From IMG/VR virus record IMGVR_UViG_3300012928_003129, positions 1-64,000 of that record: DNA of 64,000 nt. One strand, given 5' to 3'. The notes below the pieces were generated by a model, which saw nothing but the letters and a program-made list of their open reading frames with translations, was not told the DNA's origin and ran no database searches. The stretch comes from a virus. A program made the position numbers and the translations under genes. This document shows, one piece after another, positions 1-64,000 of this stretch (position 1 is its first letter; every line of letters begins with the position of its first letter).

Positions 1-389
1 CGGAATCATTAGATAAATCCAGCCAACCATCAAAACCAAAACGTGCCCGTAAAGACTTCAATGATTTCAGGTACTTACGCTACCTACACAGGGGGAAAGG
101 TAGCGACAGCGTATACCTATCCACACCTATACCGACATGTAGGCATGCTTTTTTTAAACTTTTTTTCTTTTTTTTTCGTTTTTTTTCATTTTATTTTAAT
201 GTAGGTAAGGGTACTACTACCCCCCCTCCCCCCATACACGTAGCCGAATGTAAGTCTTATACTACATGTAGGGAGATGTGCGCGGGCAGATACACGCGTG
301 ATACCCCGGGAAATTTTCCGAGATTTGAAAATAGGGGTATAAAAAAACACCCAAAAAAATTTTCACAGCTTTTTTGACTAGTTATAAAC
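1..389. other. Non-coding low-complexity leader with inverted repeat
   Basis: I see no convincing gene in this stretch. It holds a perfect 7-bp inverted repeat CGCTACC/GGTAGCG (78-84 and 99-105), a run of T tracts of 7 to 9 bases (about 149-190), a C7-T-C6 tract (220-233) and two exact copies of ACATGTAGG (135-143 and 264-272) with a shorter ATGTAGG at 199-205. CATG-TAGG-CATG at 136-147 followed by T7 could form a weak hairpin terminator. Frame 3 stays open from the window edge to about 375, but its translation is Phe/Pro/Thr low complexity, so I do not call it a gene. A regulatory or terminator region between modules is the likeliest reading. Confidence 0.45.
377..386 (+). promoter_or_regulatory. 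ACTAGTTATA motif, candidate phage promoter
   Basis: One copy of the recurrent ACTAnTTAnn motif. It ends three bases before the ATG of the DUF192 gene, and there is no Shine-Dalgarno sequence between them. Confidence 0.45.
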
Positions 390-800
390 ATGCCTACAAT
401 AAAAGTCGGGGACAAATCCTTAAAAGTAAGTTTAGCTATAACACCAGAGCAGCAAAAGCGCGGGTTAATGAATATACAAGGCATGCCACCAGTAGTACTA
501 CCAGAAGATCAAGGCATGTTGTTTGTTTATAGAAGAGAAGAAATGATAAGCTTTTGGATGAAAAACACTACCATACCACTTTCGATTGCATTTATTGATA
601 AAAAAGGTGTCATTAAAGAAATAAAAGATATGGAACCAGGGTCAAGAGCCAGTGTAAGGCCGGAGAGACCTGCGCAGTACGCTTTAGAAGTAAATCGTGG
701 GTGGTTTACCAAGAATGACGTTAGAGTGGGCGACAAGGTTAAGCTTGACTTTCGTCGTGTAAATATATCTATCCAGCCAAAGCAGTACCCTGATCAATAA
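390..800 (+). CDS. DUF192 family protein
   Basis: This 136-residue protein matches the DUF192 fold throughout. It has the N-terminal 'A-x-T-x-x-Q-x-x-G-L-M' segment (residues 16-27), the central 'GMLFVY' and 'FWMKNT' blocks and the late 'ALEV-x-x-G' block. DUF192 proteins are small beta-rich proteins of unknown function in bacteria, archaea and some phages; many bacterial members are exported, but this one has no signal peptide. The ATG at 390 is preceded by an ACTAGTTATA motif rather than a ribosome site, so initiation may be leaderless or unusual. Neighbouring genes are small and partly envelope-directed. Family assignment is secure; the function is unknown. Confidence 0.88.
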   Translation: MPTIKVGDKSLKVSLAITPEQQKRGLMNIQGMPPVVLPEDQGMLFVYRREEMISFWMKNTTIPLSIAFIDKKGVIKEIKDMEPGSRASVRPERPAQYALEVNRGWFTKNDVRVGDKVKLDFRRVNISIQPKQYPDQ

Positions 801-810
801 ACTACTTAGT
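801..810 (+). promoter_or_regulatory. ACTACTTAGT motif, candidate phage promoter
   Basis: A copy of the ACTAnTTAnn motif directly after the stop of the DUF192 gene. A GTGGAGG ribosome site follows at 811-817, then the ATG at 825. Confidence 0.45.
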
Positions 811-824
811 GTGGAGGGGCGCAC

Positions 825-1169
825 ATGGATAATCCACAGCAAATTATTGAAACCACCGAGACTATTATAACGGATATGATAGGGCATTATGGCTGGATGT
901 TTATTGCAGCCTTCGCTGTACTCCTTTTTAAGAACGTTGTATCAAATGTTTTAGATGGTTTATTGTTTATGTTTGGTCACGACTTTGATGTTGATGATAT
1001 CGTTTATATAAAAGGTACCCAACGCGCAAGAATTATTCGACAAACCCCCACCAAAACAGTGTTTCACATGATTGATACTGATCGTAAGTTAATTGTTCCT
1101 AATACCGACCTTTATGCAATGCGTATAGAAAAGCCTATGCCGGGCTCCAACGAAGGAAAAGATATCTAA
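825..1169 (+). CDS. Minimal MscS-like membrane protein
   Basis: The 114-residue product has one hydrophobic helix (about residues 20-50, 'WMFIAAFAVLLF') followed by a segment resembling the MscS beta domain: 'FDVDDIVYIKG' (about 54-64), a short beta stretch, then 'LIVPNTDLYAMRI', matching the family pattern in which 'G/D-x-V-x-[IL]' is followed by a 'x-x-[IV]PN-x-x-[LI]' strand. Full-length MscS channels are about 280 residues with three helices, so this is a stripped-down pore helix plus beta domain. It could oligomerise into a small channel or regulate host channels; the sequence cannot decide. The start has a GGAGG site eight bases upstream. Confidence 0.6.
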   Translation: MDNPQQIIETTETIITDMIGHYGWMFIAAFAVLLFKNVVSNVLDGLLFMFGHDFDVDDIVYIKGTQRARIIRQTPTKTVFHMIDTDRKLIVPNTDLYAMRIEKPMPGSNEGKDI

Positions 1170-1184
1170 TTTTGGTCGATTATA

Positions 1185-1226
1185 TGTTATAATACGTAAG
1201 AGCTATACATTTTAGGACTAGTTATA
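1185..1226 (+). promoter_or_regulatory. Extended -10 (TGTTATAAT) and ACTAGTTATA motif
   Basis: TGT-TATAAT (1185-1193) is a perfect extended -10 element without a clear -35. It is followed by the phage motif ACTAGTTATA at 1217-1226. Together they could give early and late expression of the gene starting at 1280. Confidence 0.45.
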
Positions 1227-1279
1227 TTAGTTTGCATAAAAATACCGCGAAAAAAAATTGCGGTCTTGGAGAAATGACG

Positions 1280-1573
1280 ATGAACAAGATACTTGAAGAA
1301 TATATCTTAAAAAATACCCGCGAAAAATTTGAAGAAACCCCATTCGGGCAGCTTGTGGCCGATGAGGTTAACAAAGCTGTGGCTGAAATACCCGAAATTA
1401 AACTTGCTTTGGAATATTTATCTGAACAAGAAGACCCTGAACTCGCACAAGACACCGCTGATCTTGGTAGAAAGTATGCAACATACGCTTTAAACCGGGT
1501 GCGAGATGAATTGGCATCACAATTAGAGAAAATTGTTACTGATGTTTTGAAAGAAATAGAACGAGCACCATGA
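1280..1573 (+). CDS. Small helical protein, unknown function
   Basis: I do not recognise this 97-residue protein. It is strongly charged and predicted helical throughout ('KILEEYILKNTREKFEETPFG' at the start, then acidic and alanine-rich helices), with no cysteines or membrane segment. The ATG at 1280 has GGAG eight bases upstream (1268-1271). An upstream ATG at 1274 is too close to that site, and the TTG at 1232 would add an unlikely basic extension. Its stop overlaps the ATG of the thioredoxin-like gene, so the two are translationally coupled. Confidence 0.65.
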   Translation: MNKILEEYILKNTREKFEETPFGQLVADEVNKAVAEIPEIKLALEYLSEQEDPELAQDTADLGRKYATYALNRVRDELASQLEKIVTDVLKEIERAP

Positions 1574-1995
1574 AGTATCTAATTTTCTTACTATTTTTTC
1601 TTGCTTGCGGCCCACATCATAAAAATCAAGCTGAAATTATCGTTACATATGACGGAATAGTCGAAGCACACCACCACCCAGACTATAATACAGAGGCAGA
1701 ATTCAAAAATGCCCTTAATGATAACAAGCATCCTGACTTTATCATCTTTTCTTCACCTTATTGTGGCGCCTGTACTGACTTAAAACACATTTTAAACAAT
1801 TTAGGTTGGCGTGACAAGGTAATTGTGTTAAATTTTCATGAAGAATGGGTGAATTTCATCGCTCAACACATTGGAATTAACGCTGTGCCTGCTATGATTA
1901 TAGATAAAGACGGCGGAGAAACAATCTCTCAGATTTATATTGGCTCTGGAGAGATAGGAAAACAACTTTTTGAACACTTGGAGACTAAAAAATGA
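1570..1995 (+). CDS. Thioredoxin-fold lipoprotein
   Basis: This is a 141-residue predicted lipoprotein. An N-terminal signal segment 'KYLIFLLFFLAC' ends in a cysteine at residue 13 that fits a lipobox. The mature part has a thioredoxin-like core: a beta strand 'PDFIIFSSPYCGACTDLK' with a CxxC redox pair (C-G-A-C), and a cis-proline loop 'AVPAMIIDKDG' downstream. It should act in the periplasm or at a membrane face as a disulfide reductase or isomerase. It overlaps the previous gene by four bases and the next by four. A phage-encoded periplasmic thioredoxin may assist folding of secreted phage proteins or alter the host envelope; this role is inference. Confidence 0.78.
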   Translation: MKYLIFLLFFLACGPHHKNQAEIIVTYDGIVEAHHHPDYNTEAEFKNALNDNKHPDFIIFSSPYCGACTDLKHILNNLGWRDKVIVLNFHEEWVNFIAQHIGINAVPAMIIDKDGGETISQIYIGSGEIGKQLFEHLETKK

Positions 1996-2495
1996 AAGAA
2001 ATGAAGTTAATAATGGAAAATTTTCGCAAAAATATGACAGAAATGTTTAAAGGAAGAGAGTTAACCGACGATGAACTAGAAAAAATGGACCCGACGATGC
2101 GTGGATTCATCGAAAAGTCTAGAAAATCTAGGCAAGATTTTGTTACATATGACGATGCGCTTGAGGCAGAGAAAGAACAGCTTATAAATAACCCACAGAC
2201 CGCTGATGAGCAAGCAATGGGCGCAGTAATCACCAGATTAGAGAATGAATTTGGAGAAGACTTGGTTAGAGCCATGCATGAAATGCCGTATGAAGACCAA
2301 GAGACGGCTATTCAGAATTATTTTGAGGACGATCACCCAGAAGAAGCTCGAGCAAAGCGTAAGCATATTGAAAAAATAAGAAAATTGCTTAGAATTTCTG
2401 ATCCCGACGAAGATTACAAGCAAGATGATGAAATGGAGGCTTCTGATATGGATGACCCTCCCGGATATATGCCAGGACAGGGAGGAAATTACTAA
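1992..2495 (+). CDS. Acidic helical protein with 'MKLIMEN-F' N-terminus
   Basis: The function of this 167-residue protein is unknown. The N-terminus 'MKLIMENFRKNMTE' (from an internal ATG at 2004, which may be the true start) closely resembles 'MKLIMENWKRFIKE' of the protein at 21037. The rest is highly acidic, with a predicted helical core rich in Glu, Asp and Lys and a Pro/Gly-rich tail. No membrane segment or catalytic motif is visible. The ATG at 1992 overlaps the preceding stop by four bases. The shared N-terminus suggests a common destination, possibly packaging into the virion. Confidence 0.65.
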   Translation: MKEMKLIMENFRKNMTEMFKGRELTDDELEKMDPTMRGFIEKSRKSRQDFVTYDDALEAEKEQLINNPQTADEQAMGAVITRLENEFGEDLVRAMHEMPYEDQETAIQNYFEDDHPEEARAKRKHIEKIRKLLRISDPDEDYKQDDEMEASDMDDPPGYMPGQGGNY

Positions 2496-2500
2496 AAATC

Positions 2501-2719
2501 ATGTGTATTATTTGCTTAGACATTGAAAAAAACAAAATTACTTCAAAAGATGCTCAATGGGCCTTGATTGAAATGGCAAACGAGCTTGATGAAGAGCATT
2601 ATTATGAAGTTTTAGAAAAAATTGAACACTTAGAAGCAAAAGATGACTTTAAAAGACTTTTAAACGACGCCAAAGTGGAGGATTTTCACGCGCCTCGTGA
2701 TCGGAGGGCCCATGAGTGA
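2501..2719 (+). CDS. Small CxxC protein, unknown function
   Basis: This 72-residue acidic protein begins with 'MCIICLDIEK', so a CxxC pair sits at residues 2 and 5. A helical segment with the pattern 'ALIEMANELDEEHYYEVLEKIEHLE' (about 25-48) follows. I recall similar short proteins in marine phage collections but know no function. It overlaps the next gene by four bases. Confidence 0.6.
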   Translation: MCIICLDIEKNKITSKDAQWALIEMANELDEEHYYEVLEKIEHLEAKDDFKRLLNDAKVEDFHAPRDRRAHE

Positions 2720-2946
2720 AAAAAATTGTAATTTTTGCATTAATTTTGCCTTTTTTAGCGAATGCTAACTCTCCAAAAACAAAATTTTATGATTTTGATG
2801 ATCTTTTGATCAATGGTGAGTATAAAAAACCTCAAGTCATGTACAATGATGTGCAAGCGAAAGTTAAGTTTGAAAGATTATTTAAAATCAAGAAAAATTT
2901 CCTTCCAAAGCTGCAAGGAACAAAAAGAGATACCTCTTTAAGATAA
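2716..2946 (+). CDS. Small exported protein with signal peptide
   Basis: The 76-residue product starts at a GTG that overlaps the preceding TGA. Residues 1-18 form a classical signal peptide (two lysines, hydrophobic core, 'ANA' before the cleavage point). The mature part is about 58 residues, with the acidic/aromatic segment 'KFYDFDDLLINGEYKKPQ' and a basic C-terminus. It should reach the periplasm. I do not recognise a function; spanin subunits and superinfection-exclusion proteins are possible but unsupported. Confidence 0.6.
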   Translation: MKKIVIFALILPFLANANSPKTKFYDFDDLLINGEYKKPQVMYNDVQAKVKFERLFKIKKNFLPKLQGTKRDTSLR

Positions 2947-2950
2947 TAAA

Positions 2951-2960
2951 ACTAGTTATA
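2951..2960 (+). promoter_or_regulatory. ACTAGTTATA motif, candidate phage promoter
   Basis: An exact copy of the motif seen at 377 and 1217. An AAGGAG ribosome site follows at 2974-2979 and the ATG at 2990. It heads the large virion-protein block. Confidence 0.5.
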
Positions 2961-2989
2961 GATACATATATTCAAGGAGTCCTTACACT

Positions 2990-4633
2990 ATGTCCGTTAA
3001 ATTTACTAAAAATCAGATAAAAAACATTATACTAGAAGAACACAGAAAGCTTTTATTAGAAATAAACCTCTCTAGTATTAAGACCGTAGTCAAAGCTTTG
3101 AGCGGTTCGGATACGCTAGCGACGAAGCTTACACAGGTGTCGACTTTATCTAAGATGTTAGGTAAAGCTGAAATTGATAAGATGGTCAAAATCATTAAGG
3201 GAAGCGATAACACTGCTTTAGCTTCAAAGGCCTTTGTCAGAGAGTTAGATAATCTTATAAAATCAATAGATGATCTTTTAAAAAGTAAAAACTTGGATGA
3301 TGCTAGTAAAAAAATATTGGAAGCAGCCAAGAAGAATGCCGCAGCTGCCAGAAAAGCTGCAGAAGACGCTGGTCAAACGGCTTTGGCTATACCTAAGAAA
3401 GGGACGACTAGTTTGGCGGTCCAGACGGGCAAAGGTGGTGCAAAACAAGCAGCTAAGATGCCGAAGAAGCAACGTCTTCTGGCCGTCGCCGCGCTTCTAG
3501 GCACAGCTGGACTGGTAACTTATCTTATTAGTTTGCTTAGTTCAACTGATGAGGCTCTTGCCGGGCCAAAAAGATGTTTAGAGCAATTAGCTAAAGCTGC
3601 AGGCTTTGTCGACTCAAGCGGAAATCCTGATCCGAAGGCCATGGCACAGGCTCTGAAAAAACCGGATGTGTACGCAGCTATAATGAATGCAGGAGCACTA
3701 AAAGCTTATGTTCAAAACGGTGTTCTAGATCAACAATGTGTGGCTATTTTGCAAGCATATTTACCTGCACCGCCTGCACCTGGTCCAACACCTGGTCCTG
3801 GTGGTCCGAATTATAAAGCACAGCAGCAAAGCCAATTTGGCCGTTGTCGCACTTATGCAATTATGGTTACCAAGGGCCCCAAGAATATGGCAAAGGCTTT
3901 TGTAAAGGATATGAAGCACCTTCAAAGAACATTGGTTGAACTTGGATACAATTTGGGAACTTTCGGTCCCAATGGCGACGGCGTAGACGGAGATTACGGT
4001 AGAGCTGGATCTTTGACGAGAAAAGCCATAATAGCTTTGCAAAAATCAGTTGGCCTAAAAGGCAGAAAAGCTGATGGTGTTTGGGGCAAAGGTACAAGTA
4101 CTGCTATAGAGGCTTCAGTTAAAGCCACCCAATCGAATAAGATTTATGATGCAATAAAGAAGACTCTAGTTGGTCCTCCTTCAAAGTGTGCCGGCACGCA
4201 AACAGGCGGTCAGGATGCTGAAACTGGAAATGTCGATACACAGCAGGCTATTCGAGCTTATATGACTGCTTATAACATAATAAGAGGCAAGATACTTAGA
4301 AACCTTGAAGCTAAAAATGTTCAAGCACGAAAAGGTAGGATAGCAACGACACTAATTAGTCCATTTCTTCCTCCTTTAAGAGCCCGTACAGGTTTTTACG
4401 CATTCGATGGCCAAAGCTACAGCACAAGTAATCCGAAGCTAGGGCAATTGCTAATGACTAAACTTAAGGATTTGAAGAATAATGCAGCTAAAGCAGAACA
4501 ATCACTTGGGCTTAAGGGCGGCGAAGTAACAAGAATTATAAGCAGAGTAGGTGATGAATTCTTAGAAAGCGTTCTACAAGAATCAAAATCCTATAATTTG
4601 GACTTTAGTAAGTATTCTAAGCTCTGGGATTAA
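2990..4633 (+). CDS. Virion-type protein with PG-binding domain
   Basis: This is a 547-residue protein. Residues 1-24 form a Lys/Glu amphipathic helix ending 'LLLE', the recurrent N-terminal module of this genome. Coiled-coil and Lys/Ala-rich helices follow, then a hydrophobic segment (about 162-185, 'LAVAALLGTAGLVTYLISLL'), a Pro/Gly linker (about 260-274) and a peptidoglycan_binding_1 domain (about 306-375: 'LQRTLVELGY', 'VDGDYG', 'TRKAIIALQK', 'ADGVWGKGT'). The C-terminal part is helical and unrecognised. PG_binding_1 folds bind cell wall. With its two large neighbours it looks like a head- or tail-internal protein that crosses the envelope during injection. The domain is secure; the role is inferred. 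Confidence 0.78.
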   Translation: MSVKFTKNQIKNIILEEHRKLLLEINLSSIKTVVKALSGSDTLATKLTQVSTLSKMLGKAEIDKMVKIIKGSDNTALASKAFVRELDNLIKSIDDLLKSKNLDDASKKILEAAKKNAAAARKAAEDAGQTALAIPKKGTTSLAVQTGKGGAKQAAKMPKKQRLLAVAALLGTAGLVTYLISLLSSTDEALAGPKRCLEQLAKAAGFVDSSGNPDPKAMAQALKKPDVYAAIMNAGALKAYVQNGVLDQQCVAILQAYLPAPPAPGPTPGPGGPNYKAQQQSQFGRCRTYAIMVTKGPKNMAKAFVKDMKHLQRTLVELGYNLGTFGPNGDGVDGDYGRAGSLTRKAIIALQKSVGLKGRKADGVWGKGTSTAIEASVKATQSNKIYDAIKKTLVGPPSKCAGTQTGGQDAETGNVDTQQAIRAYMTAYNIIRGKILRNLEAKNVQARKGRIATTLISPFLPPLRARTGFYAFDGQSYSTSNPKLGQLLMTKLKDLKNNAAKAEQSLGLKGGEVTRIISRVGDEFLESVLQESKSYNLDFSKYSKLWD

Positions 4634-4661
4634 CTTCTATTGTCAAACTACTAAAACAAAA

Positions 4662-4680
4662 ACTACTTATATTGTATAAT
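4662..4680 (+). promoter_or_regulatory. ACTACTTATA motif and TATAAT box
   Basis: ACTACTTATA (4662-4671) is a copy of the phage motif and is followed closely by a perfect TATAAT (4675-4680). The ATG lies at 4701. No good -35 is visible for the TATAAT box. Confidence 0.45.
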
Positions 4681-4700
4681 ATGCAATATAGGTTTGTTTT

Positions 4701-7700
4701 ATGAAAAAAGTTGATCGCAAATTCCTCGAAGAACAAGTCAAAAAAGCTCTAAACGAGAAAGAAAAAGAAGAACAAAACTGGTTTATGAAAGCTTTAGCCG
4801 CGTCTGGTGAGGCCCACTCAGTTTCAGTTAAGGCACAGGCTGAGGCTGCCTACAAGATGGGTCCCATGATTTGGGAAATATTAAAGTCTTTACCTTTCGG
4901 CTCTCCACAGTCTTATGTTGATTTAATTAAGTGGGCTCAAGATACCGGGACCTACGGTATCGGCTCTCAGAAATATTACAAAAAAATAATAGATCTTCTC
5001 GGTCCGCTTCAAGATCCAGACGCCCGGGCACCTTGGGGCCAGCAAATGATAAGATTTGTAAATACTGCCCCAATTACTAAAGAAAATGCGTCCCAGATTA
5101 ATGTTGTTTTTAAAGAAGATCTTCAAAATGATTTTATAAAACTAAGAAATGATACAGCTAAGGCAATATATCTTGCAATTCAGGGTGGCAAAGATGTTGA
5201 AAAAGGCATATATGAAATACTGAGAGCGAAAACTTATGGATATGATCCGAATATTAGCGCCGAGGATGATTTCTTCAGCTCATGGTCACAAATTCGTGAT
5301 GCTTATGTTGGCCCTGAAGATGGTACTTTAGCTGATATAGCGGACGATTATAACTTTACAAAAACTTGGACAGATGGGCTTTGGGGCGCGCCCTTAAAAT
5401 TTGGCTTTATCAATTTGTTTAAAGACCCTAGACGATTTATGCAAAATGGAATGTACAAGGAATATAGCGAAGAGTTCGCAAAATTGCGTAATATGTCGCA
5501 AATCCAAGAAGCTGTTGAGAAGTTTATCATGATGCACTTTAATGGTCTTGAGGGCGCAAATTTCCCTCAAGCGTATCAAAGATTAATTGATAAAGCAGAA
5601 CTTCCTAGGATAGCAAAAGCAAAAGCAGCCTTTGAAACGTATAATGAATCTGGTCTTGCAGCATTGATTGGTGTTGCGGATATTTTAGTTTCTGTTCCTA
5701 CAACAGTAGTGTTTGTTGTAAGTATGTTGGGAGGGGTCACAATACCGGTTGGCTTGGCTGCAGCTACTGGTAAGAGAGCAGCTTTTTCTGCAGTTAGAAA
5801 ATCAGTACTTAAAAATACAACAAAGTTAAAAAATACAGCACAAAATGTACTAAAGGCTGAAAAATGGGGTATGACCATAAAAAGTATGGCATCTCTTAAG
5901 GCGCAATCTGGTCCATTAATCATGTTATTTGGCCAAATGGGTTGGGATGCTATTAAATCATATATAAACGACATCGATGACGAGTTTAAAAAATTCGTAG
6001 ATCTTTGTGAAGATCAGAGTGTTACTGCCGAGCAAAAGGCAGAATTTTATGATAATAATGTAAAACCCGCTTATGAGTATATTGCGCAGCAGCATGCAAG
6101 ATTATTTACTGCTGCTCAGTTTGATAAAGAAATCATTGTATCAAAAGTTGCTAAACCATCATACATTAGGAATTTATATATTAACTGTAAGCTATATGAA
6201 ATTCAAAAGATTAATGAAAATATTACTAAAGTCAACGCAGAAATGATGCAGCTCTCAGCCGCGATTCAAAAAATGTCTAAAGGTCTTGAAGATTTTGATG
6301 CAAATAACGCTAAGGTAGAACAAGCAATTAATAGAGCTGATGCGATATTAAATTCAGATACTAGTATGAAAATACCAGATCTAATCAAAACTCCGGTCGC
6401 TGTACCGAATATTGATAAACCAACGGCAAGTGACAAGCCTAAAAAAACAAATAATTTTGGTGGGGATGAAAAAACAAGCGATCAAATTTTAAAAAACATG
6501 CAAACATCATTTGGGTCAAATGAAAAAACAAGTAATCAAATTCTATCTGATATTGAAAATGCCCTGGGTGGTGCAATAAAAGAACAAGAAGAGACTCAAG
6601 TTATCTCTGTAAATCTTGGTTATAAAGATGCTTTGGAATATGCAAAAGGCACAGAAGGGTTTTCTCCCGAAACTACAAAAGCTAACATCGATAAGATAAA
6701 AAAATTAGTTCAAAGCAAAGGAAAACAAGTAAAATTTACTCCTGTTGCTGCTTTAACTGATGTCCCTGAGGGAGTCGACTCCAACAAGTTCAAAGAATTT
6801 GCAAAAGAAATAAATTCTCATATGCAAACCAAAAAAGTATCATCGATAACCAAGACCGCGCCCGCGGCGGGTGATAAACCGACTACTGATAAGGTTGATG
6901 CAACGCAACTTACCAAAGATGATATAATTATAGTTGGTGATAGTAATGCAGCTGCTCTAGCTTATTGGGGCAAACATAAAGGCAGGTCCAAATGGCCAGA
7001 AGATTATGTTAAGCACCCTAAATATGCAACGGGCGGAACTAGGATATATGTAGACTCAAAAACAAAAGAACCTCTAGAGCCTGCAATAGGGGCTGCCAAG
7101 ACCGGATATATATTGCAACGTTTGAAGATGTGGTACAAGGATAAGGGTGAGAACTATAGGCCTAGGATGGCCATTGTACATATGGGCTATAATGATAGAG
7201 AGCAGGCGCCGACGGAAGGGTTTGCAAATATACAAAAAACAGTTAACTTTTTGTCATCTAAGGGAGCGTCAGATATTAGAGTAGTCCTTCCAAAAGGTGA
7301 CCCAAGCCACAAAAAAAACGCAGATGTTGCAGAATGGATGTCAACATTATCAGATAGATTAGAAAATGAGCTTACAGGTGCAAAACTTATACCAAACAAT
7401 GGCCGATTTGGAAAAAAGAGCGATGGGTATCATTTTGTAAACAATCTTAAAATATACAATGATGCAATATCAGGTGTCACAGTAGCAGGATCGGCAAAAT
7501 CCAAACCTGCGACGAAAGCTGCAGTTACAAATCTCAGCAGTGGAGCTAAAAAGTATTATCCATTAATTAAAAGAGAGGCTGAAAAATTAGGATACCCCGT
7601 TTCAGTTGCAATGGGTGTTGCATACGCTGAATCTAATTTCCGTCCAAATTTAGTTTCTTCTGCAGGAGCAGTTGGGTTGATGCAACTAATGAAAGTAACC

Positions 7701-8852
7701 GCTAAAGATGTAGGTGTTCCCGTAGAAGATAGAGCAGACCCTGAAACCAATATTCGAGGCGCACTGACTTATATATCTAAAAATGTACCGCGTTATTTCC
7801 AAGGTGATATGAAACAATATAAAACAAAAATTCAATGGAGTGATTTGAATGAAGAACAAAAAATAAAATTTGGACTTTATGGGTTTCAGCAAGGTGTTAG
7901 AGGAGTTATCACTGGCATATCATATAGAAAGCAAAGAATGCACAAAGGTTTAGTTGCTTTTGATGATCCTGAAGAATTTCTAAGTTATATGAAAAATTGG
8001 TATATCAAAAGGTATAAATACGATTATGTAACGAAAATTTTAGACTATGCTAATCGAAATGGGGGAAGTTTTCAAGTTTCTGGCAACTCAGTACGACCCG
8101 CAAAACAGGGAAGGGCAAATACTACAGCTTCCAAAACAAAATCAGCATCAATAGAAAGTCAAATTCAACAAATGAGTCAAGCAAACAATCTAGGCAGCTT
8201 TGCTGCTGCTTACGCAGAATTGTTAGATATGTCTTTTGGTTCGTCCAGGAGAAACCTTAGCAAAATAATATCTGCAGAAAGACAACTTAACAGTTCTGAT
8301 ATTTCAAAATTTGTTAAAGATAGGACAGAATATCTAAAAACTATACATCGCAAGAAATTTAGCGCATGGAAACAAGAATATGAAAATGACATTAAAAACC
8401 CAAAAAATAAGGATGAAGCTGATAAGAAAATTGCTTTTTATCACCGGCCTGTTTTTTACGTAACTGCTTTTACTAGGTCTACTAAAAAATTCTTCTCTAA
8501 CACACCTCAAATAAGTTTTGCGTTTGAACCAACAGTTAATAGAATCGCAGTGTCCTATGCAGCACGAGAAGTTTTTTATCGTCAAGATATTATGGGAAAT
8601 CAAGTTTTTGATAGATTCTTGAAAGAACTTGGACTTTTCAAGAGAGCTATCAGTGCAACGGTGGCAAAAATTGACCCTATCATAGAAGCCAATCCAAATA
8701 GACAAGATATATTGAATGATGTAAAAAGTTATATCACTAAGCTTGATAATATAGTTAGCACTGTTTCGTCTGGCCTACAAGATACTAGCACATCAGCAAG
8801 CAGAAAGGCTTATTTAGTTTCTATTTTAAACCTCGCTATGCTAACTACTTAA
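4701..8852 (+). CDS. Giant virion protein: SGNH hydrolase plus SLT transglycosylase
   Basis: This 1,383-residue protein has several modules. Residues 1-19 are the recurrent Lys/Glu helix ending 'ALNE'. A long hydrophobic hairpin lies near 317-352. Two tandem repeats ('EKTSDQIL', 'EKTSNQIL') lie near 590-620. An SGNH/GDSL-type hydrolase follows with 'VGDSN' (Ser748), 'HMGYND' and Asp908/His911 in a D-x-x-H block. A lytic transglycosylase (SLT) domain follows from about 953, with catalytic Glu977 in 'AYAESNF' and the 'GAVGLMQLM' block. The C-terminal 300 residues are helical and unrecognised. SLT enzymes cleave peptidoglycan; SGNH domains often deacetylate glycans. Together they suit local wall opening at injection. 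One protein with both activities and a membrane hairpin is unusual. Confidence 0.85.
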   Translation: MKKVDRKFLEEQVKKALNEKEKEEQNWFMKALAASGEAHSVSVKAQAEAAYKMGPMIWEILKSLPFGSPQSYVDLIKWAQDTGTYGIGSQKYYKKIIDLLGPLQDPDARAPWGQQMIRFVNTAPITKENASQINVVFKEDLQNDFIKLRNDTAKAIYLAIQGGKDVEKGIYEILRAKTYGYDPNISAEDDFFSSWSQIRDAYVGPEDGTLADIADDYNFTKTWTDGLWGAPLKFGFINLFKDPRRFMQNGMYKEYSEEFAKLRNMSQIQEAVEKFIMMHFNGLEGANFPQAYQRLIDKAELPRIAKAKAAFETYNESGLAALIGVADILVSVPTTVVFVVSMLGGVTIPVGLAAATGKRAAFSAVRKSVLKNTTKLKNTAQNVLKAEKWGMTIKSMASLKAQSGPLIMLFGQMGWDAIKSYINDIDDEFKKFVDLCEDQSVTAEQKAEFYDNNVKPAYEYIAQQHARLFTAAQFDKEIIVSKVAKPSYIRNLYINCKLYEIQKINENITKVNAEMMQLSAAIQKMSKGLEDFDANNAKVEQAINRADAILNSDTSMKIPDLIKTPVAVPNIDKPTASDKPKKTNNFGGDEKTSDQILKNMQTSFGSNEKTSNQILSDIENALGGAIKEQEETQVISVNLGYKDALEYAKGTEGFSPETTKANIDKIKKLVQSKGKQVKFTPVAALTDVPEGVDSNKFKEFAKEINSHMQTKKVSSITKTAPAAGDKPTTDKVDATQLTKDDIIIVGDSNAAALAYWGKHKGRSKWPEDYVKHPKYATGGTRIYVDSKTKEPLEPAIGAAKTGYILQRLKMWYKDKGENYRPRMAIVHMGYNDREQAPTEGFANIQKTVNFLSSKGASDIRVVLPKGDPSHKKNADVAEWMSTLSDRLENELTGAKLIPNNGRFGKKSDGYHFVNNLKIYNDAISGVTVAGSAKSKPATKAAVTNLSSGAKKYYPLIKREAEKLGYPVSVAMGVAYAESNFRPNLVSSAGAVGLMQLMKVTAKDVGVPVEDRADPETNIRGALTYISKNVPRYFQGDMKQYKTKIQWSDLNEEQKIKFGLYGFQQGVRGVITGISYRKQRMHKGLVAFDDPEEFLSYMKNWYIKRYKYDYVTKILDYANRNGGSFQVSGNSVRPAKQGRANTTASKTKSASIESQIQQMSQANNLGSFAAAYAELLDMSFGSSRRNLSKIISAERQLNSSDISKFVKDRTEYLKTIHRKKFSAWKQEYENDIKNPKNKDEADKKIAFYHRPVFYVTAFTRSTKKFFSNTPQISFAFEPTVNRIAVSYAAREVFYRQDIMGNQVFDRFLKELGLFKRAISATVAKIDPIIEANPNRQDILNDVKSYITKLDNIVSTVSSGLQDTSTSASRKAYLVSILNLAMLTT

Positions 8853-8853
8853 T
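8844..8853 (+). promoter_or_regulatory. ACTACTTAAT motif, candidate phage promoter
   Basis: A copy of the ACTAnTTAnn motif overlapping the stop codon of the preceding giant gene. The next ATG is at 8876, with no strong ribosome site between. Confidence 0.4.
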
Positions 8854-8875
8854 ATAATAATGGAATTATTTTAAT

Positions 8876-11800
8876 ATGCCTAATAAAAAAATTGAAAATT
8901 TATTAAACCAAAGAGATATAAAAGATTTAATAAATGAAAATATTATGTTGAGAGAATTTTCAATGTACGGCTGTGACGATCAACCCAGCAAAGTCCATGG
9001 ATACAATCCTTTTTCCAAAAAATGTATAGATATCACAAACTATCAGGGGCCCGATGCTCCCAAATCTATTCTAAGGCCAATAAAAAAGCCAGATAGAGAA
9101 GATCAAATTGCAAGTGTCACAGATAGTATTGGTGACTTCGCTGGATTTATATGGGACATTTATAAATCAGGAGTAGATTATAAAGAGATAGCAGATTGTG
9201 TATCAAATAATCCTGTTTTTTCTTTCTTGGGTTTGTTTTATGGAAGAGGAACAATAAAAATACTCCCAATGCTGGCTCAATCTTCTGGCAAGGCAATATA
9301 TTCTGCTTTCACAAAAACAGGAAAACTCCAAAATCAAATTGACACCTATGTAAGTGCTCGAAAAGGTACCTCGACAGGGTTGACAAATTTTCTTAAAAGA
9401 CTAGCAACTGGTGCGCTTTCGAGTGGTTACAAGGCAGGTAAATGGGGAACTGTTGCCGGTGTGATGGGTACGTACTTCATTTTAAACGCCGGAAGAAAAG
9501 AAAACCAAGGAGAAAATTACATGCCATGGGCCAATAAAGCATTGGACATCATGGAGAAAAATATATCTGGTGGGGATAGTAAGCAAAATTGGAAATGTTT
9601 TTTTGCAAGCGCGGTTACAGGCGTCGTCGCCGGAGTATTAATTAAAGGTGGGGCGCGAGGCCTTCTCAAGACCGCTAAAAATGTAAAATCTGGCCGTTGG
9701 AATGTTGCTGCAGACTTAATCAAATCTGCTCAAATGAGAAAATGGTTTGCCAATGCAATAAAAGACATAAAATCTGATCAATTGGTTATTTTTAAGGCCT
9801 TGCAGGAATCTGGTACGCTTCCTTCTAAAGTAAAGATTGTTGTTGACAATTCTTCTGGTCTTAATAGGTTAAAAGTTAAGGGTCTAGGCGATCAGCCGAT
9901 TAGAATACCATCTAGTGGCATGCCAGCAAGTTTGCAAAAATATGCTGTCAACGGTGAGTTGGTCTTAGATCCCAAATTATTAAAAGACGAACTGGTAACT
10001 GTTTCTGACGACATCAACAAAGCAGTACAGCAGTCATCAGGTGAAAGCTTAAGTTTACTCAGAAGTTCTAATTTTTATAAAAATGTAAAAGGCTTTAAAA
10101 AAGCAATGGAAAAATATGGAAACCTTCCAAGAGCACAGATTAGGTCTAAAGCGTTAAAAAATACTAGTGAAATTTTACAAGATTTATCTAAATCTCTAGA
10201 CTCGTCTTTACAGTCTGTTTCTCAATTACAAAAGAATGTACAAAAAGGAAAAGACCAAGTAAGAAAATTATTTGATGATATAGAGGGATTGGCAAATCAA
10301 AAGGGTTATGAAAAAATAGAGAAAGAAATTTTAGATTCTGCCACCAATATAAATGATGTTCAAAGAATAATTGATAGCGCGCTTCCGGGTATCGATAATG
10401 TTCCTACATCTTTCGTGGGCGGAGAAAGAGTCAATGTGAAAGAATTTGTTATAAACCACTTTAAAGAGACAAAAAAGTTGGATATAACAAAAAAAGGTAT
10501 CATTTCTGATATTGAGTTTGCAAGAAAGGCTATCTTAGACGATACCGGTGTTGTAAAATCGCTTTTTCCGGGCGGGAATGGTGCCGATGATTTGTCAGAC
10601 TGGCTAAGTAGTTCTGCCGGTGCGCCTTATAGAGACGTGTGGTCCAAACTTGACTCGAATGGAGATAGATTAGCAAAAATTGCAGCCACTATAGGCCCAA
10701 AAACGGCGACTGCGGTTAGATCACTATTTACTACCGCGGTGGTTCCAGTGGCGGCTTTCACACTTGGCGTTAACCTAGTATCTATGTTTTCAGCCAAAAA
10801 AATCGATGATAAAGAACAGCTAGATGAAATTGTTAGACTAATAGATGAGAAGCTAATTGAAACCAGTATTTCAAAGTACATGGATAAAGATGGAAATATT
10901 AAAGTTGAGACCCTTCTTTCAGATTTAATAAAAGCGCCTCTTGCAAACAAAGATTCTTTTATGTCTGATACAGTAAATTCACTAAAGCAGTTTAGAGATG
11001 CTCTAAAAACAAATAAAGAATATATTAAAGACATTAACAGCTTTACTAATGATGAAGAGACTTATTTAACAAAAGAATCTTTAAGAAGAAAAATAAAAGC
11101 AATTGTGAGAGGTACACTTTCCCCCAAAGGACAGAATACCGGACCTAAAAAAAATCAGACGTCGAACACGACTGGTCTTCTGTCTCAAATTCCGGAGGGG
11201 GATTTAAAGGCCAAATCACCTTTTAGCGTAAGTTTGGGTGCGCAAAATTTTCAAATTCAGTTTACTGATAAACATATCAGTATTGGAGAGAAAAAATTTC
11301 AGTTTTCTAAATTTGGTGTAGATGCTAACATAGAACAAGTAACAAAAAATAACAATAAAATAACAGCTAAACTTGTCGCAGGAATAATCGATGAGATTTT
11401 TGTATTTTCAGAATCAGACTTGCAATCACTTTTTCAGAAGGCTGTCTCTTTACAAACGGGTGAAAAAATATCAATTCAGGTTGGTGGCAAAACAGGAAAT
11501 ATTAAAAGAATTTCAGAAAATAGAGAGGTATTACAAATGAGCAAAAAAAATCTTAAACAACTGGTTTCAGAAGTTTTAAATGAAGCATACGGAAAATACC
11601 CGTACCATTCTAATGAACATACGGATGAAGAAGCAGACGAAGATTATATGGTAGAGTGGAATGCACTCGTAGATGAAGTGTGTGGAAATAAAAAGAAAAA
11701 TTTTGATGGTGACCCAAAAACTTTTGAAGACGCGGCAGTTGAAGTTGCAAAACTGTTCGTAAAAGACTCAGAACTTTTTAGAGAAGTATTAGAACTTGCT

Positions 11801-11887
11801 GGATCTAATAAATCTGTTGGTGTAGAAATAATGCAACAACTTAAAGCCGCTAAAGAAAAAAGTCTTGACAAAGAATTAAAAGTATAG
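8876..11887 (+). CDS. Large membrane-active virion-type protein, unknown
   Basis: I recognise no enzyme domain in this 1,003-residue protein. It has three hydrophobic stretches (about residues 190-206, 241-260 and 617-640), coiled-coil segments ('QSVSQLQKNVQKGKDQVRKL' region) and a beta-rich part near 780-880. It follows two wall-active proteins with similar architecture, so a role in an ejection or internal-virion complex is plausible. At residue 888 (ATG 11537) an in-frame start with its own ribosome site (AGAGAGG, 11522-11528) precedes 'SKKNLKQLVSEVLNE', the recurrent Lys/Glu module. The last 116 residues may therefore be made as a separate acidic protein or cleaved off. Confidence 0.68.
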   Translation: MPNKKIENLLNQRDIKDLINENIMLREFSMYGCDDQPSKVHGYNPFSKKCIDITNYQGPDAPKSILRPIKKPDREDQIASVTDSIGDFAGFIWDIYKSGVDYKEIADCVSNNPVFSFLGLFYGRGTIKILPMLAQSSGKAIYSAFTKTGKLQNQIDTYVSARKGTSTGLTNFLKRLATGALSSGYKAGKWGTVAGVMGTYFILNAGRKENQGENYMPWANKALDIMEKNISGGDSKQNWKCFFASAVTGVVAGVLIKGGARGLLKTAKNVKSGRWNVAADLIKSAQMRKWFANAIKDIKSDQLVIFKALQESGTLPSKVKIVVDNSSGLNRLKVKGLGDQPIRIPSSGMPASLQKYAVNGELVLDPKLLKDELVTVSDDINKAVQQSSGESLSLLRSSNFYKNVKGFKKAMEKYGNLPRAQIRSKALKNTSEILQDLSKSLDSSLQSVSQLQKNVQKGKDQVRKLFDDIEGLANQKGYEKIEKEILDSATNINDVQRIIDSALPGIDNVPTSFVGGERVNVKEFVINHFKETKKLDITKKGIISDIEFARKAILDDTGVVKSLFPGGNGADDLSDWLSSSAGAPYRDVWSKLDSNGDRLAKIAATIGPKTATAVRSLFTTAVVPVAAFTLGVNLVSMFSAKKIDDKEQLDEIVRLIDEKLIETSISKYMDKDGNIKVETLLSDLIKAPLANKDSFMSDTVNSLKQFRDALKTNKEYIKDINSFTNDEETYLTKESLRRKIKAIVRGTLSPKGQNTGPKKNQTSNTTGLLSQIPEGDLKAKSPFSVSLGAQNFQIQFTDKHISIGEKKFQFSKFGVDANIEQVTKNNNKITAKLVAGIIDEIFVFSESDLQSLFQKAVSLQTGEKISIQVGGKTGNIKRISENREVLQMSKKNLKQLVSEVLNEAYGKYPYHSNEHTDEEADEDYMVEWNALVDEVCGNKKKNFDGDPKTFEDAAVEVAKLFVKDSELFREVLELAGSNKSVGVEIMQQLKAAKEKSLDKELKV
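11537..11887 (+). CDS. Possible nested in-frame product with packaging-like N-terminus
   Basis: An in-frame ATG at 11537 has a good ribosome site (AGAGAGG, eight bases upstream) inside the 1,003-residue gene. The product would be 116 residues. It starts 'MSKKNLKQLVSEVLNE', matching the N-termini of other proteins in this window, and continues as an acidic, Asp/Glu-rich helical domain. Either two proteins are made from one reading frame, or this is the scar of a gene fusion that kept the old ribosome site. The start is visible; its use is inferred. Confidence 0.4.
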   Translation: MSKKNLKQLVSEVLNEAYGKYPYHSNEHTDEEADEDYMVEWNALVDEVCGNKKKNFDGDPKTFEDAAVEVAKLFVKDSELFREVLELAGSNKSVGVEIMQQLKAAKEKSLDKELKV

Positions 11888-11899
11888 TAAGGTATTTTA

Positions 11900-12385
11900 A
11901 TGGAACATATAGTCAAACAAAATTGGGTTACTGGTAGTGATCACGAGATTGACTTTTATGATTTATTAAAACTAACCAGGCAATACCTTCAGAAAGGTTC
12001 CAAAATATTTATTGGAACTGACTCTTTTATATCAAAATCTACAGTATGTTTTGCTTCTGCAGTCTGTCTTCATGGTGGTCAACTTGGGGGAAGGTATTTT
12101 TTTTATAAACAAAACTTGCCCAAAAATCAATTTTCCCATTTAGTGTCCAGAATAACAGAAGAAACCAGAAGATCTGTTGAGATTGCCTGTCTCTTTATGA
12201 ACGAATATAATATAGACCCTTCTAGTATTGAACTACACCTGGATGTTAGTCCATTTGGGGCGAATAACGGCACTTCACGCTACTCTGACATGCTAAAAGG
12301 GTATGTGCAGGGGTTTGGTGTGGAATATCGCTTAAAACCGGATGCTTGGGCTTCTCAAACAATAGCGGATAAACATTCAAAATGA
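11900..12385 (+). CDS. YkuK/DUF458-type RNase H-fold protein
   Basis: This 161-residue protein fits the DUF458 (B. subtilis YkuK) family, which has a ribonuclease H-like fold. The first acidic strand is 'KIFIGTDSF' (Asp41), a second is 'ELHLDVSP', and the C-terminus carries 'KPDAWASQTIADKHSK', supplying the further acidic and His residues expected at a two-metal site. The family is generally about 160-170 residues, so it is full length. The substrate is unknown; a nuclease role is inferred from fold. The stop overlaps the next ATG (12382). Confidence 0.75.
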   Translation: MEHIVKQNWVTGSDHEIDFYDLLKLTRQYLQKGSKIFIGTDSFISKSTVCFASAVCLHGGQLGGRYFFYKQNLPKNQFSHLVSRITEETRRSVEIACLFMNEYNIDPSSIELHLDVSPFGANNGTSRYSDMLKGYVQGFGVEYRLKPDAWASQTIADKHSK

Positions 12386-12717
12386 AATCAAGAGGTAATT
12401 TAGAAAATTCAAAAAGCTTTTTTCAGGAAGTTTATTCTGTATCTAATGATGATCTTGTTGATGTGTGGATAGAGAGTTTCCATCCCTTTGGAACTGTGCT
12501 TGTTCTCTTTGATGTCGGTAAACATTTTAAAACTCTTCAAGACTGTGGAATATTATGCTCTCAATTAAACGCATATGACAACAAAATTCTTACAATAGTC
12601 TTTCCAAGCGTAAAAGATGCTCTAAAAACGATGGACACGATAAAATCATCAGGGATTTCACCAATTATATACTTATATGACAACGGAAAATTAATTTTGG
12701 ACAACATAGAGCCTTAA
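12382..12717 (+). CDS. Unknown 111-residue protein
   Basis: I do not recognise this protein. It has alternating beta and helix segments ('GTVLVLFDVG', 'ILTIVFPSVKDALKTMDTI', 'SPIIYLYDNGKLI') that suggest a small alpha/beta fold. There are two cysteines, no membrane segment and no catalytic motif. It is coupled to the YkuK-like gene by a four-base overlap, so the two may be produced together. Confidence 0.6.
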   Translation: MKSRGNLENSKSFFQEVYSVSNDDLVDVWIESFHPFGTVLVLFDVGKHFKTLQDCGILCSQLNAYDNKILTIVFPSVKDALKTMDTIKSSGISPIIYLYDNGKLILDNIEP

Positions 12718-12719
12718 AA

Positions 12720-12729
12720 ACTATTTAGT
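12720..12729 (+). promoter_or_regulatory. ACTATTTAGT motif, candidate phage promoter
   Basis: A copy of the phage motif just after the preceding stop. A CCGGAG ribosome site (12736-12741) and the ATG at 12750 follow. Confidence 0.45.
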
Positions 12730-12749
12730 TGTGGTCCGGAGACCGGGAA

Positions 12750-13145
12750 ATGATAAGAGTAAGAATAGTGCCAAATGATATAAAGACTGTTGCGAAAGTT
12801 ATTTTAATTGACGATGACGATAAAGTGCTTTTCCTGAAAAGATCAGATTACATGGAAAAATTTGCAGGAGATTGGGACCTTCCTGGTGGACATCTAAAGC
12901 AAAATGAGAGTTTGTTTGATGGACTGTCTAGAGAAGTCAAGGAGGAGACAGGATTGATTGTCAAAAATCCAAAATTAGTAGAAATACAGGCAAACTTACA
13001 CTTTTTTTGTGCAAAATACAATGCTGATCCGATTAAAATAAGCCATGAGCACACGGAGTTCAAGTTTTTTGAAAAAAACGAGCTTAATGAAAAAGAAAAG
13101 TTTCAAAAAGTAGCCCTTAAGGCCCTGGAGATGAAAAATGATTAA
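12750..13145 (+). CDS. Nudix hydrolase
   Basis: This is a 131-residue Nudix protein. The Nudix box is complete: 'GGHLKQNE', seven residues, then 'REVKEETGL' (about residues 46-70), giving the metal-binding REx2EE. Such enzymes hydrolyse nucleoside diphosphates linked to another group (NTPs, NAD(H), capped RNA, sugar nucleotides); the substrate cannot be read here. The ATG at 12750 has GGAG eight bases upstream and is preferred over an in-frame TTG at 12729 that overlaps the promoter-like motif. It overlaps the next gene by eight bases. Nearby nucleotidyl- and ligase-type enzymes suggest nucleotide or RNA metabolism. Confidence 0.9.
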   Translation: MIRVRIVPNDIKTVAKVILIDDDDKVLFLKRSDYMEKFAGDWDLPGGHLKQNESLFDGLSREVKEETGLIVKNPKLVEIQANLHFFCAKYNADPIKISHEHTEFKFFEKNELNEKEKFQKVALKALEMKND

Positions 13146-13941
13146 ATTTTCTATCAAAAAGCAAGATTTCGATTTTAATACTGGTTTATTAAAGCCGAAA
13201 GACACACTTTACCCTAAAATATGGAAAAATAACAAAATCGATCCAATTGTAGCAAGAAAATTAATGAAAATCGCAGACGATGTTATCAGATCACTAGAAA
13301 TAGAAGAACATGTTGATGATATCATAATTACAGGCTCGATTGCTTCCTATAATTGGCATGAAATGTCAGATATTGACCTTCACATTATGTTGGACTTCGA
13401 TAAGATTGATAAAAACTTTGATTTGGTTAAAAAAATGCTAGATCAAACAAGAATTAACTGGAACAAGAAACATAATATTTTTATTCACGGAAAAGAGGTC
13501 GAATTATACTTTCAACACTATACAGAAACCCATGAAGCTAACGGTATATGGTCTCTAGAGATAGGGAAATGGTTGGCAAACCCAGTAAGACTTGATCCTG
13601 AAATAGATATTGTAACCACAGAGAAAAAAGCAGAAGCAATAGCGATGCAGATAGAGCACTTGTTTGATATGTTTCACCAGCAAAAATTTAAAGAAACATA
13701 TGAGTATGCAGATAAAGTAAAAGTCAAAATTGCAAGAATGAGACAGTTAGGATTATCGGATCAAGGTATTTATTCTCCAGAAAACCTTGCGTTTAAGATG
13801 TTGAGAAACGCCGGATACTTAGAAAAACTTTCTGCACTCAAAATTGAAGCGTATGACCGCATGATGTCTCTTAGCCTCAAGTCGAAGTCGATAGATGAAA
13901 ACAAGGTGTGGAGAAACTATTTAAATCAGGGGGATAAGTGA
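13138..13941 (+). CDS. Pol-beta-type nucleotidyltransferase
   Basis: This is a 267-residue protein with a minimal nucleotidyltransferase domain. The 'ITGSIASYNW' glycine-serine motif (Gly66-Ser67) is followed by 'SDIDLHI' carrying the metal-binding Asp78 and Asp80; a third acidic position may be in 'KEVELYF'. The remainder is helical. The fold transfers NMP to a protein, RNA or small molecule. Phages carry members of unknown target. It follows the Nudix gene in an overlapping pair. Toxin-antitoxin MNT is an alternative but there is no HEPN partner beside it. Confidence 0.78.
   Translation: MIKFSIKKQDFDFNTGLLKPKDTLYPKIWKNNKIDPIVARKLMKIADDVIRSLEIEEHVDDIIITGSIASYNWHEMSDIDLHIMLDFDKIDKNFDLVKKMLDQTRINWNKKHNIFIHGKEVELYFQHYTETHEANGIWSLEIGKWLANPVRLDPEIDIVTTEKKAEAIAMQIEHLFDMFHQQKFKETYEYADKVKVKIARMRQLGLSDQGIYSPENLAFKMLRNAGYLEKLSALKIEAYDRMMSLSLKSKSIDENKVWRNYLNQGDK
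13916..13925 (+). promoter_or_regulatory. ACTATTTAAA motif inside gene end
   Basis: A motif copy lying within the last codons of the nucleotidyltransferase gene, 16 bases before the ATG at 13942, with CAGGGGG between. Its coding location makes it less certain than the intergenic copies. Confidence 0.3.
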
Positions 13942-14211
13942 ATGGCTTCTCAAAGACGTGGAAAATATGTATTCAGAGTAACAAAAGTTAAAAAATATCT
14001 TCGTACTCTTTATTCAAATTCTGAAGATGTGATGGCAGAAATTAAAGACTATTTTCGAAACCAACAAGATGAAGATTATTTAGCTTTTGATGATCATCCA
14101 CTTTCTGATATAGAATCGTTAATGGATCCTGATAAGCCCGCACCGTGGGATCATCTTACAAACAATGAAGATGACGAAGATGTAGATATTGACATAAAGG
14201 AAGAAGAATGA
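13942..14211 (+). CDS. Small protein with acidic tail, unknown
   Basis: The 89-residue product has a basic N-terminal half ('RGKYVFRVTKVKKYLRTLYS') and a strongly acidic C-terminal half ending in runs of Asp/Glu. Such polarity is common in DNA-mimic or nucleic-acid-associated proteins but is not diagnostic. I do not recognise it. It has a GGGGG ribosome site and overlaps the next gene by four bases. Confidence 0.58.
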   Translation: MASQRRGKYVFRVTKVKKYLRTLYSNSEDVMAEIKDYFRNQQDEDYLAFDDHPLSDIESLMDPDKPAPWDHLTNNEDDEDVDIDIKEEE

Positions 14212-14390
14212 ATTTTTTAGATTGGATGAATATGAACATGATATTGGACATAGCTTTTCTTGTTTTTTCTGTAGCGATAGTTTGGAAATTCAGGAATTTG
14301 GAGAAAAAACTTTTGAAAACCCAAAAAGACTTAGAACTTACAATGAAAAACCCGCTAGCAGCTAAAAGATCGTTAAAAGTGAGAAGATAA
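14208..14390 (+). CDS. Small single-pass membrane protein
   Basis: A 60-residue protein with one membrane helix near residues 8-26 ('ILDIAFLVFSVAIVW') followed by a basic, coiled-coil-like tail ('NLEKKLLKTQKDLEL'). The topology resembles small phage membrane proteins such as i-spanins or holin accessory proteins, but no family is recognisable. It is coupled to the preceding gene by ATGA. Confidence 0.55.
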   Translation: MNFLDWMNMNMILDIAFLVFSVAIVWKFRNLEKKLLKTQKDLELTMKNPLAAKRSLKVRR

Positions 14391-14398
14391 TCTGGTAC

Positions 14399-14422
14399 CC
14401 TTACAGTGTAATCACTGAAAGG
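14399..14422 (+). promoter_or_regulatory. Hairpin overlapping the ribosome site of the PurA-like gene
   Basis: CCTT-A-CAGTG, loop TAAT, CACTG-A-AAGG forms a 5+4 bp stem with one A-A mismatch. The 3' arm contains the AAAGGA ribosome site of the gene starting at 14430, so folding would hide it. This suggests translational control, perhaps by a protein or a purine signal; the ligand is speculation. Confidence 0.45.
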
Positions 14423-14429
14423 ATACAAA

Positions 14430-15437
14430 ATGATTGCTGATGTTGTAGTGGACTTACAGTATGGAGACTGTGGCAAGGGGAAAATTGCGCATGCACTCTG
14501 CAAGGAAAATAAGTATACACATGTAATTAGATATAATGGCGGATGTAATGCAGGTCACACCATTTATCATAATGGGAAAAAATTTGTTACACACCACATA
14601 CCATGTGGTGTTTTTTTTGGTATTAAATCAATTATTGGCCCGGGCTGTGTTGTTCACGTAGAAACTTTCTTAAAAGAAATTGAAGAACTGGAAGAAGCTG
14701 GAATCCCTGCAAAGAAGCTAGTTCACGTTGCTACAAACGCACATCTAATAACCGACTTTCACAGGGCCCAGGATGGCAAAGACGAAGAAATCGGCACAAC
14801 AAAAAGAGGTAATGGACCAGCATACAGAGATAAATATGATAGAAAAGGCGTCCGCGCAATGCATGACCCCAGGCTACAACCATATATTATTAGCATGTAT
14901 CACGAACTTTACGAAAACGAGGATTATAATGAAATTGAAATACTTTTTGAAGGGGCCCAAGGATTTGGCCTCGATATTGATTGGGGTGACTATCCTTATG
15001 TTACTTCTTCGCATTGTACTGTTGGCTCTGCACTGTTAAATGGCGTTCCTCCAAAGTGTATTAGAAACATTTGGGGAGTTGCTAAAATATATGAAACTTA
15101 TGTTGGCGCAAAGTCTTTTGAAGGTCCCGATGAAATTTTTGATACAATTAGAGATATTGGCCAAGAATACGGTGCCACAACCGGGCGACCACGCCAAATT
15201 AACTGGTTAGACTATGAAATGTTGAAAATGGCAACCAGAATCAATGGATGCACCAAAGTCGTATTTAACAAAATGGATGTGTTGGAAGGATTAGATGCTT
15301 GGTGCTTATATGATGGGCCCAATCTATATCAATTTGAAACCAGATCAGACATTGAGCTTTGGCTTTCTGGAAAGTTAGAATTAGAAGTCGATGATAATAT
15401 AGATGTTATGTTTTCTGGAGATAAAGAATTTATTTAA
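14430..15437 (+). CDS. Adenylosuccinate synthetase family (PurA/PurZ-like)
   Basis: This 335-residue protein carries all main PurA blocks: the P-loop-like 'VDLQYGDCGKGK' (residues 7-18), 'NGGCNAGHT', the threonine-loop 'IGTTKRGNGPAYRDK', 'EGAQGFGLDID' and 'TTGRPRQINWLD'. PurA joins IMP and aspartate using GTP. The protein is short compared with bacterial PurA (about 430) and matches the length of archaeal PurA and phage PurZ, which makes 2-aminoadenylosuccinate for diaminopurine DNA. The PurA base Asp13 is kept, unlike the Ser I recall in phage PurZ, but the next Glu is Cys14, and 'VDLQYG' resembles PurZ 'IDLQFG'. Substrate (IMP or dGMP) is undecided. No other Z-DNA gene is visible here. Confidence 0.87.
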   Translation: MIADVVVDLQYGDCGKGKIAHALCKENKYTHVIRYNGGCNAGHTIYHNGKKFVTHHIPCGVFFGIKSIIGPGCVVHVETFLKEIEELEEAGIPAKKLVHVATNAHLITDFHRAQDGKDEEIGTTKRGNGPAYRDKYDRKGVRAMHDPRLQPYIISMYHELYENEDYNEIEILFEGAQGFGLDIDWGDYPYVTSSHCTVGSALLNGVPPKCIRNIWGVAKIYETYVGAKSFEGPDEIFDTIRDIGQEYGATTGRPRQINWLDYEMLKMATRINGCTKVVFNKMDVLEGLDAWCLYDGPNLYQFETRSDIELWLSGKLELEVDDNIDVMFSGDKEFI

Positions 15438-15439
15438 TT

Positions 15440-15449
15440 ACTATTTAAT
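15440..15449 (+). promoter_or_regulatory. ACTATTTAAT motif two bases before ATG
   Basis: A motif copy ending exactly two bases before the ATG at 15452, with no ribosome site. The same sequence and spacing occur at 24256. Confidence 0.5.
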
Positions 15450-15451
15450 AT

Positions 15452-15649
15452 ATGAGCATCAAAAGCGAAAATATATCCAATGATTATATTATAGATCATG
15501 CAGAGCAGATGCATGAAGAATATGATGGAAATGTGCCTGATGATGCAAAAACAATTCCTTTTCGTTTCATGGTGCAGGGTCCCTTCAATATAAGATTGCA
15601 GCCTTTACAAAATCATTACAAAACTTTTCTCGGAGAACAAAAAACCTAA
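15452..15649 (+). CDS. Unknown 65-residue protein
   Basis: I do not recognise this small acidic protein. It has an N-terminal polar half and a short beta-prone part ('FRFMVQGPFNIRLQPLQNHY'). It stands alone between two motif copies, so it may be its own transcription unit. Its start has no Shine-Dalgarno sequence; the motif lies directly upstream. Confidence 0.55.
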   Translation: MSIKSENISNDYIIDHAEQMHEEYDGNVPDDAKTIPFRFMVQGPFNIRLQPLQNHYKTFLGEQKT

Positions 15650-15650
15650 A

Positions 15651-15660
15651 ACTATTTACA
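15651..15660 (+). promoter_or_regulatory. ACTATTTACA motif, candidate phage promoter
   Basis: A motif copy in the gap before the zincin gene; AGAGG follows at 15664-15668 and the ATG at 15681. Confidence 0.45.
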
Positions 15661-15680
15661 TTTAGAGGTTTTTGTATAAG

Positions 15681-16997
15681 ATGATTGATAAATTAAAACC
15701 ATTATTGGGCAAATTATGTTCCTTTTCCCAGAAAAGACTAGGCTTTTCTCATCCTCCAAAACTTTTTTTAAAAAGCGATTCAGAGAATGCTGAAAAAACA
15801 TTGGGAAAAACAGCACATTATGATCCGAATAATTCCTCAATCACTCTTTTCACTACTGGAAGACACCCGAAAGATATTCTAAGATCTTTTTCGCACGAAC
15901 TAGTTCATCATGCACAAAATCTCAGGGGTGACCTAGCGCCGGAAAAAATGACCAGTACTGGTGCTAATTATGCCCAAGAATGTCCACACATGAGAAATAT
16001 GGAAAAAGAGGCCTATTTAAAGGGTAACATGTGTTTTCGTGACTGGGAAGATCAATATAAACTAACAGAATCGGAGTCAAAATTTTTAAAGGAGAATAAA
16101 ACAATGACCACAAAGATAACAAAGGACTTTTTAAAAGAACAGATAAAAAGTGCCATAAAAGAATTTGAATTAAGAGGGCAAGGAAAATATAGTGATTACA
16201 TGTCTAGCCTAGGCTCGGACTCTATCAAGTATCAAGGCACTGGTACACAAACCCCACCAGCGAAAAAGCCGGTTGCCAAAAAAAAGCCAGATCTTAGCAA
16301 CACTGTGATATCTCATTTACAGGATTTTAAAACTCACGTACACAAAAAATATGGAGTTATGCCAGACTTTTCAGACAGTGGTGGATTTAAATCTGCTTTT
16401 GCAGATGCTAAAGCATTGAAAGTGCCTTTCTTTTACTTTGGACCTGGTAAGTATAAAATTTATGCAACCGGTCTAGGAAAGGACCCACTCAGTCTAGATG
16501 ATCTTAAAGCTAAATATCAAGAATACGGCGATGAAGCTATGGCTCAGATTGAGCCTGAGATTGATAATTTAGCTGCTACATTGAACCCGAAAAAAGAGAA
16601 GCCCGTCGTCGGCTCGCCCTTAGAGGAGACTGATGAAATAGAAGAAGGTGGTTGTGGCAAAGGTGGTTTAGGTAGACGAACAGATGATAAAGTTAAAGAA
16701 ACTAAAGGCATTGAAGAAAAGAAAAAATGCCCGGGTAAAAGCTGCCCGGGCTGCCCGGAGTGTAAGCCAGGGCTAAAAAATGAACAAGAAGAGTTAGAAG
16801 AAAAGAAGACCAAGAAAAAGAAAAAGAAAAAAGGTAAATACGACGATGGCGATGGCAAAGATGAAAAGTGCGATTATGTTCCATGTAAAGAGTCTGTGAT
16901 TCAAACGCCGGAGCAGGAAAATACTCTTTATGAGCAAAGATTTACTCCAAAGAACAATAGACTATTTGAAAAACTTCTCCAAGAATGGACAAAGTAA
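15681..16997 (+). CDS. Zincin domain fused to Lys-rich packaging-like protein
   Basis: The 438-residue product has two parts. Residues 1-130 contain a metalloprotease signature HELVH (72-76) in 'SFSHELVHHAQNLRGD', with a downstream Glu candidate in 'NMEKEAYLKGN', which fits a gluzincin-like fold. At residue 142 (ATG 16104) an in-frame start with AAAGGAG nine bases upstream begins 'MTTKITKDFLKEQIKSAIKE', the recurrent helix module, followed by about 280 residues of Lys/Glu/Pro-rich, cysteine-bearing sequence with a poly-lysine stretch and a 'CDYVPC' segment. A TTG at 15672 is a possible but weaker start. Fusion of a protease with a cargo-type domain, or two products from one frame, are both possible. 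Confidence 0.72.
   Translation: MIDKLKPLLGKLCSFSQKRLGFSHPPKLFLKSDSENAEKTLGKTAHYDPNNSSITLFTTGRHPKDILRSFSHELVHHAQNLRGDLAPEKMTSTGANYAQECPHMRNMEKEAYLKGNMCFRDWEDQYKLTESESKFLKENKTMTTKITKDFLKEQIKSAIKEFELRGQGKYSDYMSSLGSDSIKYQGTGTQTPPAKKPVAKKKPDLSNTVISHLQDFKTHVHKKYGVMPDFSDSGGFKSAFADAKALKVPFFYFGPGKYKIYATGLGKDPLSLDDLKAKYQEYGDEAMAQIEPEIDNLAATLNPKKEKPVVGSPLEETDEIEEGGCGKGGLGRRTDDKVKETKGIEEKKKCPGKSCPGCPECKPGLKNEQEELEEKKTKKKKKKKGKYDDGDGKDEKCDYVPCKESVIQTPEQENTLYEQRFTPKNNRLFEKLLQEWTK
16104..16997 (+). CDS. Possible nested product of the zincin gene
   Basis: A strong ribosome site (AAAGGAG, 16088-16094) lies nine bases before an in-frame ATG. The predicted product has 297 residues and opens with the Lys/Glu helix ending 'AIKE'. 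It then carries low-complexity Pro/Lys linkers, cysteine pairs ('CPGKSCPGCPEC') that could bind metal, and a poly-Lys tract. Internal initiation would give this part without the protease domain. The site is clear; use is inferred. Confidence 0.45.
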   Translation: MTTKITKDFLKEQIKSAIKEFELRGQGKYSDYMSSLGSDSIKYQGTGTQTPPAKKPVAKKKPDLSNTVISHLQDFKTHVHKKYGVMPDFSDSGGFKSAFADAKALKVPFFYFGPGKYKIYATGLGKDPLSLDDLKAKYQEYGDEAMAQIEPEIDNLAATLNPKKEKPVVGSPLEETDEIEEGGCGKGGLGRRTDDKVKETKGIEEKKKCPGKSCPGCPECKPGLKNEQEELEEKKTKKKKKKKGKYDDGDGKDEKCDYVPCKESVIQTPEQENTLYEQRFTPKNNRLFEKLLQEWTK

Positions 16998-17011
16998 TAT
17001 AGGGTAAAGAC

Positions 17012-20000
17012 ATGGATAATAAATTGCTCTTAGAAGGTGGCGTCGGTGGACACATGAACCACCCTTATGACATAGATGATCTCACTTTTGGAGATCTAAA
17101 AGATATGCTAAGGGCTGCAGCAAATGGTGAACTGCAAGGATCCGAAAAGACTGACGGTCAAAATTTATATATAACTTTTGACGTAGAATCCCAAAAAGCA
17201 AAAGCAATTAGAAATCAAACCCAAATCAAAGCAGGTGGGCTGACACCCGAACAACTGGATGATTTCTTCTCCAGCCACCCAGCGCAAGCCCTAAGATACA
17301 GTTTTGTAGAGGCTTTATCAACTTTTGAGAATTTTGCTATAGAGCTGACGAGAGAGACACAGCTAGAAATCTTTGGACCTGATGGGGCGATTTATTTTAA
17401 CACCGAAATAATGAACCCTGGGACTCCTGGTTTTGATAAAGATGATCCTAGAGGCATGGGTACCAAGAACGTTATACCGTATGATAAAAAAACTATCCTT
17501 GTACACCCTTCTGGGCATAAAGAGTTCGAGAGAGAAACTGCAAAAGATTTAGAAACTAACCTCATTTCAAATTATAGAACACTTAAATCAGCATTAGAAG
17601 GTAAACAAGTAGAGGATCCGGGGATTTTTTCAATAGAGACGCATCCTCTTAGAAAATTACATCCAAAAGGGCTAGAAAAAGCAAATAACTTACTTCCTAG
17701 AACAATTTCACAAATTGACAATATTGTAAAAGATGCTAGCGCTACTGATGATACTCCTATTGTTAGATACGTTATAGATCAAGTCAAAGCTGATATAAAT
17801 ACTGCAACACCGGGCCTAAGTGAGGAGAGACTCGAAGACTTAGCTACAAAATTTCTAAAGTTATGTAAAAGAACGGATGGCGAACCCGGGTATCTGAGAT
17901 GTGGCGACAAGAAGAATAAAAAATTTATAAAACCAAACGAAAATATAAGAAACTTGATCGCTGGTCTGTCCGGAGATGAACTACAAGGAATAAAGTCTTT
18001 TGCATCATCATTTTCAGAAGGAAGATACCGACGACCTTTAGCCATGGCCCTTGCAGATTTTACTAATGCAATTCTTGATGGGTTTGACTCTTCTTTTATT
18101 TCTGATAATGAAAAACAATTAAATTCACTAAAGGGTGAACTTAGCAAAGTTGTGAAGCAAATTGCTAAATCAGACAATGAGGCTGCAAAAGATGGACTTA
18201 GAATCGAATTGGAGAAGTTGAAAAATATAGATAATATCAATACTCCTTCTGAGGGTTTTGTCTTTGACTTCAAAGGGGAAGAGTTTAAGTTCACAGGCGC
18301 TTTTTCGCCAATGAATCAAATATTGGGCATGCCTAAGTTTAAAAGATATGGAGAAATAGCCCCTATGGAGACAATAGCGGTCTTTCCTGGCTCTTTTAAG
18401 CCTCCACATAGGGGACACTTAGAAGTTGTTAAAGCAATCTCTCAAAACGCCGATAAGACACTCGTGATTGTATCTAGGCCAACACAAAATCAGAGAACTC
18501 TTCCTTTATCTGGAAAAATTATTGGATCCACAGAAGCCATAAACCTTATGAGAGCAATGCTTGAGGGTACTGGTCTCGAAGATAAAGTTGAAGTGTTGTC
18601 AGGGGCAGATGCTTCTCCGATGATGACTACGATAAAATACGTCACCTTTCCAGCGGATGAAGAAAATCCTCTTGTAGCCCCAGAAAATGCTGAGATTATT
18701 CTTGGTGTTGGAGAAAAAGGTGATGATGCTAAACGTTATTCTGGTCTCCCGGAAAAGGTTAGAGAAAAAAGGCCCGATTTGGATCTTGAGACTACTCCAA
18801 CCCCTGCAGTTTCTCATGATAAACAATATCTTTCTTTGCTTCAAAGTGAACAGTATTCAGATATTTTAGAGAAAATGCCAAGTAAAAGCTCAGGTGCTGG
18901 TATACAACTTTTTCATGCATCTGATATGAGATTTCTTATGGATTTGGCTGCACAGGATCTTAGAGCAGTAAACCTTCTTGCTGATTTTGTTGGAGGTATA
19001 GAAAAGGTGCCAAGTGTTTTAGATGCAGTTGGCATTGTTCCAGCGACACAGTCCAGCCCAGAAGAAGACCAAGTTGAAGAGCCGGAACTTGAAGGCCCAC
19101 CAGAGGATGAAGTCAATGCAGATGATCTTGCGGAGATTGTCTATGAAGAAACCATGAAAGTTTTCGAAGCATTCAAATCACAAAAAGCGCCGAAAGCTAG
19201 ACCTTCGAAGGGTAAGTTTCAGCGAAGAATGCGCAAAAGGCTTTCTAAGGCTCATAGAACCTATTTAGATATGGGCAGAAAAGATTTAACAAAACACGGT
19301 GGTGGTTTTAGGAAAAATAGAAAAAAAGATATTTCAAATGCTTTTTTGGCTGAGGATGAAATAGAGGAATTAAGTTCTGTTGCTTCCGGAGCAATACAAA
19401 TGGCCCCAGCAGTAAAGCGAGATTATAATGCTACAAGGAATGATAAAAAAATGAACAAAAAAGAACAAATACTTCGAAAGAAGATAAGAATCAGTCTTCA
19501 AGAATTCTTTAACACAAAATCAAAAGAGCATGAAACTACAGTTGCTAAAATACTTGAAGAGCACGAACTTAGGATGCAGTTGAGAGAGATCATTTTAGAA
19601 CAAACTCTTAATGAAGCAGAAGATCCCACAACTGATGTTCATGATAATACTGGCATTAACACTTTAAAAGATTTAATGAAAAACACAAACGTATTAGCAA
19701 CCTTAAGAACAGTTTATAAGACTTTAACAACTGATGAAAATCAAAAGAAATCTTTTAGAGCACACATTATAAAGTGGACTCAAGATACATTAGCGCCAGT
19801 CAAACTGAATGACACTGACGCTGAAGCTGTGAATGAACAGGTTGGTGTTGATATAGAAGGTGTAAATGATGATATGTTCATTGATGCTAGCGACGGCTCA
19901 GAAAAAGATAACCCTGATGTCCCTGAAGAAGAAAATGAAAAGATGCAAGCAATTTCCGGAGAAGATACCACTGGGCGAAATAAGGCCGAAAGAGTTTATC

Positions 20001-20236
20001 CTTCAATAGAAAAATCAATAATTGACTACTACGCAGAATTGGACAATCCAGAAGATCAAGAAATGTTTTATGACTATTTGATTGCTAACTTAAAATTGTA
20101 TTTTGATAAATGGGACGGCGAGATGTCAAAGGCGGTCGATGAGCCAACAAATAGCGTCTACAAGCAAGCGGCTATGACCGCGGCAAATGCCCAAGGTCCA
20201 GATCCAATCAGCGGTGATGAGCCTGTTGAGCTTTAA
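17012..20236 (+). CDS. Ligase-like plus HxGH nucleotidylyltransferase fusion
   Basis: This 1,074-residue protein starts 'MDNKLLLEGG'. Residues 40-440 look like a nucleotidyltransferase-superfamily ligase: 'EKTDG' (Lys46 as putative adenylated lysine, KxDG), 'NTEIMNPG' and 'EGFVF...FKF' (about 414-427) for later motifs. Residues 453-640 carry a cytidylyltransferase-type domain with 'FPGSFKPPHRGH' (His466/His469, HxGH), as in NMNAT, CCT and PPAT. From about 700 it is acidic, then very basic. At residue 814 (ATG 19451) an in-frame start precedes 'NKKEQILRKKIRISLQE', and 'IILEQTLNE' follows, again like the packaging module. An RNA-repair, NAD-related or DNA-end role is possible; motifs support catalysis, not the substrate. 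Confidence 0.78.
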   Translation: MDNKLLLEGGVGGHMNHPYDIDDLTFGDLKDMLRAAANGELQGSEKTDGQNLYITFDVESQKAKAIRNQTQIKAGGLTPEQLDDFFSSHPAQALRYSFVEALSTFENFAIELTRETQLEIFGPDGAIYFNTEIMNPGTPGFDKDDPRGMGTKNVIPYDKKTILVHPSGHKEFERETAKDLETNLISNYRTLKSALEGKQVEDPGIFSIETHPLRKLHPKGLEKANNLLPRTISQIDNIVKDASATDDTPIVRYVIDQVKADINTATPGLSEERLEDLATKFLKLCKRTDGEPGYLRCGDKKNKKFIKPNENIRNLIAGLSGDELQGIKSFASSFSEGRYRRPLAMALADFTNAILDGFDSSFISDNEKQLNSLKGELSKVVKQIAKSDNEAAKDGLRIELEKLKNIDNINTPSEGFVFDFKGEEFKFTGAFSPMNQILGMPKFKRYGEIAPMETIAVFPGSFKPPHRGHLEVVKAISQNADKTLVIVSRPTQNQRTLPLSGKIIGSTEAINLMRAMLEGTGLEDKVEVLSGADASPMMTTIKYVTFPADEENPLVAPENAEIILGVGEKGDDAKRYSGLPEKVREKRPDLDLETTPTPAVSHDKQYLSLLQSEQYSDILEKMPSKSSGAGIQLFHASDMRFLMDLAAQDLRAVNLLADFVGGIEKVPSVLDAVGIVPATQSSPEEDQVEEPELEGPPEDEVNADDLAEIVYEETMKVFEAFKSQKAPKARPSKGKFQRRMRKRLSKAHRTYLDMGRKDLTKHGGGFRKNRKKDISNAFLAEDEIEELSSVASGAIQMAPAVKRDYNATRNDKKMNKKEQILRKKIRISLQEFFNTKSKEHETTVAKILEEHELRMQLREIILEQTLNEAEDPTTDVHDNTGINTLKDLMKNTNVLATLRTVYKTLTTDENQKKSFRAHIIKWTQDTLAPVKLNDTDAEAVNEQVGVDIEGVNDDMFIDASDGSEKDNPDVPEEENEKMQAISGEDTTGRNKAERVYPSIEKSIIDYYAELDNPEDQEMFYDYLIANLKLYFDKWDGEMSKAVDEPTNSVYKQAAMTAANAQGPDPISGDEPVEL
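19451..20236 (+). CDS. Possible nested C-terminal product
   Basis: The in-frame ATG at 19451 has AAGGA eleven bases upstream (19435-19439), a less ideal spacing than in the other two cases. The product would have 261 residues, beginning with a Lys/Arg helix ending 'SLQE' and a second helix ending 'TLNE', then a helical domain and an acidic tail. As with 11537 and 16104, either internal initiation or an old fusion junction is possible. Confidence 0.3.
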   Translation: MNKKEQILRKKIRISLQEFFNTKSKEHETTVAKILEEHELRMQLREIILEQTLNEAEDPTTDVHDNTGINTLKDLMKNTNVLATLRTVYKTLTTDENQKKSFRAHIIKWTQDTLAPVKLNDTDAEAVNEQVGVDIEGVNDDMFIDASDGSEKDNPDVPEEENEKMQAISGEDTTGRNKAERVYPSIEKSIIDYYAELDNPEDQEMFYDYLIANLKLYFDKWDGEMSKAVDEPTNSVYKQAAMTAANAQGPDPISGDEPVEL

Positions 20237-20244
20237 TAAAATAC

Positions 20245-20273
20245 TTGAATATTCTTTAACCGTATGTTACCCT
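20245..20273 (+). promoter_or_regulatory. Weak sigma70-like promoter
   Basis: TTGAAT (20245-20250), 17 bases, then TACCCT (20268-20273). The -10 is poor. The predicted start would be at about the ATG 20281, so a leaderless message is possible; GGTAGG directly precedes the ATG. Confidence 0.25.
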
Positions 20274-20280
20274 GGGTAGG

Positions 20281-20682
20281 ATGGTTGGCAAAACAGCGAT
20301 AAAAGATAATTCTTTAAAAGAAACTAAATTCTTTTCAGATAATAAAAACTATAATTTAAAAAATAAATTATTAAAAGAAAAGAAAATAGATATTAAATTT
20401 TTAGAACAATTATCTTTCATAACTTTAGAAGAATTAATTACATTAAAATTATTAGTTAGTACTGAAGGACTTAAAGGAAAATTATATAATTTTCCTTTTT
20501 TCAAGTATACTTCTGATATATGTAAAGAAGCTGTTGTGCGATTTGCTCTATCAAAAGCCTCAAATAGAAAAGAAGTTTCTTTAATACTTGGAACAAAAAA
20601 AGCTGATATAGTAAAATATATTAGAGAGTATAATTTACTGGAGGATTACAATTATGATAGTAGAACAAAAAAGAGTAAATAA
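20281..20682 (+). CDS. Unknown basic protein with HTH-like C-terminus
   Basis: This 133-residue, lysine-rich protein comes from an even more AT-rich stretch than its neighbours. The C-terminal half ('RKEVSLILGTKKADIVKYIREYNL') has the spacing of a helix-turn-helix, so a DNA-binding role is plausible. No family is recognised. It overlaps the following cupin gene by 29 bases. A small late-transcription or repressor-type protein is one option, without support beyond the helix pattern. Confidence 0.55.
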   Translation: MVGKTAIKDNSLKETKFFSDNKNYNLKNKLLKEKKIDIKFLEQLSFITLEELITLKLLVSTEGLKGKLYNFPFFKYTSDICKEAVVRFALSKASNRKEVSLILGTKKADIVKYIREYNLLEDYNYDSRTKKSK

Positions 20683-21010
20683 ACCATGGGGCTATGAAAT
20701 TATCTGGTCTCAATGTGAAAAGTTTGTGGGAAAAATTTTAACAATAAACTCAGGCCATAAACTTTCTAGGCAATATCACAAACAAAAAGAAGAAACTATA
20801 TTCGTTTTAACTGGAACTTTATTGCTGGAAGTTGGTATGGGTGAAAAGTTAGAAAAAATAGAACTTAGAAATGGTCAGTCTTTTCACGTCACACCCGGAA
20901 CAGTACATCGATTCTGCGCACCATATGGAGATGTAGAATTGGCAGAAGTCAGTACACCAGAATTAGATGATGTTGTTAGACTTGAAGACGATTATAACAG
21001 AGGCAACTAA
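20654..21010 (+). CDS. Cupin, type II phosphomannose isomerase-like
   Basis: The 118-residue protein matches the C-terminal cupin domain of mannose-6-phosphate isomerase type II/ManC: 'KPWGYEIIW', the first cupin motif 'SRQYHKQKEETIFVLTG' (metal His and Glu) and the second 'GQSFHVTPGTVHRF'. Stand-alone versions interconvert mannose-6-P and fructose-6-P or act as sugar isomerases. It could feed the glycan island at 32488-46051, though it is 12 kb away. GGAGG is at the start and the overlap with the previous gene is small. The family is clear; the substrate is inferred. Confidence 0.82.
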   Translation: MIVEQKRVNKPWGYEIIWSQCEKFVGKILTINSGHKLSRQYHKQKEETIFVLTGTLLLEVGMGEKLEKIELRNGQSFHVTPGTVHRFCAPYGDVELAEVSTPELDDVVRLEDDYNRGN

Positions 21011-21015
21011 TTAGT
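21006..21015 (+). promoter_or_regulatory. ACTAATTAGT motif, candidate phage promoter
   Basis: A motif copy overlapping the stop of the cupin gene; CGGAGGA (21024-21030) and the ATG at 21037 follow. Confidence 0.45.
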
Positions 21016-21036
21016 TTTAACCGCGGAGGAAAATAA

Positions 21037-21441
21037 ATGAAACTTATAATGGAAAATTGGAAAAGGTTCATAAAAGAAGTCAAAGTCCCACAAGGTAAGG
21101 ACAGAGAATATTATATAGAAGACCCAAACTTATCTCTAACTGTAGAAACCAGCGATGGAAAGCAACATGTAATCAAAGCCTTAGAGATAGAAACAGGATG
21201 GTATGGAGACACCTCTCAGGGAGCCTTCAAATATTCGATAAATAACGAAGAATACACTTGGGAACTCACTTCAGGATGGTATCCTGACGGTGCGGCCTGG
21301 AGAATACTAGAACATCTGGGAGAGGACGGTTCTGAAAATAATTCTGATGAACCAACTGAAATAGAAGAGACCATAGAAAGATTTATAGAATCTCAAGTAA
21401 AAAGAAACCCCAATTACGAATTTGATGATGAATGGTACTAG
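21037..21441 (+). CDS. 'MKLIMENW' N-terminus protein, unknown
   Basis: This 134-residue protein opens with 'MKLIMENWKRFIKE', almost the same as the start of the protein at 1992/2004, and the (I)KE end fits the recurrent (L/I)-x-E pattern. Residues 20-95 are beta-rich and aromatic ('ALEIETGWYG', 'YTWELTSGWYPDGAAW'); the tail is acidic. It has no recognised domain. A strong CGGAGGA site supports the start. The conserved N-terminus suggests a sorting signal placed on different bodies. Confidence 0.65.
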   Translation: MKLIMENWKRFIKEVKVPQGKDREYYIEDPNLSLTVETSDGKQHVIKALEIETGWYGDTSQGAFKYSINNEEYTWELTSGWYPDGAAWRILEHLGEDGSENNSDEPTEIEETIERFIESQVKRNPNYEFDDEWY

Positions 21442-21447
21442 ATTAAA

Positions 21448-21457
21448 ACTAATTAAG
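21448..21457 (+). promoter_or_regulatory. ACTAATTAAG motif, candidate phage promoter
   Basis: A motif copy in the gap before the cysteine-rich peptide gene, followed by TAGGAGG and the ATG at 21474. Confidence 0.4.
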
Positions 21458-21473
21458 ATAGGAGGATATTACT

Positions 21474-21542
21474 ATGAGTGATACAAAGAAATGTAAATGC
21501 TGTGAATGTTGTACATGCGACTGTGATAAATGCACTGAATAG
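21474..21542 (+). CDS. Cysteine-rich 22-residue peptide, metallothionein-like
   Basis: A very short gene with a near-perfect ribosome site (AGGAGG, 21460-21465, eight bases before the ATG) and its own upstream motif. The product has 22 residues, eight of them Cys (positions 7, 9, 10, 12, 13, 15, 17 and 20), in CxC and CC patterns with Lys, Glu, Asp and Thr between. This is the composition of a metallothionein-like metal-binding peptide. The next gene starts 11 bases after the stop with GGGAG. Because it is so short it could be missed by annotation tools. No homologue is recalled. Function (zinc or copper buffering, redox, or a structural peptide) is inferred. Confidence 0.6.
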   Translation: MSDTKKCKCCECCTCDCDKCTE

Positions 21543-21553
21543 GGAGATAAACA

Positions 21554-22068
21554 ATGCCAAAATTTTATAGACAAAATAAAAAGAGAATTGACCCTCGTTA
21601 CTTTTTAAACGAGACAACAAATAGAGATGAAAATATCAATGAGATTGATTTAGATTACGCATCCGACTTGGAATATCAATACAACCAAGCAAAGGAATAT
21701 GAAAAGAAGACTGAACAAGGATATACGGATAAACAAAAAGAGGACATGGAAACCTCTTTAGAGTTTAAAGTAATGCAACCAGAACGTGATGAAGTTTTAT
21801 CTCAAGATGACCAGATCAAATTTGCAGATGTTATGAATGCATCCATGAATGGTGATCTTAGCCCTGAGCAAATTAAGGAATTGATTCTTGCCACCGACGA
21901 CGACAACCTCGACAACCTGAAGAAAGTTGTAAGCAAAATCGCTGGAAGTGGACAACAAGGGACCGGTGCTGGTATCGACTTATCTAAGGTCGACCGAGAT
22001 CGCGACGGTAAAATATCTGCTGACCAATTAGCAAATATTGCAAACGCTATAAAAAAGAATCAAGCTTA

Positions 22069-22069
<1 letters not shown>
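21554..22069 (+). CDS. Unknown protein, 'RIDPRYFLNE' N-terminus
   Basis: The 171-residue protein starts 'MPKFYRQNKKRIDPRYFLNE', a basic segment ending in an L-N-E site like the other packaging-type N-termini. It continues as acidic helices ('DYASDLEYQYNQAKEYEKK') and ends with 'SKVDRDRDGKISADQLANI', which matches an EF-hand-like or dockerin-like calcium loop (D-x-D-x-D-G-x-I). The last base of its TAG stop is also the first base of the tmRNA acceptor stem. I recall similar N-termini in marine phage proteins, function unknown. Confidence 0.65.
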
Positions 22070-22376
<307 letters not shown>

Positions 22377-22390
22377 CCAAAATTCACACA

Positions 22391-22433
22391 ATTGACACAC
22401 AGTTTCCTGTAAGATAGGGTATACTTATCTGAA
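22391..22433 (+). promoter_or_regulatory. Partial sigma70-like elements before transporter
   Basis: TTGACA occurs near 22391 and TATACT about 22 bases further on, a spacing longer than ideal, followed by AAAGGAAC before the ATG at 22445. It may be a weak early promoter. Confidence 0.25.
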
Positions 22434-22444
22434 AAAGGAACAAT

Positions 22445-23380
22445 ATGTTAGAAACAATCTTGCCCATGCTCGGTATCTTCTTTGCCGGAGCAGCAGTAAT
22501 AAACAACGATGCAGTTCAAACTCTTGGAACTTTTATGTCATCAAATAGAAAGGTGGCTTGGTGGAAACTTTGGGCCGCTGCATCAACTATCTTGGTCGGA
22601 ACCATAACTTGGGGCTGGATCCAGAATAATGGTGATCTATCTTTTGGCCGTCTCACGGATATACCTTATGCTCCAATACAGTGGTATCACGTTCTAGCAC
22701 CCGCAACATTGTTGGTACTTACAAGAGTTGGGGTTCCAGTGTCCACAACCTTTTTGGTGCTTTCTGTATTCAGTACTGGAGTTGTATTTGAAAAAATGCT
22801 TGTCAAGAGTATGTTGGGTTATGCTGTGGCCGCTTGTGTGGCATATGGCTTTTGGCTGGCTTTAGCAAACTTTATGGACGAGAAAAAGAAAGTTCCAAAA
22901 TACCAAAAGAAATATTGGCAGACAGCACAATGGTTTACAACTGGTTTTCTTTGGTTTACTTGGTTAACTCACGACATTGCAAATATTGCAGTCTTCTTGC
23001 CTAGGCAAGTAGGTTGGGAAACATTGGCTTGCGTCTTGGTATTCTTATCTACAGTCTTGGCCTATATGTTCAAATCGGGCGGAGGAAGGATACAAGAAAT
23101 AGTTTCAAAGAAATCCTCCACATCCTATGTGAGATCTGCCACTATTATCGACTTTGTGTATGCTATCATTCTCATAGTGTTTAAAGAATGGTCAAATGTG
23201 CCAATGTCTACCACTTGGGTATTTGTTGGCTTGTTGTGTGGTCGAGAACTGGCTATTGCAACTTGGTATAACAGAAAAATTAAAAGAGTTTTCCCAATAG
23301 TTGCAAAAGATTTTTTAAAAGTAATGATGGGCCTTGCTGTGTCTGTAGTGATGGTTTTATTGGTCCAAGCAATTAAATAA
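22445..23380 (+). CDS. PiT-family (PHO4-like) transporter
   Basis: This is a 311-residue polytopic membrane protein with about eight to ten hydrophobic segments. It keeps PiT marks: 'NNDAVQTLGTFMSSN' near the N-terminus, 'VPVSTTFLVLSVFS' in the middle, 'THDIANIAVFLPR' as the second ND-type repeat, and 'VPMSTTWVFVGLLCGRE' near the end, i.e. the inverted duplication of the PiT fold. PiT proteins carry inorganic phosphate with Na+ or H+. Marine viruses are known to carry phosphate-related genes, and phosphate limits phage DNA synthesis. The motifs diverge from the classic 'GANDVAN', so the ion could differ. Confidence 0.75.
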   Translation: MLETILPMLGIFFAGAAVINNDAVQTLGTFMSSNRKVAWWKLWAAASTILVGTITWGWIQNNGDLSFGRLTDIPYAPIQWYHVLAPATLLVLTRVGVPVSTTFLVLSVFSTGVVFEKMLVKSMLGYAVAACVAYGFWLALANFMDEKKKVPKYQKKYWQTAQWFTTGFLWFTWLTHDIANIAVFLPRQVGWETLACVLVFLSTVLAYMFKSGGGRIQEIVSKKSSTSYVRSATIIDFVYAIILIVFKEWSNVPMSTTWVFVGLLCGRELAIATWYNRKIKRVFPIVAKDFLKVMMGLAVSVVMVLLVQAIK

Positions 23381-23381
23381 T

Positions 23382-23391
23382 ACTATTTATT
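23382..23391 (+). promoter_or_regulatory. ACTATTTATT motif two bases before ATG
   Basis: A motif copy two bases from the ATG at 23394, with no ribosome site. The geometry is identical to 15440 and 24256. Confidence 0.5.
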
Positions 23392-23393
23392 AT

Positions 23394-24254
23394 ATGAAGC
23401 TTATCAAGCCAATCGTTGGCGAAACTCCCCTTATAAAAATCTCAAGTAAAATTTATGCAAAATTGGAGACCTACAATCCTGCCGGATCTGTAAAGGACAG
23501 AATGATAACATATGTTGTCGACAGAGCACGAATGTTTGGAAAGATAAATGACAACTCAGTACTTTGCGATGCAACAAGTGGTAATACAGGTATAGCCCTC
23601 TCCATGACAGCAGCATCTATGGGTTTGCCTTGTTTGATATTTATGCCAGGAAATATGTCGGAAGAACGTAAACAAATGATGAAAATGTATGGAGCTAAAA
23701 TAATTGAAGCTCCGGACGATGATTTTGTAGGAGCAATCGCCATGCGTGATCAATACTTGAAAGCAAATGAAAATGCTTGGTCTCCAATGCAATTTAGCAA
23801 TCAAGAGAATGTACATTGCCACCAACACCAGACAGCGCCAGAAATACACAAGCAGGTTATACAAAGAAAATATCTTTGGTCAGCTTTCATCCATGGCGCC
23901 GGCACGGGAGGTACTATGGAAGGTATACGAAGATACAAAGAAATACAAAACTTAAAAACAAAACTTTGTCTTGTTCAGCCAGTTGAATCACCTCATGGAA
24001 TACAAGGTATAGCAGATGGTAAAGATTTTTTATTTAACTCTGAAGATGCAGATAAAATTATTCCAATTAAAACAGAAGACGCAATAAATAGGGCAAAGCA
24101 GTTTGCTCGTGAAACAGGTATACTAGTAGGCATTTCATCGGGCGCTAATATATTAGCATCGGAGAGATATGTCCAAAATAGACTAATGTCTGGAATAGTG
24201 GTAACAATGCTCTGCGATAGAGGTGAACGTTATATGTCTATTTATGGTAAATAA
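23394..24254 (+). CDS. Cysteine synthase-type PLP enzyme (CysK/CysM)
   Basis: A 286-residue fold-type II PLP enzyme. 'ETYNPAGSVKDRM' carries the PLP lysine (Lys34), 'TSGNTGIALS' the substrate loop, 'GAGTGGT' the phosphate cup and 'ISSGAN' the C-terminal serine. These are the marks of O-acetylserine sulfhydrylase, which makes cysteine from O-acetylserine and sulfide. It is slightly shorter than the usual 300-320 residues. Expression seems to run from its own motif without a Shine-Dalgarno. Phage-encoded cysteine synthesis could support the Cys-rich proteins around it; cystathionine beta-synthase-like or other amino-acid roles are possible. Confidence 0.85.
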   Translation: MKLIKPIVGETPLIKISSKIYAKLETYNPAGSVKDRMITYVVDRARMFGKINDNSVLCDATSGNTGIALSMTAASMGLPCLIFMPGNMSEERKQMMKMYGAKIIEAPDDDFVGAIAMRDQYLKANENAWSPMQFSNQENVHCHQHQTAPEIHKQVIQRKYLWSAFIHGAGTGGTMEGIRRYKEIQNLKTKLCLVQPVESPHGIQGIADGKDFLFNSEDADKIIPIKTEDAINRAKQFARETGILVGISSGANILASERYVQNRLMSGIVVTMLCDRGERYMSIYGK

Positions 24255-24255
24255 C

Positions 24256-24265
24256 ACTATTTAAT
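24256..24265 (+). promoter_or_regulatory. ACTATTTAAT motif two bases before ATG
   Basis: A motif copy starting just after the cysteine synthase stop and ending two bases before the ATG at 24268. There is no ribosome site. Confidence 0.5.
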
Positions 24266-24267
24266 AC

Positions 24268-24837
24268 ATGGACAAGAAAACATTAATACAAATTATCAAA
24301 GAAGAAGTTGAAAAGCTGCTCTCTGAGAAGAAAAAAGAAAAGAAACATGCCATGTATAATCCTAAAACAGGTAAGAAGGAAATGGCAGATGGTGAAAAGC
24401 ATAAGAAATTAGCAAAGAAAGGCTATGTTCACTTTGATCCAAAAAAGGTCATAGCGGCCACTGATAAGGAAGGCGGCGCCGCCGGCCTTGACGCAATAGT
24501 AAAACACACCAATGCTGATAAAGAAGAATTAAAAAAAAATATCACAAAAGTAAAAGGTATAGTAAAACATACTAAAGGTGATTATATCACAACAAGTACT
24601 GGCCGAAAAGTTGCTGAAGAAATAATAAAACAAGAAATTGAAGCCGTTCTTGATGAGAAACGAAAAAAACGTAAAAAGAAAAAAAAGAAAAAGAAATCTT
24701 CCGGGAAAAAAGATGCCTGCTACTACAAAGTAAAAAGCAGATATAAAATATGGCCCTCAGCTTATGCGTCCGGTGCATTAGTGCGTTGTCGCAAGGTCGG
24801 AGCAAAAAACTGGGGCAACAAGAGCAAAAAGAAATGA
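24268..24837 (+). CDS. Basic DNA-associated protein with DACY domain
   Basis: The 189-residue, extremely basic protein begins with the recurrent module 'MDKKTLIQIIKEEVEKLLSE' and has a second copy-like helix 'EEIIKQEIEAVLDE' near residue 120. A poly-lysine stretch follows, then a C-terminal domain 'DACYYKVKSRYKIWPSAYASG' with 'LVRCRKVGAKNW'. I recall this last motif from phage and giant-virus proteins of unknown function. The composition suits binding packaged DNA. Start codon use depends on the motif directly upstream. Its stop overlaps the next start (ATGA). A role in the virion core is inference. Confidence 0.7.
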   Translation: MDKKTLIQIIKEEVEKLLSEKKKEKKHAMYNPKTGKKEMADGEKHKKLAKKGYVHFDPKKVIAATDKEGGAAGLDAIVKHTNADKEELKKNITKVKGIVKHTKGDYITTSTGRKVAEEIIKQEIEAVLDEKRKKRKKKKKKKKSSGKKDACYYKVKSRYKIWPSAYASGALVRCRKVGAKNWGNKSKKK

Positions 24838-25319
24838 AAAAACAAGAACTTATTGACATTATAAAAGAAGAGATTGAGATTATCTTATTGGAAAGGTGTC
24901 AAAAAGGTTACAAAACTCATCCAAAAAGAAAAACCAAAAAAATGTATGGAAAGACATACAGAAATTGTATAAAAGCTGAAGAAGCAAATGAGGAACCAGA
25001 TACAGACGAGGTTTTAGGCGAAAAGAAAAGTAAACGAGATGGAAAAGGATCCCGTAGCAAAGGTTATTCTCTTAGAGATTGGTTTAAAGGTGGTGGATGG
25101 GTCCAGACAGGTGGAAAGTACGACGGAAAACCTTGTGCAAAACAACCTGGACAAAAATCAAAACCATATTGCAGAGACCCTGATGATAGAGCTAAATTAA
25201 GCAAATCAGAGAGAGAAAAAAGAGTTAAAAAGAAAAGAAGAGAGGATGGAGATTCAAATAGACGTGGTCCCGCTAAGAACGTAAGTCAAAAACGTAAAAA
25301 AAGGAAGAGTAAAAAATAA
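24834..25319 (+). CDS. Basic DNA-associated protein, module N-terminus
   Basis: This 161-residue protein begins 'MKKQELIDIIKEEIEIILLE', a close relative of the start of the previous protein, so the two arose from the same module. The rest is Lys/Arg-rich with cysteines; one block reads 'FKGGGWVQTGGKYDGKPCAK' and ends near 'PYCRDPDDRAKLSKSEREKR'. This resembles small basic virion proteins of large viruses. The ATG at 24834 overlaps the previous TGA and is preferred over an upstream in-frame ATG at 24750 inside the earlier gene. Probably a nucleic-acid binding capsid interior protein. Confidence 0.7.
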   Translation: MKKQELIDIIKEEIEIILLERCQKGYKTHPKRKTKKMYGKTYRNCIKAEEANEEPDTDEVLGEKKSKRDGKGSRSKGYSLRDWFKGGGWVQTGGKYDGKPCAKQPGQKSKPYCRDPDDRAKLSKSEREKRVKKKRREDGDSNRRGPAKNVSQKRKKRKSKK

Positions 25320-26086
25320 TGAAAAAAATAAATATTAATATAACAGAAGGAGGTTGCGATCCTTGCAATGCTGCAGCGCCACTCCCAGAAGATCCAAAGA
25401 ACTATAAAAATGTACATAATGGCGAGGAGGCCAGAATGCACAGAACAACGCTTGCTCATCTTATGGCTGATGTAAAAGTTCTATTAGATTTGATAGATGA
25501 TGAAGATGATCTACCAGAGTGGCTAGAAACTAAGATTACTAAGGCAGGAGATTATATGTCATCCGCGGCACGATACATTGCCGGCAACGAAGCTAGAGAC
25601 CACGGACAACTTGAAGAAAAGAAAAATTGCGGATGCGACCAAGACCCTTGCATAACTTACGGAAAACAACAAATAAGTGAAGAGGTTATAGAAGAAGATG
25701 TTTGCAGCATCAATGATTATTTTAATCTTTATGAAGCACTTCAGGACGCTGTAGATGAAAATGGAAATACGCCTTGTCCACAATGTTTGTATGAAACACT
25801 AGTGGAGAATGACTCAGCACCAGTCGAAATGTTGGAAGAGGCTAAATATAAGGGAAAGAAAGTTAAGCTCGGAAAACCTCGCCGCGGCGGCTCTAAAAAG
25901 TTTTATGTTTACGTAAAGGGTTGCGCAAAAGATAAATCCCGTGTAACAAAAGTAAGCTTTGGAGATCCAAATATGAAAATAAAAAAGTCTAACCCGAAAC
26001 GAAGAAAGTCTTTCAGAGCGAGACACAAATGCGCAACAGCAAAAGACAGGTGCACTGCAAGATATTGGTCATGCAGAAAGTGGTAA
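25319..26086 (+). CDS. Cys-rich basic protein with conserved C-terminal domain
   Basis: This 255-residue protein starts 'MKKININITEGGCDPC'; the I-T-E site before 'GG' fits the (L/I)-x-E pattern. Residues 30-100 form helices around 'MSSAARYIAGNEA', followed by cysteine pairs ('CGCDQDPC', 'CPQC'). From about residue 180 a basic domain follows: 'YKGKKVKLGKPRRGGSKKFY', 'KVSFGDPNMKIKK' and 'RRKSFRARHKC', ending 'ARYWSCRKW'. I recall this C-terminal domain in many marine phage proteins and as a tail of prohead-associated proteins, without a solved function. It overlaps the previous stop (TAATG). A structural or DNA-binding virion role is inferred. Confidence 0.68.
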   Translation: MKKININITEGGCDPCNAAAPLPEDPKNYKNVHNGEEARMHRTTLAHLMADVKVLLDLIDDEDDLPEWLETKITKAGDYMSSAARYIAGNEARDHGQLEEKKNCGCDQDPCITYGKQQISEEVIEEDVCSINDYFNLYEALQDAVDENGNTPCPQCLYETLVENDSAPVEMLEEAKYKGKKVKLGKPRRGGSKKFYVYVKGCAKDKSRVTKVSFGDPNMKIKKSNPKRRKSFRARHKCATAKDRCTARYWSCRKW

Positions 26087-26091
26087 AATAC

Positions 26092-26120
26092 TTGACATAA
26101 ATAAAATAATATGATATAAA
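26092..26120 (+). promoter_or_regulatory. Sigma70 promoter for tilS, leaderless
   Basis: TTGACA (26092-26097), exactly 17 bases, TATAAA (26115-26120). The transcription start should fall near 26127, which is the ATG of tilS, so the message is predicted leaderless. The -10 also lies in TATAAATA, the T4 late promoter sequence, so late use cannot be excluded. Confidence 0.6.
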
Positions 26121-26126
26121 TAATTT

Positions 26127-26729
26127 ATGATTAGAATTATTGGTAAAATACCGCCAACTATAACTGTAGCTTGCTCTGGCGGCATAGATTCTATGGCATT
26201 TGTGCATTTTCTTTTACAAGGGAGAAGAAAACTTAATTTAGCATATTTTAATCATGACACTCAGCATTCTCACAAAGCACAAAAGTTTGTAGAAAATTTT
26301 GCTTCCGATAACAACTTAAGTCTATTTATTGGTAGAGTGAAAGGTCGTAAGGGTAAGCGATCATTGGAAGAATTTTGGAGAGACGAAAGATATGATTTCT
26401 TGCAGCGCACTGGCAGCGACTATACTATTACTTGTCATCATCTCGACGATTGCGTAGAAACTTGGCTAATGTCTAGTTTTCATGGCCAAAGCAAGTTAAT
26501 ACCATTTCAAAGAAATAAAAATATTTTTAGACCATTTCTTATGACATCAAAAAAAACAATAAAAGATTACGCAGACAGAAAAGGAGTGACCTGGATAGAA
26601 GATCCAACAAATCAGAAAACAAATTTCATGAGAAATCACGTTCGCAACAACGTTATGCCACAGGTTCTAAAAGTAAATCCAGGAATTAGAAGTACTATAA
26701 GAAAAAAATTAATTGAAACATACCTTTAA
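26127..26729 (+). CDS. tilS: tRNA(Ile)-lysidine synthetase
   Basis: A 200-residue TilS core domain. The PP-loop 'SGGIDS' is at residues 17-22, 'HHLDDCVET' at 104-112, and 'WIEDPTNQ...NFMRNHVRNN' supplies the conserved D-P-x-N and R-N-x-x-R motif. TilS uses ATP and lysine to convert C34 of tRNA-Ile2(CAU) to lysidine, so the tRNA reads AUA as Ile. Cellular TilS is usually 300-450 residues with C-terminal domains; this one has only the catalytic domain. The next gene is a tRNA with a CAU anticodon, which gives it a likely substrate. It has no ribosome site; a sigma70 promoter sits directly upstream. Confidence 0.92.
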   Translation: MIRIIGKIPPTITVACSGGIDSMAFVHFLLQGRRKLNLAYFNHDTQHSHKAQKFVENFASDNNLSLFIGRVKGRKGKRSLEEFWRDERYDFLQRTGSDYTITCHHLDDCVETWLMSSFHGQSKLIPFQRNKNIFRPFLMTSKKTIKDYADRKGVTWIEDPTNQKTNFMRNHVRNNVMPQVLKVNPGIRSTIRKKLIETYL

Positions 26730-26752
26730 CGTATGGTATAAAATAAATGTAA

Positions 26753-26826
26753 GGGCCTATAGCTCAATTGGTTAGAGCTACGGTCTCATAAACCGTCGGT
26801 TCCTGGTTCAAGTCCAGGTGGGCCCA
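26753..26826 (+). tRNA. tRNA with CAU anticodon, probable tRNA-Ile2
   Basis: This is a full cloverleaf: acceptor GGGCCTA/TGGGCCC, D arm AGCTC-GAGCT, anticodon stem ACGGT/ACCGT with loop CTCATAA (anticodon CAT at 26787-26789), a 5-base variable loop and T arm CCTGG-TTCAAGT-CCAGG. The discriminator is A and CCA is not encoded. An automatic scan would call it tRNA-Met. However, a tilS gene is directly upstream, and the acceptor has C4-G69 and C5-G68, the pairs I recall as positive TilS determinants in E. coli. I therefore favour tRNA-Ile2, read as Ile (AUA) after lysidine modification. Confidence 0.93.
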
Positions 26827-26848
26827 CTTAATCTTAAAAGGAGAAAAA

Positions 26849-27025
26849 ATGATTACTGAAAAATTAAAAGAAATTTTAGAAGAACTAGCAACAGCAGAAG
26901 AGGACGCAGAAAAGTGTGAACAAGGTAACGCTTCTGCGGGCCGCCGGGTTCGCAAGGCTTCGATGAACGCAATTAAGGAACTAAAAGAACTTAGAGCAGC
27001 GGTTCTTGAGCACATTAAGGGGTAG
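26849..27025 (+). CDS. Histone H1-like (Hc1-type) small protein
   Basis: This 58-residue protein starts at an ATG eight bases after an AGGAG site. The N-terminal helix is acidic ('ITEKLKEILEELATAEED'). The C-terminal half, 'GNASAGRRVRKASMNAIKEL' and the following 'KELRAAVLEHIK', resembles the histone H1-like Hc1 family of bacteria and phages, in which an 'A-G-x-R-x-R-K' block is conserved. Such proteins bind or compact DNA. It sits between the tRNA and clpP. The similarity is by eye; a helical adaptor is the alternative. Confidence 0.6.
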   Translation: MITEKLKEILEELATAEEDAEKCEQGNASAGRRVRKASMNAIKELKELRAAVLEHIKG

Positions 27026-27026
27026 C

Positions 27027-27665
27027 ATGAGAGATTATTTTTGGGGCTCTAAAGAAGAGCAAGAAGAAGGTTCGCCATCAACGATCCATGAGGCAGCTAG
27101 TGAATCAAAGGCGCATGCTTCTACGGATAATAATGTTGTAGAATTTAGTCATAACAGGATCTATTTTTATTCCGGGGTTACTCGGCCGAAAGTGTTGCAA
27201 CTTAACAAAGGTATTTTCAACCTAAATGTAAATATGTTGTCAAAAACAGGCCCCCTAGAATATAATCCTCCGCCAATTAAGTTGCACATTAACAGTTATG
27301 GAGGATCAGTCTTCGCAGGCTTATCGGCAGTAGATTATATTAAAAATTCTAAAATACCAGTACATAGTATTATTGATGGCTGTGCAGCTTCAGCCGCAAC
27401 TTTAATGTCTTGCGTTGCAGAGAGAAGGTTCATGCATAAAAACGCCTGTATGTTAGTGCATCAATTATCTGGCATGATGTGGGGAAAATTTCAAGAAATG
27501 CAAGATGATATGGAAAATTCTGAGATGCTAATGGAAAAGATAAAGAATATTTATAGAGAACACACTAAGATTCCCAAAAAAGAGATGGACAATATCTTAA
27601 AACATGATCTTTGGTGGGAGGCTGAAAAGTGTTTAGAATATGGACTAGTAGATGAGTTAATTTAA
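27027..27665 (+). CDS. clpP: ClpP-like serine protease
   Basis: A 212-residue S14-family protease. The oxyanion 'INSYGGSVFAGL' block, catalytic Ser122 in 'GCAASAATLM' and His145 in 'MLVHQLSG' are present, followed by the usual helical handle and the conserved 'GLVDEL' end. ClpP forms a barrel for proteolysis with an ATPase; phage versions often act in capsid maturation or protein turnover. The ATG at 27027 has AAGGGG four bases upstream and is better than the longer start at 27006. A tmRNA tag ending in ALAA is encoded 5 kb away, so phage ClpP could degrade tagged products if a ClpX partner exists. Prohead protease is another option. Confidence 0.88.
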   Translation: MRDYFWGSKEEQEEGSPSTIHEAASESKAHASTDNNVVEFSHNRIYFYSGVTRPKVLQLNKGIFNLNVNMLSKTGPLEYNPPPIKLHINSYGGSVFAGLSAVDYIKNSKIPVHSIIDGCAASAATLMSCVAERRFMHKNACMLVHQLSGMMWGKFQEMQDDMENSEMLMEKIKNIYREHTKIPKKEMDNILKHDLWWEAEKCLEYGLVDELI

Positions 27666-27667
27666 CA

Positions 27668-27982
27668 ATGCCTAAAAATACTAAAACAGAAGTGGAAACT
27701 AGAGATATTACTCTAGAGGAGTCTCATGAGATTCTTGTAAAACATATACAGGGGAAAGAGCAACTACTCCAGTTTAAGAACCACAGAAAATATACAAAAT
27801 TAAATAATACATTCAGATTTACGGTAAGTATTATATCTTTAGACTTTCTTATAACGTTGATGGAAGATGAAAATATAGCGAATGTATACTTCAATCCAGC
27901 CATTCCGCCCCCCGGAACAGGTATGGATGGTGTCTCTTTGAGATACAAAATTTATGTAGAATATTATAAGAAGGAGGTTTAA
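27668..27982 (+). CDS. Unknown 104-residue protein
   Basis: I do not recognise it. It has a basic N-terminal half and a central beta-prone part ('RFTVSIISLDFLITLMEDENI', with 'GMDGVSLRYKIYVEYYK' near the end). No membrane segment or catalytic motif is clear. It starts two bases after the clpP stop. Confidence 0.55.
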   Translation: MPKNTKTEVETRDITLEESHEILVKHIQGKEQLLQFKNHRKYTKLNNTFRFTVSIISLDFLITLMEDENIANVYFNPAIPPPGTGMDGVSLRYKIYVEYYKKEV

Positions 27983-27983
27983 A

Positions 27984-28160
27984 ATGCAATCAATTAGAAC
28001 AATACAAAACAGATTACACAAATTAAAGGTAGAAATTATGGAAATAGAAGAATCAATTGAGAGAGCAGAGAAAAATAACAAGCCTCATTTTGCTAATAGG
28101 TTAAGATTGATGATTCAAAGAAAATTGGAGAAGATTAGTTCTTTATCGGAGGAAGGTTAA
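27984..28160 (+). CDS. Short coiled-coil protein
   Basis: A 58-residue, basic, all-helical protein with heptad-like patterns ('QNRLHKLKVEIMEIEESIER'). It has a strong AAGGAGG site and starts one base after the preceding stop. Its 3' end overlaps the convergent minus-strand gene by 26 bases. The function is unknown. Confidence 0.58.
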   Translation: MQSIRTIQNRLHKLKVEIMEIEESIERAEKNNKPHFANRLRLMIQRKLEKISSLSEEG

Positions 28161-28890
28161 TAATATTTTTACCTTGATACATTTTTTTAACCTTCCATAA
28201 AAATATAGCAGAAGCATCCCAATTGGTCATAATAGAAACATGATGAAAGTTATGAGCAGCCCATAGTACCCCAACAACTTTGTTATTCATATCCATAACT
28301 GCAGACCCAGATGAGCCCCCTGTAGCAGGGATCGATACTAGTGCGTTAGAAGCATCCATCTGCCCACTGTACAGGCCTGTCAACAAAGGAACAACAGGAG
28401 GGTAATATATGCCCTCAGGCGCACCCATATAGTATAGCTCTTGACCCACCCTTGGTCGAAACATTGAAAAATCGACTCCTTTAGATTTTAAAGTCGGCAC
28501 CCATAAAGCACACATGTCAACTTCGCCTTTTGAATTATCTTGAGTAGATAATATTATGTGAGCTTGGTGTTTGACGCTTTTATGATCTTGTACGGTAACT
28601 CTTTCCCTATAAGATGATATTTTCAATTCATCAACCGCAGAAGAGCAAACGTGTCCGGCTGTGATCACTACAGTTTGGTTTTCTATAACATTCATAATTA
28701 TGCCACTGCCCAATGATTGGTATTCGCCTCGGGGACATCTATTTTTAAATGGTTTGGTGCATTCTAATATTTCTATATCATGATAAACTTTAACAAAACT
28801 CTCTAAAGGAGGGTCAACTTTTTTCTGTAAATTTATAGTTGTGCAACTAAAAAATAAAAAAGATAATAAAAATAGGAGTTTCTTGTGCAT
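28135..28890 (-). CDS. Trypsin-like serine protease lipoprotein
   Basis: The only minus-strand gene in the window. The 251-residue product has a lipoprotein-type signal ('KKLLFLLSFLFFSC', Cys at residue 16). The mature part has the chymotrypsin-fold triad: 'VITAGHVC' (His), 'EVDMCALWV' (Asp) and 'ATGGSSGSAVMD' (Ser). It should be anchored at the membrane or outer membrane. Candidate substrates are host surface proteins or incoming phage proteins. An ATATTTATT-type motif lies just upstream on the minus strand, suggesting its own promoter. Its orientation and export signal suggest an accessory (moron) gene. Confidence 0.85.
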   Translation of the reverse strand: MHKKLLFLLSFLFFSCTTINLQKKVDPPLESFVKVYHDIEILECTKPFKNRCPRGEYQSLGSGIIMNVIENQTVVITAGHVCSSAVDELKISSYRERVTVQDHKSVKHQAHIILSTQDNSKGEVDMCALWVPTLKSKGVDFSMFRPRVGQELYYMGAPEGIYYPPVVPLLTGLYSGQMDASNALVSIPATGGSSGSAVMDMNNKVVGVLWAAHNFHHVSIMTNWDASAIFLWKVKKMYQGKNIINLPPIKN

Positions 28891-28894
28891 ATAT

Positions 28895-28904
28895 AATAAA
28901 TATA
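28895..28904 (-). promoter_or_regulatory. TATATTTATT motif on minus strand
   Basis: On the minus strand TATATTTATT lies four bases before the ATG of the trypsin-like gene. It resembles ACTATTTATT at 23382 in sequence and position, in the orientation of its gene. Confidence 0.35.
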
Positions 28905-28940
28905 ATATGAAAAGCTTTATTTTTAAAAAGGAGATAAAAA

Positions 28941-29117
28941 ATGAACTTTATTTTAAGTAGTTTAACGATACTGTCCCTTTCTATTTGTGGCCCTGGTAAG
29001 CATACAATTGAGGAAACAATGGAAGTTGTTAAGCCCACAAGTCCAGAAAAAAATGAGTTAATAAAATTCAAAAAGGTTCCCACCAAATGGGTAAAAATCA
29101 CTAAAAAATCTAATTAA
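28941..29117 (+). CDS. Small exported protein, possible lipoprotein
   Basis: A 58-residue protein with AAGGAG nine bases before its ATG. Residues 1-15 are hydrophobic and end in a Cys followed by 'GPGKHTIEET'. This may be a signal peptide, although the residue before Cys (Ile) is unusual for a lipobox. The mature part is basic at the end. It stands divergent to the trypsin-like gene, and both are predicted to reach the envelope, so they may act together. Confidence 0.5.
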   Translation: MNFILSSLTILSLSICGPGKHTIEETMEVVKPTSPEKNELIKFKKVPTKWVKITKKSN

Positions 29118-29148
29118 TAGTGCTAATATAATATAAAAAGGACACATT

Positions 29149-30465
29149 TTGGCTAAAAAAACATACGTTCTAGATACAAGTGTTTATCTTACTGATTCTA
29201 ATTGCATAAATTCATTTGGAAATAATGACATTGTAATTCCACTAAAAGTTTTAGAAGAAATAGATAAACACAAAAAAAGACAGGATTCTGTAGGCTCACA
29301 AGCAAGATCTATTATAAGAAACTTAGATGCACTTAGAGATAAAGGGAGTTTATCAAAAGGCGTCCGTATAGATAAGGGAATGGGAATTGTCAAGGTGGCA
29401 AGTTACAATCCTTTGTGTTTACCAGATGATTTGGATTTGGAAGATTCAGATAATCAAATAATTGCAACAGCATTGTCGGAACAAGAGATAGCTCCAAAAT
29501 CCAGAAAAGTTGTAGTGGTATCTAGAGATATTAACATGAGGGTTAAGTGTGACGCACTCGGACTATTAACTGATGATTATAATGCAGAACAAGTAGTAGA
29601 ATCATCAGAGGGTCTCTATACCGGCCGCTCAGAAATGCTGGTTGATGAACAAGTAATTGATAAATTTTATGCAGGTGATGATATATGGATAGACAGTGAG
29701 GAACACAAACTTCACCCCAATCAGTTTGTGATGTTAATATCTAATTCAAATGATAAGAAAACAGCACTAGCGAGATTTATAAATTATAATACTCCTTTAA
29801 AGAAGATTATAAAAAGTTCAGCAAAGGTTTGGAGTACTAACCCTAGAAATAAAGAGCAGCAGTTTGCTTTTGAGCTACTAATGGACCCTAGTGTGCCGGT
29901 AGTATCACTAGTTGGCAAAGCAGGTTCAGGAAAGACGTTATTGGCACTCGCAGCCGGACTTGAGCAAACGTTTAATGCTAAAAGTTTGTATAGGAAAATA
30001 GTAGTTACAAAACCGGTCGAACCGGTGGGCAAGGACATAGGCTTTTTACCTGGTACTATGGAAGAGAAAATGATGCCTTGGTTAGCGCCAATCCAAGATA
30101 ATCTTCAATTCTTGATGGGAGACGATAAGGCAACGTTGGAAATGTATATGGATAAAGGTCAGATAGAAGTAGAGGCAATGACATTTATTAGAGGCAGGTC
30201 AATCTCGAATGCATTTATAGTTATTGATGAAGTTCAAAATATGACCCAGCACGAAATCAAAACAGTTCTGACCCGGGTCGGTGAAGGTACAAAAATTGTT
30301 CTTACTGGCGATATAGAACAGATAGATAATGTGTATATTGATGCAACTAACAATGGTCTATCTTATGTCGTAGAGAGGCTAAAAAAAGAAAGCGTCACAG
30401 GTCACGTAACTTTATTGAAAGGAGAGCGATCAAAAGTCGCAACAATCGCAGCAACAAAATTATGA
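29149..30465 (+). CDS. phoH: PIN-PhoH fusion (PhoH2-type)
   Basis: A 438-residue protein starting at TTG (29149), with AAAGGAC upstream. The N-terminal PIN nuclease domain has 'TYVLDTSVYL' (first Asp), 'EEIDKH', 'DSDNQIIATA' and 'VVSRDINMRVK'. The C-terminal PhoH ATPase has Walker A 'GKAGSGKT' (256-263), Walker B 'FIVIDEVQNMT' and 'LTGDIEQID'. PIN-PhoH (YlaK-like) proteins act as RNA helicase/nucleases in cells. PhoH is common in marine phages and often grouped with phosphate genes, although the link to phosphate is debated. Here a PiT-type transporter is 6 kb upstream. Overlaps the next gene by four bases. Confidence 0.93.
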   Translation: MAKKTYVLDTSVYLTDSNCINSFGNNDIVIPLKVLEEIDKHKKRQDSVGSQARSIIRNLDALRDKGSLSKGVRIDKGMGIVKVASYNPLCLPDDLDLEDSDNQIIATALSEQEIAPKSRKVVVVSRDINMRVKCDALGLLTDDYNAEQVVESSEGLYTGRSEMLVDEQVIDKFYAGDDIWIDSEEHKLHPNQFVMLISNSNDKKTALARFINYNTPLKKIIKSSAKVWSTNPRNKEQQFAFELLMDPSVPVVSLVGKAGSGKTLLALAAGLEQTFNAKSLYRKIVVTKPVEPVGKDIGFLPGTMEEKMMPWLAPIQDNLQFLMGDDKATLEMYMDKGQIEVEAMTFIRGRSISNAFIVIDEVQNMTQHEIKTVLTRVGEGTKIVLTGDIEQIDNVYIDATNNGLSYVVERLKKESVTGHVTLLKGERSKVATIAATKL

Positions 30466-30737
30466 GAAATCCGGATTTATTAAAAGAAATTGTCCCAACC
30501 GAAACAGAGCTTAAAAGTATAATAGTTAATTATGTAGGTAATTCGCTGAACCCTGAAGATGAAAATATAACAGTTGAGCAAATTATAGAAATATTTGCAA
30601 AAGAGTTTCCAGAATTTTTATTAGCAGTAGCAGAAGAAAACTGGGTAAACGGATATACCCAGGCACTTAAAGATACAGAGGGCGTAAAAAATGACTTTAA
30701 AAAATTATATTCTGGAGAAGAAGAAAACCCAATTTAG
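30462..30737 (+). CDS. Unknown acidic 91-residue protein
   Basis: This acidic, helical protein has no recognised domain. It contains 'ETELKSIIVNYVG' and 'LLAVAEENWVNGYTQAL', the latter resembling small phage accessory proteins. It is coupled to phoH by a four-base overlap and its end overlaps the next gene by 47 bases. Confidence 0.55.
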   Translation: MRNPDLLKEIVPTETELKSIIVNYVGNSLNPEDENITVEQIIEIFAKEFPEFLLAVAEENWVNGYTQALKDTEGVKNDFKKLYSGEEENPI

Positions 30738-31356
30738 CATGGGGTCTGTACATGTGGATGTAAGGAATGCTCATCACGATGAGGTCGATTTAGCATCCGG
30801 AATAAAGACGTCTTTATCTAAGATACCTAAACATTTATTAATCGGTGTCAAAAGTATAAAAGTTGGTGATTTTGAATATCTAAATAATAGAGATATTCAG
30901 GGTATGTACAAAGACGGAGAAATATTTTTAGCTAATAACCACAAGTCGACCGAGGACCTTGTAGACGATATTGTGCATGAAGTTGCTCACTCTGTTGAAG
31001 ACAAATATTGGGATATAATATATTCTGATGGCTTGCTTGAACAGGAATTTTTAAATAAAAGAAAGCAACTGTGGCTTAAAATAAAGAAAACAAATTTTAG
31101 CTTGCCTTTAGAAAAGATGTTGAATATTGAGTATGATAGAGAACTTGATAAAATGTTTTACATTAATATAGGGTATGACTTACTGAGAACAATAACTTTT
31201 AATATATTTTATTCACCATATGCATCTACGTCCCTGAGAGAATATTTTGCAAATTCTTTCGAAGCTTTTTATATGAAAGAGCAGATACCCAGGTTAAAAA
31301 AAATAAGCCCAGTGGCATATGCCAAAAATGTCGATTTGTTAAATTTAGGAGAATAA
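30691..31356 (+). CDS. Zincin, lethal-factor-like metalloprotease
   Basis: A 221-residue protein with HEVAH at residues 96-100 ('IVHEVAHSVED') and a downstream conserved block 'LREYFANSFEAFYM' (Glu184 candidate ligand), a pattern seen in anthrax-lethal-factor-like zincins. No signal peptide is visible, so action in the host cytoplasm or virion is likely. The ATG at 30691 has AGAGGG nine bases upstream and lies within the preceding gene; ATG 30739 is an alternative start. Catalysis is supported by motif only; the target is unknown. Confidence 0.72.
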   Translation: MTLKNYILEKKKTQFSMGSVHVDVRNAHHDEVDLASGIKTSLSKIPKHLLIGVKSIKVGDFEYLNNRDIQGMYKDGEIFLANNHKSTEDLVDDIVHEVAHSVEDKYWDIIYSDGLLEQEFLNKRKQLWLKIKKTNFSLPLEKMLNIEYDRELDKMFYINIGYDLLRTITFNIFYSPYASTSLREYFANSFEAFYMKEQIPRLKKISPVAYAKNVDLLNLGE

Positions 31357-31358
31357 GT

Positions 31359-31709
31359 ATGGAAATAGAAAATATTGTATATGTTCAAAGCGTAGATATT
31401 GATAAAAATATTATCACCATAAAAGCAAGGATGGAGATTAAAAAATACGCCAAAGATAAAAAAATAGTTCTAACAACAAGACACATAGTCGAAGCACTTG
31501 AGAAAGATTTCACTATAATAGAAAAACTAAAAGAATCTAAGATATCAAACTGGAACAAGGCAAACTGTGATTACACTAGAGATGGCGTATGGCAATTCAA
31601 GGTAAAGAAAAAGACAAAAACAAAGAAAAAGGTTGAAAGTACTAGACCTAAAGCATCAATCCGTGGTAGAATGAGTAAGATAGCAAAAGATAAAATAGGA
31701 AACTCATGA
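31359..31709 (+). CDS. Unknown basic 116-residue protein
   Basis: The N-terminal half is beta-rich and mixed; the last 35 residues are lysine-rich ('KKKTKTKKKVESTRPKAS'). It may bind nucleic acid. No family is recognised. It lies between the zincin and the RecB-type nuclease and overlaps the latter by four bases, so co-expression is likely. Confidence 0.55.
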   Translation: MEIENIVYVQSVDIDKNIITIKARMEIKKYAKDKKIVLTTRHIVEALEKDFTIIEKLKESKISNWNKANCDYTRDGVWQFKVKKKTKTKKKVESTRPKASIRGRMSKIAKDKIGNS

Positions 31710-32491
31710 ACCAAGAAATAAAGAGAATAAGTTTTTCAGAATTAAAAAACTGGAAAGAATGCCCCTATAGACACAAGCTAATATACGTTGACAAATTACC
31801 TCATTTTGAAGGAAATGAATACACCGCTTTTGGAACAGCAATTCATACTATGTGTGAACAAGTTATTCCAAGTAATTCAACCACCGCGACCCAAGTATTT
31901 GAAGAAGCCTTTTCTAGAGAAATACAAATATTATCTGAAAATGGAAAACAACTTAATCAAGACTTGATAAGAGACATGGAAAGCCAAGCAACACAGATAT
32001 GTGAGCAGGTTTTGCCGGCTGTTAAGCAACATTTTGGGATATTTGAGGTAGTTTCAGTAGAGGAGCAGATTTTAGAGCCAATTAGAGAATTCGATTCATA
32101 TGGAACTAGCTTTAAAGGTTTTATAGATATGGTAATAAAGACACCAGACGAAAAATACCATATCATTGACTGGAAGACTTGCTCGTGGGGTTGGTCGAGA
32201 GATAAAAAATCTGATCCTTTAACAAATTACCAGTTAACCTATTATAAAAATTATTTCTCAAAAAAGCACAATATTGACCCAAAAAAGATAGAAACTTATT
32301 TTGTACTACTTAAGAGAACAGCAAAGAAGGACAATGTAGAGGTTTTTAGAGTAACGTCTGGACAAAAAAAGACAGAGAACTCCTTAAAAGTTTTACAAAA
32401 TGCTGTTATAAACATAGAGAAAGGTATCCATATAAAAAATCGCCTTAATTGCAAATATTGCAAATTTTACAAAACAGAGTATTGCCCATGA
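31706..32491 (+). CDS. PD-(D/E)XK nuclease (RecB/Cas4-like)
   Basis: A 261-residue protein with the PDDEXK_1 layout: 'SFSELKNWKECPYRHKL' start, 'FGTAIHTMCEQ' (active His), 'SFKGFIDMVI' (Asp), 'YHIIDWKTC' (D-x-K) and 'NYQLTYYKNYF' (motif with Gln and Tyr). The four cysteines near the start ('ECP') and end ('CKYCKFYKTEYCP') match an Fe-S cluster of the Cas4/AddB type. It should act on DNA ends as an exonuclease in recombination or replication. No CRISPR array or cas gene is present. Overlaps the glycosyltransferase by four bases. Confidence 0.88.
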   Translation: MNQEIKRISFSELKNWKECPYRHKLIYVDKLPHFEGNEYTAFGTAIHTMCEQVIPSNSTTATQVFEEAFSREIQILSENGKQLNQDLIRDMESQATQICEQVLPAVKQHFGIFEVVSVEEQILEPIREFDSYGTSFKGFIDMVIKTPDEKYHIIDWKTCSWGWSRDKKSDPLTNYQLTYYKNYFSKKHNIDPKKIETYFVLLKRTAKKDNVEVFRVTSGQKKTENSLKVLQNAVINIEKGIHIKNRLNCKYCKFYKTEYCP

Positions 32492-33744
32492 CAGAAAAGA
32501 AAAAGATATTAGTAATTGCAGATTCACCTCTAGTGCCATCTGGCGTAGGAACACAGACCAAGTATATGATTGAAGCCATGTTGAGAACAGGAGAATTTAA
32601 ATTTTTCTGTTTAGCCGGAGCTATTCGACATCAAGACTACAGACTTCAGAAAGTTGGCGACTGGGGAGAGGATTGGTTAATACAGCCAGTTGATGGATAT
32701 GGCAATGAACAAATCGTAAGACAAATAATCCAAGATTATAAGCCAGACATTCTTTGGTTTATGACTGATCCACGTTTTTATGTTTGGTTGTGGGACATGT
32801 CATCAGAGATAAGAAAGCAAGTACCATTGGTTTATTATCATGTTTGGGACAATTATCCACCTCCTTTTTACAATAAAAAATACTATGATTCAAATGATAT
32901 GGTTTGTACAATCAGTAAAGTAACTGACGATATAGTCAAGATAGTATCTCCACAGGTCAATAGAGTCAGAATTCCACATACAGTTGACACTAATATTTTT
33001 AGCAAAAAAGATGAGGCCTCTAATAATTTATTTAGAGAAAAGATCACAGACAACCATGAAGACAAAGTGATATTTTTTTGGAATAATAGAAATGCAAGAA
33101 GAAAGCAGTCTGGATCATTAATTTTTTGGTTCAAAACATTTCTTGACAAGATTGGTCACGATAAGGCAGTGCTAATTATGCATACAGAGCCAAAAGACCC
33201 CAACGGCCAAGACTTGATTGCTATCATGGATAATCTAGGTCTTGTTGATGGTCAAGTTCTAATTTCAACTCAAAAAATGCCACCTGAAGATCTGGCTTCT
33301 GTTTATAGTGCGGCAGATTGTACAATAAACATATCAGATGCAGAAGGTTTCGGTTTGGCTACATTAGAATCACTAGCTGCTGAGACTCCAATCATTGTAA
33401 ATATGACCGGAGGACTACAAGAGCAGGTAACGAACGGCGATCAATGGTTTGGTATAGGTATTGAACCCACTTCAAAAGCAATTATTGGTTCACAAGATGT
33501 TCCATATATCTATGAAGATAGAACCAGCGAAGAAAGGGTAGTTGACGCCTTAATGAAGGTTTATAACATGACAAAGGAAGAAAGGGCACAGATGGGTAAA
33601 GCAGGCCGCCAACATGTATTAGATAATTATGGTTTCTCTCAGTATTCGGGAATGTGGTACCAAGCATTGAACAAGGTCATTGAAGATTGTGGTTCTTGGG
33701 AAAATAGAAAAAACTATAAACACTGGAGTGTTGAGGAATTATAA
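32488..33744 (+). CDS. Glycosyltransferase, GT4-like
   Basis: The 418-residue GT-B fold protein begins 'KKKILVIADSPLVPSGVGTQ', a Gly-rich acceptor loop, and carries the donor-site motif 'DAEGFGLATLESLAAETPII' (E-x7-E) near residue 290. It transfers a sugar from a nucleotide donor. The ATG at 32488 overlaps the nuclease stop and is better than the in-frame earlier start at 32449. First gene of the glycan island; acceptor unknown. Confidence 0.86.
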   Translation: MTEKKKILVIADSPLVPSGVGTQTKYMIEAMLRTGEFKFFCLAGAIRHQDYRLQKVGDWGEDWLIQPVDGYGNEQIVRQIIQDYKPDILWFMTDPRFYVWLWDMSSEIRKQVPLVYYHVWDNYPPPFYNKKYYDSNDMVCTISKVTDDIVKIVSPQVNRVRIPHTVDTNIFSKKDEASNNLFREKITDNHEDKVIFFWNNRNARRKQSGSLIFWFKTFLDKIGHDKAVLIMHTEPKDPNGQDLIAIMDNLGLVDGQVLISTQKMPPEDLASVYSAADCTINISDAEGFGLATLESLAAETPIIVNMTGGLQEQVTNGDQWFGIGIEPTSKAIIGSQDVPYIYEDRTSEERVVDALMKVYNMTKEERAQMGKAGRQHVLDNYGFSQYSGMWYQALNKVIEDCGSWENRKNYKHWSVEEL

Positions 33745-35009
33745 TGAAAATATTATTAGAGTCACCAATTTTTACTCAATCTGGGTACGGAGAACATTCT
33801 AGATTGGTTTATCGGGCCCTTAAATTGCAAGACGGAGTTGATATATATGTGAACCCATTAAATTGGGGGACAACCTCTTGGGCATCTTCGTTGTCTTCAA
33901 GCGAAAAAGAAGAGATCGTCGAGAATATTAAAAAGTTAGGACAGTATACACAATCCTGCAAAGAGCAAAACACGAATCTATCATTTGATGTTCAAATCCA
34001 TGTAGGTATTCCCTCTGAGTTTGAAAAAAAAGCACCATATTCAATTTGTGTAACCGCCGGTATAGAAACAGACAGGGTCAGCGCGGAATGGCTCTTTAGA
34101 ACCCACAAGGGCATAGATAAGTTGATTGTACCATCGCAGCACGCAAAGAACGGATTCGAGAAAACATCATATGAAGTCCAGAATAATGTAACTCAACAGA
34201 AGACAATACTTGAATGTGCAAGTAAGGTAGAAGTGGTCCCCTATCCAGTAAAGGAGATTGAGACAGTACCATTAGACTTCAAAACCACGACAGATTTTAA
34301 TTTCCTTGCAGTTGCTCTACTGGGCCCAAGAAAAAACATAGAAAATACCATAAAATGGTTTTGTGAAGAATTCAAAGATGAAAATGTCGGATTAATAATC
34401 AAGACTGGATTTTCAAAAGGTGGTCCGATAGACAAAGAAAAAACAGTAGAACACTTAATGAAGACAGTGCCAAATTCATCTGAAAGAAAATGTAAGGTTT
34501 ATCTACTTCATGGAGATTTAGAGGAAGCAGAGATACATTCTTTATATAATAGAGAAGACGTCGGAGCTTTTATAACAGCAACACACGGAGAAGGCTATGG
34601 TTTGCCGGTTTTCGAGGCAGCATACCATGGTTTACCTATAGTAGCCACTGATTGGTCTGCACATGTCGAATTCCTCTCAGCAGAATATAAAGAAGGTGGC
34701 AAGATCAAAAACAAAAAATTATTTGCAAAAGTAGATTATGACTTAAAACCAATTCCGAGAGAGGTCGTGTGGAAAGATATTTTAATTGAAGGATCCCAGT
34801 GGTCTTACCCAAAAGAGAAGTTATTTAAAAAGCAATTAAGAAACGTTTATAGAGATAACGGTATGTATAAAAAGTGGGCTAAAGTCTTGCAGGAAAGCAT
34901 TAAAGAAAACTATAAGCAAGACAAGGTTTTAGATCATATGAATAAAACAATTTTTGAACATATCGGAAATATCTCCAGTTCAGAGGACATCGATGTCGTC
35001 GTTCTATAG
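33744..35009 (+). CDS. Glycosyltransferase, GT4-like
   Basis: A 421-residue GT-B fold protein. The N-terminus 'LESPIFTQSGYGEHSRLVYR' is a typical acceptor-loop start, and the donor motif 'ATHGEGYGLPVFEAAYHGLP' (E-x7-E) is in the C-terminal half. The start shares one base with the preceding stop. Probably the second sugar transfer in the same pathway. Confidence 0.84.
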   Translation: MKILLESPIFTQSGYGEHSRLVYRALKLQDGVDIYVNPLNWGTTSWASSLSSSEKEEIVENIKKLGQYTQSCKEQNTNLSFDVQIHVGIPSEFEKKAPYSICVTAGIETDRVSAEWLFRTHKGIDKLIVPSQHAKNGFEKTSYEVQNNVTQQKTILECASKVEVVPYPVKEIETVPLDFKTTTDFNFLAVALLGPRKNIENTIKWFCEEFKDENVGLIIKTGFSKGGPIDKEKTVEHLMKTVPNSSERKCKVYLLHGDLEEAEIHSLYNREDVGAFITATHGEGYGLPVFEAAYHGLPIVATDWSAHVEFLSAEYKEGGKIKNKKLFAKVDYDLKPIPREVVWKDILIEGSQWSYPKEKLFKKQLRNVYRDNGMYKKWAKVLQESIKENYKQDKVLDHMNKTIFEHIGNISSSEDIDVVVL

Positions 35010-36048
35010 GTGCAGTTTTTTTCAAGAACCACAAATCAAAGATTATGAATCTTTTAATGTGTCACAAGAGCAAATAGTCTTTCAAAGAATGTCTGATTCT
35101 GAATCAAGCAAAGCTATTTTTGAAAAACATGAAACAAACTATGCTTGTAGTTTTTTAAAATCTGAAAACTTTGACGAAAACTTACCAGCAGTATTAATAC
35201 CTATAAGAGATAACCACGAATTACTTTCATATACTTTGGCTAATCTTGAGTCGTGTAACATACACAAACACTCAAACATATTAGTTGTAGATGACCGGTC
35301 AAAAGAAAACATTAAAGACATTTGTCTAAAACACCAAGTCAGTTATCTTAGGGTAGACACAGAATCTGGTTTTAACTTTTCAATGTTAAATAATATACCA
35401 GCTAAAATATGCAGTGATCTAGGCCTGACAACAATTATTATGTGGAATTCAGATTTGTGGTGCGAGAGCGAAGAATTTTTTTTGGAGCTTCTATACAGGC
35501 ACCATAGCCATGGCTCTAAAGTGTCAGGTTCTAAGTTACTTTACCCTCCTTTATCAAAAAGCATGAATAAAGAGCAAGATTCTGAAAACATAAAAAACCA
35601 CTTCCCTTCTCTTTTAGGCGGCCACTGGAGAGGTACAGTGCAATTTGGAGGAGATTATTGGATTCATAACCCAGGAAATTCTTTTGTTAAATATTCTCCG
35701 ATTCATCACAAAAGGTTTACAAATAAGGATAATCCTTTAGTTAATTGCGATAGGGGAAGTATATGTCTGACCGGGGCTTTGCATGTTTGGGATTTAGAAT
35801 ATTTTATATCTTTAGGTGGTTTTAATCCGAGCCTCCCTAAAATATTTCAAGATAACGATATTTGTCTTAGAGTCATAGAGCAAGGTGGTTCAGTGTGGTA
35901 TTTTGGTAGAGATTTGCATTTTTACCATGATGAATCACTAACTAAATTTACTTTAAAAGACCACAGTAAAAATGACAAACAAAACTTTAGCGATAACTTG
36001 CTTTTTGGTAAAATATGGAATGAAAAGATAGAGAGAGTGATATTATGA
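34993..36048 (+). CDS. Glycosyltransferase, GT2-like
   Basis: A 351-residue GT-A fold protein. 'AVLIPIRDNHELLSYTLANL' is the nucleotide-binding start, 'NILVVDDRSKEN' has the first acidic pair, 'IIMWNSDLW' is the DxD-like site, and 'FQDNDICLRVIEQG' is the E/D-D-x-D late motif. The ATG at 34993 is chosen because the longer start at 34954 lies well inside the previous gene; overlap is 17 bases. Confidence 0.78.
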   Translation: MSSFYRCSFFQEPQIKDYESFNVSQEQIVFQRMSDSESSKAIFEKHETNYACSFLKSENFDENLPAVLIPIRDNHELLSYTLANLESCNIHKHSNILVVDDRSKENIKDICLKHQVSYLRVDTESGFNFSMLNNIPAKICSDLGLTTIIMWNSDLWCESEEFFLELLYRHHSHGSKVSGSKLLYPPLSKSMNKEQDSENIKNHFPSLLGGHWRGTVQFGGDYWIHNPGNSFVKYSPIHHKRFTNKDNPLVNCDRGSICLTGALHVWDLEYFISLGGFNPSLPKIFQDNDICLRVIEQGGSVWYFGRDLHFYHDESLTKFTLKDHSKNDKQNFSDNLLFGKIWNEKIERVIL

Positions 36049-36581
36049 AAGAACCAATATTAATCGAGGGTCTGAGAATTTTTGAAGATAATAGAGGCTG
36101 TTTTTTTGAATCTTATAAGCAATCTGTATTTCAAGAGACTTATGGGATTAGTAAAGAATTTGTACAAGATAATCATTCATATTCTGTAAAAAATACAATA
36201 AGAGGTTTACATTATCAGTGGGACGGCCCAATGGGCAAATTAGTCAGAGCAGCATCTGGCACGGTAAAGGATGTAATAGTCGATATAAGAAAAGAATCTA
36301 ATAATTATGGCAAGAGTTATTCATATATATTGAGCGCTGATAATAATAATCAATTATATGTGCCCCCTGGGTTTGCACACGGCTTTGTGTGTCTTTCTGA
36401 AGAGGCTGTTGTTTTGTATAAGTGCACAGAGGAATATAACAACTTGGGCGAATCCGGTATAAACCCTTTCGATAAAGATTTAAGAATAGATTGGGGTATC
36501 AAAAGAGAGAAAGCCGTAATATCAGAGAAAGATGCATCCGCTCAAACGTTTCTAGAATATTCACAGTTACCAAGGTTTTGA
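36045..36581 (+). CDS. rfbC: dTDP-4-dehydrorhamnose 3,5-epimerase-like
   Basis: A 178-residue cupin with RfbC marks: 'EDNRGCFFESY', 'QDNHSYSVKNTIRGLHYQ' (active His), 'VRAASGTVKDVIVDIRK' and 'YVPPGFAHGFVCLSE'. RfbC epimerises dTDP-4-keto-6-deoxyglucose at C3 and C5 on the way to dTDP-rhamnose. Length matches the family (about 180). Isomerases for dTDP-amino-sugar pathways are related, so the exact reaction is not fixed. It overlaps the previous gene by four bases. Confidence 0.9.
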   Translation: MKEPILIEGLRIFEDNRGCFFESYKQSVFQETYGISKEFVQDNHSYSVKNTIRGLHYQWDGPMGKLVRAASGTVKDVIVDIRKESNNYGKSYSYILSADNNNQLYVPPGFAHGFVCLSEEAVVLYKCTEEYNNLGESGINPFDKDLRIDWGIKREKAVISEKDASAQTFLEYSQLPRF

Positions 36582-36590
36582 GGTTAGTCT

Positions 36591-37238
36591 ATGAAGAAGC
36601 TTGAATTAATAAACGTATTTCAGTATTCTACTGAGAAATATCCCTTTAGGGAATGTGTACAAGACATAATAAAACAAGATGACTTAGAAAATTTGCACAA
36701 AAATTTTGATTTTTATCTTTTGGAAAGAGAAAAAGATCAAACAACAAGTTTTCATAAAAGTTTTTATTCAAATTACAAAGGTAGTAAATTTGAAAGCATG
36801 TATGAGGCGTTTATTAAAGAATATGTAACAGACTTATTAGAGACCAGTGTAATTAACCAGGCAAAACCAACTTTTAGAGTTCACATGCATGACAATTTGG
36901 GTGTGGGAGAGTTTCACAAAGACAGCGATTATGATCATCCGATTGAAGAAATTAATTTTCTTATTCCTGTTACAGAAGCAAAACAAAACTCAACAATATG
37001 GATAGAATCTGCCCCGGATAAAAATGATTTTTCGCCTATTGATTTGAATTATGGAGACTGTATGATCTTCCGCGGCGGCCTCTTAAAGCATGGAAATAAA
37101 ATAAACAATACTGGTCAAACACGAGTATCGTTTGATTTTAGAGTTATACCCATGGACCACTTTAAGCCCTCGACAGCTGGGTCCATAAATACTGGCTTGA
37201 AATTTGAGATAGGCGAATATTATAATTTTTTAAAATAA
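36591..37238 (+). CDS. StrG-like / 2OG-Fe(II) oxygenase-like cupin
   Basis: This 215-residue protein carries 'HKDSDYDHP' (H-x-D metal pair), 'INFLIPVTEA' and 'GDCMIFRGGLLKHGNKINNTGQTRVSFDFR' with the distal His and Arg. The pattern matches double-stranded beta helix oxygenases and is close to what I recall of the StrG family of sugar gene clusters. It sits inside the dTDP-sugar block, so hydroxylation or oxidation of a sugar is likely. GAGGTTAG before the ATG is a fair ribosome site. Confidence 0.68.
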   Translation: MKKLELINVFQYSTEKYPFRECVQDIIKQDDLENLHKNFDFYLLEREKDQTTSFHKSFYSNYKGSKFESMYEAFIKEYVTDLLETSVINQAKPTFRVHMHDNLGVGEFHKDSDYDHPIEEINFLIPVTEAKQNSTIWIESAPDKNDFSPIDLNYGDCMIFRGGLLKHGNKINNTGQTRVSFDFRVIPMDHFKPSTAGSINTGLKFEIGEYYNFLK

Positions 37239-37253
37239 TTTGGAGTTTTAGAT

Positions 37254-38156
37254 ATGAGTAGTGTAAAAAAGATTATTGTTACTGGCGGCCGAGGATTCAT
37301 CGGTAGCCATTTTGTTGAGAAAGCATTAGAAAGAGGAATGATTGTTTATGACATAGATAAAATGACATATGCCTCCAATCCAGAATTACCTTGGGATAAT
37401 CACAGAAACTATACACTTATTAAAAAAGATATAAGTGAAATTAATTATTTACCACCGTGTGATGTTATAGTTAATTTTGCAGCAGAAAGTCACGTTGATA
37501 ATTCAATTAGAATATCTGATGTGTTTGTGAAGAGTAATATTATAGGAGTGCATAATCTTTTAGAATTGATCAGAAACAAGCCTTCTTATGAACGTCCTCT
37601 ATTTTTTCAAATAAGCACTGATGAAGTTTACGGTGATTTGCTAAAGGGCCACTTTGTCGAAGAAGATAAGTTGACACCTTCTAATCCATACTCCGCAACT
37701 AAGGCCGCTGCAGAAATGCTTCTGTTATCATATCATCGCACTTACGGTATAGACTATATTATAACCAGAAGCGGAAATAACTATGGTGAGAGGCAGTTTG
37801 AAGAGAAACTAATACCAAAGTGTATATCTTCTATAAAAGAAGGAAAGAAGATACCAGTTCACGGTGATGGATCTTATGTCAGAGATTGGACATATGTAGA
37901 AGATAATGTTGATGGCTTGTTTGATATTATTGATGCCGGAATTAAAAATGAGACTTTTAATATTGCTGCGGAAAATTATCTCACAAATCTTGAAGTTGTT
38001 AATACAATAATTGACTGGCTTGGTCAAGGAGAGTATTCCTTCGTAGAGAATAGAAAGGGTCAAGATCTTAGATATGCAGCTAGTGCTGAGAAAGTAAAGA
38101 ACATTGGCTGGAAACCAAAGCACATCAAGGGATTATATAAATGGAAAGAGTTTTAA
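37254..38156 (+). CDS. rfbB: dTDP-glucose 4,6-dehydratase-like
   Basis: A 300-residue extended SDR. NAD site 'TGGRGFIGSHFVEKAL', 'DKMTYASN' as in RfbB, 'STDEVYGDL' catalytic block with T-D-E, and 'YSATKAAAEML' (YxxxK) are present, followed by 'TRSGNNYGERQFEEKLIP' and 'DGSYVRDWTYVEDN', all characteristic of RfbB. It makes dTDP-4-keto-6-deoxyglucose. It is shorter than cellular RfbB (about 350 residues). A glucose-1-phosphate thymidylyltransferase (RfbA) is absent in this window, so the donor may come from the host or lie elsewhere. Confidence 0.92.
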   Translation: MSSVKKIIVTGGRGFIGSHFVEKALERGMIVYDIDKMTYASNPELPWDNHRNYTLIKKDISEINYLPPCDVIVNFAAESHVDNSIRISDVFVKSNIIGVHNLLELIRNKPSYERPLFFQISTDEVYGDLLKGHFVEEDKLTPSNPYSATKAAAEMLLLSYHRTYGIDYIITRSGNNYGERQFEEKLIPKCISSIKEGKKIPVHGDGSYVRDWTYVEDNVDGLFDIIDAGIKNETFNIAAENYLTNLEVVNTIIDWLGQGEYSFVENRKGQDLRYAASAEKVKNIGWKPKHIKGLYKWKEF

Positions 38157-38842
38157 TAACTGGGGCCACTGGCCTATTGGGTAAAAACATATTATCAATT
38201 ATCGATAAAAGCAAGTATGAGGTCCTATCTCCATCATCCCTTCAGATGAATATCAAAGATATACAAAGTATAAAACAATACTTCAACGAGCGCAAAATAA
38301 ACATATGTATTCACAGTGCTGCCCTAACTAATGTTGGTGATATAGAAAAAGACATTAAAATTACCCAAGAAGCAATTTATACTAACACTGTCGGAACAGC
38401 AAATATATTGATGTGTTGTATGGAGAGTGGCACAAAAATGGTTTATATTTCAACTGATCACGTCTTTGACGGTAAAAAGGGGAATTACACAGAGAAAGAT
38501 AAGATTAATCCTCTGAGCAAATACGCAAAAACAAAAGCAGCAGGAGAACTTTTAGTGCGTACATATCATAATAGCTTAGTAATTCGCACGTCATTTTTTG
38601 GAGAGAAATTTCCATATGAAAAAGCATTTACAGACCAGTGGAGTAGTAAAGACTATATTGATGTAATGGCTCCTAAAATTTTACAAACCTGCCTTTCAAC
38701 ATCGGTTGGGATTGAGCATGTTTATTCAAAAAGGCGAACACTACATGAAATAGCGACCTACAGAGGAGATAAAGTAGAAAAGATTAAAATGGCTGATCTG
38801 GGAAGCGCCATTCCAAGACCGATAGATACAAGTTTGAATTAA
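38141..38842 (+). CDS. RfbD-like dTDP-sugar reductase (SDR)
   Basis: A 233-residue SDR with 'ITGATGLLGKNIL' (NAD(P) site), 'IHSAALTNV', 'STDHVFDGKKGNYTE' and 'YAKTKAAGE' (YxxxK) and the RfbD-type end 'PRPIDTSLN'. It is shorter than cellular RfbD (about 290-300). dTDP-4-keto-rhamnose reduction is the usual reaction, but in this setting a keto-sugar reductase or epimerase variant is possible. Overlaps rfbB by 16 bases. Confidence 0.8.
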   Translation: MERVLITGATGLLGKNILSIIDKSKYEVLSPSSLQMNIKDIQSIKQYFNERKINICIHSAALTNVGDIEKDIKITQEAIYTNTVGTANILMCCMESGTKMVYISTDHVFDGKKGNYTEKDKINPLSKYAKTKAAGELLVRTYHNSLVIRTSFFGEKFPYEKAFTDQWSSKDYIDVMAPKILQTCLSTSVGIEHVYSKRRTLHEIATYRGDKVEKIKMADLGSAIPRPIDTSLN

Positions 38843-38852
38843 GGAAATTAAT

Positions 38853-39947
38853 ATGAAAAATATATCACTTTTTAAGGTGCATACACCACCGAACATAGGG
38901 GAAACATTACAGGAAGTTTTTGACTCCGGAATGATAACAGAAGGTACGTATTCCGATAAGTTTGAAAAAATGTTTGGAGAATATGTCAGTAATGATAATT
39001 GTTCTCTTTTGAACAGTTGTACTTCAGCATTAACGCTAGCATATCATATGGCTGGTGTAGGGCCTGGTGATGAAGTTATTTCAACACCAATGACATGCAT
39101 GGCAACAAACGAGCCAATAGATACATTGGGAGCAAAGATTGTCTGGGCAGACATCGACCCTAGTACGGGAAACATTGATCCTGAAAGTATAAAGAAAAGT
39201 ATAACCAGCAAAACTAAGGCAATTGTCGGTGTACACTGGGCTGGCCAGCCGTTTGAAATAGAGGAGATAAATTCAATAGCTTCAGAACATGGTATAAAGG
39301 TGATAGAAGACGCAGCACATGCAACAGGAGCCACTTTTAAAGGTGCCCCAATTGGATCACACAGTGATTATGTTTGCTTCTCGTTCCAGGCAATCAAACA
39401 CTTAACCACAGTCGATGGAGGCGCACTTTGTTCCAAAAGCAAAGAAGAGGACTTGCGTATAAAGAAATTGAGATGGTTTGGTTTAGACAGAAAATTTAAG
39501 GGAAGCAAGTGGAGCCAAGATATAACTGAATCTGGGTTTAAGTTTCATATGAACAATGTAAATGCTTCAATCGGAATTAAACAAATGAGTTACATTGAAG
39601 GTATTATTAATGGTCACAAAGAAAACCACAGATTTTATCAAGATAATATCACTAATCCCAAGATTACAAAAATGAGGGAAAATGATTATTCAGAATCCTC
39701 CTGTTGGATCTATACAGTGCTTGCCGAAGACAGAGAAGGGCTGCAAAAGTACCTATCAGAAAAGGGGATAGCTTCAGACCCAGTTCATGTTAGAAATGAT
39801 AACTATTCCGTATTTAAGGAATTTTTTCCAAAGAAGCCTTTAGTGGGAGCAGACGAATTTTGTAGCAAGCACTTAAATATACCAGTGGGCTGGTGGGTCT
39901 CCAAGGAAGACAGAGAATATATTGTAGAGGCTATAAATGGGTACTAA
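38853..39947 (+). CDS. DegT/DnrJ/EryC1 sugar aminotransferase
   Basis: A 364-residue PLP aminotransferase. The PLP lysine is Lys182 in 'FSFQAIKHLTTVDGGAL', with 'LNSCTSALTLAYHM' and 'VIEDAAHATGATFKG' (D for the PLP ring) blocks. It aminates a keto sugar nucleotide, e.g. dTDP-4-keto-6-deoxy-glucose. This indicates that the phage makes an amino-dideoxy sugar, not just rhamnose. AAGGAAA before the ATG is a fair site. Confidence 0.9.
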   Translation: MKNISLFKVHTPPNIGETLQEVFDSGMITEGTYSDKFEKMFGEYVSNDNCSLLNSCTSALTLAYHMAGVGPGDEVISTPMTCMATNEPIDTLGAKIVWADIDPSTGNIDPESIKKSITSKTKAIVGVHWAGQPFEIEEINSIASEHGIKVIEDAAHATGATFKGAPIGSHSDYVCFSFQAIKHLTTVDGGALCSKSKEEDLRIKKLRWFGLDRKFKGSKWSQDITESGFKFHMNNVNASIGIKQMSYIEGIINGHKENHRFYQDNITNPKITKMRENDYSESSCWIYTVLAEDREGLQKYLSEKGIASDPVHVRNDNYSVFKEFFPKKPLVGADEFCSKHLNIPVGWWVSKEDREYIVEAINGY

Positions 39948-40719
39948 AGCTAGGTCATGTAGAGTAATTGTTAGTTGTTTTCGCTATGGGAGGTCTGCCA
40001 GGAACAATTCGCCACCAACACCTGAATCGGGAGTTAGGTTCTTACAAAGAATAATAAAAGCAGAATTAGATATCAAAACTGAAGAAAAGTATGATCTTAT
40101 AATAGTGAATCATGATACTGGATATATCCCCGGGAACCAATATATAGAAGCTTTAAACGGCGAATCTCTAGGGGAAAACAAAGGAACCATAAGAACAATA
40201 ACAGTACCCAATCGAGGAGCCAGTTTTGGGGGTTATAGTACCGCCTTTAAGATGTTTGCTCCGGATTACGAATATTGGATTTTTTCTGAGGATGATCATA
40301 TTCTATATCAAGACAATTACTATGATCACTTTATAAAAGAGTACGAAGAATACAAAGACAATAACATTGGTTTTTTGGCATTTGCTCCGATTGCAACTCA
40401 CGATCAGCACACCCCAAAGCACTCAGGAGGGGGATTTGGTCTGTGCAAAAAAGAAGACCTTGCAAAAATCTTAGACATTTATAATGGAAGAGACCTGTCT
40501 TGTTTATCAAGTAGAGGAATTATCAGTGCAGCAGAGGTGTTTTTTACGCATGATTTTATTACAATCGGAAAAGAAATATTGCCGCAACTTACATATTCTT
40601 GCTACCCAGTAAATCATCACAAATGCGCAGATCATACAATACATAGAAATTTAAGAAAACTCGAAGATAATGAAAATTACTTCTTTCAGGTAGGTATAGG
40701 AGATGGAGAAGAATGGTAG
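39937..40719 (+). CDS. Glycosyltransferase-like protein (GT-A)
   Basis: This 260-residue protein has 'RVIVSCFRYGRS' and 'YDLIIVNHDTGY' at the front, 'VPNRGASFGGYSTAFKMF', 'EYWIFSEDDHILYQDNYYDH' (the E-D-D as DxD-like metal site) and a GGGFGLCK loop. This is a GT-A type arrangement without a precise family. It overlaps the preceding gene by 11 bases and the next by seven. Confidence 0.7.
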   Translation: MGTKARSCRVIVSCFRYGRSARNNSPPTPESGVRFLQRIIKAELDIKTEEKYDLIIVNHDTGYIPGNQYIEALNGESLGENKGTIRTITVPNRGASFGGYSTAFKMFAPDYEYWIFSEDDHILYQDNYYDHFIKEYEEYKDNNIGFLAFAPIATHDQHTPKHSGGGFGLCKKEDLAKILDIYNGRDLSCLSSRGIISAAEVFFTHDFITIGKEILPQLTYSCYPVNHHKCADHTIHRNLRKLEDNENYFFQVGIGDGEEW

Positions 40720-41399
40720 AGAATAGTGACATTTGGAAAGAATTTTGGGAAGAGAGTAAATGCAAGCCTATTTGTGCAATTCCTCCAAAAGAAGCTTATG
40801 GTGGCACTAATATTGAACCCCTTGCCTCAATAGGTATGGCTCATTTTTTGGACCCTCTCAGGGCTCAATTTAAAGAAAATATTAAAATCTTAGATTATGG
40901 CGGAGGAGCAGGAATTTTAGGTAACTTTATTAGTGAAAGATTACAAAAATTTCAGTATTTTTGCCTAGAACCAAAAGGTGAACATGGAGAATCAAGAATA
41001 GAACTTGGTAAAAATTTGTTTAAAGATTCTCGTGTGTTTTTTGGGCTTATAGAAGAAGATTTAGAATACTGTTTTTCGAAAAGTGTAGATGCAATAATAT
41101 TGATATCTGTTTTCACACACTTGGAAAAGCAAGATATTGAACAGTCATTGGATAGGTTACATAAAGTTTTTGATTTTAACCCTGACTGTCAAATTGTTTT
41201 TTCTTGTTTTTTGGGCCCGGATTATGCTCTGCAGTTTCCTGAGCCTCACATTTGGGAAAGATTTTATGGAAAAGTTATTTTAGAAGAAGAATATTTAGAA
41301 AATATATGCAAAGAAAAGGGATTCAATATACAGAAGTGCAGCCCATTTATTGCTATGGGCGGTCATCGACACGAAATATTTAAATTAACAAAGGGATAA
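40713..41399 (+). CDS. SAM-dependent methyltransferase
   Basis: A 228-residue class I methyltransferase. 'IKILDYGGGAGILGNFISER' is motif I (SAM binding), 'YFCLEPKGE' is the acidic loop after strand 2, and 'SVDAIILISVFTHLEKQDIE' is motif II/III. Residues after that form the usual helical cap. In this cluster it probably O- or N-methylates a sugar or glycan end. A GAGAAG site is near. Confidence 0.82.
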   Translation: MVENSDIWKEFWEESKCKPICAIPPKEAYGGTNIEPLASIGMAHFLDPLRAQFKENIKILDYGGGAGILGNFISERLQKFQYFCLEPKGEHGESRIELGKNLFKDSRVFFGLIEEDLEYCFSKSVDAIILISVFTHLEKQDIEQSLDRLHKVFDFNPDCQIVFSCFLGPDYALQFPEPHIWERFYGKVILEEEYLENICKEKGFNIQKCSPFIAMGGHRHEIFKLTKG

Positions 41400-41402
41400 A
41401 AA

Positions 41403-41975
41403 TTGATAGGTTGGAATGAAGATATAAAAAGACATTTAGGACATTGTGGAGAAAATGTTTTTATAGGACATAATACAATGTTTGCAAACCCAGAGAAAGT
41501 GTTTTTGGGTGACAATGTTAGAATTGATCCTTTTTGTTGGATTAGTGCCGGCCTTAAAACTGGGAACAATGTTCAAATAACTTCTCATGTTGTATTGGGT
41601 GGTGGATCATGCAGTACTATAACTTTAGGAGATTGGACTTTTGTTGGCTATGGTACTAAGTTCTTTTGTGGGTCAGAGGATTATAGCGGCGAGCACGGCC
41701 CTGTAAACGACTTTTGGGGTAATAATAAGGTATACAGAGGGGATATCACAATATCTGATTACGCTGGCGTTGCTAGTGATGTAATGGTAATGCCCGGAGT
41801 GACCATTCCGGAAGGGTGTACTATAGGTGCAAAATCTTTTGTATACACTAGGAACGCACTCACACCATGGAGTGTCTGGATAGGCAACCCTTTAAAGTTT
41901 CATAAAGATAGAAACAAGGAAAGGGTCTTAGAATTAGCTAAAGACAAACAATTTTTAAAGGAGAAGTGGAGATAA
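41403..41975 (+). CDS. Left-handed beta-helix acetyltransferase
   Basis: A 190-residue hexapeptide-repeat protein starting at TTG. Repeats such as 'VFIGHNTMFANPEKVFLGDN' and 'VQITSHVVLGGGS' follow the [LIV]-G-x4 pattern; 'YAGVASDVMVMPGVTIPEG' is the classic C-terminal block of WbbJ/NeuD-type O-acetyltransferases. The catalytic His is expected in the 'CGSEDYSGEHG' loop. It should acetylate a sugar using acetyl-CoA. Confidence 0.85.
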   Translation: MIGWNEDIKRHLGHCGENVFIGHNTMFANPEKVFLGDNVRIDPFCWISAGLKTGNNVQITSHVVLGGGSCSTITLGDWTFVGYGTKFFCGSEDYSGEHGPVNDFWGNNKVYRGDITISDYAGVASDVMVMPGVTIPEGCTIGAKSFVYTRNALTPWSVWIGNPLKFHKDRNKERVLELAKDKQFLKEKWR

Positions 41976-42838
41976 TGTTTACAGACTCAACAAACAGTAT
42001 GAATATGCCGTGGGTACATTCACCAGTTTTTAATAGTATTTTAAATAATCTAGATATTTCAGATGAGCAAAGAGAACTTGCAGAAAAATTCAACAAAGAC
42101 GGTTATGTTGTGGTGGATCTAGGACTTTCAGATCAAGAGATAGAAACCTTAAAAAAAGAGGTTTTGGAGTCGGAGCACAAACAACAGGAAGAGTTTTACC
42201 ATTATTCTGACTCTCCAAGGGTTTTTGAGGCTTGGAGGAAGTGTGAAAGTGTAGTGGACATAGCCCTGCATCCAAAGATAGTCGAAACAGTAGAGTTTCT
42301 ATATGGAAGGAAAGCATTCCCGTTTCAAACAATTAACTTTATGAAGGGCTCCAACCAGCCTATACACAGTGATGCGATACACTTTCATACGATCCCTCAA
42401 CTGTGGGTCGCAGCAGCCTGGGTAGCGTTTGAAGACATGGACGATACTAATGGGACGCTTGCATATTATCCAGGCAGCCACAAGATGCCTGTTTATGATT
42501 TTAAGTCATTGAACCTTGGACCAACCGCTTATGGTGAGCAAGCAGAAAATTATGAAAAGTATGAACAGTTTATTCGCGAAATGATAGAATCAAATAGCCT
42601 AGAGAGAAACCTGTTTACTGCCAAGAAGGGCGAAGCTCTTATCTGGTCTGCAAACTTGTTGCATGGCGGCTCTGAAATAAAAGACGAGAAAAGAACTAGG
42701 TGGAGCCAAGCTACACACTATTATTTTGAAGGGTGCGAACACTATTATACACCTATGTTTTCAGATCCATTCGAAGGTTCATACGCGGAAAAAGATATAG
42801 AAAATAAAAATATAAGAAAAAGGCTAAAAACAGTATGA
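41975..42838 (+). CDS. PhyH-family dioxygenase
   Basis: A 287-residue phytanoyl-CoA dioxygenase-like protein. 'PIHSDAIHFHTIP' carries the H-x-D metal pair, 'GTLAYYPGSHKMP' is the conserved PhyH block, and 'SANLLHGGSEI' with 'RTRWSQATHY' supplies the distal His and Arg. Non-heme Fe(II) and 2-oxoglutarate would be used to hydroxylate a substrate. The ATG at 41975 (TAATG) is preferred to the upstream GTG at 41966. In a glycan cluster the substrate may be an acyl chain or sugar; not determined. Confidence 0.87.
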   Translation: MFTDSTNSMNMPWVHSPVFNSILNNLDISDEQRELAEKFNKDGYVVVDLGLSDQEIETLKKEVLESEHKQQEEFYHYSDSPRVFEAWRKCESVVDIALHPKIVETVEFLYGRKAFPFQTINFMKGSNQPIHSDAIHFHTIPQLWVAAAWVAFEDMDDTNGTLAYYPGSHKMPVYDFKSLNLGPTAYGEQAENYEKYEQFIREMIESNSLERNLFTAKKGEALIWSANLLHGGSEIKDEKRTRWSQATHYYFEGCEHYYTPMFSDPFEGSYAEKDIENKNIRKRLKTV

Positions 42839-43806
42839 TTATAAAAGGCTTGGGTTCCTATTTGCCTGACCGGATTTTGACAAATAAGGAAATTGAAAAA
42901 ACTGTAAAAACTTCTGATGCTTGGATTCAAGAGAAATTAGGAATTAGAGAAAGGCGCATCGCAGATGATGAAGTATGCTCTTCAGATTTGGCTCTAGGGT
43001 CGTCTATTAGAGCCCTTGAAGATGCCTCTATGGAAGCTAGTGAGATAGATTTGATTATAGTCGCTACTTCGACCCCGGATAGGATAAGTCCATCTACTGC
43101 ATGCATTTTGCAAGAAAAATTAGGAGCTTTTTCCGCCGCGGCATTTGATATAAATGCGGTTTGCAGCGGATTTCTATATGGTCTCCAATTAGCTTCAGGC
43201 CTCCTAAAGTCTGGAACATACAATAATATTCTATTGGTAGCAACGGAGACATATTCAAGAATAACTAATTGGCAAAGTCGACAATGTGTTTTCTTTGGTG
43301 ATGGGTCAGGCGCAGTCGTACTCAATTCTGGAAATGAAGAATCATTTTTTGATTGTCTATTATATGCAGATGGTAAGGGTAAAGAACACTTCACTGTTAA
43401 GGCAGGAGGTTCTTATATGCCATGTAGTAAGGAGACACTATCAGAAAAGCAACACTATTTTAAAATGAATGGGAAACAGGTATATGAAACAGGAATAAAG
43501 GTTTTACCAGATGCTATTAATCGAGTATTAGAGAAAAATAACATGACGATAGAACAGGTAGATCATTTGGTGCCACATCAACCAAGCATTAATATATTAA
43601 AAGAAACAGCAAAAATAATAAACTTGCCCTTTTCAAAGGTCGCAACATCGATGCAAGTATGTGCAAACACAGCCGGAGCATCAATTCCTGTTACTTTGGA
43701 TTTATTGAGAAAGGAAAAGGGTATCGAAAAGGGCGCAATGCTACTTTTCGCAGCTGTGGGTTCTGGGTGGACTTGGGGATCTTCACTGATAAGGTGGGCA
43801 AAATGA
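42835..43806 (+). CDS. KAS III (FabH-like) acyl-condensing enzyme
   Basis: A 323-residue thiolase-fold protein. The triad is complete: Cys110 ('AVCSGFLYG'), His248 ('VPHQPSIN') and Asn278 ('VCANTAGA'). The length matches FabH. FabH begins fatty acid synthesis, but relatives such as CerJ transfer acyl groups to sugar hydroxyls. Since its neighbours are sugar and oxygenase genes, an acyl transfer to a sugar or the making of a short acyl chain are both plausible. It overlaps the SDR gene by four bases, a ketoacyl synthase with a reductase at once. Confidence 0.88.
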   Translation: MIIKGLGSYLPDRILTNKEIEKTVKTSDAWIQEKLGIRERRIADDEVCSSDLALGSSIRALEDASMEASEIDLIIVATSTPDRISPSTACILQEKLGAFSAAAFDINAVCSGFLYGLQLASGLLKSGTYNNILLVATETYSRITNWQSRQCVFFGDGSGAVVLNSGNEESFFDCLLYADGKGKEHFTVKAGGSYMPCSKETLSEKQHYFKMNGKQVYETGIKVLPDAINRVLEKNNMTIEQVDHLVPHQPSINILKETAKIINLPFSKVATSMQVCANTAGASIPVTLDLLRKEKGIEKGAMLLFAAVGSGWTWGSSLIRWAK

Positions 43807-44450
43807 ACAGAATAGCATTCTTTGGAGGTACTGGCGGCCTGGGTAAAGAATTAATACCATTACTGTCAGAGGATCACAGGATTACAACAATAGGGTCGAA
43901 AGACGTAGATATAACCAATAGAGAGCAGGTGTTTGATTTTTTTGCAGAAAATGATTTTGAGGTAGTAATAAACTTTTCCGCTTTTAATTATGACTCTTTT
44001 TTGCATAAACTGGATATGACAAAAACAGACAAAGTAAAGAATCAGTTGGACGTTAATGTGCTTGGCAATGTTAATATACTTTCCGCGTGTTTACCAATGA
44101 TGAGAAAAAACAATTTTGGAAGAGTTATTGGAGCTTCGTCTATATTAAGTTCTAGGCCAATTCCTGGAACTTCCTTGTATTCCGCATCAAAATCTTTTAT
44201 AGAAACGCTATATAAAACAGCATCTTTGGAAAATTGTAGTAAAAATATTACTTGTAATACGATACAATTAGGTTACTTTGACGGTGGGCTTGCTCATAAG
44301 ATTCCAGAAGAAATCAGGAATAAAATTGTTAAAAGCATACCTTCCAAAAGACTAGGTAGCATAGAAGAGTTAAACTTAGCGATCAGATTCTTATTAGGTG
44401 TATCGTACATGAACGGCGAAGTGCTAAATATAAACGGTGGATTAAATTGA
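43803..44450 (+). CDS. Short-chain dehydrogenase/reductase
   Basis: A 215-residue SDR. 'IAFFGGTGGLGKELIPLL' is the dinucleotide site, 'VVINFSAFNYDSF' follows, 'VIGASSILSSRP' has the catalytic Ser, 'YSASKSFIETLYK' is YxxxK, and the end 'GEVLNINGG' is the typical FabG-like C-terminus. It may reduce the beta-keto group made by the preceding KAS III-like enzyme, or a sugar keto group. ATG 43803 overlaps the previous TGA; the longer frame from 43659 is the tail of the KAS III gene in another frame. Confidence 0.87.
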   Translation: MNRIAFFGGTGGLGKELIPLLSEDHRITTIGSKDVDITNREQVFDFFAENDFEVVINFSAFNYDSFLHKLDMTKTDKVKNQLDVNVLGNVNILSACLPMMRKNNFGRVIGASSILSSRPIPGTSLYSASKSFIETLYKTASLENCSKNITCNTIQLGYFDGGLAHKIPEEIRNKIVKSIPSKRLGSIEELNLAIRFLLGVSYMNGEVLNINGGLN

Positions 44451-46051
44451 AAGACTTAAAAATTTTATTAATAATGCCCTACTTTGAGAGGCCCAAGATG
44501 GTAGTAAATGCCCTTCGCAGCATGGAAGATATAGATTATGAAAATTATGAAATTTGCATAGTAGACGATGGCAGTGTAATTGACCCCATTGAAAAAGTTA
44601 TGGAACAAAACAACATTTCTATTTCAAATTTAAAAATTTTAAAGACAAACGATTCCTTGGAAAATAAAAAACAGAGAGGTTCAATCCATGGAAAGTTTAT
44701 GAATCAAGCAATCCGCGAAAGCGATGCGGATATAATAGTGATGATGAGTGATGATGATGCAGTGCATAGAAATTATTTTACAAAATTAAATAAATTTTAC
44801 AGTTTAAATGATCATGTGAATTATAGTTACGCACACGTTATACCTTTCGATCCGTTTGATCAAGTTCCATGCGATACTTTGGTTGTCCACAATATGAACA
44901 GAAAATGGAACACAACAGCTGCCTCGGGATTAAATTGGACTCACCCCATAAATCCATTTTGTAATGTAGATGCAACCCAAGTATCGTGGAGATCTTTATG
45001 TAATAAAGAGCACAATATATGGTTGCCGGAAGAACAAACAAAAAATCTAGATGCCTCTTTCTACCAAGACATGTTTGCAAAGTTTGGAAATTGTGTATTT
45101 AATGGTTCGATTAGTGTCTACAAGGGGTTCCACAAAGACCAGTTGTCTAATCGCAAAGAAGGAGACCAGTTTTTACCAAGTGATTCTAAAAACAAAGTCA
45201 GATATTTAAGTATATGTACAAACTTTAAAGATGAAGTAAAGTATCTAAAAGAATGGCTAGATTATCATATTGAGATAGGTGTAGATCATTTCTATCTTTA
45301 TGACAACAATAGTGAAGACAATTATGCAGAAGTTTTAAAGCCATATTATGATGAAGGTTATATAACATTAAAAAAAGTAAAATCAAACCCAGCCAAGCCA
45401 AAGGTCTATGAGGACTTTTTGAATAATCATAAATTTGAGACTTATTGGGTTGCATTTGTTGACTGCGATGAATTTATAACATTTAAACATGAGAATACAA
45501 ATGCTTATAAATTTTTTAAAAACTATGAAGATTATCCTGCTGTAGGTCTAAACTGGCTGATGTTCGGTTCATCTAATTTAGAAAAAAATGAGAACAATTT
45601 AGTTCTAGATAAGTTTGAACTATGTAATGATCCTTTTGATCATTCACACAATAATGTAAGTTGCCATATAAAAAGCGTAATAAACCCGAGAAAAACAATT
45701 CCAAAATATTTAAACCCCCACTTCTGTATCTATGATACTACGCTCTGTTATCCGTATTCGCCCTTGGCTGTAGATACTGATCAGGAGTATATCACCGGTG
45801 AAAAAAGAAAAGTCGACGGAGAAAAATATTATTTTGCAGCCACCGATAAGCCAAAATTTACAAAAGCATTCATTAGGCATTACTGGTGTAAATCTAAGGA
45901 TGAATTTATAGAACGAAGACTTGGAGCTGCGGAAGACGACACTGGTGGAGTTCAGTATGAAACAATGAAACAATGTGTGGAAGAATTCGATGAAATGAAC
46001 AAACATTTCAATAAATTAAATTATAAAAACTTTATAGGAGAAGTATCATGA
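44447..46051 (+). CDS. Two-domain glycosyltransferase: GT2 + GT92
   Basis: A 534-residue protein starting at TTG. The N-terminal ~230 residues are a GT2 domain ('LLIMPYFERPKMVVNALRSM', 'YEICIVDDGSV', 'VMMSDDDAVHRNYF' with DDD). The C-terminal part has GT92 marks: 'LSICTNFKDEVKYLKEWLDY', 'GVDHFYLYDNNSED', 'YWVAFVDCDEFITF' (D-x-D). GT92 proteins include galactosyltransferases. One protein can then make two linkages in sequence. Start overlaps the preceding stop. Confidence 0.82.
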   Translation: MKDLKILLIMPYFERPKMVVNALRSMEDIDYENYEICIVDDGSVIDPIEKVMEQNNISISNLKILKTNDSLENKKQRGSIHGKFMNQAIRESDADIIVMMSDDDAVHRNYFTKLNKFYSLNDHVNYSYAHVIPFDPFDQVPCDTLVVHNMNRKWNTTAASGLNWTHPINPFCNVDATQVSWRSLCNKEHNIWLPEEQTKNLDASFYQDMFAKFGNCVFNGSISVYKGFHKDQLSNRKEGDQFLPSDSKNKVRYLSICTNFKDEVKYLKEWLDYHIEIGVDHFYLYDNNSEDNYAEVLKPYYDEGYITLKKVKSNPAKPKVYEDFLNNHKFETYWVAFVDCDEFITFKHENTNAYKFFKNYEDYPAVGLNWLMFGSSNLEKNENNLVLDKFELCNDPFDHSHNNVSCHIKSVINPRKTIPKYLNPHFCIYDTTLCYPYSPLAVDTDQEYITGEKRKVDGEKYYFAATDKPKFTKAFIRHYWCKSKDEFIERRLGAAEDDTGGVQYETMKQCVEEFDEMNKHFNKLNYKNFIGEVS

Positions 46052-46260
46052 AATTATCAAATCAAGCAATGGGTGCCATTATGATGGCATTACAAAAAAG
46101 CCTCTTGGAACAGACAGACATCGTTCCAACTTTAGAAGGTTTTAATTTTGAAATGAACGAAAGAGAGGAACTAATAGTGAAGAACCCTCCAAATTTCAAA
46201 ATAGGAACAGATGTGTTCACACCAGGGGCAGAAAAGAAGAGTACAGTTGGATCAGATTGA
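46048..46260 (+). CDS. Small conserved phage protein
   Basis: A 70-residue protein beginning 'MKLSNQAMGAIMMALQKSLLEQTDI' then 'LEGFNFEMNEREELIVKNPP'. I recall this N-terminal pattern in many marine myoviruses near late genes; no function is known to me. It overlaps the previous gene by four bases and shares TGATG with the next. Confidence 0.65.
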   Translation: MKLSNQAMGAIMMALQKSLLEQTDIVPTLEGFNFEMNEREELIVKNPPNFKIGTDVFTPGAEKKSTVGSD

Positions 46261-46508
46261 TGCCAGTTTATTGTTACAAATGCAAATCTTGTATGAAAGA
46301 GTTCGAAGTTAGACATAGTATGAATTTTGAAGAACAAAAATGCACAGAGTGTGATAGTAATGATGTGTTTAAGGTCCCATCTCTTGGGAAAATAAACAAT
46401 ATTGTATCATCGGCTCCCAAGGCCGGTAAGATCGTTGATGAATATATTCGCGATGTAAAAAAAGAAATAGAAAAAGAAAAGAAAAAATTAAAATCAGAGG
46501 AAATGTAG
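46260..46508 (+). CDS. FmdB-type zinc ribbon protein
   Basis: An 82-residue protein whose first 45 residues are an FmdB-like zinc ribbon: 'PVYCYKCKSCMKEFEV' and 'QKCTECDS' give two CxxC pairs. The tail is basic and helical. FmdB family proteins are small putative regulators; in phages they often sit beside late genes. The ATG at 46260 is preferred to the TTG at 46257. Confidence 0.78.
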   Translation: MPVYCYKCKSCMKEFEVRHSMNFEEQKCTECDSNDVFKVPSLGKINNIVSSAPKAGKIVDEYIRDVKKEIEKEKKKLKSEEM

Positions 46509-46509
46509 T

Positions 46510-46815
46510 ATGTGGTTCTGGCTTTTTATAGTAAGTAGTTGTTTAAATATATTGGCCTTATTTTATGTTAGGTGGCTTATAAGGGTTATAGCGACCATAA
46601 ATGAAGATATGGAAAATGTATCAGGCTTGGTATCAATGTTCGCAGAGCATACGAAAAGTGTTTATGAATTGGAGATGTTTTATGGAGATGACACGTTGAA
46701 ATCTTTAATGGATCACGCATCCCAGCTTTCAGAAAAACTTTCCAATGTAGATTTAGTTTTAAATGAAAAGGAAATAGATGCAGAAACTGAAGAAGAAACG
46801 CCGCAAGAGGACTAA
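46510..46815 (+). CDS. Small membrane-anchored acidic protein
   Basis: The 101-residue protein has one N-terminal membrane helix ('WFWLFIVSSCLNILALFYVRW'), then a coiled-coil domain and an acidic end. Such proteins are common next to late sigma genes in marine myoviruses as I recall, but the function is unknown. Its end overlaps the sigma gene by 38 bases. Confidence 0.58.
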   Translation: MWFWLFIVSSCLNILALFYVRWLIRVIATINEDMENVSGLVSMFAEHTKSVYELEMFYGDDTLKSLMDHASQLSEKLSNVDLVLNEKEIDAETEEETPQED

Positions 46816-47485
46816 AAACAATTATTTTACAAAAATTCATGAAGATGCGATTGTTGAATATGCAAAATCTCTTTGTATAAAACAAAGAACTAAGCTTTAT
46901 GAATCATTAATCCAGCCAGCTTTTGAAGAAATGGTAAATAAGATAATCTTTACTTATAAGTTTAATAATTTACCAAACATTGACCCATTAAGGGAAGATT
47001 GTAAAATTTGGTTAACTACTATTTTGGATAAATATGATCCAAATAAAGGGTCAAAGGCATTTTCTTATTTTTCGGTAGTAACTAAAAACTGGTTTATTCA
47101 CAAGGTAAAGGTAAACTCAAAAAGGATCAAGAGAGAAGTTTCATATGAAAACTTGGTAGAAACCGGCGGATCTGATGTGTTAGGAACATCAGATACCGAA
47201 AGTCAAGATTATATGGAACAGAGAATAGAGACAGAATTTTGGAATGCATTGTTAACTCAGGTAGACAGATGGGATACCGGTAATTTAAAGCCAAATGAAA
47301 AAGCAGTGCTAGAGGCCGTAAAAGTTTTATTATGTAATATAGAAGACATTGAGATTTTTAATAAAAAGGCTGTTTATCTTTATCTAAGAGAGCTGACAGG
47401 GCTAAATACAAAACAGGTTGTAAATAACCTCAACAAGTTAAGGGAAAAGTATAGGACATTTAAGTACAAGTGGGATAGGGAATAA
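46778..47485 (+). CDS. Late sigma factor, T4 gp55-like
   Basis: A 235-residue protein with a basic start and a sigma region 2-like core: 'LTTILDKYDPNKGSKAFSYF' then 'SVVTKNWFIHKVKVNSKRIK', matching gp55 and sigma70 region 2 helices (core binding and -10 recognition). The end 'LNTKQVVNNLNKLREKY' is an HTH-like helix. T4 gp55 directs late transcription with gp33 and the clamp gp45. Located just before the baseplate block it probably controls, so the ACTAnTTAnn motif is a candidate target. Similarity is by eye; confidence in sigma-like is good, in orthology to gp55 moderate. Confidence 0.78.
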   Translation: MQKLKKKRRKRTKNNYFTKIHEDAIVEYAKSLCIKQRTKLYESLIQPAFEEMVNKIIFTYKFNNLPNIDPLREDCKIWLTTILDKYDPNKGSKAFSYFSVVTKNWFIHKVKVNSKRIKREVSYENLVETGGSDVLGTSDTESQDYMEQRIETEFWNALLTQVDRWDTGNLKPNEKAVLEAVKVLLCNIEDIEIFNKKAVYLYLRELTGLNTKQVVNNLNKLREKYRTFKYKWDRE

Positions 47486-47496
47486 ATTTAATTATT

Positions 47497-47506
47497 TCTA
47501 ATTATA
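47497..47506 (+). promoter_or_regulatory. TCTAATTATA motif two bases before ATG
   Basis: A one-base variant of the motif (first base T) ending two bases before the ATG at 47509; no ribosome site. The fourth case with this exact spacing. Confidence 0.42.
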
Positions 47507-47508
47507 GT

Positions 47509-47805
47509 ATGAGTAAGGAATTAAAAAATTTTATAGAAAGAGCTAATCAGAATGTTGTAGAAGACAGAGCGGCAACAAAAACACTGCTCATGGCTATTAT
47601 GAAATATATGCAGACTGGAGATGATAGGCACAAAGAAGTTGGCTTGATCGCTGCAAAATACCTAGAAACTTTACAAAGATCAAATGAACAACTTGTAAAG
47701 CTTGCTTCTTTGGTGCAAAAAAATGAAAGAGGAGAGGCTGGTATAACCGAACAAGACAAACAAGACTTGTTTGATATGATAAACCAAGTAGAAGAAGATG
47801 CCTAA
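47509..47805 (+). CDS. Helical protein, unknown
   Basis: A 98-residue all-helical, mildly acidic protein ('RAATKTLLMAIMKYMQTG', 'HKEVGLIAAKYLETLQRSN'). No domain is recognised. It starts the baseplate block and overlaps the next gene by eight bases, so it may be a chaperone or structural helper. Confidence 0.6.
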   Translation: MSKELKNFIERANQNVVEDRAATKTLLMAIMKYMQTGDDRHKEVGLIAAKYLETLQRSNEQLVKLASLVQKNERGEAGITEQDKQDLFDMINQVEEDA

Positions 47806-48484
47806 CATATTAGACAATGTACAAATTGACGAAATAGTCCGCGCCGCCGGTCACTCAACTCCCCAAATGTCACCAGAACAGTTGCCTTCAGATGATTTTT
47901 CTCCTGGAAGAAACCTGCACGACAAGTTAATGAATACAGCTGATTATCACAATAAAAAGGCCACTAGAAAATATAAAGATTTAGAATTTGTTGGATTAAT
48001 CCTGCGAGTTCGAACTCTTGCAAGTAGAAAGCAATTAGAAAATAGAACCAGTCCCGTTTTTTCAAATTATATTCTTGAGACATCTCAAAACAACGATCAG
48101 AAAATATATGAACTGTTTGTTCACATTCCAGAAGTATCCGGAATATTACCGCAACCATCCTTCGCAAATATAGTTGATTATAAAAACTCTAGACTTAGTG
48201 AGTTTGATGAAAAAAAATATGAAATGATCACAAGCAGATTTCCAAGATTCTATTGCACTGGAAAGACCCAACCAGGTATATTTGATATATGGAAGGTAAG
48301 CTACCCAGACGAAAATTTTCTTTATTTTGGGCGGGCTAATAAATTACACAAAAATGCATCTGCTGTGTTTACGCTGGAATACGAAAAAATTCAAAAATAT
48401 TACAATGAGCAAAATCCCAAACCGAATCAGACTCCAGTCGAAGGCGGCGATATCAGCCTGTCGTCTGTCAACGGGCTTGTATAG
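47798..48484 (+). CDS. Structural protein, possible baseplate hub
   Basis: A 228-residue protein. The central part is beta-rich ('KIYELFVHIPEVSGILPQPSF'), resembling the OB-fold surface of gp5/VgrG-type hub proteins ('V-x-V-x-x-P-E-x-x-G-x-L'). It lies directly before the LysM spike gene and after the sigma gene. I do not recognise it firmly. A baseplate hub role is inferred from context and the short motif. Confidence 0.6.
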   Translation: MPNILDNVQIDEIVRAAGHSTPQMSPEQLPSDDFSPGRNLHDKLMNTADYHNKKATRKYKDLEFVGLILRVRTLASRKQLENRTSPVFSNYILETSQNNDQKIYELFVHIPEVSGILPQPSFANIVDYKNSRLSEFDEKKYEMITSRFPRFYCTGKTQPGIFDIWKVSYPDENFLYFGRANKLHKNASAVFTLEYEKIQKYYNEQNPKPNQTPVEGGDISLSSVNGLV

Positions 48485-48496
48485 GTTAGAATTGTT

Positions 48497-49789
48497 ATGA
48501 TAAGATATACTGTAATTCCAGGAGATAATTTAACTAAAATTTCCAGAAGGTATGGAATTCCGCTTGCAGATGTTATAGAAGCAAATCCACAGATAGCGGA
48601 CCCAAACTTAATATTTCCTGGAGATATTGTTTTCATACCAAATCAGGACCAGCCAACAGAAGTAGACTTCTCTGAAGTTGAGAGATTGGTGACTCCACCT
48701 GTTGAGCCTCCTACTAAATTTATAAAAGGTTTCCATGGAAAAAGTCACAAGTCTTATAAACCATTTAAGGCAGGCCAGAATGGTTTGGGCGAAAGTAAAC
48801 TAGAGGAGCCGATTCCAATATACTTCGGCCGCCCCGGCGATGGCATTTTGACTGCCAAAGGTTTCGAGCCCGGAGTTGATAATAATACTATGATAGTATT
48901 TGGTAGGGATCGCACTGGCCTTGGAGAAGTGGATGCTTTAAAAAAAGAAGACCGAAAATCTAAATCTGGATATTCTGATTATATGGCAGCCGGCGCAATT
49001 GACATTGTTGTCGGCAGGTGCTCTCCTTTTCCTCTAAATGTAGAAGGTAAAAGTTATGGACCCCTCTTTAACACCAAGAAAGAAGTGCCGGAATTGCAAA
49101 TAGAATTATTAGAGGGTATAAATCCAGAGAACAATAATCAAGCATTTTTAGTTGGTCACCCTGGCACAATAATGGATGCATCAAGAATATATATCAGTCA
49201 AATGACAGATGTGGATGAGAATTTTGATATTCAAAAATCACTTTTCTCAACGTCAGGACTTTCAACAAGTACACAAATCAGAACGCCATGCTCAGCAATA
49301 ATGATAAAGTCAGACAAAGTTAGGCTTCATGCCCGTCAAGACATAAAAATAGTCACTGGAGGTCCCAATGAAACTGTAAATTCTCAGGGCAACGATATAA
49401 CTAATACAGCCGGCGGCATACACTTAATGGCCGGTAATAAACCGTCGCAACAACAGCCCATACCTTTAGGCTACAACCTTGTAGCTGCTTTGGAGGATTT
49501 GTCAAAAAAGATGGATCAGTTATCTGGAATTGTGTATTCTTTCGTGGACAGTCAGATGAAGTATAATAGAACTCTCGGGGATCATTATCATCAATCTCCA
49601 TTCTATGGTATTGCAACATCTCCTTCAATAACAGCTGGACCCCACTCTATAGAGACAATATTGAGCCAATTCAGTCGAGTGTCTTTTCAATTGGTAAGCT
49701 TAAAAAGGAACTTGGGCAAATATCCTAGCAAGTATTTAAAAACTGGAGCGGATAACTATATAAATAGTGATTATAACACTACAAACTAA
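48497..49789 (+). CDS. LysM-containing baseplate spike (gp5-like)
   Basis: A 430-residue protein. Residues 1-50 are a LysM domain ('VIPGDNLTKISRRYGI', 'DVIEANPQI', 'IFPGDIVFIP') that binds peptidoglycan. The middle part is beta-structured ('GRPGDGILTAKGFEPGVD'). Near residue 270 are beta-helix-like repeats ('AIMIKSDKVRLHARQDIKI', 'GGIHLMAGN') typical of the needle in gp5/VgrG proteins. It should form the tail tip that pierces the envelope, with LysM as wall anchor. Overlap with neighbours is small; AGGTTAG precedes it. Confidence 0.82.
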   Translation: MIRYTVIPGDNLTKISRRYGIPLADVIEANPQIADPNLIFPGDIVFIPNQDQPTEVDFSEVERLVTPPVEPPTKFIKGFHGKSHKSYKPFKAGQNGLGESKLEEPIPIYFGRPGDGILTAKGFEPGVDNNTMIVFGRDRTGLGEVDALKKEDRKSKSGYSDYMAAGAIDIVVGRCSPFPLNVEGKSYGPLFNTKKEVPELQIELLEGINPENNNQAFLVGHPGTIMDASRIYISQMTDVDENFDIQKSLFSTSGLSTSTQIRTPCSAIMIKSDKVRLHARQDIKIVTGGPNETVNSQGNDITNTAGGIHLMAGNKPSQQQPIPLGYNLVAALEDLSKKMDQLSGIVYSFVDSQMKYNRTLGDHYHQSPFYGIATSPSITAGPHSIETILSQFSRVSFQLVSLKRNLGKYPSKYLKTGADNYINSDYNTTN

Positions 49790-49807
49790 TATACAAAAGG
49801 TCAAGAT

Positions 49808-52800
49808 ATGCCATCAAGATTAGAAGAAATATTCATCATAACATCAAATACAGATTATTTGCCTTTCTTTACCAGGCACTTTGGTGAAAACGGTCGTGAT
49901 ATAGCAGCAGTAAAGTTGGCCCTTGGAACTGCTTACACAACAACCCTAGATGGAGAGGTACCAGAGGATAACACTATTGGTACCTCATGGTTTCAATGCG
50001 GTTCAGACGGTGAAATATCTGCGCATAAGTTAAGGCAGTTTGATAAAAGATTAAAATTAGATCTGATGGCATTTCAAATGAAACATCACTTTGTAATTTT
50101 AAGTTATTATTTTGAAAAATATGCAGCATATGAAATACAAACACAACAAGAATTACCAGCAAAAGTTACGGCCTCTTTAGATTTATTCGACGCTGAATTT
50201 GGAAGTATCGGAGAAGGGACACTTGCAGTTTTGCATGGTTGGCGACCAAATAGTGTAATATACAATGAGTCGTTTGTGACAGATTATGAAAGAATTCTGG
50301 ATGAAGTACCCAAAGAAATTCATGAACTAATAGAAAGACAACTTATAACAACTCCAGACCCAGCAGTAATAGCTGATTTTATAAAGTTTGCAAACCCAGC
50401 ATATCAAGAGCATGCGGAATACTTTAATAACAACAACCACGCAGGCAAACAGCTTGCCTCAAGACTATCTCTTACATCACAAAACTCTCCTGTGTATGCA
50501 GTGTATAAGTCATTTTCAACATCTTCGAACATAAAGCAGAGCGCGCTTTATGTCGCAGCCACAAGCATTATGTCAAGCAATGTTGAGAGGACACCTCAAG
50601 AGCTTTCGGTTTCAGATCGATTCCGGGCACTATCTCCAATGTTGGAGCCGGATCACTTGTCAGATCCAGATCCCTTCGACATTAGTGTAGATAAGATAGG
50701 CTTCTTTGACAGAACTGAATTCACTTTAGAACAGTTACCAGATTTTTCGGATCCCTCTATTCATGATATTAGAAAAATGGAAGATCAAGCTTTTGCAAAA
50801 GTATTGGAGTTCTATAATAAACCTTTGGTGTGGAATATGCATGAGGACCTTCGAGATAATGATATTTTGGTTTTTGAAGATGATGAATCCGAACAAGCAT
50901 ACCAAGAGGATAGGGAAAACTATAGAGTAACTACATTACATACAAGACAGAAATATGAAGTTGAAATTGATGGAACTGTTGCTTTTTATAAAAAGAATCT
51001 AAAATCTTTAAATTTAGATAGTCCCATAAAATTTATAGAATTCAGAACACCGTCCTTAAGGCCAGGAGACGTTTATAGGGCATATTTTGAAATATCAAGA
51101 AGATTTATTGACAGAATCGAAACTGGTCTTTTTAGGTTTGACTTACAGCAAGCAGCCGCTATTTCGTCTTCAAATCAATCTGCTATGGACGATCTTCAAA
51201 CAGAAGTAGAATCAACCTATTGTGCTGATTCCGAATCAACTGGAGAATTAGCAAAAATTAAATTTGAAAATTATAAAGCATTTGCAATGAAAAAGAAGTT
51301 GGAGATTTCTAGAGAAATTAGAAACAAGTCCATTCTCGCCGCGGCCGGCAGAAATTTAGATGGTTCTAATTTGGACTTGGGAGTTTTTGGGAATATACCT
51401 GTGTTAAATCTTTTAGACGATGTGTCATATAATACTGATGATGTTCTTGCGCAAATAGGAACAGCAGCTTCAAATTATGTTAATCGAAAACTACCTCCAG
51501 CACCATCAAGTAATCCATTGTCCATTCATTTAAGCGATTTAGAGCTGGGAATAGCACAACTTGTAGACATGTTTAGGAGTGAGCAGGTAAGTAAAGATAT
51601 TTCACAATTTAAAATAAAAAATTCAGTTTTAAAATTAGATCTAAATAAAGAGGCAGAATTATTATCGCCTTTGCCTGGTCTCATAAAATCTCTAATCTCT
51701 ATTAATGAAACTTTCCGCGAAAGAGTAAAGAGTTCATCAAAAAGCATAGAAGATATACTAGAAGCAAAAAGGGAAAAACTATTTTCAGGCTCTACTGGTA
51801 CAAAAATATTAATTAAGTTTTCTGACGTTAATAATTCAGTTCAAATAACAGAAATATTTGTAGATTCATCTGATCCAAATGTTGGCAAAGTCAAGGTGTT
51901 CGCATCTGACGGATCCTATGAAAATTTGCAAGGACCTCTTACAAATTCACGAACCTTAAATTATTTAAAGAACATATACAATTTGATACCACTAGGAATA
52001 GATAATTGGCAACAAGCATTGGAGCAGCTAGTAGGTCTTGGAAGTTCACCATGTGAAGATTCTGGGTCTCCAATTACTACTGGCGCCGGATTAATAATGA
52101 GATACACTATACATAGTGACGGTACACCAATGGAGTTCGAAAATGATGGGTCTCCCTACAACCCATCTCACGATTTTATTAATGACCTCAAACAAAGAGA
52201 AGAGATAAAGAGAATTGGAGAAATTTTTGATAATGATCGAGAAAAAGACATATCTTGGGGTATTGATGAGGCTCTGCCTGTGGTGGGATCAGTATGCACT
52301 ATAGATGAACTTTACAGGGACTTTATAAATAAAAAGAACCTCTCGAAGTTGTTGTGTGATTTTGTTGCTTGTGCGAACATTCCAGGGGTGAACATTCAGC
52401 TTCCAAACCTTAAATTGCCGGAGATACCTGACATACCAATATTTCAGTACTCAGGGTTGGACTTTTCGGAGCTTTTTGAACAACTCGACGCATTGGCTTT
52501 GAGAATGGTTTGTGCAATTGTTAAAAATTTGTTAGATATTTTAAATTCACCACTGTGCAAAGAACAACTGGTAAGAGATTTATATGGAGCAGCATCAGAT
52601 ACGAGCCCAGATATTAAAAGGGCTTTTGCATCTGCAATGGTAGAAACAGGAGTTTCCCCAGATAAAAATTCTAATGTTTCAAGCTTAATAGATGATTTGG
52701 TAAATTTCTTAACACCCAGAGAACTGTGTGCGCTGCTACAAGGTCAACCAGTCAATAGACAGGTATACAATATTATACAAAACTTAGCAAAAAACTACAA

Positions 52801-55800
52801 TCTAGAATCTGAACTTGACAGTAAGGAGAAGATACTAATTTTATTCGAATCAATAGGTATCTACATCCCAGAGAACATATGTAGCCGTCTAGCACAGACC
52901 GATAACTTATTAGGGACCCAAGGTTGCAGCGACACTTCTGATTTGTTAACAAGAATACGAAACGCTGCAACTAGGGGCGAGGTTGAAGAAAGTAGGGTCG
53001 CAGAAGCTGTCGCTCAAGTAGAAAAAAGTATCATGGATAAAACAAAAGCTTTTCAATTACTGACAGGAGAGATGAGTTTACAGGACATGATACCAGAAGT
53101 CGATACTACAGAAATATCAAATAGTCCAGCGCTTCAGGAATCTTCAAAATTAGCATTAGAAGCATCCTTATCTGTCGTAAAAAGGAGCTATATATCTTCT
53201 TTAACTAATTTTACACCTTCCTTGTTTTTAGATATGTCATCGCTGGTGAATATAGATAGTGAAGAATACGATCCGATTGCTACAATGAGGTTTTTGAGAG
53301 CTACTAATAATCTACAAAAGATTGCTACTTTTAACTTAGCAGACGTAGATTTCTCCAGACAAGGCTTGACTCTTTATTTAAGAAGAACTCTATTCCGTCT
53401 TTGTGATGATTATGAAAAAGTAAAATATAGAGACTTTGAAATCTATAAAAGTCAATTAAACCCAGTAAGTAGAGAGGAATTAACACAACCAGACGCCGCG
53501 CAACAGACAGCCAATAATAGACGAGAAAGCGCCCTCTCTCCAGGAAATGACACAGATCCGTATGCGGGCATAACAACACCCTTGAAGGGTTCTTTATTTT
53601 ATGGAGAAGATCTTTCGAATGAACTCATTGATAGTGGAATAACTGGACTTTTAGGCTCACTTGCGGAACATGATCAAGCATCTTTGTTGGACAATTCTTT
53701 GAGACTTGAATACGCTGCAATATTTGATTACTTGTTTCCTTTATTTTTAGAGGTCCCTCGCGACCCCACTGGTGAAAACCCCGGCTCAAAAACAGAAGTT
53801 GTTAATACATGGCCTAATTTAGATCCTTTTGCAGCTAATAGATTCCTCGGTAGCGTCGGTACCGCCGGCGCCGGAAATGACGGCCACGGTGAAGACGAAT
53901 CTAATAGGGCCTTGAATATATCTTATTTACAAGCTATTAAGAAAGTTATAGACAGGTACCAAAGAGATATTCAAGAGACAATAGAGCCTGTTTTTAGAGT
54001 AGTTAGGGATAATAAATTTCTAGAAGTTATAAGAGATTTCTATAATATAGAACTGGAAGCACAAAGAGAAGAAAGAGAAGAGGATGAGGAAGATTTAGAT
54101 ATCGGAACAGTGCAGCTAATAAAAACATCTTTGATAACAGCTGGTCAAAGTGTGGTGCTAGAGCATCCCGCATTCGGCCTTATGCAGACTGAGATGAACG
54201 ATATAACATTAAATTCTTCAACTATAAGTAATCGAACAAGGATTGATGATGGGTTTTTTCTAGGAACAACTGAACAACCAATCAATGAAATACTTTTATG
54301 TGAACAAGTTCCAGAGGAATATAGAGGACTTTTCAATCAAGGAACGCAAAACAACCCACTTAGAAGAAAGGTTTTCCAACAGCAAATAACTGACCAAGCA
54401 AAAAAATATTATTTGGATTATTTTTTAAACGGTATGCCTGATTTTGAGGACATTAATAATGTTGAAAATTTAGAGTCTTTGCACTTGGCACAATATGAGG
54501 AAGTCCTAGAGGGCACCATTGAACAATTGGTTTCTTATATGGGTGGTTCTAGATTATTTGAAGATACAGAATATTTGCAAAGATTAGATTCAAAACTAAG
54601 ATCCAGACCGTACTTTTCGTCTGGAGATGGCACTGATGGTTGCGAAACCATTGGCTTGGTAAATGAAAGCGGCTTTTTATCACAAGGTCCCGTAAAGTTT
54701 GATGATTTGGTAACAAATTTTTTCCCTGGTATGTATGCAAAAGAGTTAATGGATCCTAGAAATTCTATGTATAATCTGGACTACTCAAAACCCGGCGCAT
54801 TTGAAAAGGCCATAATCTCAACAATATTAAGAGGCTACATCCGTGTAACTTGTTTGGAGGCTTTGATAAAAGGGGCTATTGCATACAGTACATGGGACAT
54901 TGATTTTGTAAAATCAGATCCGTTATTTTTTGAATATATTTCAAGACTGGTAGAAAACTCTATAGAAAATGAACAAGGCTTCCAAAGGTATCCTATTTTG
55001 CTCGACGAAGCATTTTCAAAAATTGCTAATACAAACAACCGCCCGGTTGCTATAAGAAGCATAATCAGAAAAGAGTTAGATAGTTATGTTGGTGTTTTAT
55101 CAAAAATTTTATTTGAAAACAAGGTTGATGTAGATTACAACAACTGGTTTCTAAATAAAATGCAGCTAGTAAATGCACCCTACAAAAGAACTACGGACCA
55201 TCAGTGGGTTTCTGAGCTTGTGGAATCTGATATAAATCAATATCGGAAAAATTCATTCACTTACTTGGAGAGGTATATAAGAACAAACGGCCGCTTTGAG
55301 TTAACCCTTGGTCCTATGCCTGGTCTAGCAGAAAGACAAAGACAAGCGTTATTTGACTTTATTGGGTACCCAACTAACTCGATTGGGCTTCCATATCATC
55401 ATTCTCTCGTATGGAAGCTATATCAAGAATTACAAGTACCTTTAAAGCTTGATATACCAACAGAAGAGGAATTATTGGGCTTTGAAATAGGAGATGATAA
55501 TAATATTCAAGAAACTACATCAATTATTGAAGACCCCGATCAATGGCCAGAAAAAGAATTATGGTCTCTTGAAGATTTTTCTAGTCTACTTTCTGGCATA
55601 TATGCCAACAACATTGGTGTAGAAAGATTTGTTTTTCATTTGTTGAAAAAGTTTTATGACGTAGATGGTACACGGCCCTATTGGCATGGTAAGCCAAAAA
55701 GTTTAAAAGAAAGAGCCCCAATAAGAATTATAAAAAGAAAGAGACAGTACTTTCGAATATCCGAAAATGATCTTTTCAGTTCAAAATTTAAAGAAGACTT

Positions 55801-58800
55801 TGAGCCAGTAGTTAAGGGTGAGTTCATCCCCGATGGTTCTGAGATGGTACCTCCTCAACCACGAACAAAAGATTCTGCACAATATTATAATACTATTTCT
55901 GGCGAACACCTTGGTGGCGCGCGCCATTCATCTGACGGCTCAATTAGTATATCAGAAACCATTGAATATGAACCTAGGCATTATATACTCGCTACAAACC
56001 CAGAATCTTTCCAAGATGACGGCTTCAGACCGCACCAAACATACGCCCCTCGCGCCCGTTACGGCGGCGGCAGCGCCGGCGAAGGCGTATTCGGCCAGTT
56101 CAATGCTCCATCGCGTGGATTGTCCCCGTCTGTTAATGTAAATAATTCTGTTTGGGAATCGATGCCAGAGGTGCTAGAGGAAAATCTAACTGTTGATAGT
56201 ATACATGTTTTAGCCGGAGGCTCGGAGTCTTTTGTGCCACAGGCAATTAGATCCAAAAATGTTTTTATAAACAAGGCAGGAAAAATAACTCAAGAGCAGT
56301 ACGACAATATATCTGATATTCTTCGCGATGATATAGAGGAAGAAATTTGGGAAGAATATATCATTGATTTAACAGATTATGCATCTCCTATCTTCACTCA
56401 ACCGGGAGAATCTGGCTATAATCCAGTTGAGGAACTTTCCGAAGGTCAGAAAACCTCACTGGGTAATCGCCTTCAAGAAGCGTTACGGCTTATCCCCAAA
56501 CGAGGCGATGATCTGGGCCCAAGGTACGACGAACAAAGAAACATAGTAATTTGGGACCAATGCGGAACAGGAGAAGAGCCTAATCCCCCAACACCGCAAC
56601 CATCACAGGTCTTAAGGACAACTACAGACACACTATGCACAGACTCTGGCATGCCATCTGTTACAACAGCCGCTCCAGTAAGAGGAATCGGCTTTATCAG
56701 TAAAGAAGACGGCCTGGAAGATGCCCCTACCGGTATTGGTGTTCCTATCCCATCTGCTGGTTATGCATATTATGATAATAACCTGTCGCTCGATTTTCAG
56801 CCCGGAGTCGCGGCACAGATAGACGGCTCCCGGGAAATCGACTTGGGGATATATGTTTTAAATGAAAAATCACAACATATCATTGGTGAGAACGAATACA
56901 AAATACCACTGAGACTACTAATAACACAAGTAAAAGATTCTAGTGGAAATATAAAGGAGTGTTTCGTTAGGTACCTTATTCCAGAAGTGGCCACCTTTGG
57001 GAAAGAAGATGAATCCGGAAAGCGCGCTGAGTATTTGAAAGAGGCAACTTCTGAGGCGATAGGATCATATATAGATTTTCACCATGACGCGTTTCAGAGG
57101 TTAGAGTTTGATGATAACTTAGCCGCGGAAAGAATGAGAACCTGGAACAACTGGTCCCGCGCTACCGCAGATGTCAGCCAAGACCCAAATACCGATCTCG
57201 AACGAAACATGTGGCGCCACTTTGCGGTAAACTGGGCAATGGGAAGAAGAACTGACCAAAGAGAACAAACCGGCGGTGCAGTCCCAGTGTTCTTAAGGTC
57301 GCAACGCTTCATGGGCGCCGGCAGAAACTCGATGGGTTGTGCTGTGCTCACTACAGAAAAGATATGGTCACAAGCTTCAAATAAAGAAGCTAGAGCAAAT
57401 ACAGGGCATTTTGCAATTGATGCAAATGAAGATGAACATTCAGTTTTTGATGAATTTTTCAAATATAATCCTGGACATTTACTTAGAAGAGAACAACCTG
57501 ATCTTGGAGTTATCGGAAATGATATTAATCAGTTTATAGCAAGGTTCAAAAATTCACAGCCCGACAGCATCGATGCGACTGAAGAACAACAAGAGCTTTT
57601 AGCAAGAAAATATTTCAGCTATGCCCAAGCTTCACGGCATCATTTTTATCAGAAAAGTGTTTCGTCAATATTGGAAAGTCGTGATGAATCCGTCCTATCA
57701 ATAGGAAACTTGGTGTCATGGTTTTCCCAACGTCGCGTGGATGGTTTTTATGGGGCAACGTCTAAGGATGTCAAAGGCCCATTTTCAAAAACAAGCCAAC
57801 AAAGAGGAATTACTTGTAATCCTGCAGGAGAACTTGCTACAAATCAAACCAACCTGGAGAAAACAGTTTACAGGACAGAGGCGGCAGATTATGATTGTGG
57901 CCCATCTTTATTCTATGGAGATAACAGAAACCTGCCAGAATTTTTTATATCCGAAGCTGCACGCCGATTAAAAGACAACGGCATGCCCGATACACTTAAC
58001 AACTTTACTCTCAACAGTGTGATTCGAGGCTATAGAAATCAAAATGCTTACAAAGTTAATGTATCTACTTTTAGAGATCTCACCACCGGTGGCGATATAG
58101 GGGTACTACACACGACCGTCAATATGAATGAGGACTATCAGGCTCGGCTTGAAAAAAAGAAAACTTTGGTAACTTTACACTCAAACCCCCAGGATGTAGC
58201 GATTGGATTGAATGAACTGGATCGCCGCATGGGGTCTACCGATAATCCTCTTGAGCCCAATAATAACGGAACAATATCGCTTGGCGGTGGTGGTTTTGAT
58301 CAGATTGCTGAAAATGAATTTGAAATGCCCGTTGCCCCCAATGGCGGTGGCCACCACTTTGTTAAAATATCACAAGATCAAGAATCTTCATATAACTTAT
58401 CTCCAGTGTACTCAGACCGACCTACAATGTTGATAGATGGTATTTTTCACAATCCAAAGATCGATGATTTGTTTGACCCGTGGTACCAGCGACACCAATC
58501 CGAAAATCTCCGCGACACGCAACCAGCAAGATATTATAGTAGTAATGACACTCTTATAAGTGAAATTGATAACGCATCTAAATTTTTACAAGAAGCGGGA
58601 AATTTCAATAATCCGGTTACACGACAATATTTAGAAACAATCATCGACCGCTATTCTGAGAACTTTAATGATGCGCTGAGATATGCGGATATATTATTGG
58701 AAGAGCTTTCAAAATTACTCTCAGGCATTGATCCTAGAGCCGCAGAGTTGGTATCTCAACTTGATGCACGACACGGTATAAGGTTAAATCTTGTACTAGA

Positions 58801-60034
58801 TCATGATTTGAAAACTTCAGATAATTCAATTTTATCACCAGCTAGATTTATAGAGAAATTGTTTTCTGAAGATACTGAAATAGGTGAAGAAGAAAGAACT
58901 GGAAGGATATTTTATGAAAAATCTAGCTCTGAAGATGAAGATGAAACATCGTATGAAAAGTACATTTCTATACCAATAGCGAGTCACGAAATGGAATTGC
59001 GTACATCAGACATATGTATACCAAACGCGCTAACTACATTTGAAGATATTAAAAATACTATAATTGCAAGAGACCCAATTATGCTAACAGGCCTCTCTAA
59101 AGAACAAAAGTTTAAATCTTTCTATGAATTTGGAATACCTTATAGACGACTGGCTTCGCTATTGACAGTACATAGTACATCAATGTTGGCAGGATACAAC
59201 ACCATGCCTTCAGTTTTGACTTCTACAAAATCTTCTTTGGCTTCAGTATTTTTGGTAATGGCTCAGCGAGACAATTTTGAAGCATCAATGGGCAAGCAAT
59301 TTGGGACAAATTTCAATAATGCAGATATATTAAGTGCACTTGGGGAGCAGTTTCCCGCCGGCGGTGAGCCACCAGATTGCTTTAATTTAGATGGTCTGAA
59401 TGGGGATTGGTTTAAATTGATAGGGGAAATGGTAGCGAACTTTATAAAATATTTCCCATCAGTAATTTTTAGAGGAGTCGCTGATCAGTTGGATCCCGCA
59501 TACAAAGAAATGAAAAGTCACTTTTATGCCTGTGAAATACCTAGATTGAATCAATCATCTTTAGGTTTCCGCGGCGGGGAAGATAAAACTCCTTTTGGTT
59601 TGAGAGGAAAAACACCTGGTCAAAAAAGTTACATACCAGTGAATACCGGTTTTCCCATAGACTTGTCAATTGGGTTGGCCAGAATGTTGAATCCGTTTCA
59701 AACAGACGGTGGCGTATACTTAGGTAAATCCATAAACAGGCTGACATCATACGTCATAGGGGGTCCAGCTCAGTTGTTGGACGGTAGCTATGCATTTCAG
59801 ATTCCGTGTCAAGAAGCAAGTTCTGGAAGGTTTAGAGATTGGGAGAACGCCCCTTGGGCAAATATTGGGACATATGGTAGATACGGGCACCCTTTAAGTT
59901 TATTTACTTTATTGGCGCTACCAACTTACGAGCTGCCAAGAGATAATGAATACAGAAACCAAGCCTGTACTAGAGAAAGGTTACGAGAAGATGGTATAGA
60001 TCCTACAGCTATAGTTTGTTCTGATGAGGAATAA
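49808..60034 (+). CDS. Giant baseplate/tail structural protein (3,408 residues)
   Basis: One uninterrupted frame of 10.2 kb. It has no domain that I can name. It is polar (Asn, Asp, Glu and Ser rich) with many short helices and beta segments and scattered cysteines, and it lacks the long coiled coil of a tape measure. Middle segments are Pro/Leu-rich ('PNLKLPEIPDIPIFQYSGLD') and alternate with Gly/Ala-rich stretches encoded by GC-rich codons. It lies between the LysM spike and gp25/gp6, so it is almost certainly a baseplate or tail-end component. Its size exceeds every T4 baseplate protein. Start ATG 49808 with AAAGGTCAAG upstream. Confidence 0.8.
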   Translation: MPSRLEEIFIITSNTDYLPFFTRHFGENGRDIAAVKLALGTAYTTTLDGEVPEDNTIGTSWFQCGSDGEISAHKLRQFDKRLKLDLMAFQMKHHFVILSYYFEKYAAYEIQTQQELPAKVTASLDLFDAEFGSIGEGTLAVLHGWRPNSVIYNESFVTDYERILDEVPKEIHELIERQLITTPDPAVIADFIKFANPAYQEHAEYFNNNNHAGKQLASRLSLTSQNSPVYAVYKSFSTSSNIKQSALYVAATSIMSSNVERTPQELSVSDRFRALSPMLEPDHLSDPDPFDISVDKIGFFDRTEFTLEQLPDFSDPSIHDIRKMEDQAFAKVLEFYNKPLVWNMHEDLRDNDILVFEDDESEQAYQEDRENYRVTTLHTRQKYEVEIDGTVAFYKKNLKSLNLDSPIKFIEFRTPSLRPGDVYRAYFEISRRFIDRIETGLFRFDLQQAAAISSSNQSAMDDLQTEVESTYCADSESTGELAKIKFENYKAFAMKKKLEISREIRNKSILAAAGRNLDGSNLDLGVFGNIPVLNLLDDVSYNTDDVLAQIGTAASNYVNRKLPPAPSSNPLSIHLSDLELGIAQLVDMFRSEQVSKDISQFKIKNSVLKLDLNKEAELLSPLPGLIKSLISINETFRERVKSSSKSIEDILEAKREKLFSGSTGTKILIKFSDVNNSVQITEIFVDSSDPNVGKVKVFASDGSYENLQGPLTNSRTLNYLKNIYNLIPLGIDNWQQALEQLVGLGSSPCEDSGSPITTGAGLIMRYTIHSDGTPMEFENDGSPYNPSHDFINDLKQREEIKRIGEIFDNDREKDISWGIDEALPVVGSVCTIDELYRDFINKKNLSKLLCDFVACANIPGVNIQLPNLKLPEIPDIPIFQYSGLDFSELFEQLDALALRMVCAIVKNLLDILNSPLCKEQLVRDLYGAASDTSPDIKRAFASAMVETGVSPDKNSNVSSLIDDLVNFLTPRELCALLQGQPVNRQVYNIIQNLAKNYNLESELDSKEKILILFESIGIYIPENICSRLAQTDNLLGTQGCSDTSDLLTRIRNAATRGEVEESRVAEAVAQVEKSIMDKTKAFQLLTGEMSLQDMIPEVDTTEISNSPALQESSKLALEASLSVVKRSYISSLTNFTPSLFLDMSSLVNIDSEEYDPIATMRFLRATNNLQKIATFNLADVDFSRQGLTLYLRRTLFRLCDDYEKVKYRDFEIYKSQLNPVSREELTQPDAAQQTANNRRESALSPGNDTDPYAGITTPLKGSLFYGEDLSNELIDSGITGLLGSLAEHDQASLLDNSLRLEYAAIFDYLFPLFLEVPRDPTGENPGSKTEVVNTWPNLDPFAANRFLGSVGTAGAGNDGHGEDESNRALNISYLQAIKKVIDRYQRDIQETIEPVFRVVRDNKFLEVIRDFYNIELEAQREEREEDEEDLDIGTVQLIKTSLITAGQSVVLEHPAFGLMQTEMNDITLNSSTISNRTRIDDGFFLGTTEQPINEILLCEQVPEEYRGLFNQGTQNNPLRRKVFQQQITDQAKKYYLDYFLNGMPDFEDINNVENLESLHLAQYEEVLEGTIEQLVSYMGGSRLFEDTEYLQRLDSKLRSRPYFSSGDGTDGCETIGLVNESGFLSQGPVKFDDLVTNFFPGMYAKELMDPRNSMYNLDYSKPGAFEKAIISTILRGYIRVTCLEALIKGAIAYSTWDIDFVKSDPLFFEYISRLVENSIENEQGFQRYPILLDEAFSKIANTNNRPVAIRSIIRKELDSYVGVLSKILFENKVDVDYNNWFLNKMQLVNAPYKRTTDHQWVSELVESDINQYRKNSFTYLERYIRTNGRFELTLGPMPGLAERQRQALFDFIGYPTNSIGLPYHHSLVWKLYQELQVPLKLDIPTEEELLGFEIGDDNNIQETTSIIEDPDQWPEKELWSLEDFSSLLSGIYANNIGVERFVFHLLKKFYDVDGTRPYWHGKPKSLKERAPIRIIKRKRQYFRISENDLFSSKFKEDFEPVVKGEFIPDGSEMVPPQPRTKDSAQYYNTISGEHLGGARHSSDGSISISETIEYEPRHYILATNPESFQDDGFRPHQTYAPRARYGGGSAGEGVFGQFNAPSRGLSPSVNVNNSVWESMPEVLEENLTVDSIHVLAGGSESFVPQAIRSKNVFINKAGKITQEQYDNISDILRDDIEEEIWEEYIIDLTDYASPIFTQPGESGYNPVEELSEGQKTSLGNRLQEALRLIPKRGDDLGPRYDEQRNIVIWDQCGTGEEPNPPTPQPSQVLRTTTDTLCTDSGMPSVTTAAPVRGIGFISKEDGLEDAPTGIGVPIPSAGYAYYDNNLSLDFQPGVAAQIDGSREIDLGIYVLNEKSQHIIGENEYKIPLRLLITQVKDSSGNIKECFVRYLIPEVATFGKEDESGKRAEYLKEATSEAIGSYIDFHHDAFQRLEFDDNLAAERMRTWNNWSRATADVSQDPNTDLERNMWRHFAVNWAMGRRTDQREQTGGAVPVFLRSQRFMGAGRNSMGCAVLTTEKIWSQASNKEARANTGHFAIDANEDEHSVFDEFFKYNPGHLLRREQPDLGVIGNDINQFIARFKNSQPDSIDATEEQQELLARKYFSYAQASRHHFYQKSVSSILESRDESVLSIGNLVSWFSQRRVDGFYGATSKDVKGPFSKTSQQRGITCNPAGELATNQTNLEKTVYRTEAADYDCGPSLFYGDNRNLPEFFISEAARRLKDNGMPDTLNNFTLNSVIRGYRNQNAYKVNVSTFRDLTTGGDIGVLHTTVNMNEDYQARLEKKKTLVTLHSNPQDVAIGLNELDRRMGSTDNPLEPNNNGTISLGGGGFDQIAENEFEMPVAPNGGGHHFVKISQDQESSYNLSPVYSDRPTMLIDGIFHNPKIDDLFDPWYQRHQSENLRDTQPARYYSSNDTLISEIDNASKFLQEAGNFNNPVTRQYLETIIDRYSENFNDALRYADILLEELSKLLSGIDPRAAELVSQLDARHGIRLNLVLDHDLKTSDNSILSPARFIEKLFSEDTEIGEEERTGRIFYEKSSSEDEDETSYEKYISIPIASHEMELRTSDICIPNALTTFEDIKNTIIARDPIMLTGLSKEQKFKSFYEFGIPYRRLASLLTVHSTSMLAGYNTMPSVLTSTKSSLASVFLVMAQRDNFEASMGKQFGTNFNNADILSALGEQFPAGGEPPDCFNLDGLNGDWFKLIGEMVANFIKYFPSVIFRGVADQLDPAYKEMKSHFYACEIPRLNQSSLGFRGGEDKTPFGLRGKTPGQKSYIPVNTGFPIDLSIGLARMLNPFQTDGGVYLGKSINRLTSYVIGGPAQLLDGSYAFQIPCQEASSGRFRDWENAPWANIGTYGRYGHPLSLFTLLALPTYELPRDNEYRNQACTRERLREDGIDPTAIVCSDEE

Positions 60035-60044
60035 ACTAGAAGAT

Positions 60045-60054
60045 ACTATTTATA
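60045..60054 (+). promoter_or_regulatory. ACTATTTATA motif, candidate phage promoter
   Basis: A near-consensus copy between the giant gene and gp25; AAGAGG then ATG 60076 follow. Its reverse complement is TATAAATAGT, which contains the T4 late sequence. Confidence 0.5.
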
Positions 60055-60075
60055 TTTAGAAAGAGGCTTATAACG

Positions 60076-60477
60076 ATGTTTCAACCTAGATACCCACTTA
60101 GCTTATCAGATCTTGAAGGCGCTTATGCCAGCATAAAAGATATTAAAGAGAATATAAAACAGAATGTAAAGTTTCTTTTACTTACATCTGAAGGCGAGTG
60201 GCCCGGACGCCCAGAATTAGGGGTAGGTCTAAGAAGGTTTTTGTTTACAAATTATCCATCTCAAGATTTATTACTAATACACAAAAAAATAAAAGATCAA
60301 TTTGAAAAGTATATGCCATTTGTATCAATAAGATCAGAATTGATTGATAAAGACGAAAGAGGAGAAAGTTTTATAGATAGAAACGAAATCAAGCTTGTAG
60401 TTAGATATAGTGTTCCTTCAATAAATGTTGAAGATTATATGGTCTTCAATGTATCAGAGGGTACCCAAGCGCTGTAA
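60076..60477 (+). CDS. Baseplate wedge protein, gp25/W family
   Basis: A 133-residue protein of the GPW_gp25 family: 'IKQNVKFLLLTSEGEWPGRP' and 'GLRRFLFTNYPSQDLLLI' are the conserved family core, and the second half is beta-rich. T4 gp25 is a wedge component with lysozyme-like past annotation but structural role. The length matches (132 in T4). It precedes the gp6-like gene as in other myoviruses. Confidence 0.92.
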   Translation: MFQPRYPLSLSDLEGAYASIKDIKENIKQNVKFLLLTSEGEWPGRPELGVGLRRFLFTNYPSQDLLLIHKKIKDQFEKYMPFVSIRSELIDKDERGESFIDRNEIKLVVRYSVPSINVEDYMVFNVSEGTQAL

Positions 60478-60491
60478 GTAGAAAACAGTTA

Positions 60492-60501
60492 ACTAATTTA
60501 T
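60492..60501 (+). promoter_or_regulatory. ACTAATTTAT motif (variant)
   Basis: A variant with one extra T in the central run, 16 bases before the ATG at 60518, with AAAAGAGAA between. Weaker than other copies. Confidence 0.3.
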
Positions 60502-60517
60502 AAAAGAGAATAATAAG

Positions 60518-62323
60518 ATGCCAAAAAAAATTGTACCAATTGACTATACGAGCACAGATTTCGAAAAAATAAAAAGAGATCTCGTAAATTATGCTAAAAA
60601 ATATTATCCAAATACCTATAAAGATTTCAATGAAGCATCTTTTGGTTCATTGATGACAGATCTTGTAGCTTACGTTGGTGATAATTTATCTTTTTATTTA
60701 GATTATAATGCCAACGAGTCGTTTTTAAACACAAGTTTGGAATATGATAATGTCTTAAATCACGCAAATCAACTTGGTTACAAGCATAGTCCATTTAAGT
60801 CTTCTGTTGGAGAAGTGGAAATTTTTATACCAATCCCTGCAAGTGACTCAAACGTCGCACCAGATCTAAGATATATGCCTCGTATAGCTAGGGGCACGTC
60901 TTTCTCAACGGCCGCGGGGAATGTTTTTACTTTAATAGATGATATAGAACTTTATAATGTCAACCCAGAAATTGTTGCAGATCAGGTTTCTGCAGATGGC
61001 TCAAGAGTAGTTTATTATGCAGTTAAGACTACGGGAAGAGTCGCTTCGGGCGAGGAGTCGCAAACGGTTGTAGAGGTTGGTGATTATAAGAGGTTTCTTA
61101 AAATACCAGTTCCCGGAACAAATATAACAGAAATTGTATCAATTTTAGATTCAGAAGGGAATGAGTATTTTGAGGTTGATTATTTAAGTCAAAATACTAT
61201 CTATAGACCAACGCTATCTCGCACCCAAACTGATGGCACCATCGATCCGGCTGCAGCATCTATCATGAAGCCAATCCAGGTTCCAAGGCGTTTTATAGTT
61301 GAAAGAACAGTTGATCAGGTTTATGTGATATTTGGATATGGATCGGAAGAAGAAATAAAAGATAATGTAGTTGCAGATCCATCAGATGTGGTACTGGATA
61401 TAGCCGGCAAGAATTACGTTTCTAATGCAAATTTTGATCCGTCTAAGTTGCTATCAACAGATAAATTTGGAGTAACACCTGTAAATACGAATTTGACAAT
61501 AACTTATAGAACAAATACATTAGATAATGTCAATGCTGCGGCAGGTACGATAACTAAAGTTTTATCACCAAAGATAGAATTTAGGGATGTGCAAGATCTA
61601 GAAACCGGAAAAATCAACTACATATATACAAATCTTGAAGTTAACAATCCTACGCCAATTAATGGAGATATAACAAGCCCAACAACAGAAGAGATAAAAC
61701 GCAGAGCAACAGCGACTTTCGCAATGCAAGGAAGAGCGGTCACACTTCAAGACTATGTTTCAGCTGTGTATGCAATGCCGTCTAATTTCGGGGCTATAAA
61801 ACGAGCAGCAATCTATAGAGATGACGACGACTATAGAAGAAACATGAACCTGTATTTAATAGGAGAAGATAACCAGGGAAAACTTCAGCACTGCAGTTCT
61901 GTACTTAAAGAAAATCTTAAGACTTGGTTAAATTCCGTAAGAATGGTTAATGATAGTTTGGATATGTTCGATGCGACAATCATAAATATAGGCATTGAAT
62001 TTACTGCATTGTGTCCTAGAGACGTCAACAAAAACGCGGTGTTTAATCGGGCAAAAGAAGAGATATATCGAAAAATAAATGAAGTAAAACCAGAAATTGG
62101 AGAGCCATTTAGTATTACAGAAATATTTAAAATCCTGAAGGGTGTCCCTGAGATACTAGATGTTTCTGATGTTGTGATAACTTCAAAAAGCTCTTCTTCC
62201 CACTCGTCGTATGGGCACAATATTTTGGCGAATAAGTCAATTGACGGTCGTATGATCCACATTCCAAAAGATAGTATTTGGGAATTAAAGTATAAAAACG
62301 ATATCACAGGAACAATTATATAA
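60518..62323 (+). CDS. Baseplate J / gp6-like wedge protein
   Basis: A 601-residue protein. Residues 1-90 have the gp6/baseplate-J start ('IDYTSTDFEKIKRDLVNYAK', 'DLVAYVGDNLSFYLDYNANE', 'LEYDNVLNHANQLGYK'). The middle carries 'RRATATFAMQGRAVTLQDYV', the diagnostic J-family segment near residues 395-415, and a C-terminal beta/helix part. It forms the ring of the baseplate wedge with gp7/gp53. The stop overlaps the next ATG. Confidence 0.92.
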   Translation: MPKKIVPIDYTSTDFEKIKRDLVNYAKKYYPNTYKDFNEASFGSLMTDLVAYVGDNLSFYLDYNANESFLNTSLEYDNVLNHANQLGYKHSPFKSSVGEVEIFIPIPASDSNVAPDLRYMPRIARGTSFSTAAGNVFTLIDDIELYNVNPEIVADQVSADGSRVVYYAVKTTGRVASGEESQTVVEVGDYKRFLKIPVPGTNITEIVSILDSEGNEYFEVDYLSQNTIYRPTLSRTQTDGTIDPAAASIMKPIQVPRRFIVERTVDQVYVIFGYGSEEEIKDNVVADPSDVVLDIAGKNYVSNANFDPSKLLSTDKFGVTPVNTNLTITYRTNTLDNVNAAAGTITKVLSPKIEFRDVQDLETGKINYIYTNLEVNNPTPINGDITSPTTEEIKRRATATFAMQGRAVTLQDYVSAVYAMPSNFGAIKRAAIYRDDDDYRRNMNLYLIGEDNQGKLQHCSSVLKENLKTWLNSVRMVNDSLDMFDATIINIGIEFTALCPRDVNKNAVFNRAKEEIYRKINEVKPEIGEPFSITEIFKILKGVPEILDVSDVVITSKSSSSHSSYGHNILANKSIDGRMIHIPKDSIWELKYKNDITGTII

Positions 62324-64000
62324 TGTCGATAAAAAGAATAGTAGCAACAAAAGATAATACCATCTCAACAGCATTCAAGTCAAATCTTAATAATCGTGCG
62401 TCTGGCGCCAACATGGGCGCATCTGATATTTTAGAGATATTTTCTATATATGGCCACGCTAGTACTGGCTCTCTCGAGCGCGCCAGAATTTTGACGCAAT
62501 TTGCTGTAGGTGAAATTCAGACTTTAAGAAACGCATCAGAGATTCCAGCTTCGGGATCAGTCTCTTTTATATTGAAGTTGTTCAACGCAGAGCATGGACA
62601 AACTACTCCATCTGGCTATACAATTAGCGCTGCCCCTTTGGTTCGGGCATGGAACGAAGGAGAAGGGTTAGATATGGAGAGTTATCTTGATAAGGGCCCA
62701 AGTAACTGGTTTTCGGCAAGTACAGGAACACCTTGGTACAATTATGGAGGTGATTATGCATCTTCGAATTATATACATACATCACCAGTCCCTTTGCATT
62801 ATGATAAATTATTAGATTCCGGATTAGAGGATTTTGAAGTCAATATTACCCCTTTGGTTGAAGAGTGGTTGAAGCTCGAAGCAGGAACTATGGTTAATGC
62901 TACTGCATCAATTACATTAGCTAGTAACCCCCCGCAATCGGAGATAATAAATCTTTATACATATGATGGTCAAAATCATAATATTATAATCTCAACCGCG
63001 TCGGCCACTATTTCAACTAATCACTACGTTGAGCAGGGTACTACAAAAGAAGATACACTTGCCAATATAAAAACTCAATTAGATAACAATTTATCACTAA
63101 AATTATCGTCATCAGTGAGTGCTAATACTATTAATTTTTCACACGTAGCCGGAGGGTTTTATGGAAACAGTATTATATCCGCCAGTTTTGGTGATTCTGT
63201 GGGCACATTTACAAACTTTGGTGGCGGCCAAGGTGCTATAAACTATGGACTAGTGGTCAAATTGTCTGGCTCATATGAGTCTGGAGCAACTGGAAAAAGT
63301 TATTACACTAAGAAATTTTTTGCTAGGTCATCTCACCACTACTTTGAAAAGCCAATTATAGAAATTCAATGGGATGACTCTATAAAAGACGACAGATCCA
63401 GCACATATAGGTCGTCTAGTTTGGCTACTGCAGAAGAAAATTTAAACAATATCTATCTTTATAACAGGAGAAGAACCGGGTATGTGGACATACCAAATAC
63501 AGGGTCTCATTTGTTGGTTAAGTTGGTACCTTCTCCCGGGCAAGAAAGAGAGCCAGTTACAGGGCCTAGTGTTGAGAACAATTATATAACAGCAAGTAGA
63601 CATTCGAAAGGCATATACAAAGCGACCTTTTCTTACTCGGGAAGCCAGGAAACATTATATGATGTTTGGCAAAAGCATGACTCAGCTTCAGGAGCAAACA
63701 CGGAATTGTTTACAGGTTCCGCCATATCTGTTAAGGACGATTTGTCTTATTCTTATTATGAAATTCCTAACTATGTAGTGAACATAACAAATCTTAAGCC
63801 CACTTATCACCCAAGTGAAGTGGGTACATTTAGAGTTCATACTAGGGACAAAAATTGGAAACCAAACATTTATACGGTTGCTACAAGTGAAGCACCGGTA
63901 AATACGATTAGAGACGCATACTACAAGGTTTCAAGACCAGTGGATAATACAACTGTGATTGACTACTCTACTGGCAGTTCTCCAAGTTATTCTTCTTTAT
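62323..64000 (+). CDS. Partial structural protein (DNRLRE-like), 3' end off window
   Basis: The frame from ATG 62323 (TAATG overlap) stays open for at least 559 codons to the window edge. It is beta-rich, Ser/Thr/Gly/Asn-rich with no long helices. Features such as 'LERARILTQFAVGEIQTL', 'GSVSFILKLFNAEH', 'PLVRAWNEGEGLD' and 'NITPLVEEWL' follow the pattern of DNRLRE-type beta-sandwich domains seen in tail and adhesin proteins. In myoviruses proteins after gp6 are wedge, fibre or neck parts. The end is missing, so length and C-terminal domain are unknown. Confidence 0.7.
   Translation, partial: MSIKRIVATKDNTISTAFKSNLNNRASGANMGASDILEIFSIYGHASTGSLERARILTQFAVGEIQTLRNASEIPASGSVSFILKLFNAEHGQTTPSGYTISAAPLVRAWNEGEGLDMESYLDKGPSNWFSASTGTPWYNYGGDYASSNYIHTSPVPLHYDKLLDSGLEDFEVNITPLVEEWLKLEAGTMVNATASITLASNPPQSEIINLYTYDGQNHNIIISTASATISTNHYVEQGTTKEDTLANIKTQLDNNLSLKLSSSVSANTINFSHVAGGFYGNSIISASFGDSVGTFTNFGGGQGAINYGLVVKLSGSYESGATGKSYYTKKFFARSSHHYFEKPIIEIQWDDSIKDDRSSTYRSSSLATAEENLNNIYLYNRRRTGYVDIPNTGSHLLVKLVPSPGQEREPVTGPSVENNYITASRHSKGIYKATFSYSGSQETLYDVWQKHDSASGANTELFTGSAISVKDDLSYSYYEIPNYVVNITNLKPTYHPSEVGTFRVHTRDKNWKPNIYTVATSEAPVNTIRDAYYKVSRPVDNTTVIDYSTGSSPSYSSL

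What the first reader, a model, noticed from the sequence alone, without database searches (positions are those of the whole stretch)
2990..25400. Recurrent N-terminal helix ending in (L/I)-x-E on many unrelated proteins: possible head-packaging signal
Proteins at 2990, 4701, 24268 and 24834 start with a short Lys/Glu amphipathic helix ending in LLE, LNE, LSE or LLE. Shorter variants ending in (L/I)-x-E open the proteins at 17012 (LLE), 21037 (IKE), 21554 (LNE) and 25319 (ITE). The bodies behind the helix are unrelated (transglycosylase, basic DNA-binding proteins, a ligase-like fusion). In T4, capsid-targeting sequences such as 'MKTYQEFIAE' are cut by the prohead protease after (L/I)-x-E. This pattern fits a shared address tag for proteins loaded into the head and ejected with DNA.
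Basis: partly seen in the sequence, partly recalled or inferred. Interest (0 to 1): 0.9.

Follow-up and report, generated by a model that had tools for sequence, protein, structure and literature searches.

The report
Capsid-loading tags on phage proteins
Many unrelated proteins of this phage group, mostly found in the sea, begin with the same short tag, which matches in its key positions the tag phage T4 uses to load proteins into its head; reading it may reveal which proteins these phages inject into bacteria.

Summary
The window is part of a 76-kb fragment of a T4-like phage. In nine related contigs the pattern hydrophobic-x-x-hydrophobic-[LI]-x-E peaks sharply at E14: 47 proteins, 21.6 times the internal rate. 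There are two forms, MKITKxxLKxIIKE and MKLLLENWRKFLNE. Both share the register of the T4 internal-protein tag MKTYQEFIAE, and one body family can carry either. Tag-selected contigs of at least 100 kb nearly always encode a T4 gp21-type protease (21/23; 0/4 random). Their capsid proteins have L-x-E at the expected cut. Tagged bodies include an ADP-ribosyltransferase, kinases and NUDIX hydrolases. In two cyanophages with published virion proteomes, all five ORFs starting MKx[F/L]xxFLxE are virion proteins. Packaging and cleavage are not shown in the window's own lineage. Verdict: a large, two-form expansion of the T4 capsid-targeting system.

The parts
24268..24327 (+). Class-1 tag MDKKTLIQIIKEEVEKLLSE on a basic protein (body homologous to proteins of hundreds of T4-like cyanophages); predicted cuts IKE (E12) and LSE (E20)
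   Evidence: Top hit of class-1 HMM trained without this genome; body ortholog carries a class-2 tag in G003_111512; cyanophage homologs
24616..24657 (+). Internal class-1-like copy EEIIKQEIEAVLDE in the same protein, before the Lys-rich stretch and the CYYKVKSRYKIWPSAYASG domain; possible polyprotein cut
   Evidence: HMM hit iE 0.058; coordinates
24834..24893 (+). Class-1 tag MKKQELIDIIKEEIEIILLE on a basic protein
   Evidence: HMM hit; body homolog S-CREM2 ORF160 detected in virions
2990..3061 (+). Class-1 tag MSVKFTKNQIKNIILEEHRKLLLE on a 547-aa protein with a PG_binding_1 domain
   Evidence: HMM hit; Pfam
4701..4757 (+). Possible divergent tag MKKVDRKFLEEQVKKALNE on a 1383-aa SLT transglycosylase protein
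   Evidence: Sequence likeness only, not scored by the class-1 HMM; Pfam SLT E 1.4e-16
21037..21078 (+). Class-2 tag MKLIMENWKRFIKE on a 134-aa protein
   Evidence: Top hit of class-2 HMM; E14 register
1992..2042 (+).
   Evidence: Second hit of class-2 HMM
21554..21613 (+). Possible divergent class-2 end ..YFLNE
   Evidence: Third hit of class-2 HMM, weak
25319..25348 (+). MKKININITE: doubtful or eroded tag; orthologs elsewhere carry class-1 or class-2-like tags
16104..16163 (+). Internal Met-preceded class-1-like copy MTTKITKDFLKEQIKSAIKE within ORF 15681-16997 (fusion or polyprotein)
11537..11584 (+). Internal Met-preceded class-1-like copy MSKKNLKQLVSEVLNE within ORF 8876-11887

Best explanation
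The N-terminal helices are capsid-targeting leaders of the phage T4 type, in a longer form (typically 14 residues ending at a Glu) and in two interchangeable versions: class 1 MKITKxxLKxIIKE and class 2 MKLLLENWRKFLNE. A tagged protein would be drawn into the assembling prohead by the leader's binding to the scaffold or core (inferred). The gp21-type protease would then cut after the [LI]-x-E (inferred from motif and protease), releasing the cargo into the head to be ejected with the DNA (inferred). Internal copies would let one chain be cut into several cargos (inferred). Shown: the recurrent, position-fixed, protein-level tag on unrelated bodies; exchange of the two classes on one body family; co-occurrence with the S77 protease; L-x-E sites in head proteins; and virion presence of cyanophage proteins carrying the T4-like form.
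For: Position: E14 peak, 47 proteins, 21.6 times the internal rate, aromatic form 91 times. In viral contigs class 1 has ATG exactly 3 codons upstream in 161/176 cases and class 2 exactly 5 upstream in 103/133; in bacterial and archaeal genomes the class-2 pattern occurs only 11 times and 1 is near an ATG. 228 tagged ORFs fall into 167 body clusters. One body family takes either class. Same-residue codons differ in 26-40% of comparisons, so selection is on the protein. S77 in 21/23 tag-selected contigs of at least 100 kb against 0/4 random ones, and in 34/50 against 5/30 overall (P 9e-6); S78 in 0/32. L-x-E in MCP, scaffold, core and protease N-termini; tagged accessory genes beside the protease in four genomes. 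T4 control: the pattern at E10 gives IPII, IPIII, gp24 and gp61.1. Virion proteomics: S-CREM2 ORF6, 13, 14, 154 and S-SCSM1 ORF91. Cargo types suit takeover: ADP-ribosyltransferase (as T4 Alt), kinases, RNA-repair enzymes, NUDIX.
Against: No protease or head gene lies in the 76-kb fragment itself. Co-occurrence with S77 may be shared descent. Class 1 has Leu/Ile where the T4 tag has the aromatic targeting residues. No virion proteome was found for a phage with the E14 forms; the MS evidence is for the T4-like short form in cyanophages, detection does not prove position inside the head, and the authors note possible co-purification. The S-CREM2 homolog of 24834 lacks a strict tag. T4-type late promoters were not found upstream of tagged genes, nor of head genes.
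Confidence: 0.8

Rival explanations
1. The helices are a docking tag for something other than the prohead (host membrane, a replication or transcription complex, the ribosome), and the Glu ending is a feature of the helix.
For: Class 1 is a Lys/Glu amphipathic helix by sequence; no direct packaging data in this lineage.
Against: Register identical to the T4 leader; S77 co-occurrence; tagged genes beside the protease; virion presence of proteins with the T4-like form; two chemically different forms share only hydrophobic-x-x-hydrophobic-[LI]-x-E.
Confidence: 0.1
2. Only the aromatic class 2 is a capsid leader; class 1 is a different signal, or a core-protein-like helix that binds the scaffold and is not cut at E14.
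For: T4 targeting residues 4 and 7 are aromatic, which class 1 lacks; class 1 resembles the N-terminus of the conserved protein just downstream of the protease (MKKSDLKxIIKPIVKECI) and has a second LxE near residue 22.
Against: The same body family carries class 1 or class 2; both end at E14 with I/L-x-E; both kinds sit beside the protease.
Confidence: 0.2
3. A DNA-level effect: a mobile or duplicated start region that boosts translation.
For: ATG-proximal position; tandem tagged genes (10 adjacent pairs against 2.2 expected).
Against: 26-40% of same-residue codons differ within one genome; internal in-frame copies; two forms with different DNA on the same body.
Confidence: 0.03
4. Chance: short Lys/Glu helices with L-x-E are common at N-termini.
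For: Bare [LI]xE is only mildly enriched; 4701, 21554, 25319 and 17012 are weak or not tags.
Against: E14 peak P about 3e-45; 161/176 and 103/133 at a fixed distance from ATG.
Confidence: 0.02

Closest known systems
T4 capsid-targeting sequence (CTS) of internal proteins IPI, IPII, IPIII, cut by gp21 after [LI]-x-E (PMC9026906, PMC3012670)
   Same: N-terminal leader, aromatic-x-x-aromatic-[LI]-x-E register (class 2), gp21-type S77 protease in relatives, unrelated cargo, effector-like cargo (T4 Alt is an ADP-ribosyltransferase)
   Different: Leader typically 14 rather than 10 residues; a second, non-aromatic form; up to about 12 tagged genes per genome; internal copies; body families exchange the two forms
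P1 DarB N-terminal packaging signal (PMC9024508)
   Same: N-terminal signal under 30 residues sends a protein to the head and works on a reporter
   Different: P1 Dar proteins share no consensus; whether the P1 protease is of the S77 type was not tested here
phiKZ/SPN3US head-protein propeptides (PMC9026906, PMC5694885)
   Same: Head proteins cut after Glu by a distant gp21 homolog; ejected cargo
   Different: phiKZ motif is S/A-x-E; no uniform 14-residue leader is described in the passages read
Cyanophage virion-associated kinase, NMNAT/cytidylyltransferase and SAM hydrolase (PMC10665884, PMC9602691)
   Same: Non-structural proteins in purified virions; their N-termini carry the T4-like leader (found here)
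   Different: The passages read do not describe a leader; the E14 forms were not seen in these two phages

Membership tests
T4-type capsid-targeting sequence (CTS) | Short N-terminal leader shared by otherwise unrelated proteins | tested here: met
   228 tagged ORFs in 167 body clusters; fixed distance from ATG
T4-type capsid-targeting sequence (CTS) | Leader ends in the gp21 cleavage motif [LI]-x-E | tested here: met
   E14 peak of hydrophobic-x-x-hydrophobic-[LI]-x-E, 21.6 times internal
T4-type capsid-targeting sequence (CTS) | Aromatic targeting residues 6 and 3 positions before the Glu (T4 IPIII Y4, F7) | tested here: inconclusive
   Met by class 2 (W, F/Y; aromatic pattern 91 times at E14); class 1 has Leu and Ile there
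T4-type capsid-targeting sequence (CTS) | Phage encodes a gp21-type (S77) prohead protease | tested here: met
   All nine relatives of at least 120 kb, and 21/23 large tag-selected contigs; none in the 76-kb fragment itself, which lacks head genes
T4-type capsid-targeting sequence (CTS) | Head proteins of the same phage carry the same cleavage motif | tested here: met
   MCP LLENQAKELL(R/K)E or close variant, scaffold LLEQ, protease DLLTE or DVLSE, core V(L/F)xE or close variant, in relatives; sequence only
T4-type capsid-targeting sequence (CTS) | Leader is removed by the protease in the prohead | not testable with these tools
   Needs N-terminal proteomics
T4-type capsid-targeting sequence (CTS) | Leader is necessary and sufficient for packaging of a protein | not testable with these tools
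   Indirect: 5/5 strict T4-like leaders in S-CREM2 and S-SCSM1 are MS-detected virion proteins
phiKZ-type propeptides (S/A-x-E) | S or A two positions before the Glu | tested here: not met
   The position is I or L in the E14 tags
S78 prohead-protease systems | Peptidase_S78 encoded | tested here: not met
   0/32 large tagged contigs; none in the fragment

The most novel reading that the evidence does not exclude
The tags are a readable export code: across uncultured T4-like phages they mark a large, fast-changing set of injected effectors (kinases, an ADP-ribosyltransferase, LRR and RNA-repair proteins), with two leader types that may use different binding partners (class 1 mimicking the core-type protein beside the protease, class 2 the T4 internal-protein leader), and internal copies that make polyprotein cargo cut inside the head.
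Probability: 0.45. Interest if true: 0.85.

Novelty: new variant of a known kind. Interest (0 to 1): 0.72.

Why it matters
If true, the injected protein set of a very common group of uncultured phages can be listed from sequence alone, from the first 14 residues. It gives a test for function in a large part of phage dark matter: most tagged bodies match no family, and those that do look like host-takeover enzymes. It also supplies natural leaders for protein delivery by phage heads and explains why kinases, NMNAT and SAM hydrolase turn up in cyanophage virions.

Tried and rejected
Bare [LI]xE as a signature: too common. S78 protease: absent. T4-type late promoter TATAAAT upstream of tagged genes: 1/60 against 46/1620, and 3/118 in head modules, so uninformative. 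Orthologs of 4701 and 2990 in viral contigs: none found, so tag conservation on those two could not be tested. tblastn with the bare tags against phage records: no useful match. Motif strings in papers: no phage paper. 17012 as a tag: rejected. Invariant M1 and E14 in the alignment of 87 proteins is partly built in, because the DNA patterns that fetched them fix E14; the independent evidence is. Structure prediction was not used: it would not show packaging.
Full report
What the window is. The window is 64,000 bases of a 76,181-base virus record. The part beyond the window holds only the rest of a gene shared with the window and one very long tail-type gene. The fragment encodes T4-type baseplate proteins but no head genes and no prohead protease, S77 or S78. 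Relatives had therefore to be used for the head. The gp6-like protein at 60518-62323 found 335 related stretches in viral contigs; the 80 kept loci include several contigs of 120-203 kb. Eight of these were read in full and genes called on them.

Check of the observation. The N-termini are as quoted. The bare [LI]xE motif is only mildly enriched in N-terminal 25-mers. Profiles trained on tags of other contigs, with none from this genome, give a fairer test: 24268, 2990 and 24834 lead for class 1 (with an internal copy in 24268 between them), and 21037, 1992 and 21554 for class 2. The single-hit E-values are modest and shuffled proteomes reach 0.026, so the case rests on the group, not on one protein. 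4701 is a look-alike not scored. 17012 is the start of a conserved domain and not a tag. 25319 is doubtful in this genome, but orthologs are tagged.

Position and register. In nine contigs (this one plus eight) the pattern hydrophobic-x-x-hydrophobic-[LI]-x-E has a sharp peak with its Glu at residue 14: 47 proteins, 21.6 times the internal rate; the aromatic form has 18 there, 91 times (Poisson P about 3e-45). Two forms make up most of the peak: class 1, MKITKxxLKxIIKE(E), often with a second LxE near residue 22, and class 2, MKLLLENWRKFLNE. The T4 IPIII leader is MKTYQEFIAE; targeting depends mainly on residues 4 and 7, processing on 8 and 10 (PMC9026906). Aligned on the Glu, class 2 matches all four key positions; class 1 matches the two processing ones and has aliphatic residues at the targeting ones. 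As a control, the same pattern at E10 in the T4 sequence read here picks IPII, IPIII, gp24 and gp61.1; the first three are known gp21 substrates.

How widespread. In viral contigs the ATG lies exactly 3 codons upstream in 161/176 class-1 cases and exactly 5 upstream in 103/133 class-2 cases; in cellular genomes 1/11 lies near an ATG. Positions fixed by the search patterns are not counted as conservation. Codons for the same residue differ in 26-40% of comparisons within a genome, so the protein, not the DNA, is kept. Complete tagged ORFs, 228 of them, form 167 body clusters. Tagged genes tend to be neighbours (10 adjacent pairs against 2.2 expected).

Exchange of tags. The 24268 family has class 1 here and class 2 in G003_111512; the 25319 family has class 1 in G001 and a class-2-like start in G004; the 13138 family has class-2 leaders of different length in five relatives and none here. 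Different tagged genes stand next to the prohead protease in G005 and G009 (class 1) and in G006 and G007 (class 2). This argues that both classes do the same job.

Link to head maturation. All nine relatives of at least 120 kb encode the S77 protease. Of 23 other contigs of at least 100 kb chosen only by a tag, 21 have it; of 4 random contigs of that size none do; at all sizes 34/50 against 5/30. S78 is in none of 32. Shared ancestry of the tagged contigs is a caveat. In the eight relatives the major capsid protein has LLENQAKELL(R/K)E or a close variant where T4 gp23 is cut, the scaffold LLEQ, the protease DLLTE or DVLSE, and the protein next to it a start (MKKSDLKxIIKPIVKECI...LLEEG) that resembles class 1.

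Link to virions. The body of 24834 has homologs in 273 phage records, nearly all cyanophages. One, S-CREM2 ORF160, was detected in CsCl-purified virions (PMC10665884), though it lacks a strict tag. In S-CREM2 a leader pattern set before looking matches 4/52 virion proteins and 2/157 other ORFs (P 0.035); the stricter MKx[F/L]xxF[LI]xE, set afterwards, matches SAM hydrolase, kinase, cytidylyltransferase and ORF13, all virion proteins, and no other ORF. Applied to S-SCSM1, the strict form matches one ORF in the genome, the NMNAT ORF91 MKSFLQFLKE, again an MS-detected virion protein. Both papers warn that such proteins might co-purify, and neither mentions a leader in the parts read.

What the cargo is. 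Most bodies match no family. Those that do include ADP-ribosyltransferase, two protein kinases, LRR, RNA-repair HAD and tRNA-ligase phosphodiesterase domains, polynucleotide kinase, NUDIX, RNase T, transglycosylase and nucleotidyltransferase. This is what an injected takeover set would look like, and T4 Alt is itself a packaged ADP-ribosyltransferase (annotation).

Mechanism. Shown by sequence: recurrent, position-fixed leaders with the T4 register; exchange between forms; protease and cut-site context; virion presence of proteins carrying the short T4-like form. Inferred: binding to the scaffold or core, cutting after E14, packing, ejection, and cutting of fused cargo at internal copies (24268, 15681, 8876 here; G006_106766 and G003_109460 in relatives).

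Novelty. Capsid-targeting leaders are known from T4, and a general role in T4-like phages has been suggested (PMC9026906). New here are the 14-residue forms, the non-aromatic class 1, their scale and diversity in uncultured phages, the exchange of forms, and the link to published cyanophage virion proteomes. No phage paper holding the motif strings was found in the library searched, which does not prove that none exists.

Noticed in passing
T4 NC_000866 18966-19130 (minus): T4 gp61.1, a 54-aa protein annotated as hypothetical, starts MKTFKEFIKED, a near copy of the internal-protein leaders; an overlooked candidate internal head protein.
   Followed up: partly
L095:18715-19122 and equivalents in eight relatives: Conserved 133-159 aa protein directly downstream of the S77 protease (or after one inserted tagged gene) with a class-1-like N-terminus; no PHROG match; candidate prohead core protein.
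   Followed up: partly
L182, class-1 match at 11927-11962: An ORF consisting of the tag alone (22 aa, MKLTKSRLKQIIKEEIRSMIYE then stop).
   Followed up: no
window 22069-22376: Phage-encoded tmRNA with tag peptide ANDDVETFEDFALAA, between tagged genes.
   Followed up: no
Relatives, after the core-type protein (e.g. L095:19136-19363): Small basic protein resembling ribosomal protein S21 in the head module; annotated as RpsU in Microcystis phage Mel-JY01.
   Followed up: no
window 13138-13941: Nucleotidyltransferase-type protein whose relatives carry class-2 leaders (MYTWKKFIEE, MSFDKWREFLAE, MSSLAKNWKNFLKE) while this copy has none.
   Followed up: partly
window 32449-46051: Long run of glycosyltransferase and sugar-nucleotide genes (RmlC-like, aminotransferase, acetyltransferase, epimerases).
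   Followed up: no
G060 (L237, 146,705 bases): Large contig matching the class-1 pattern but without an S77 hit; the match lies at the locus edge and was not examined.
   Followed up: no
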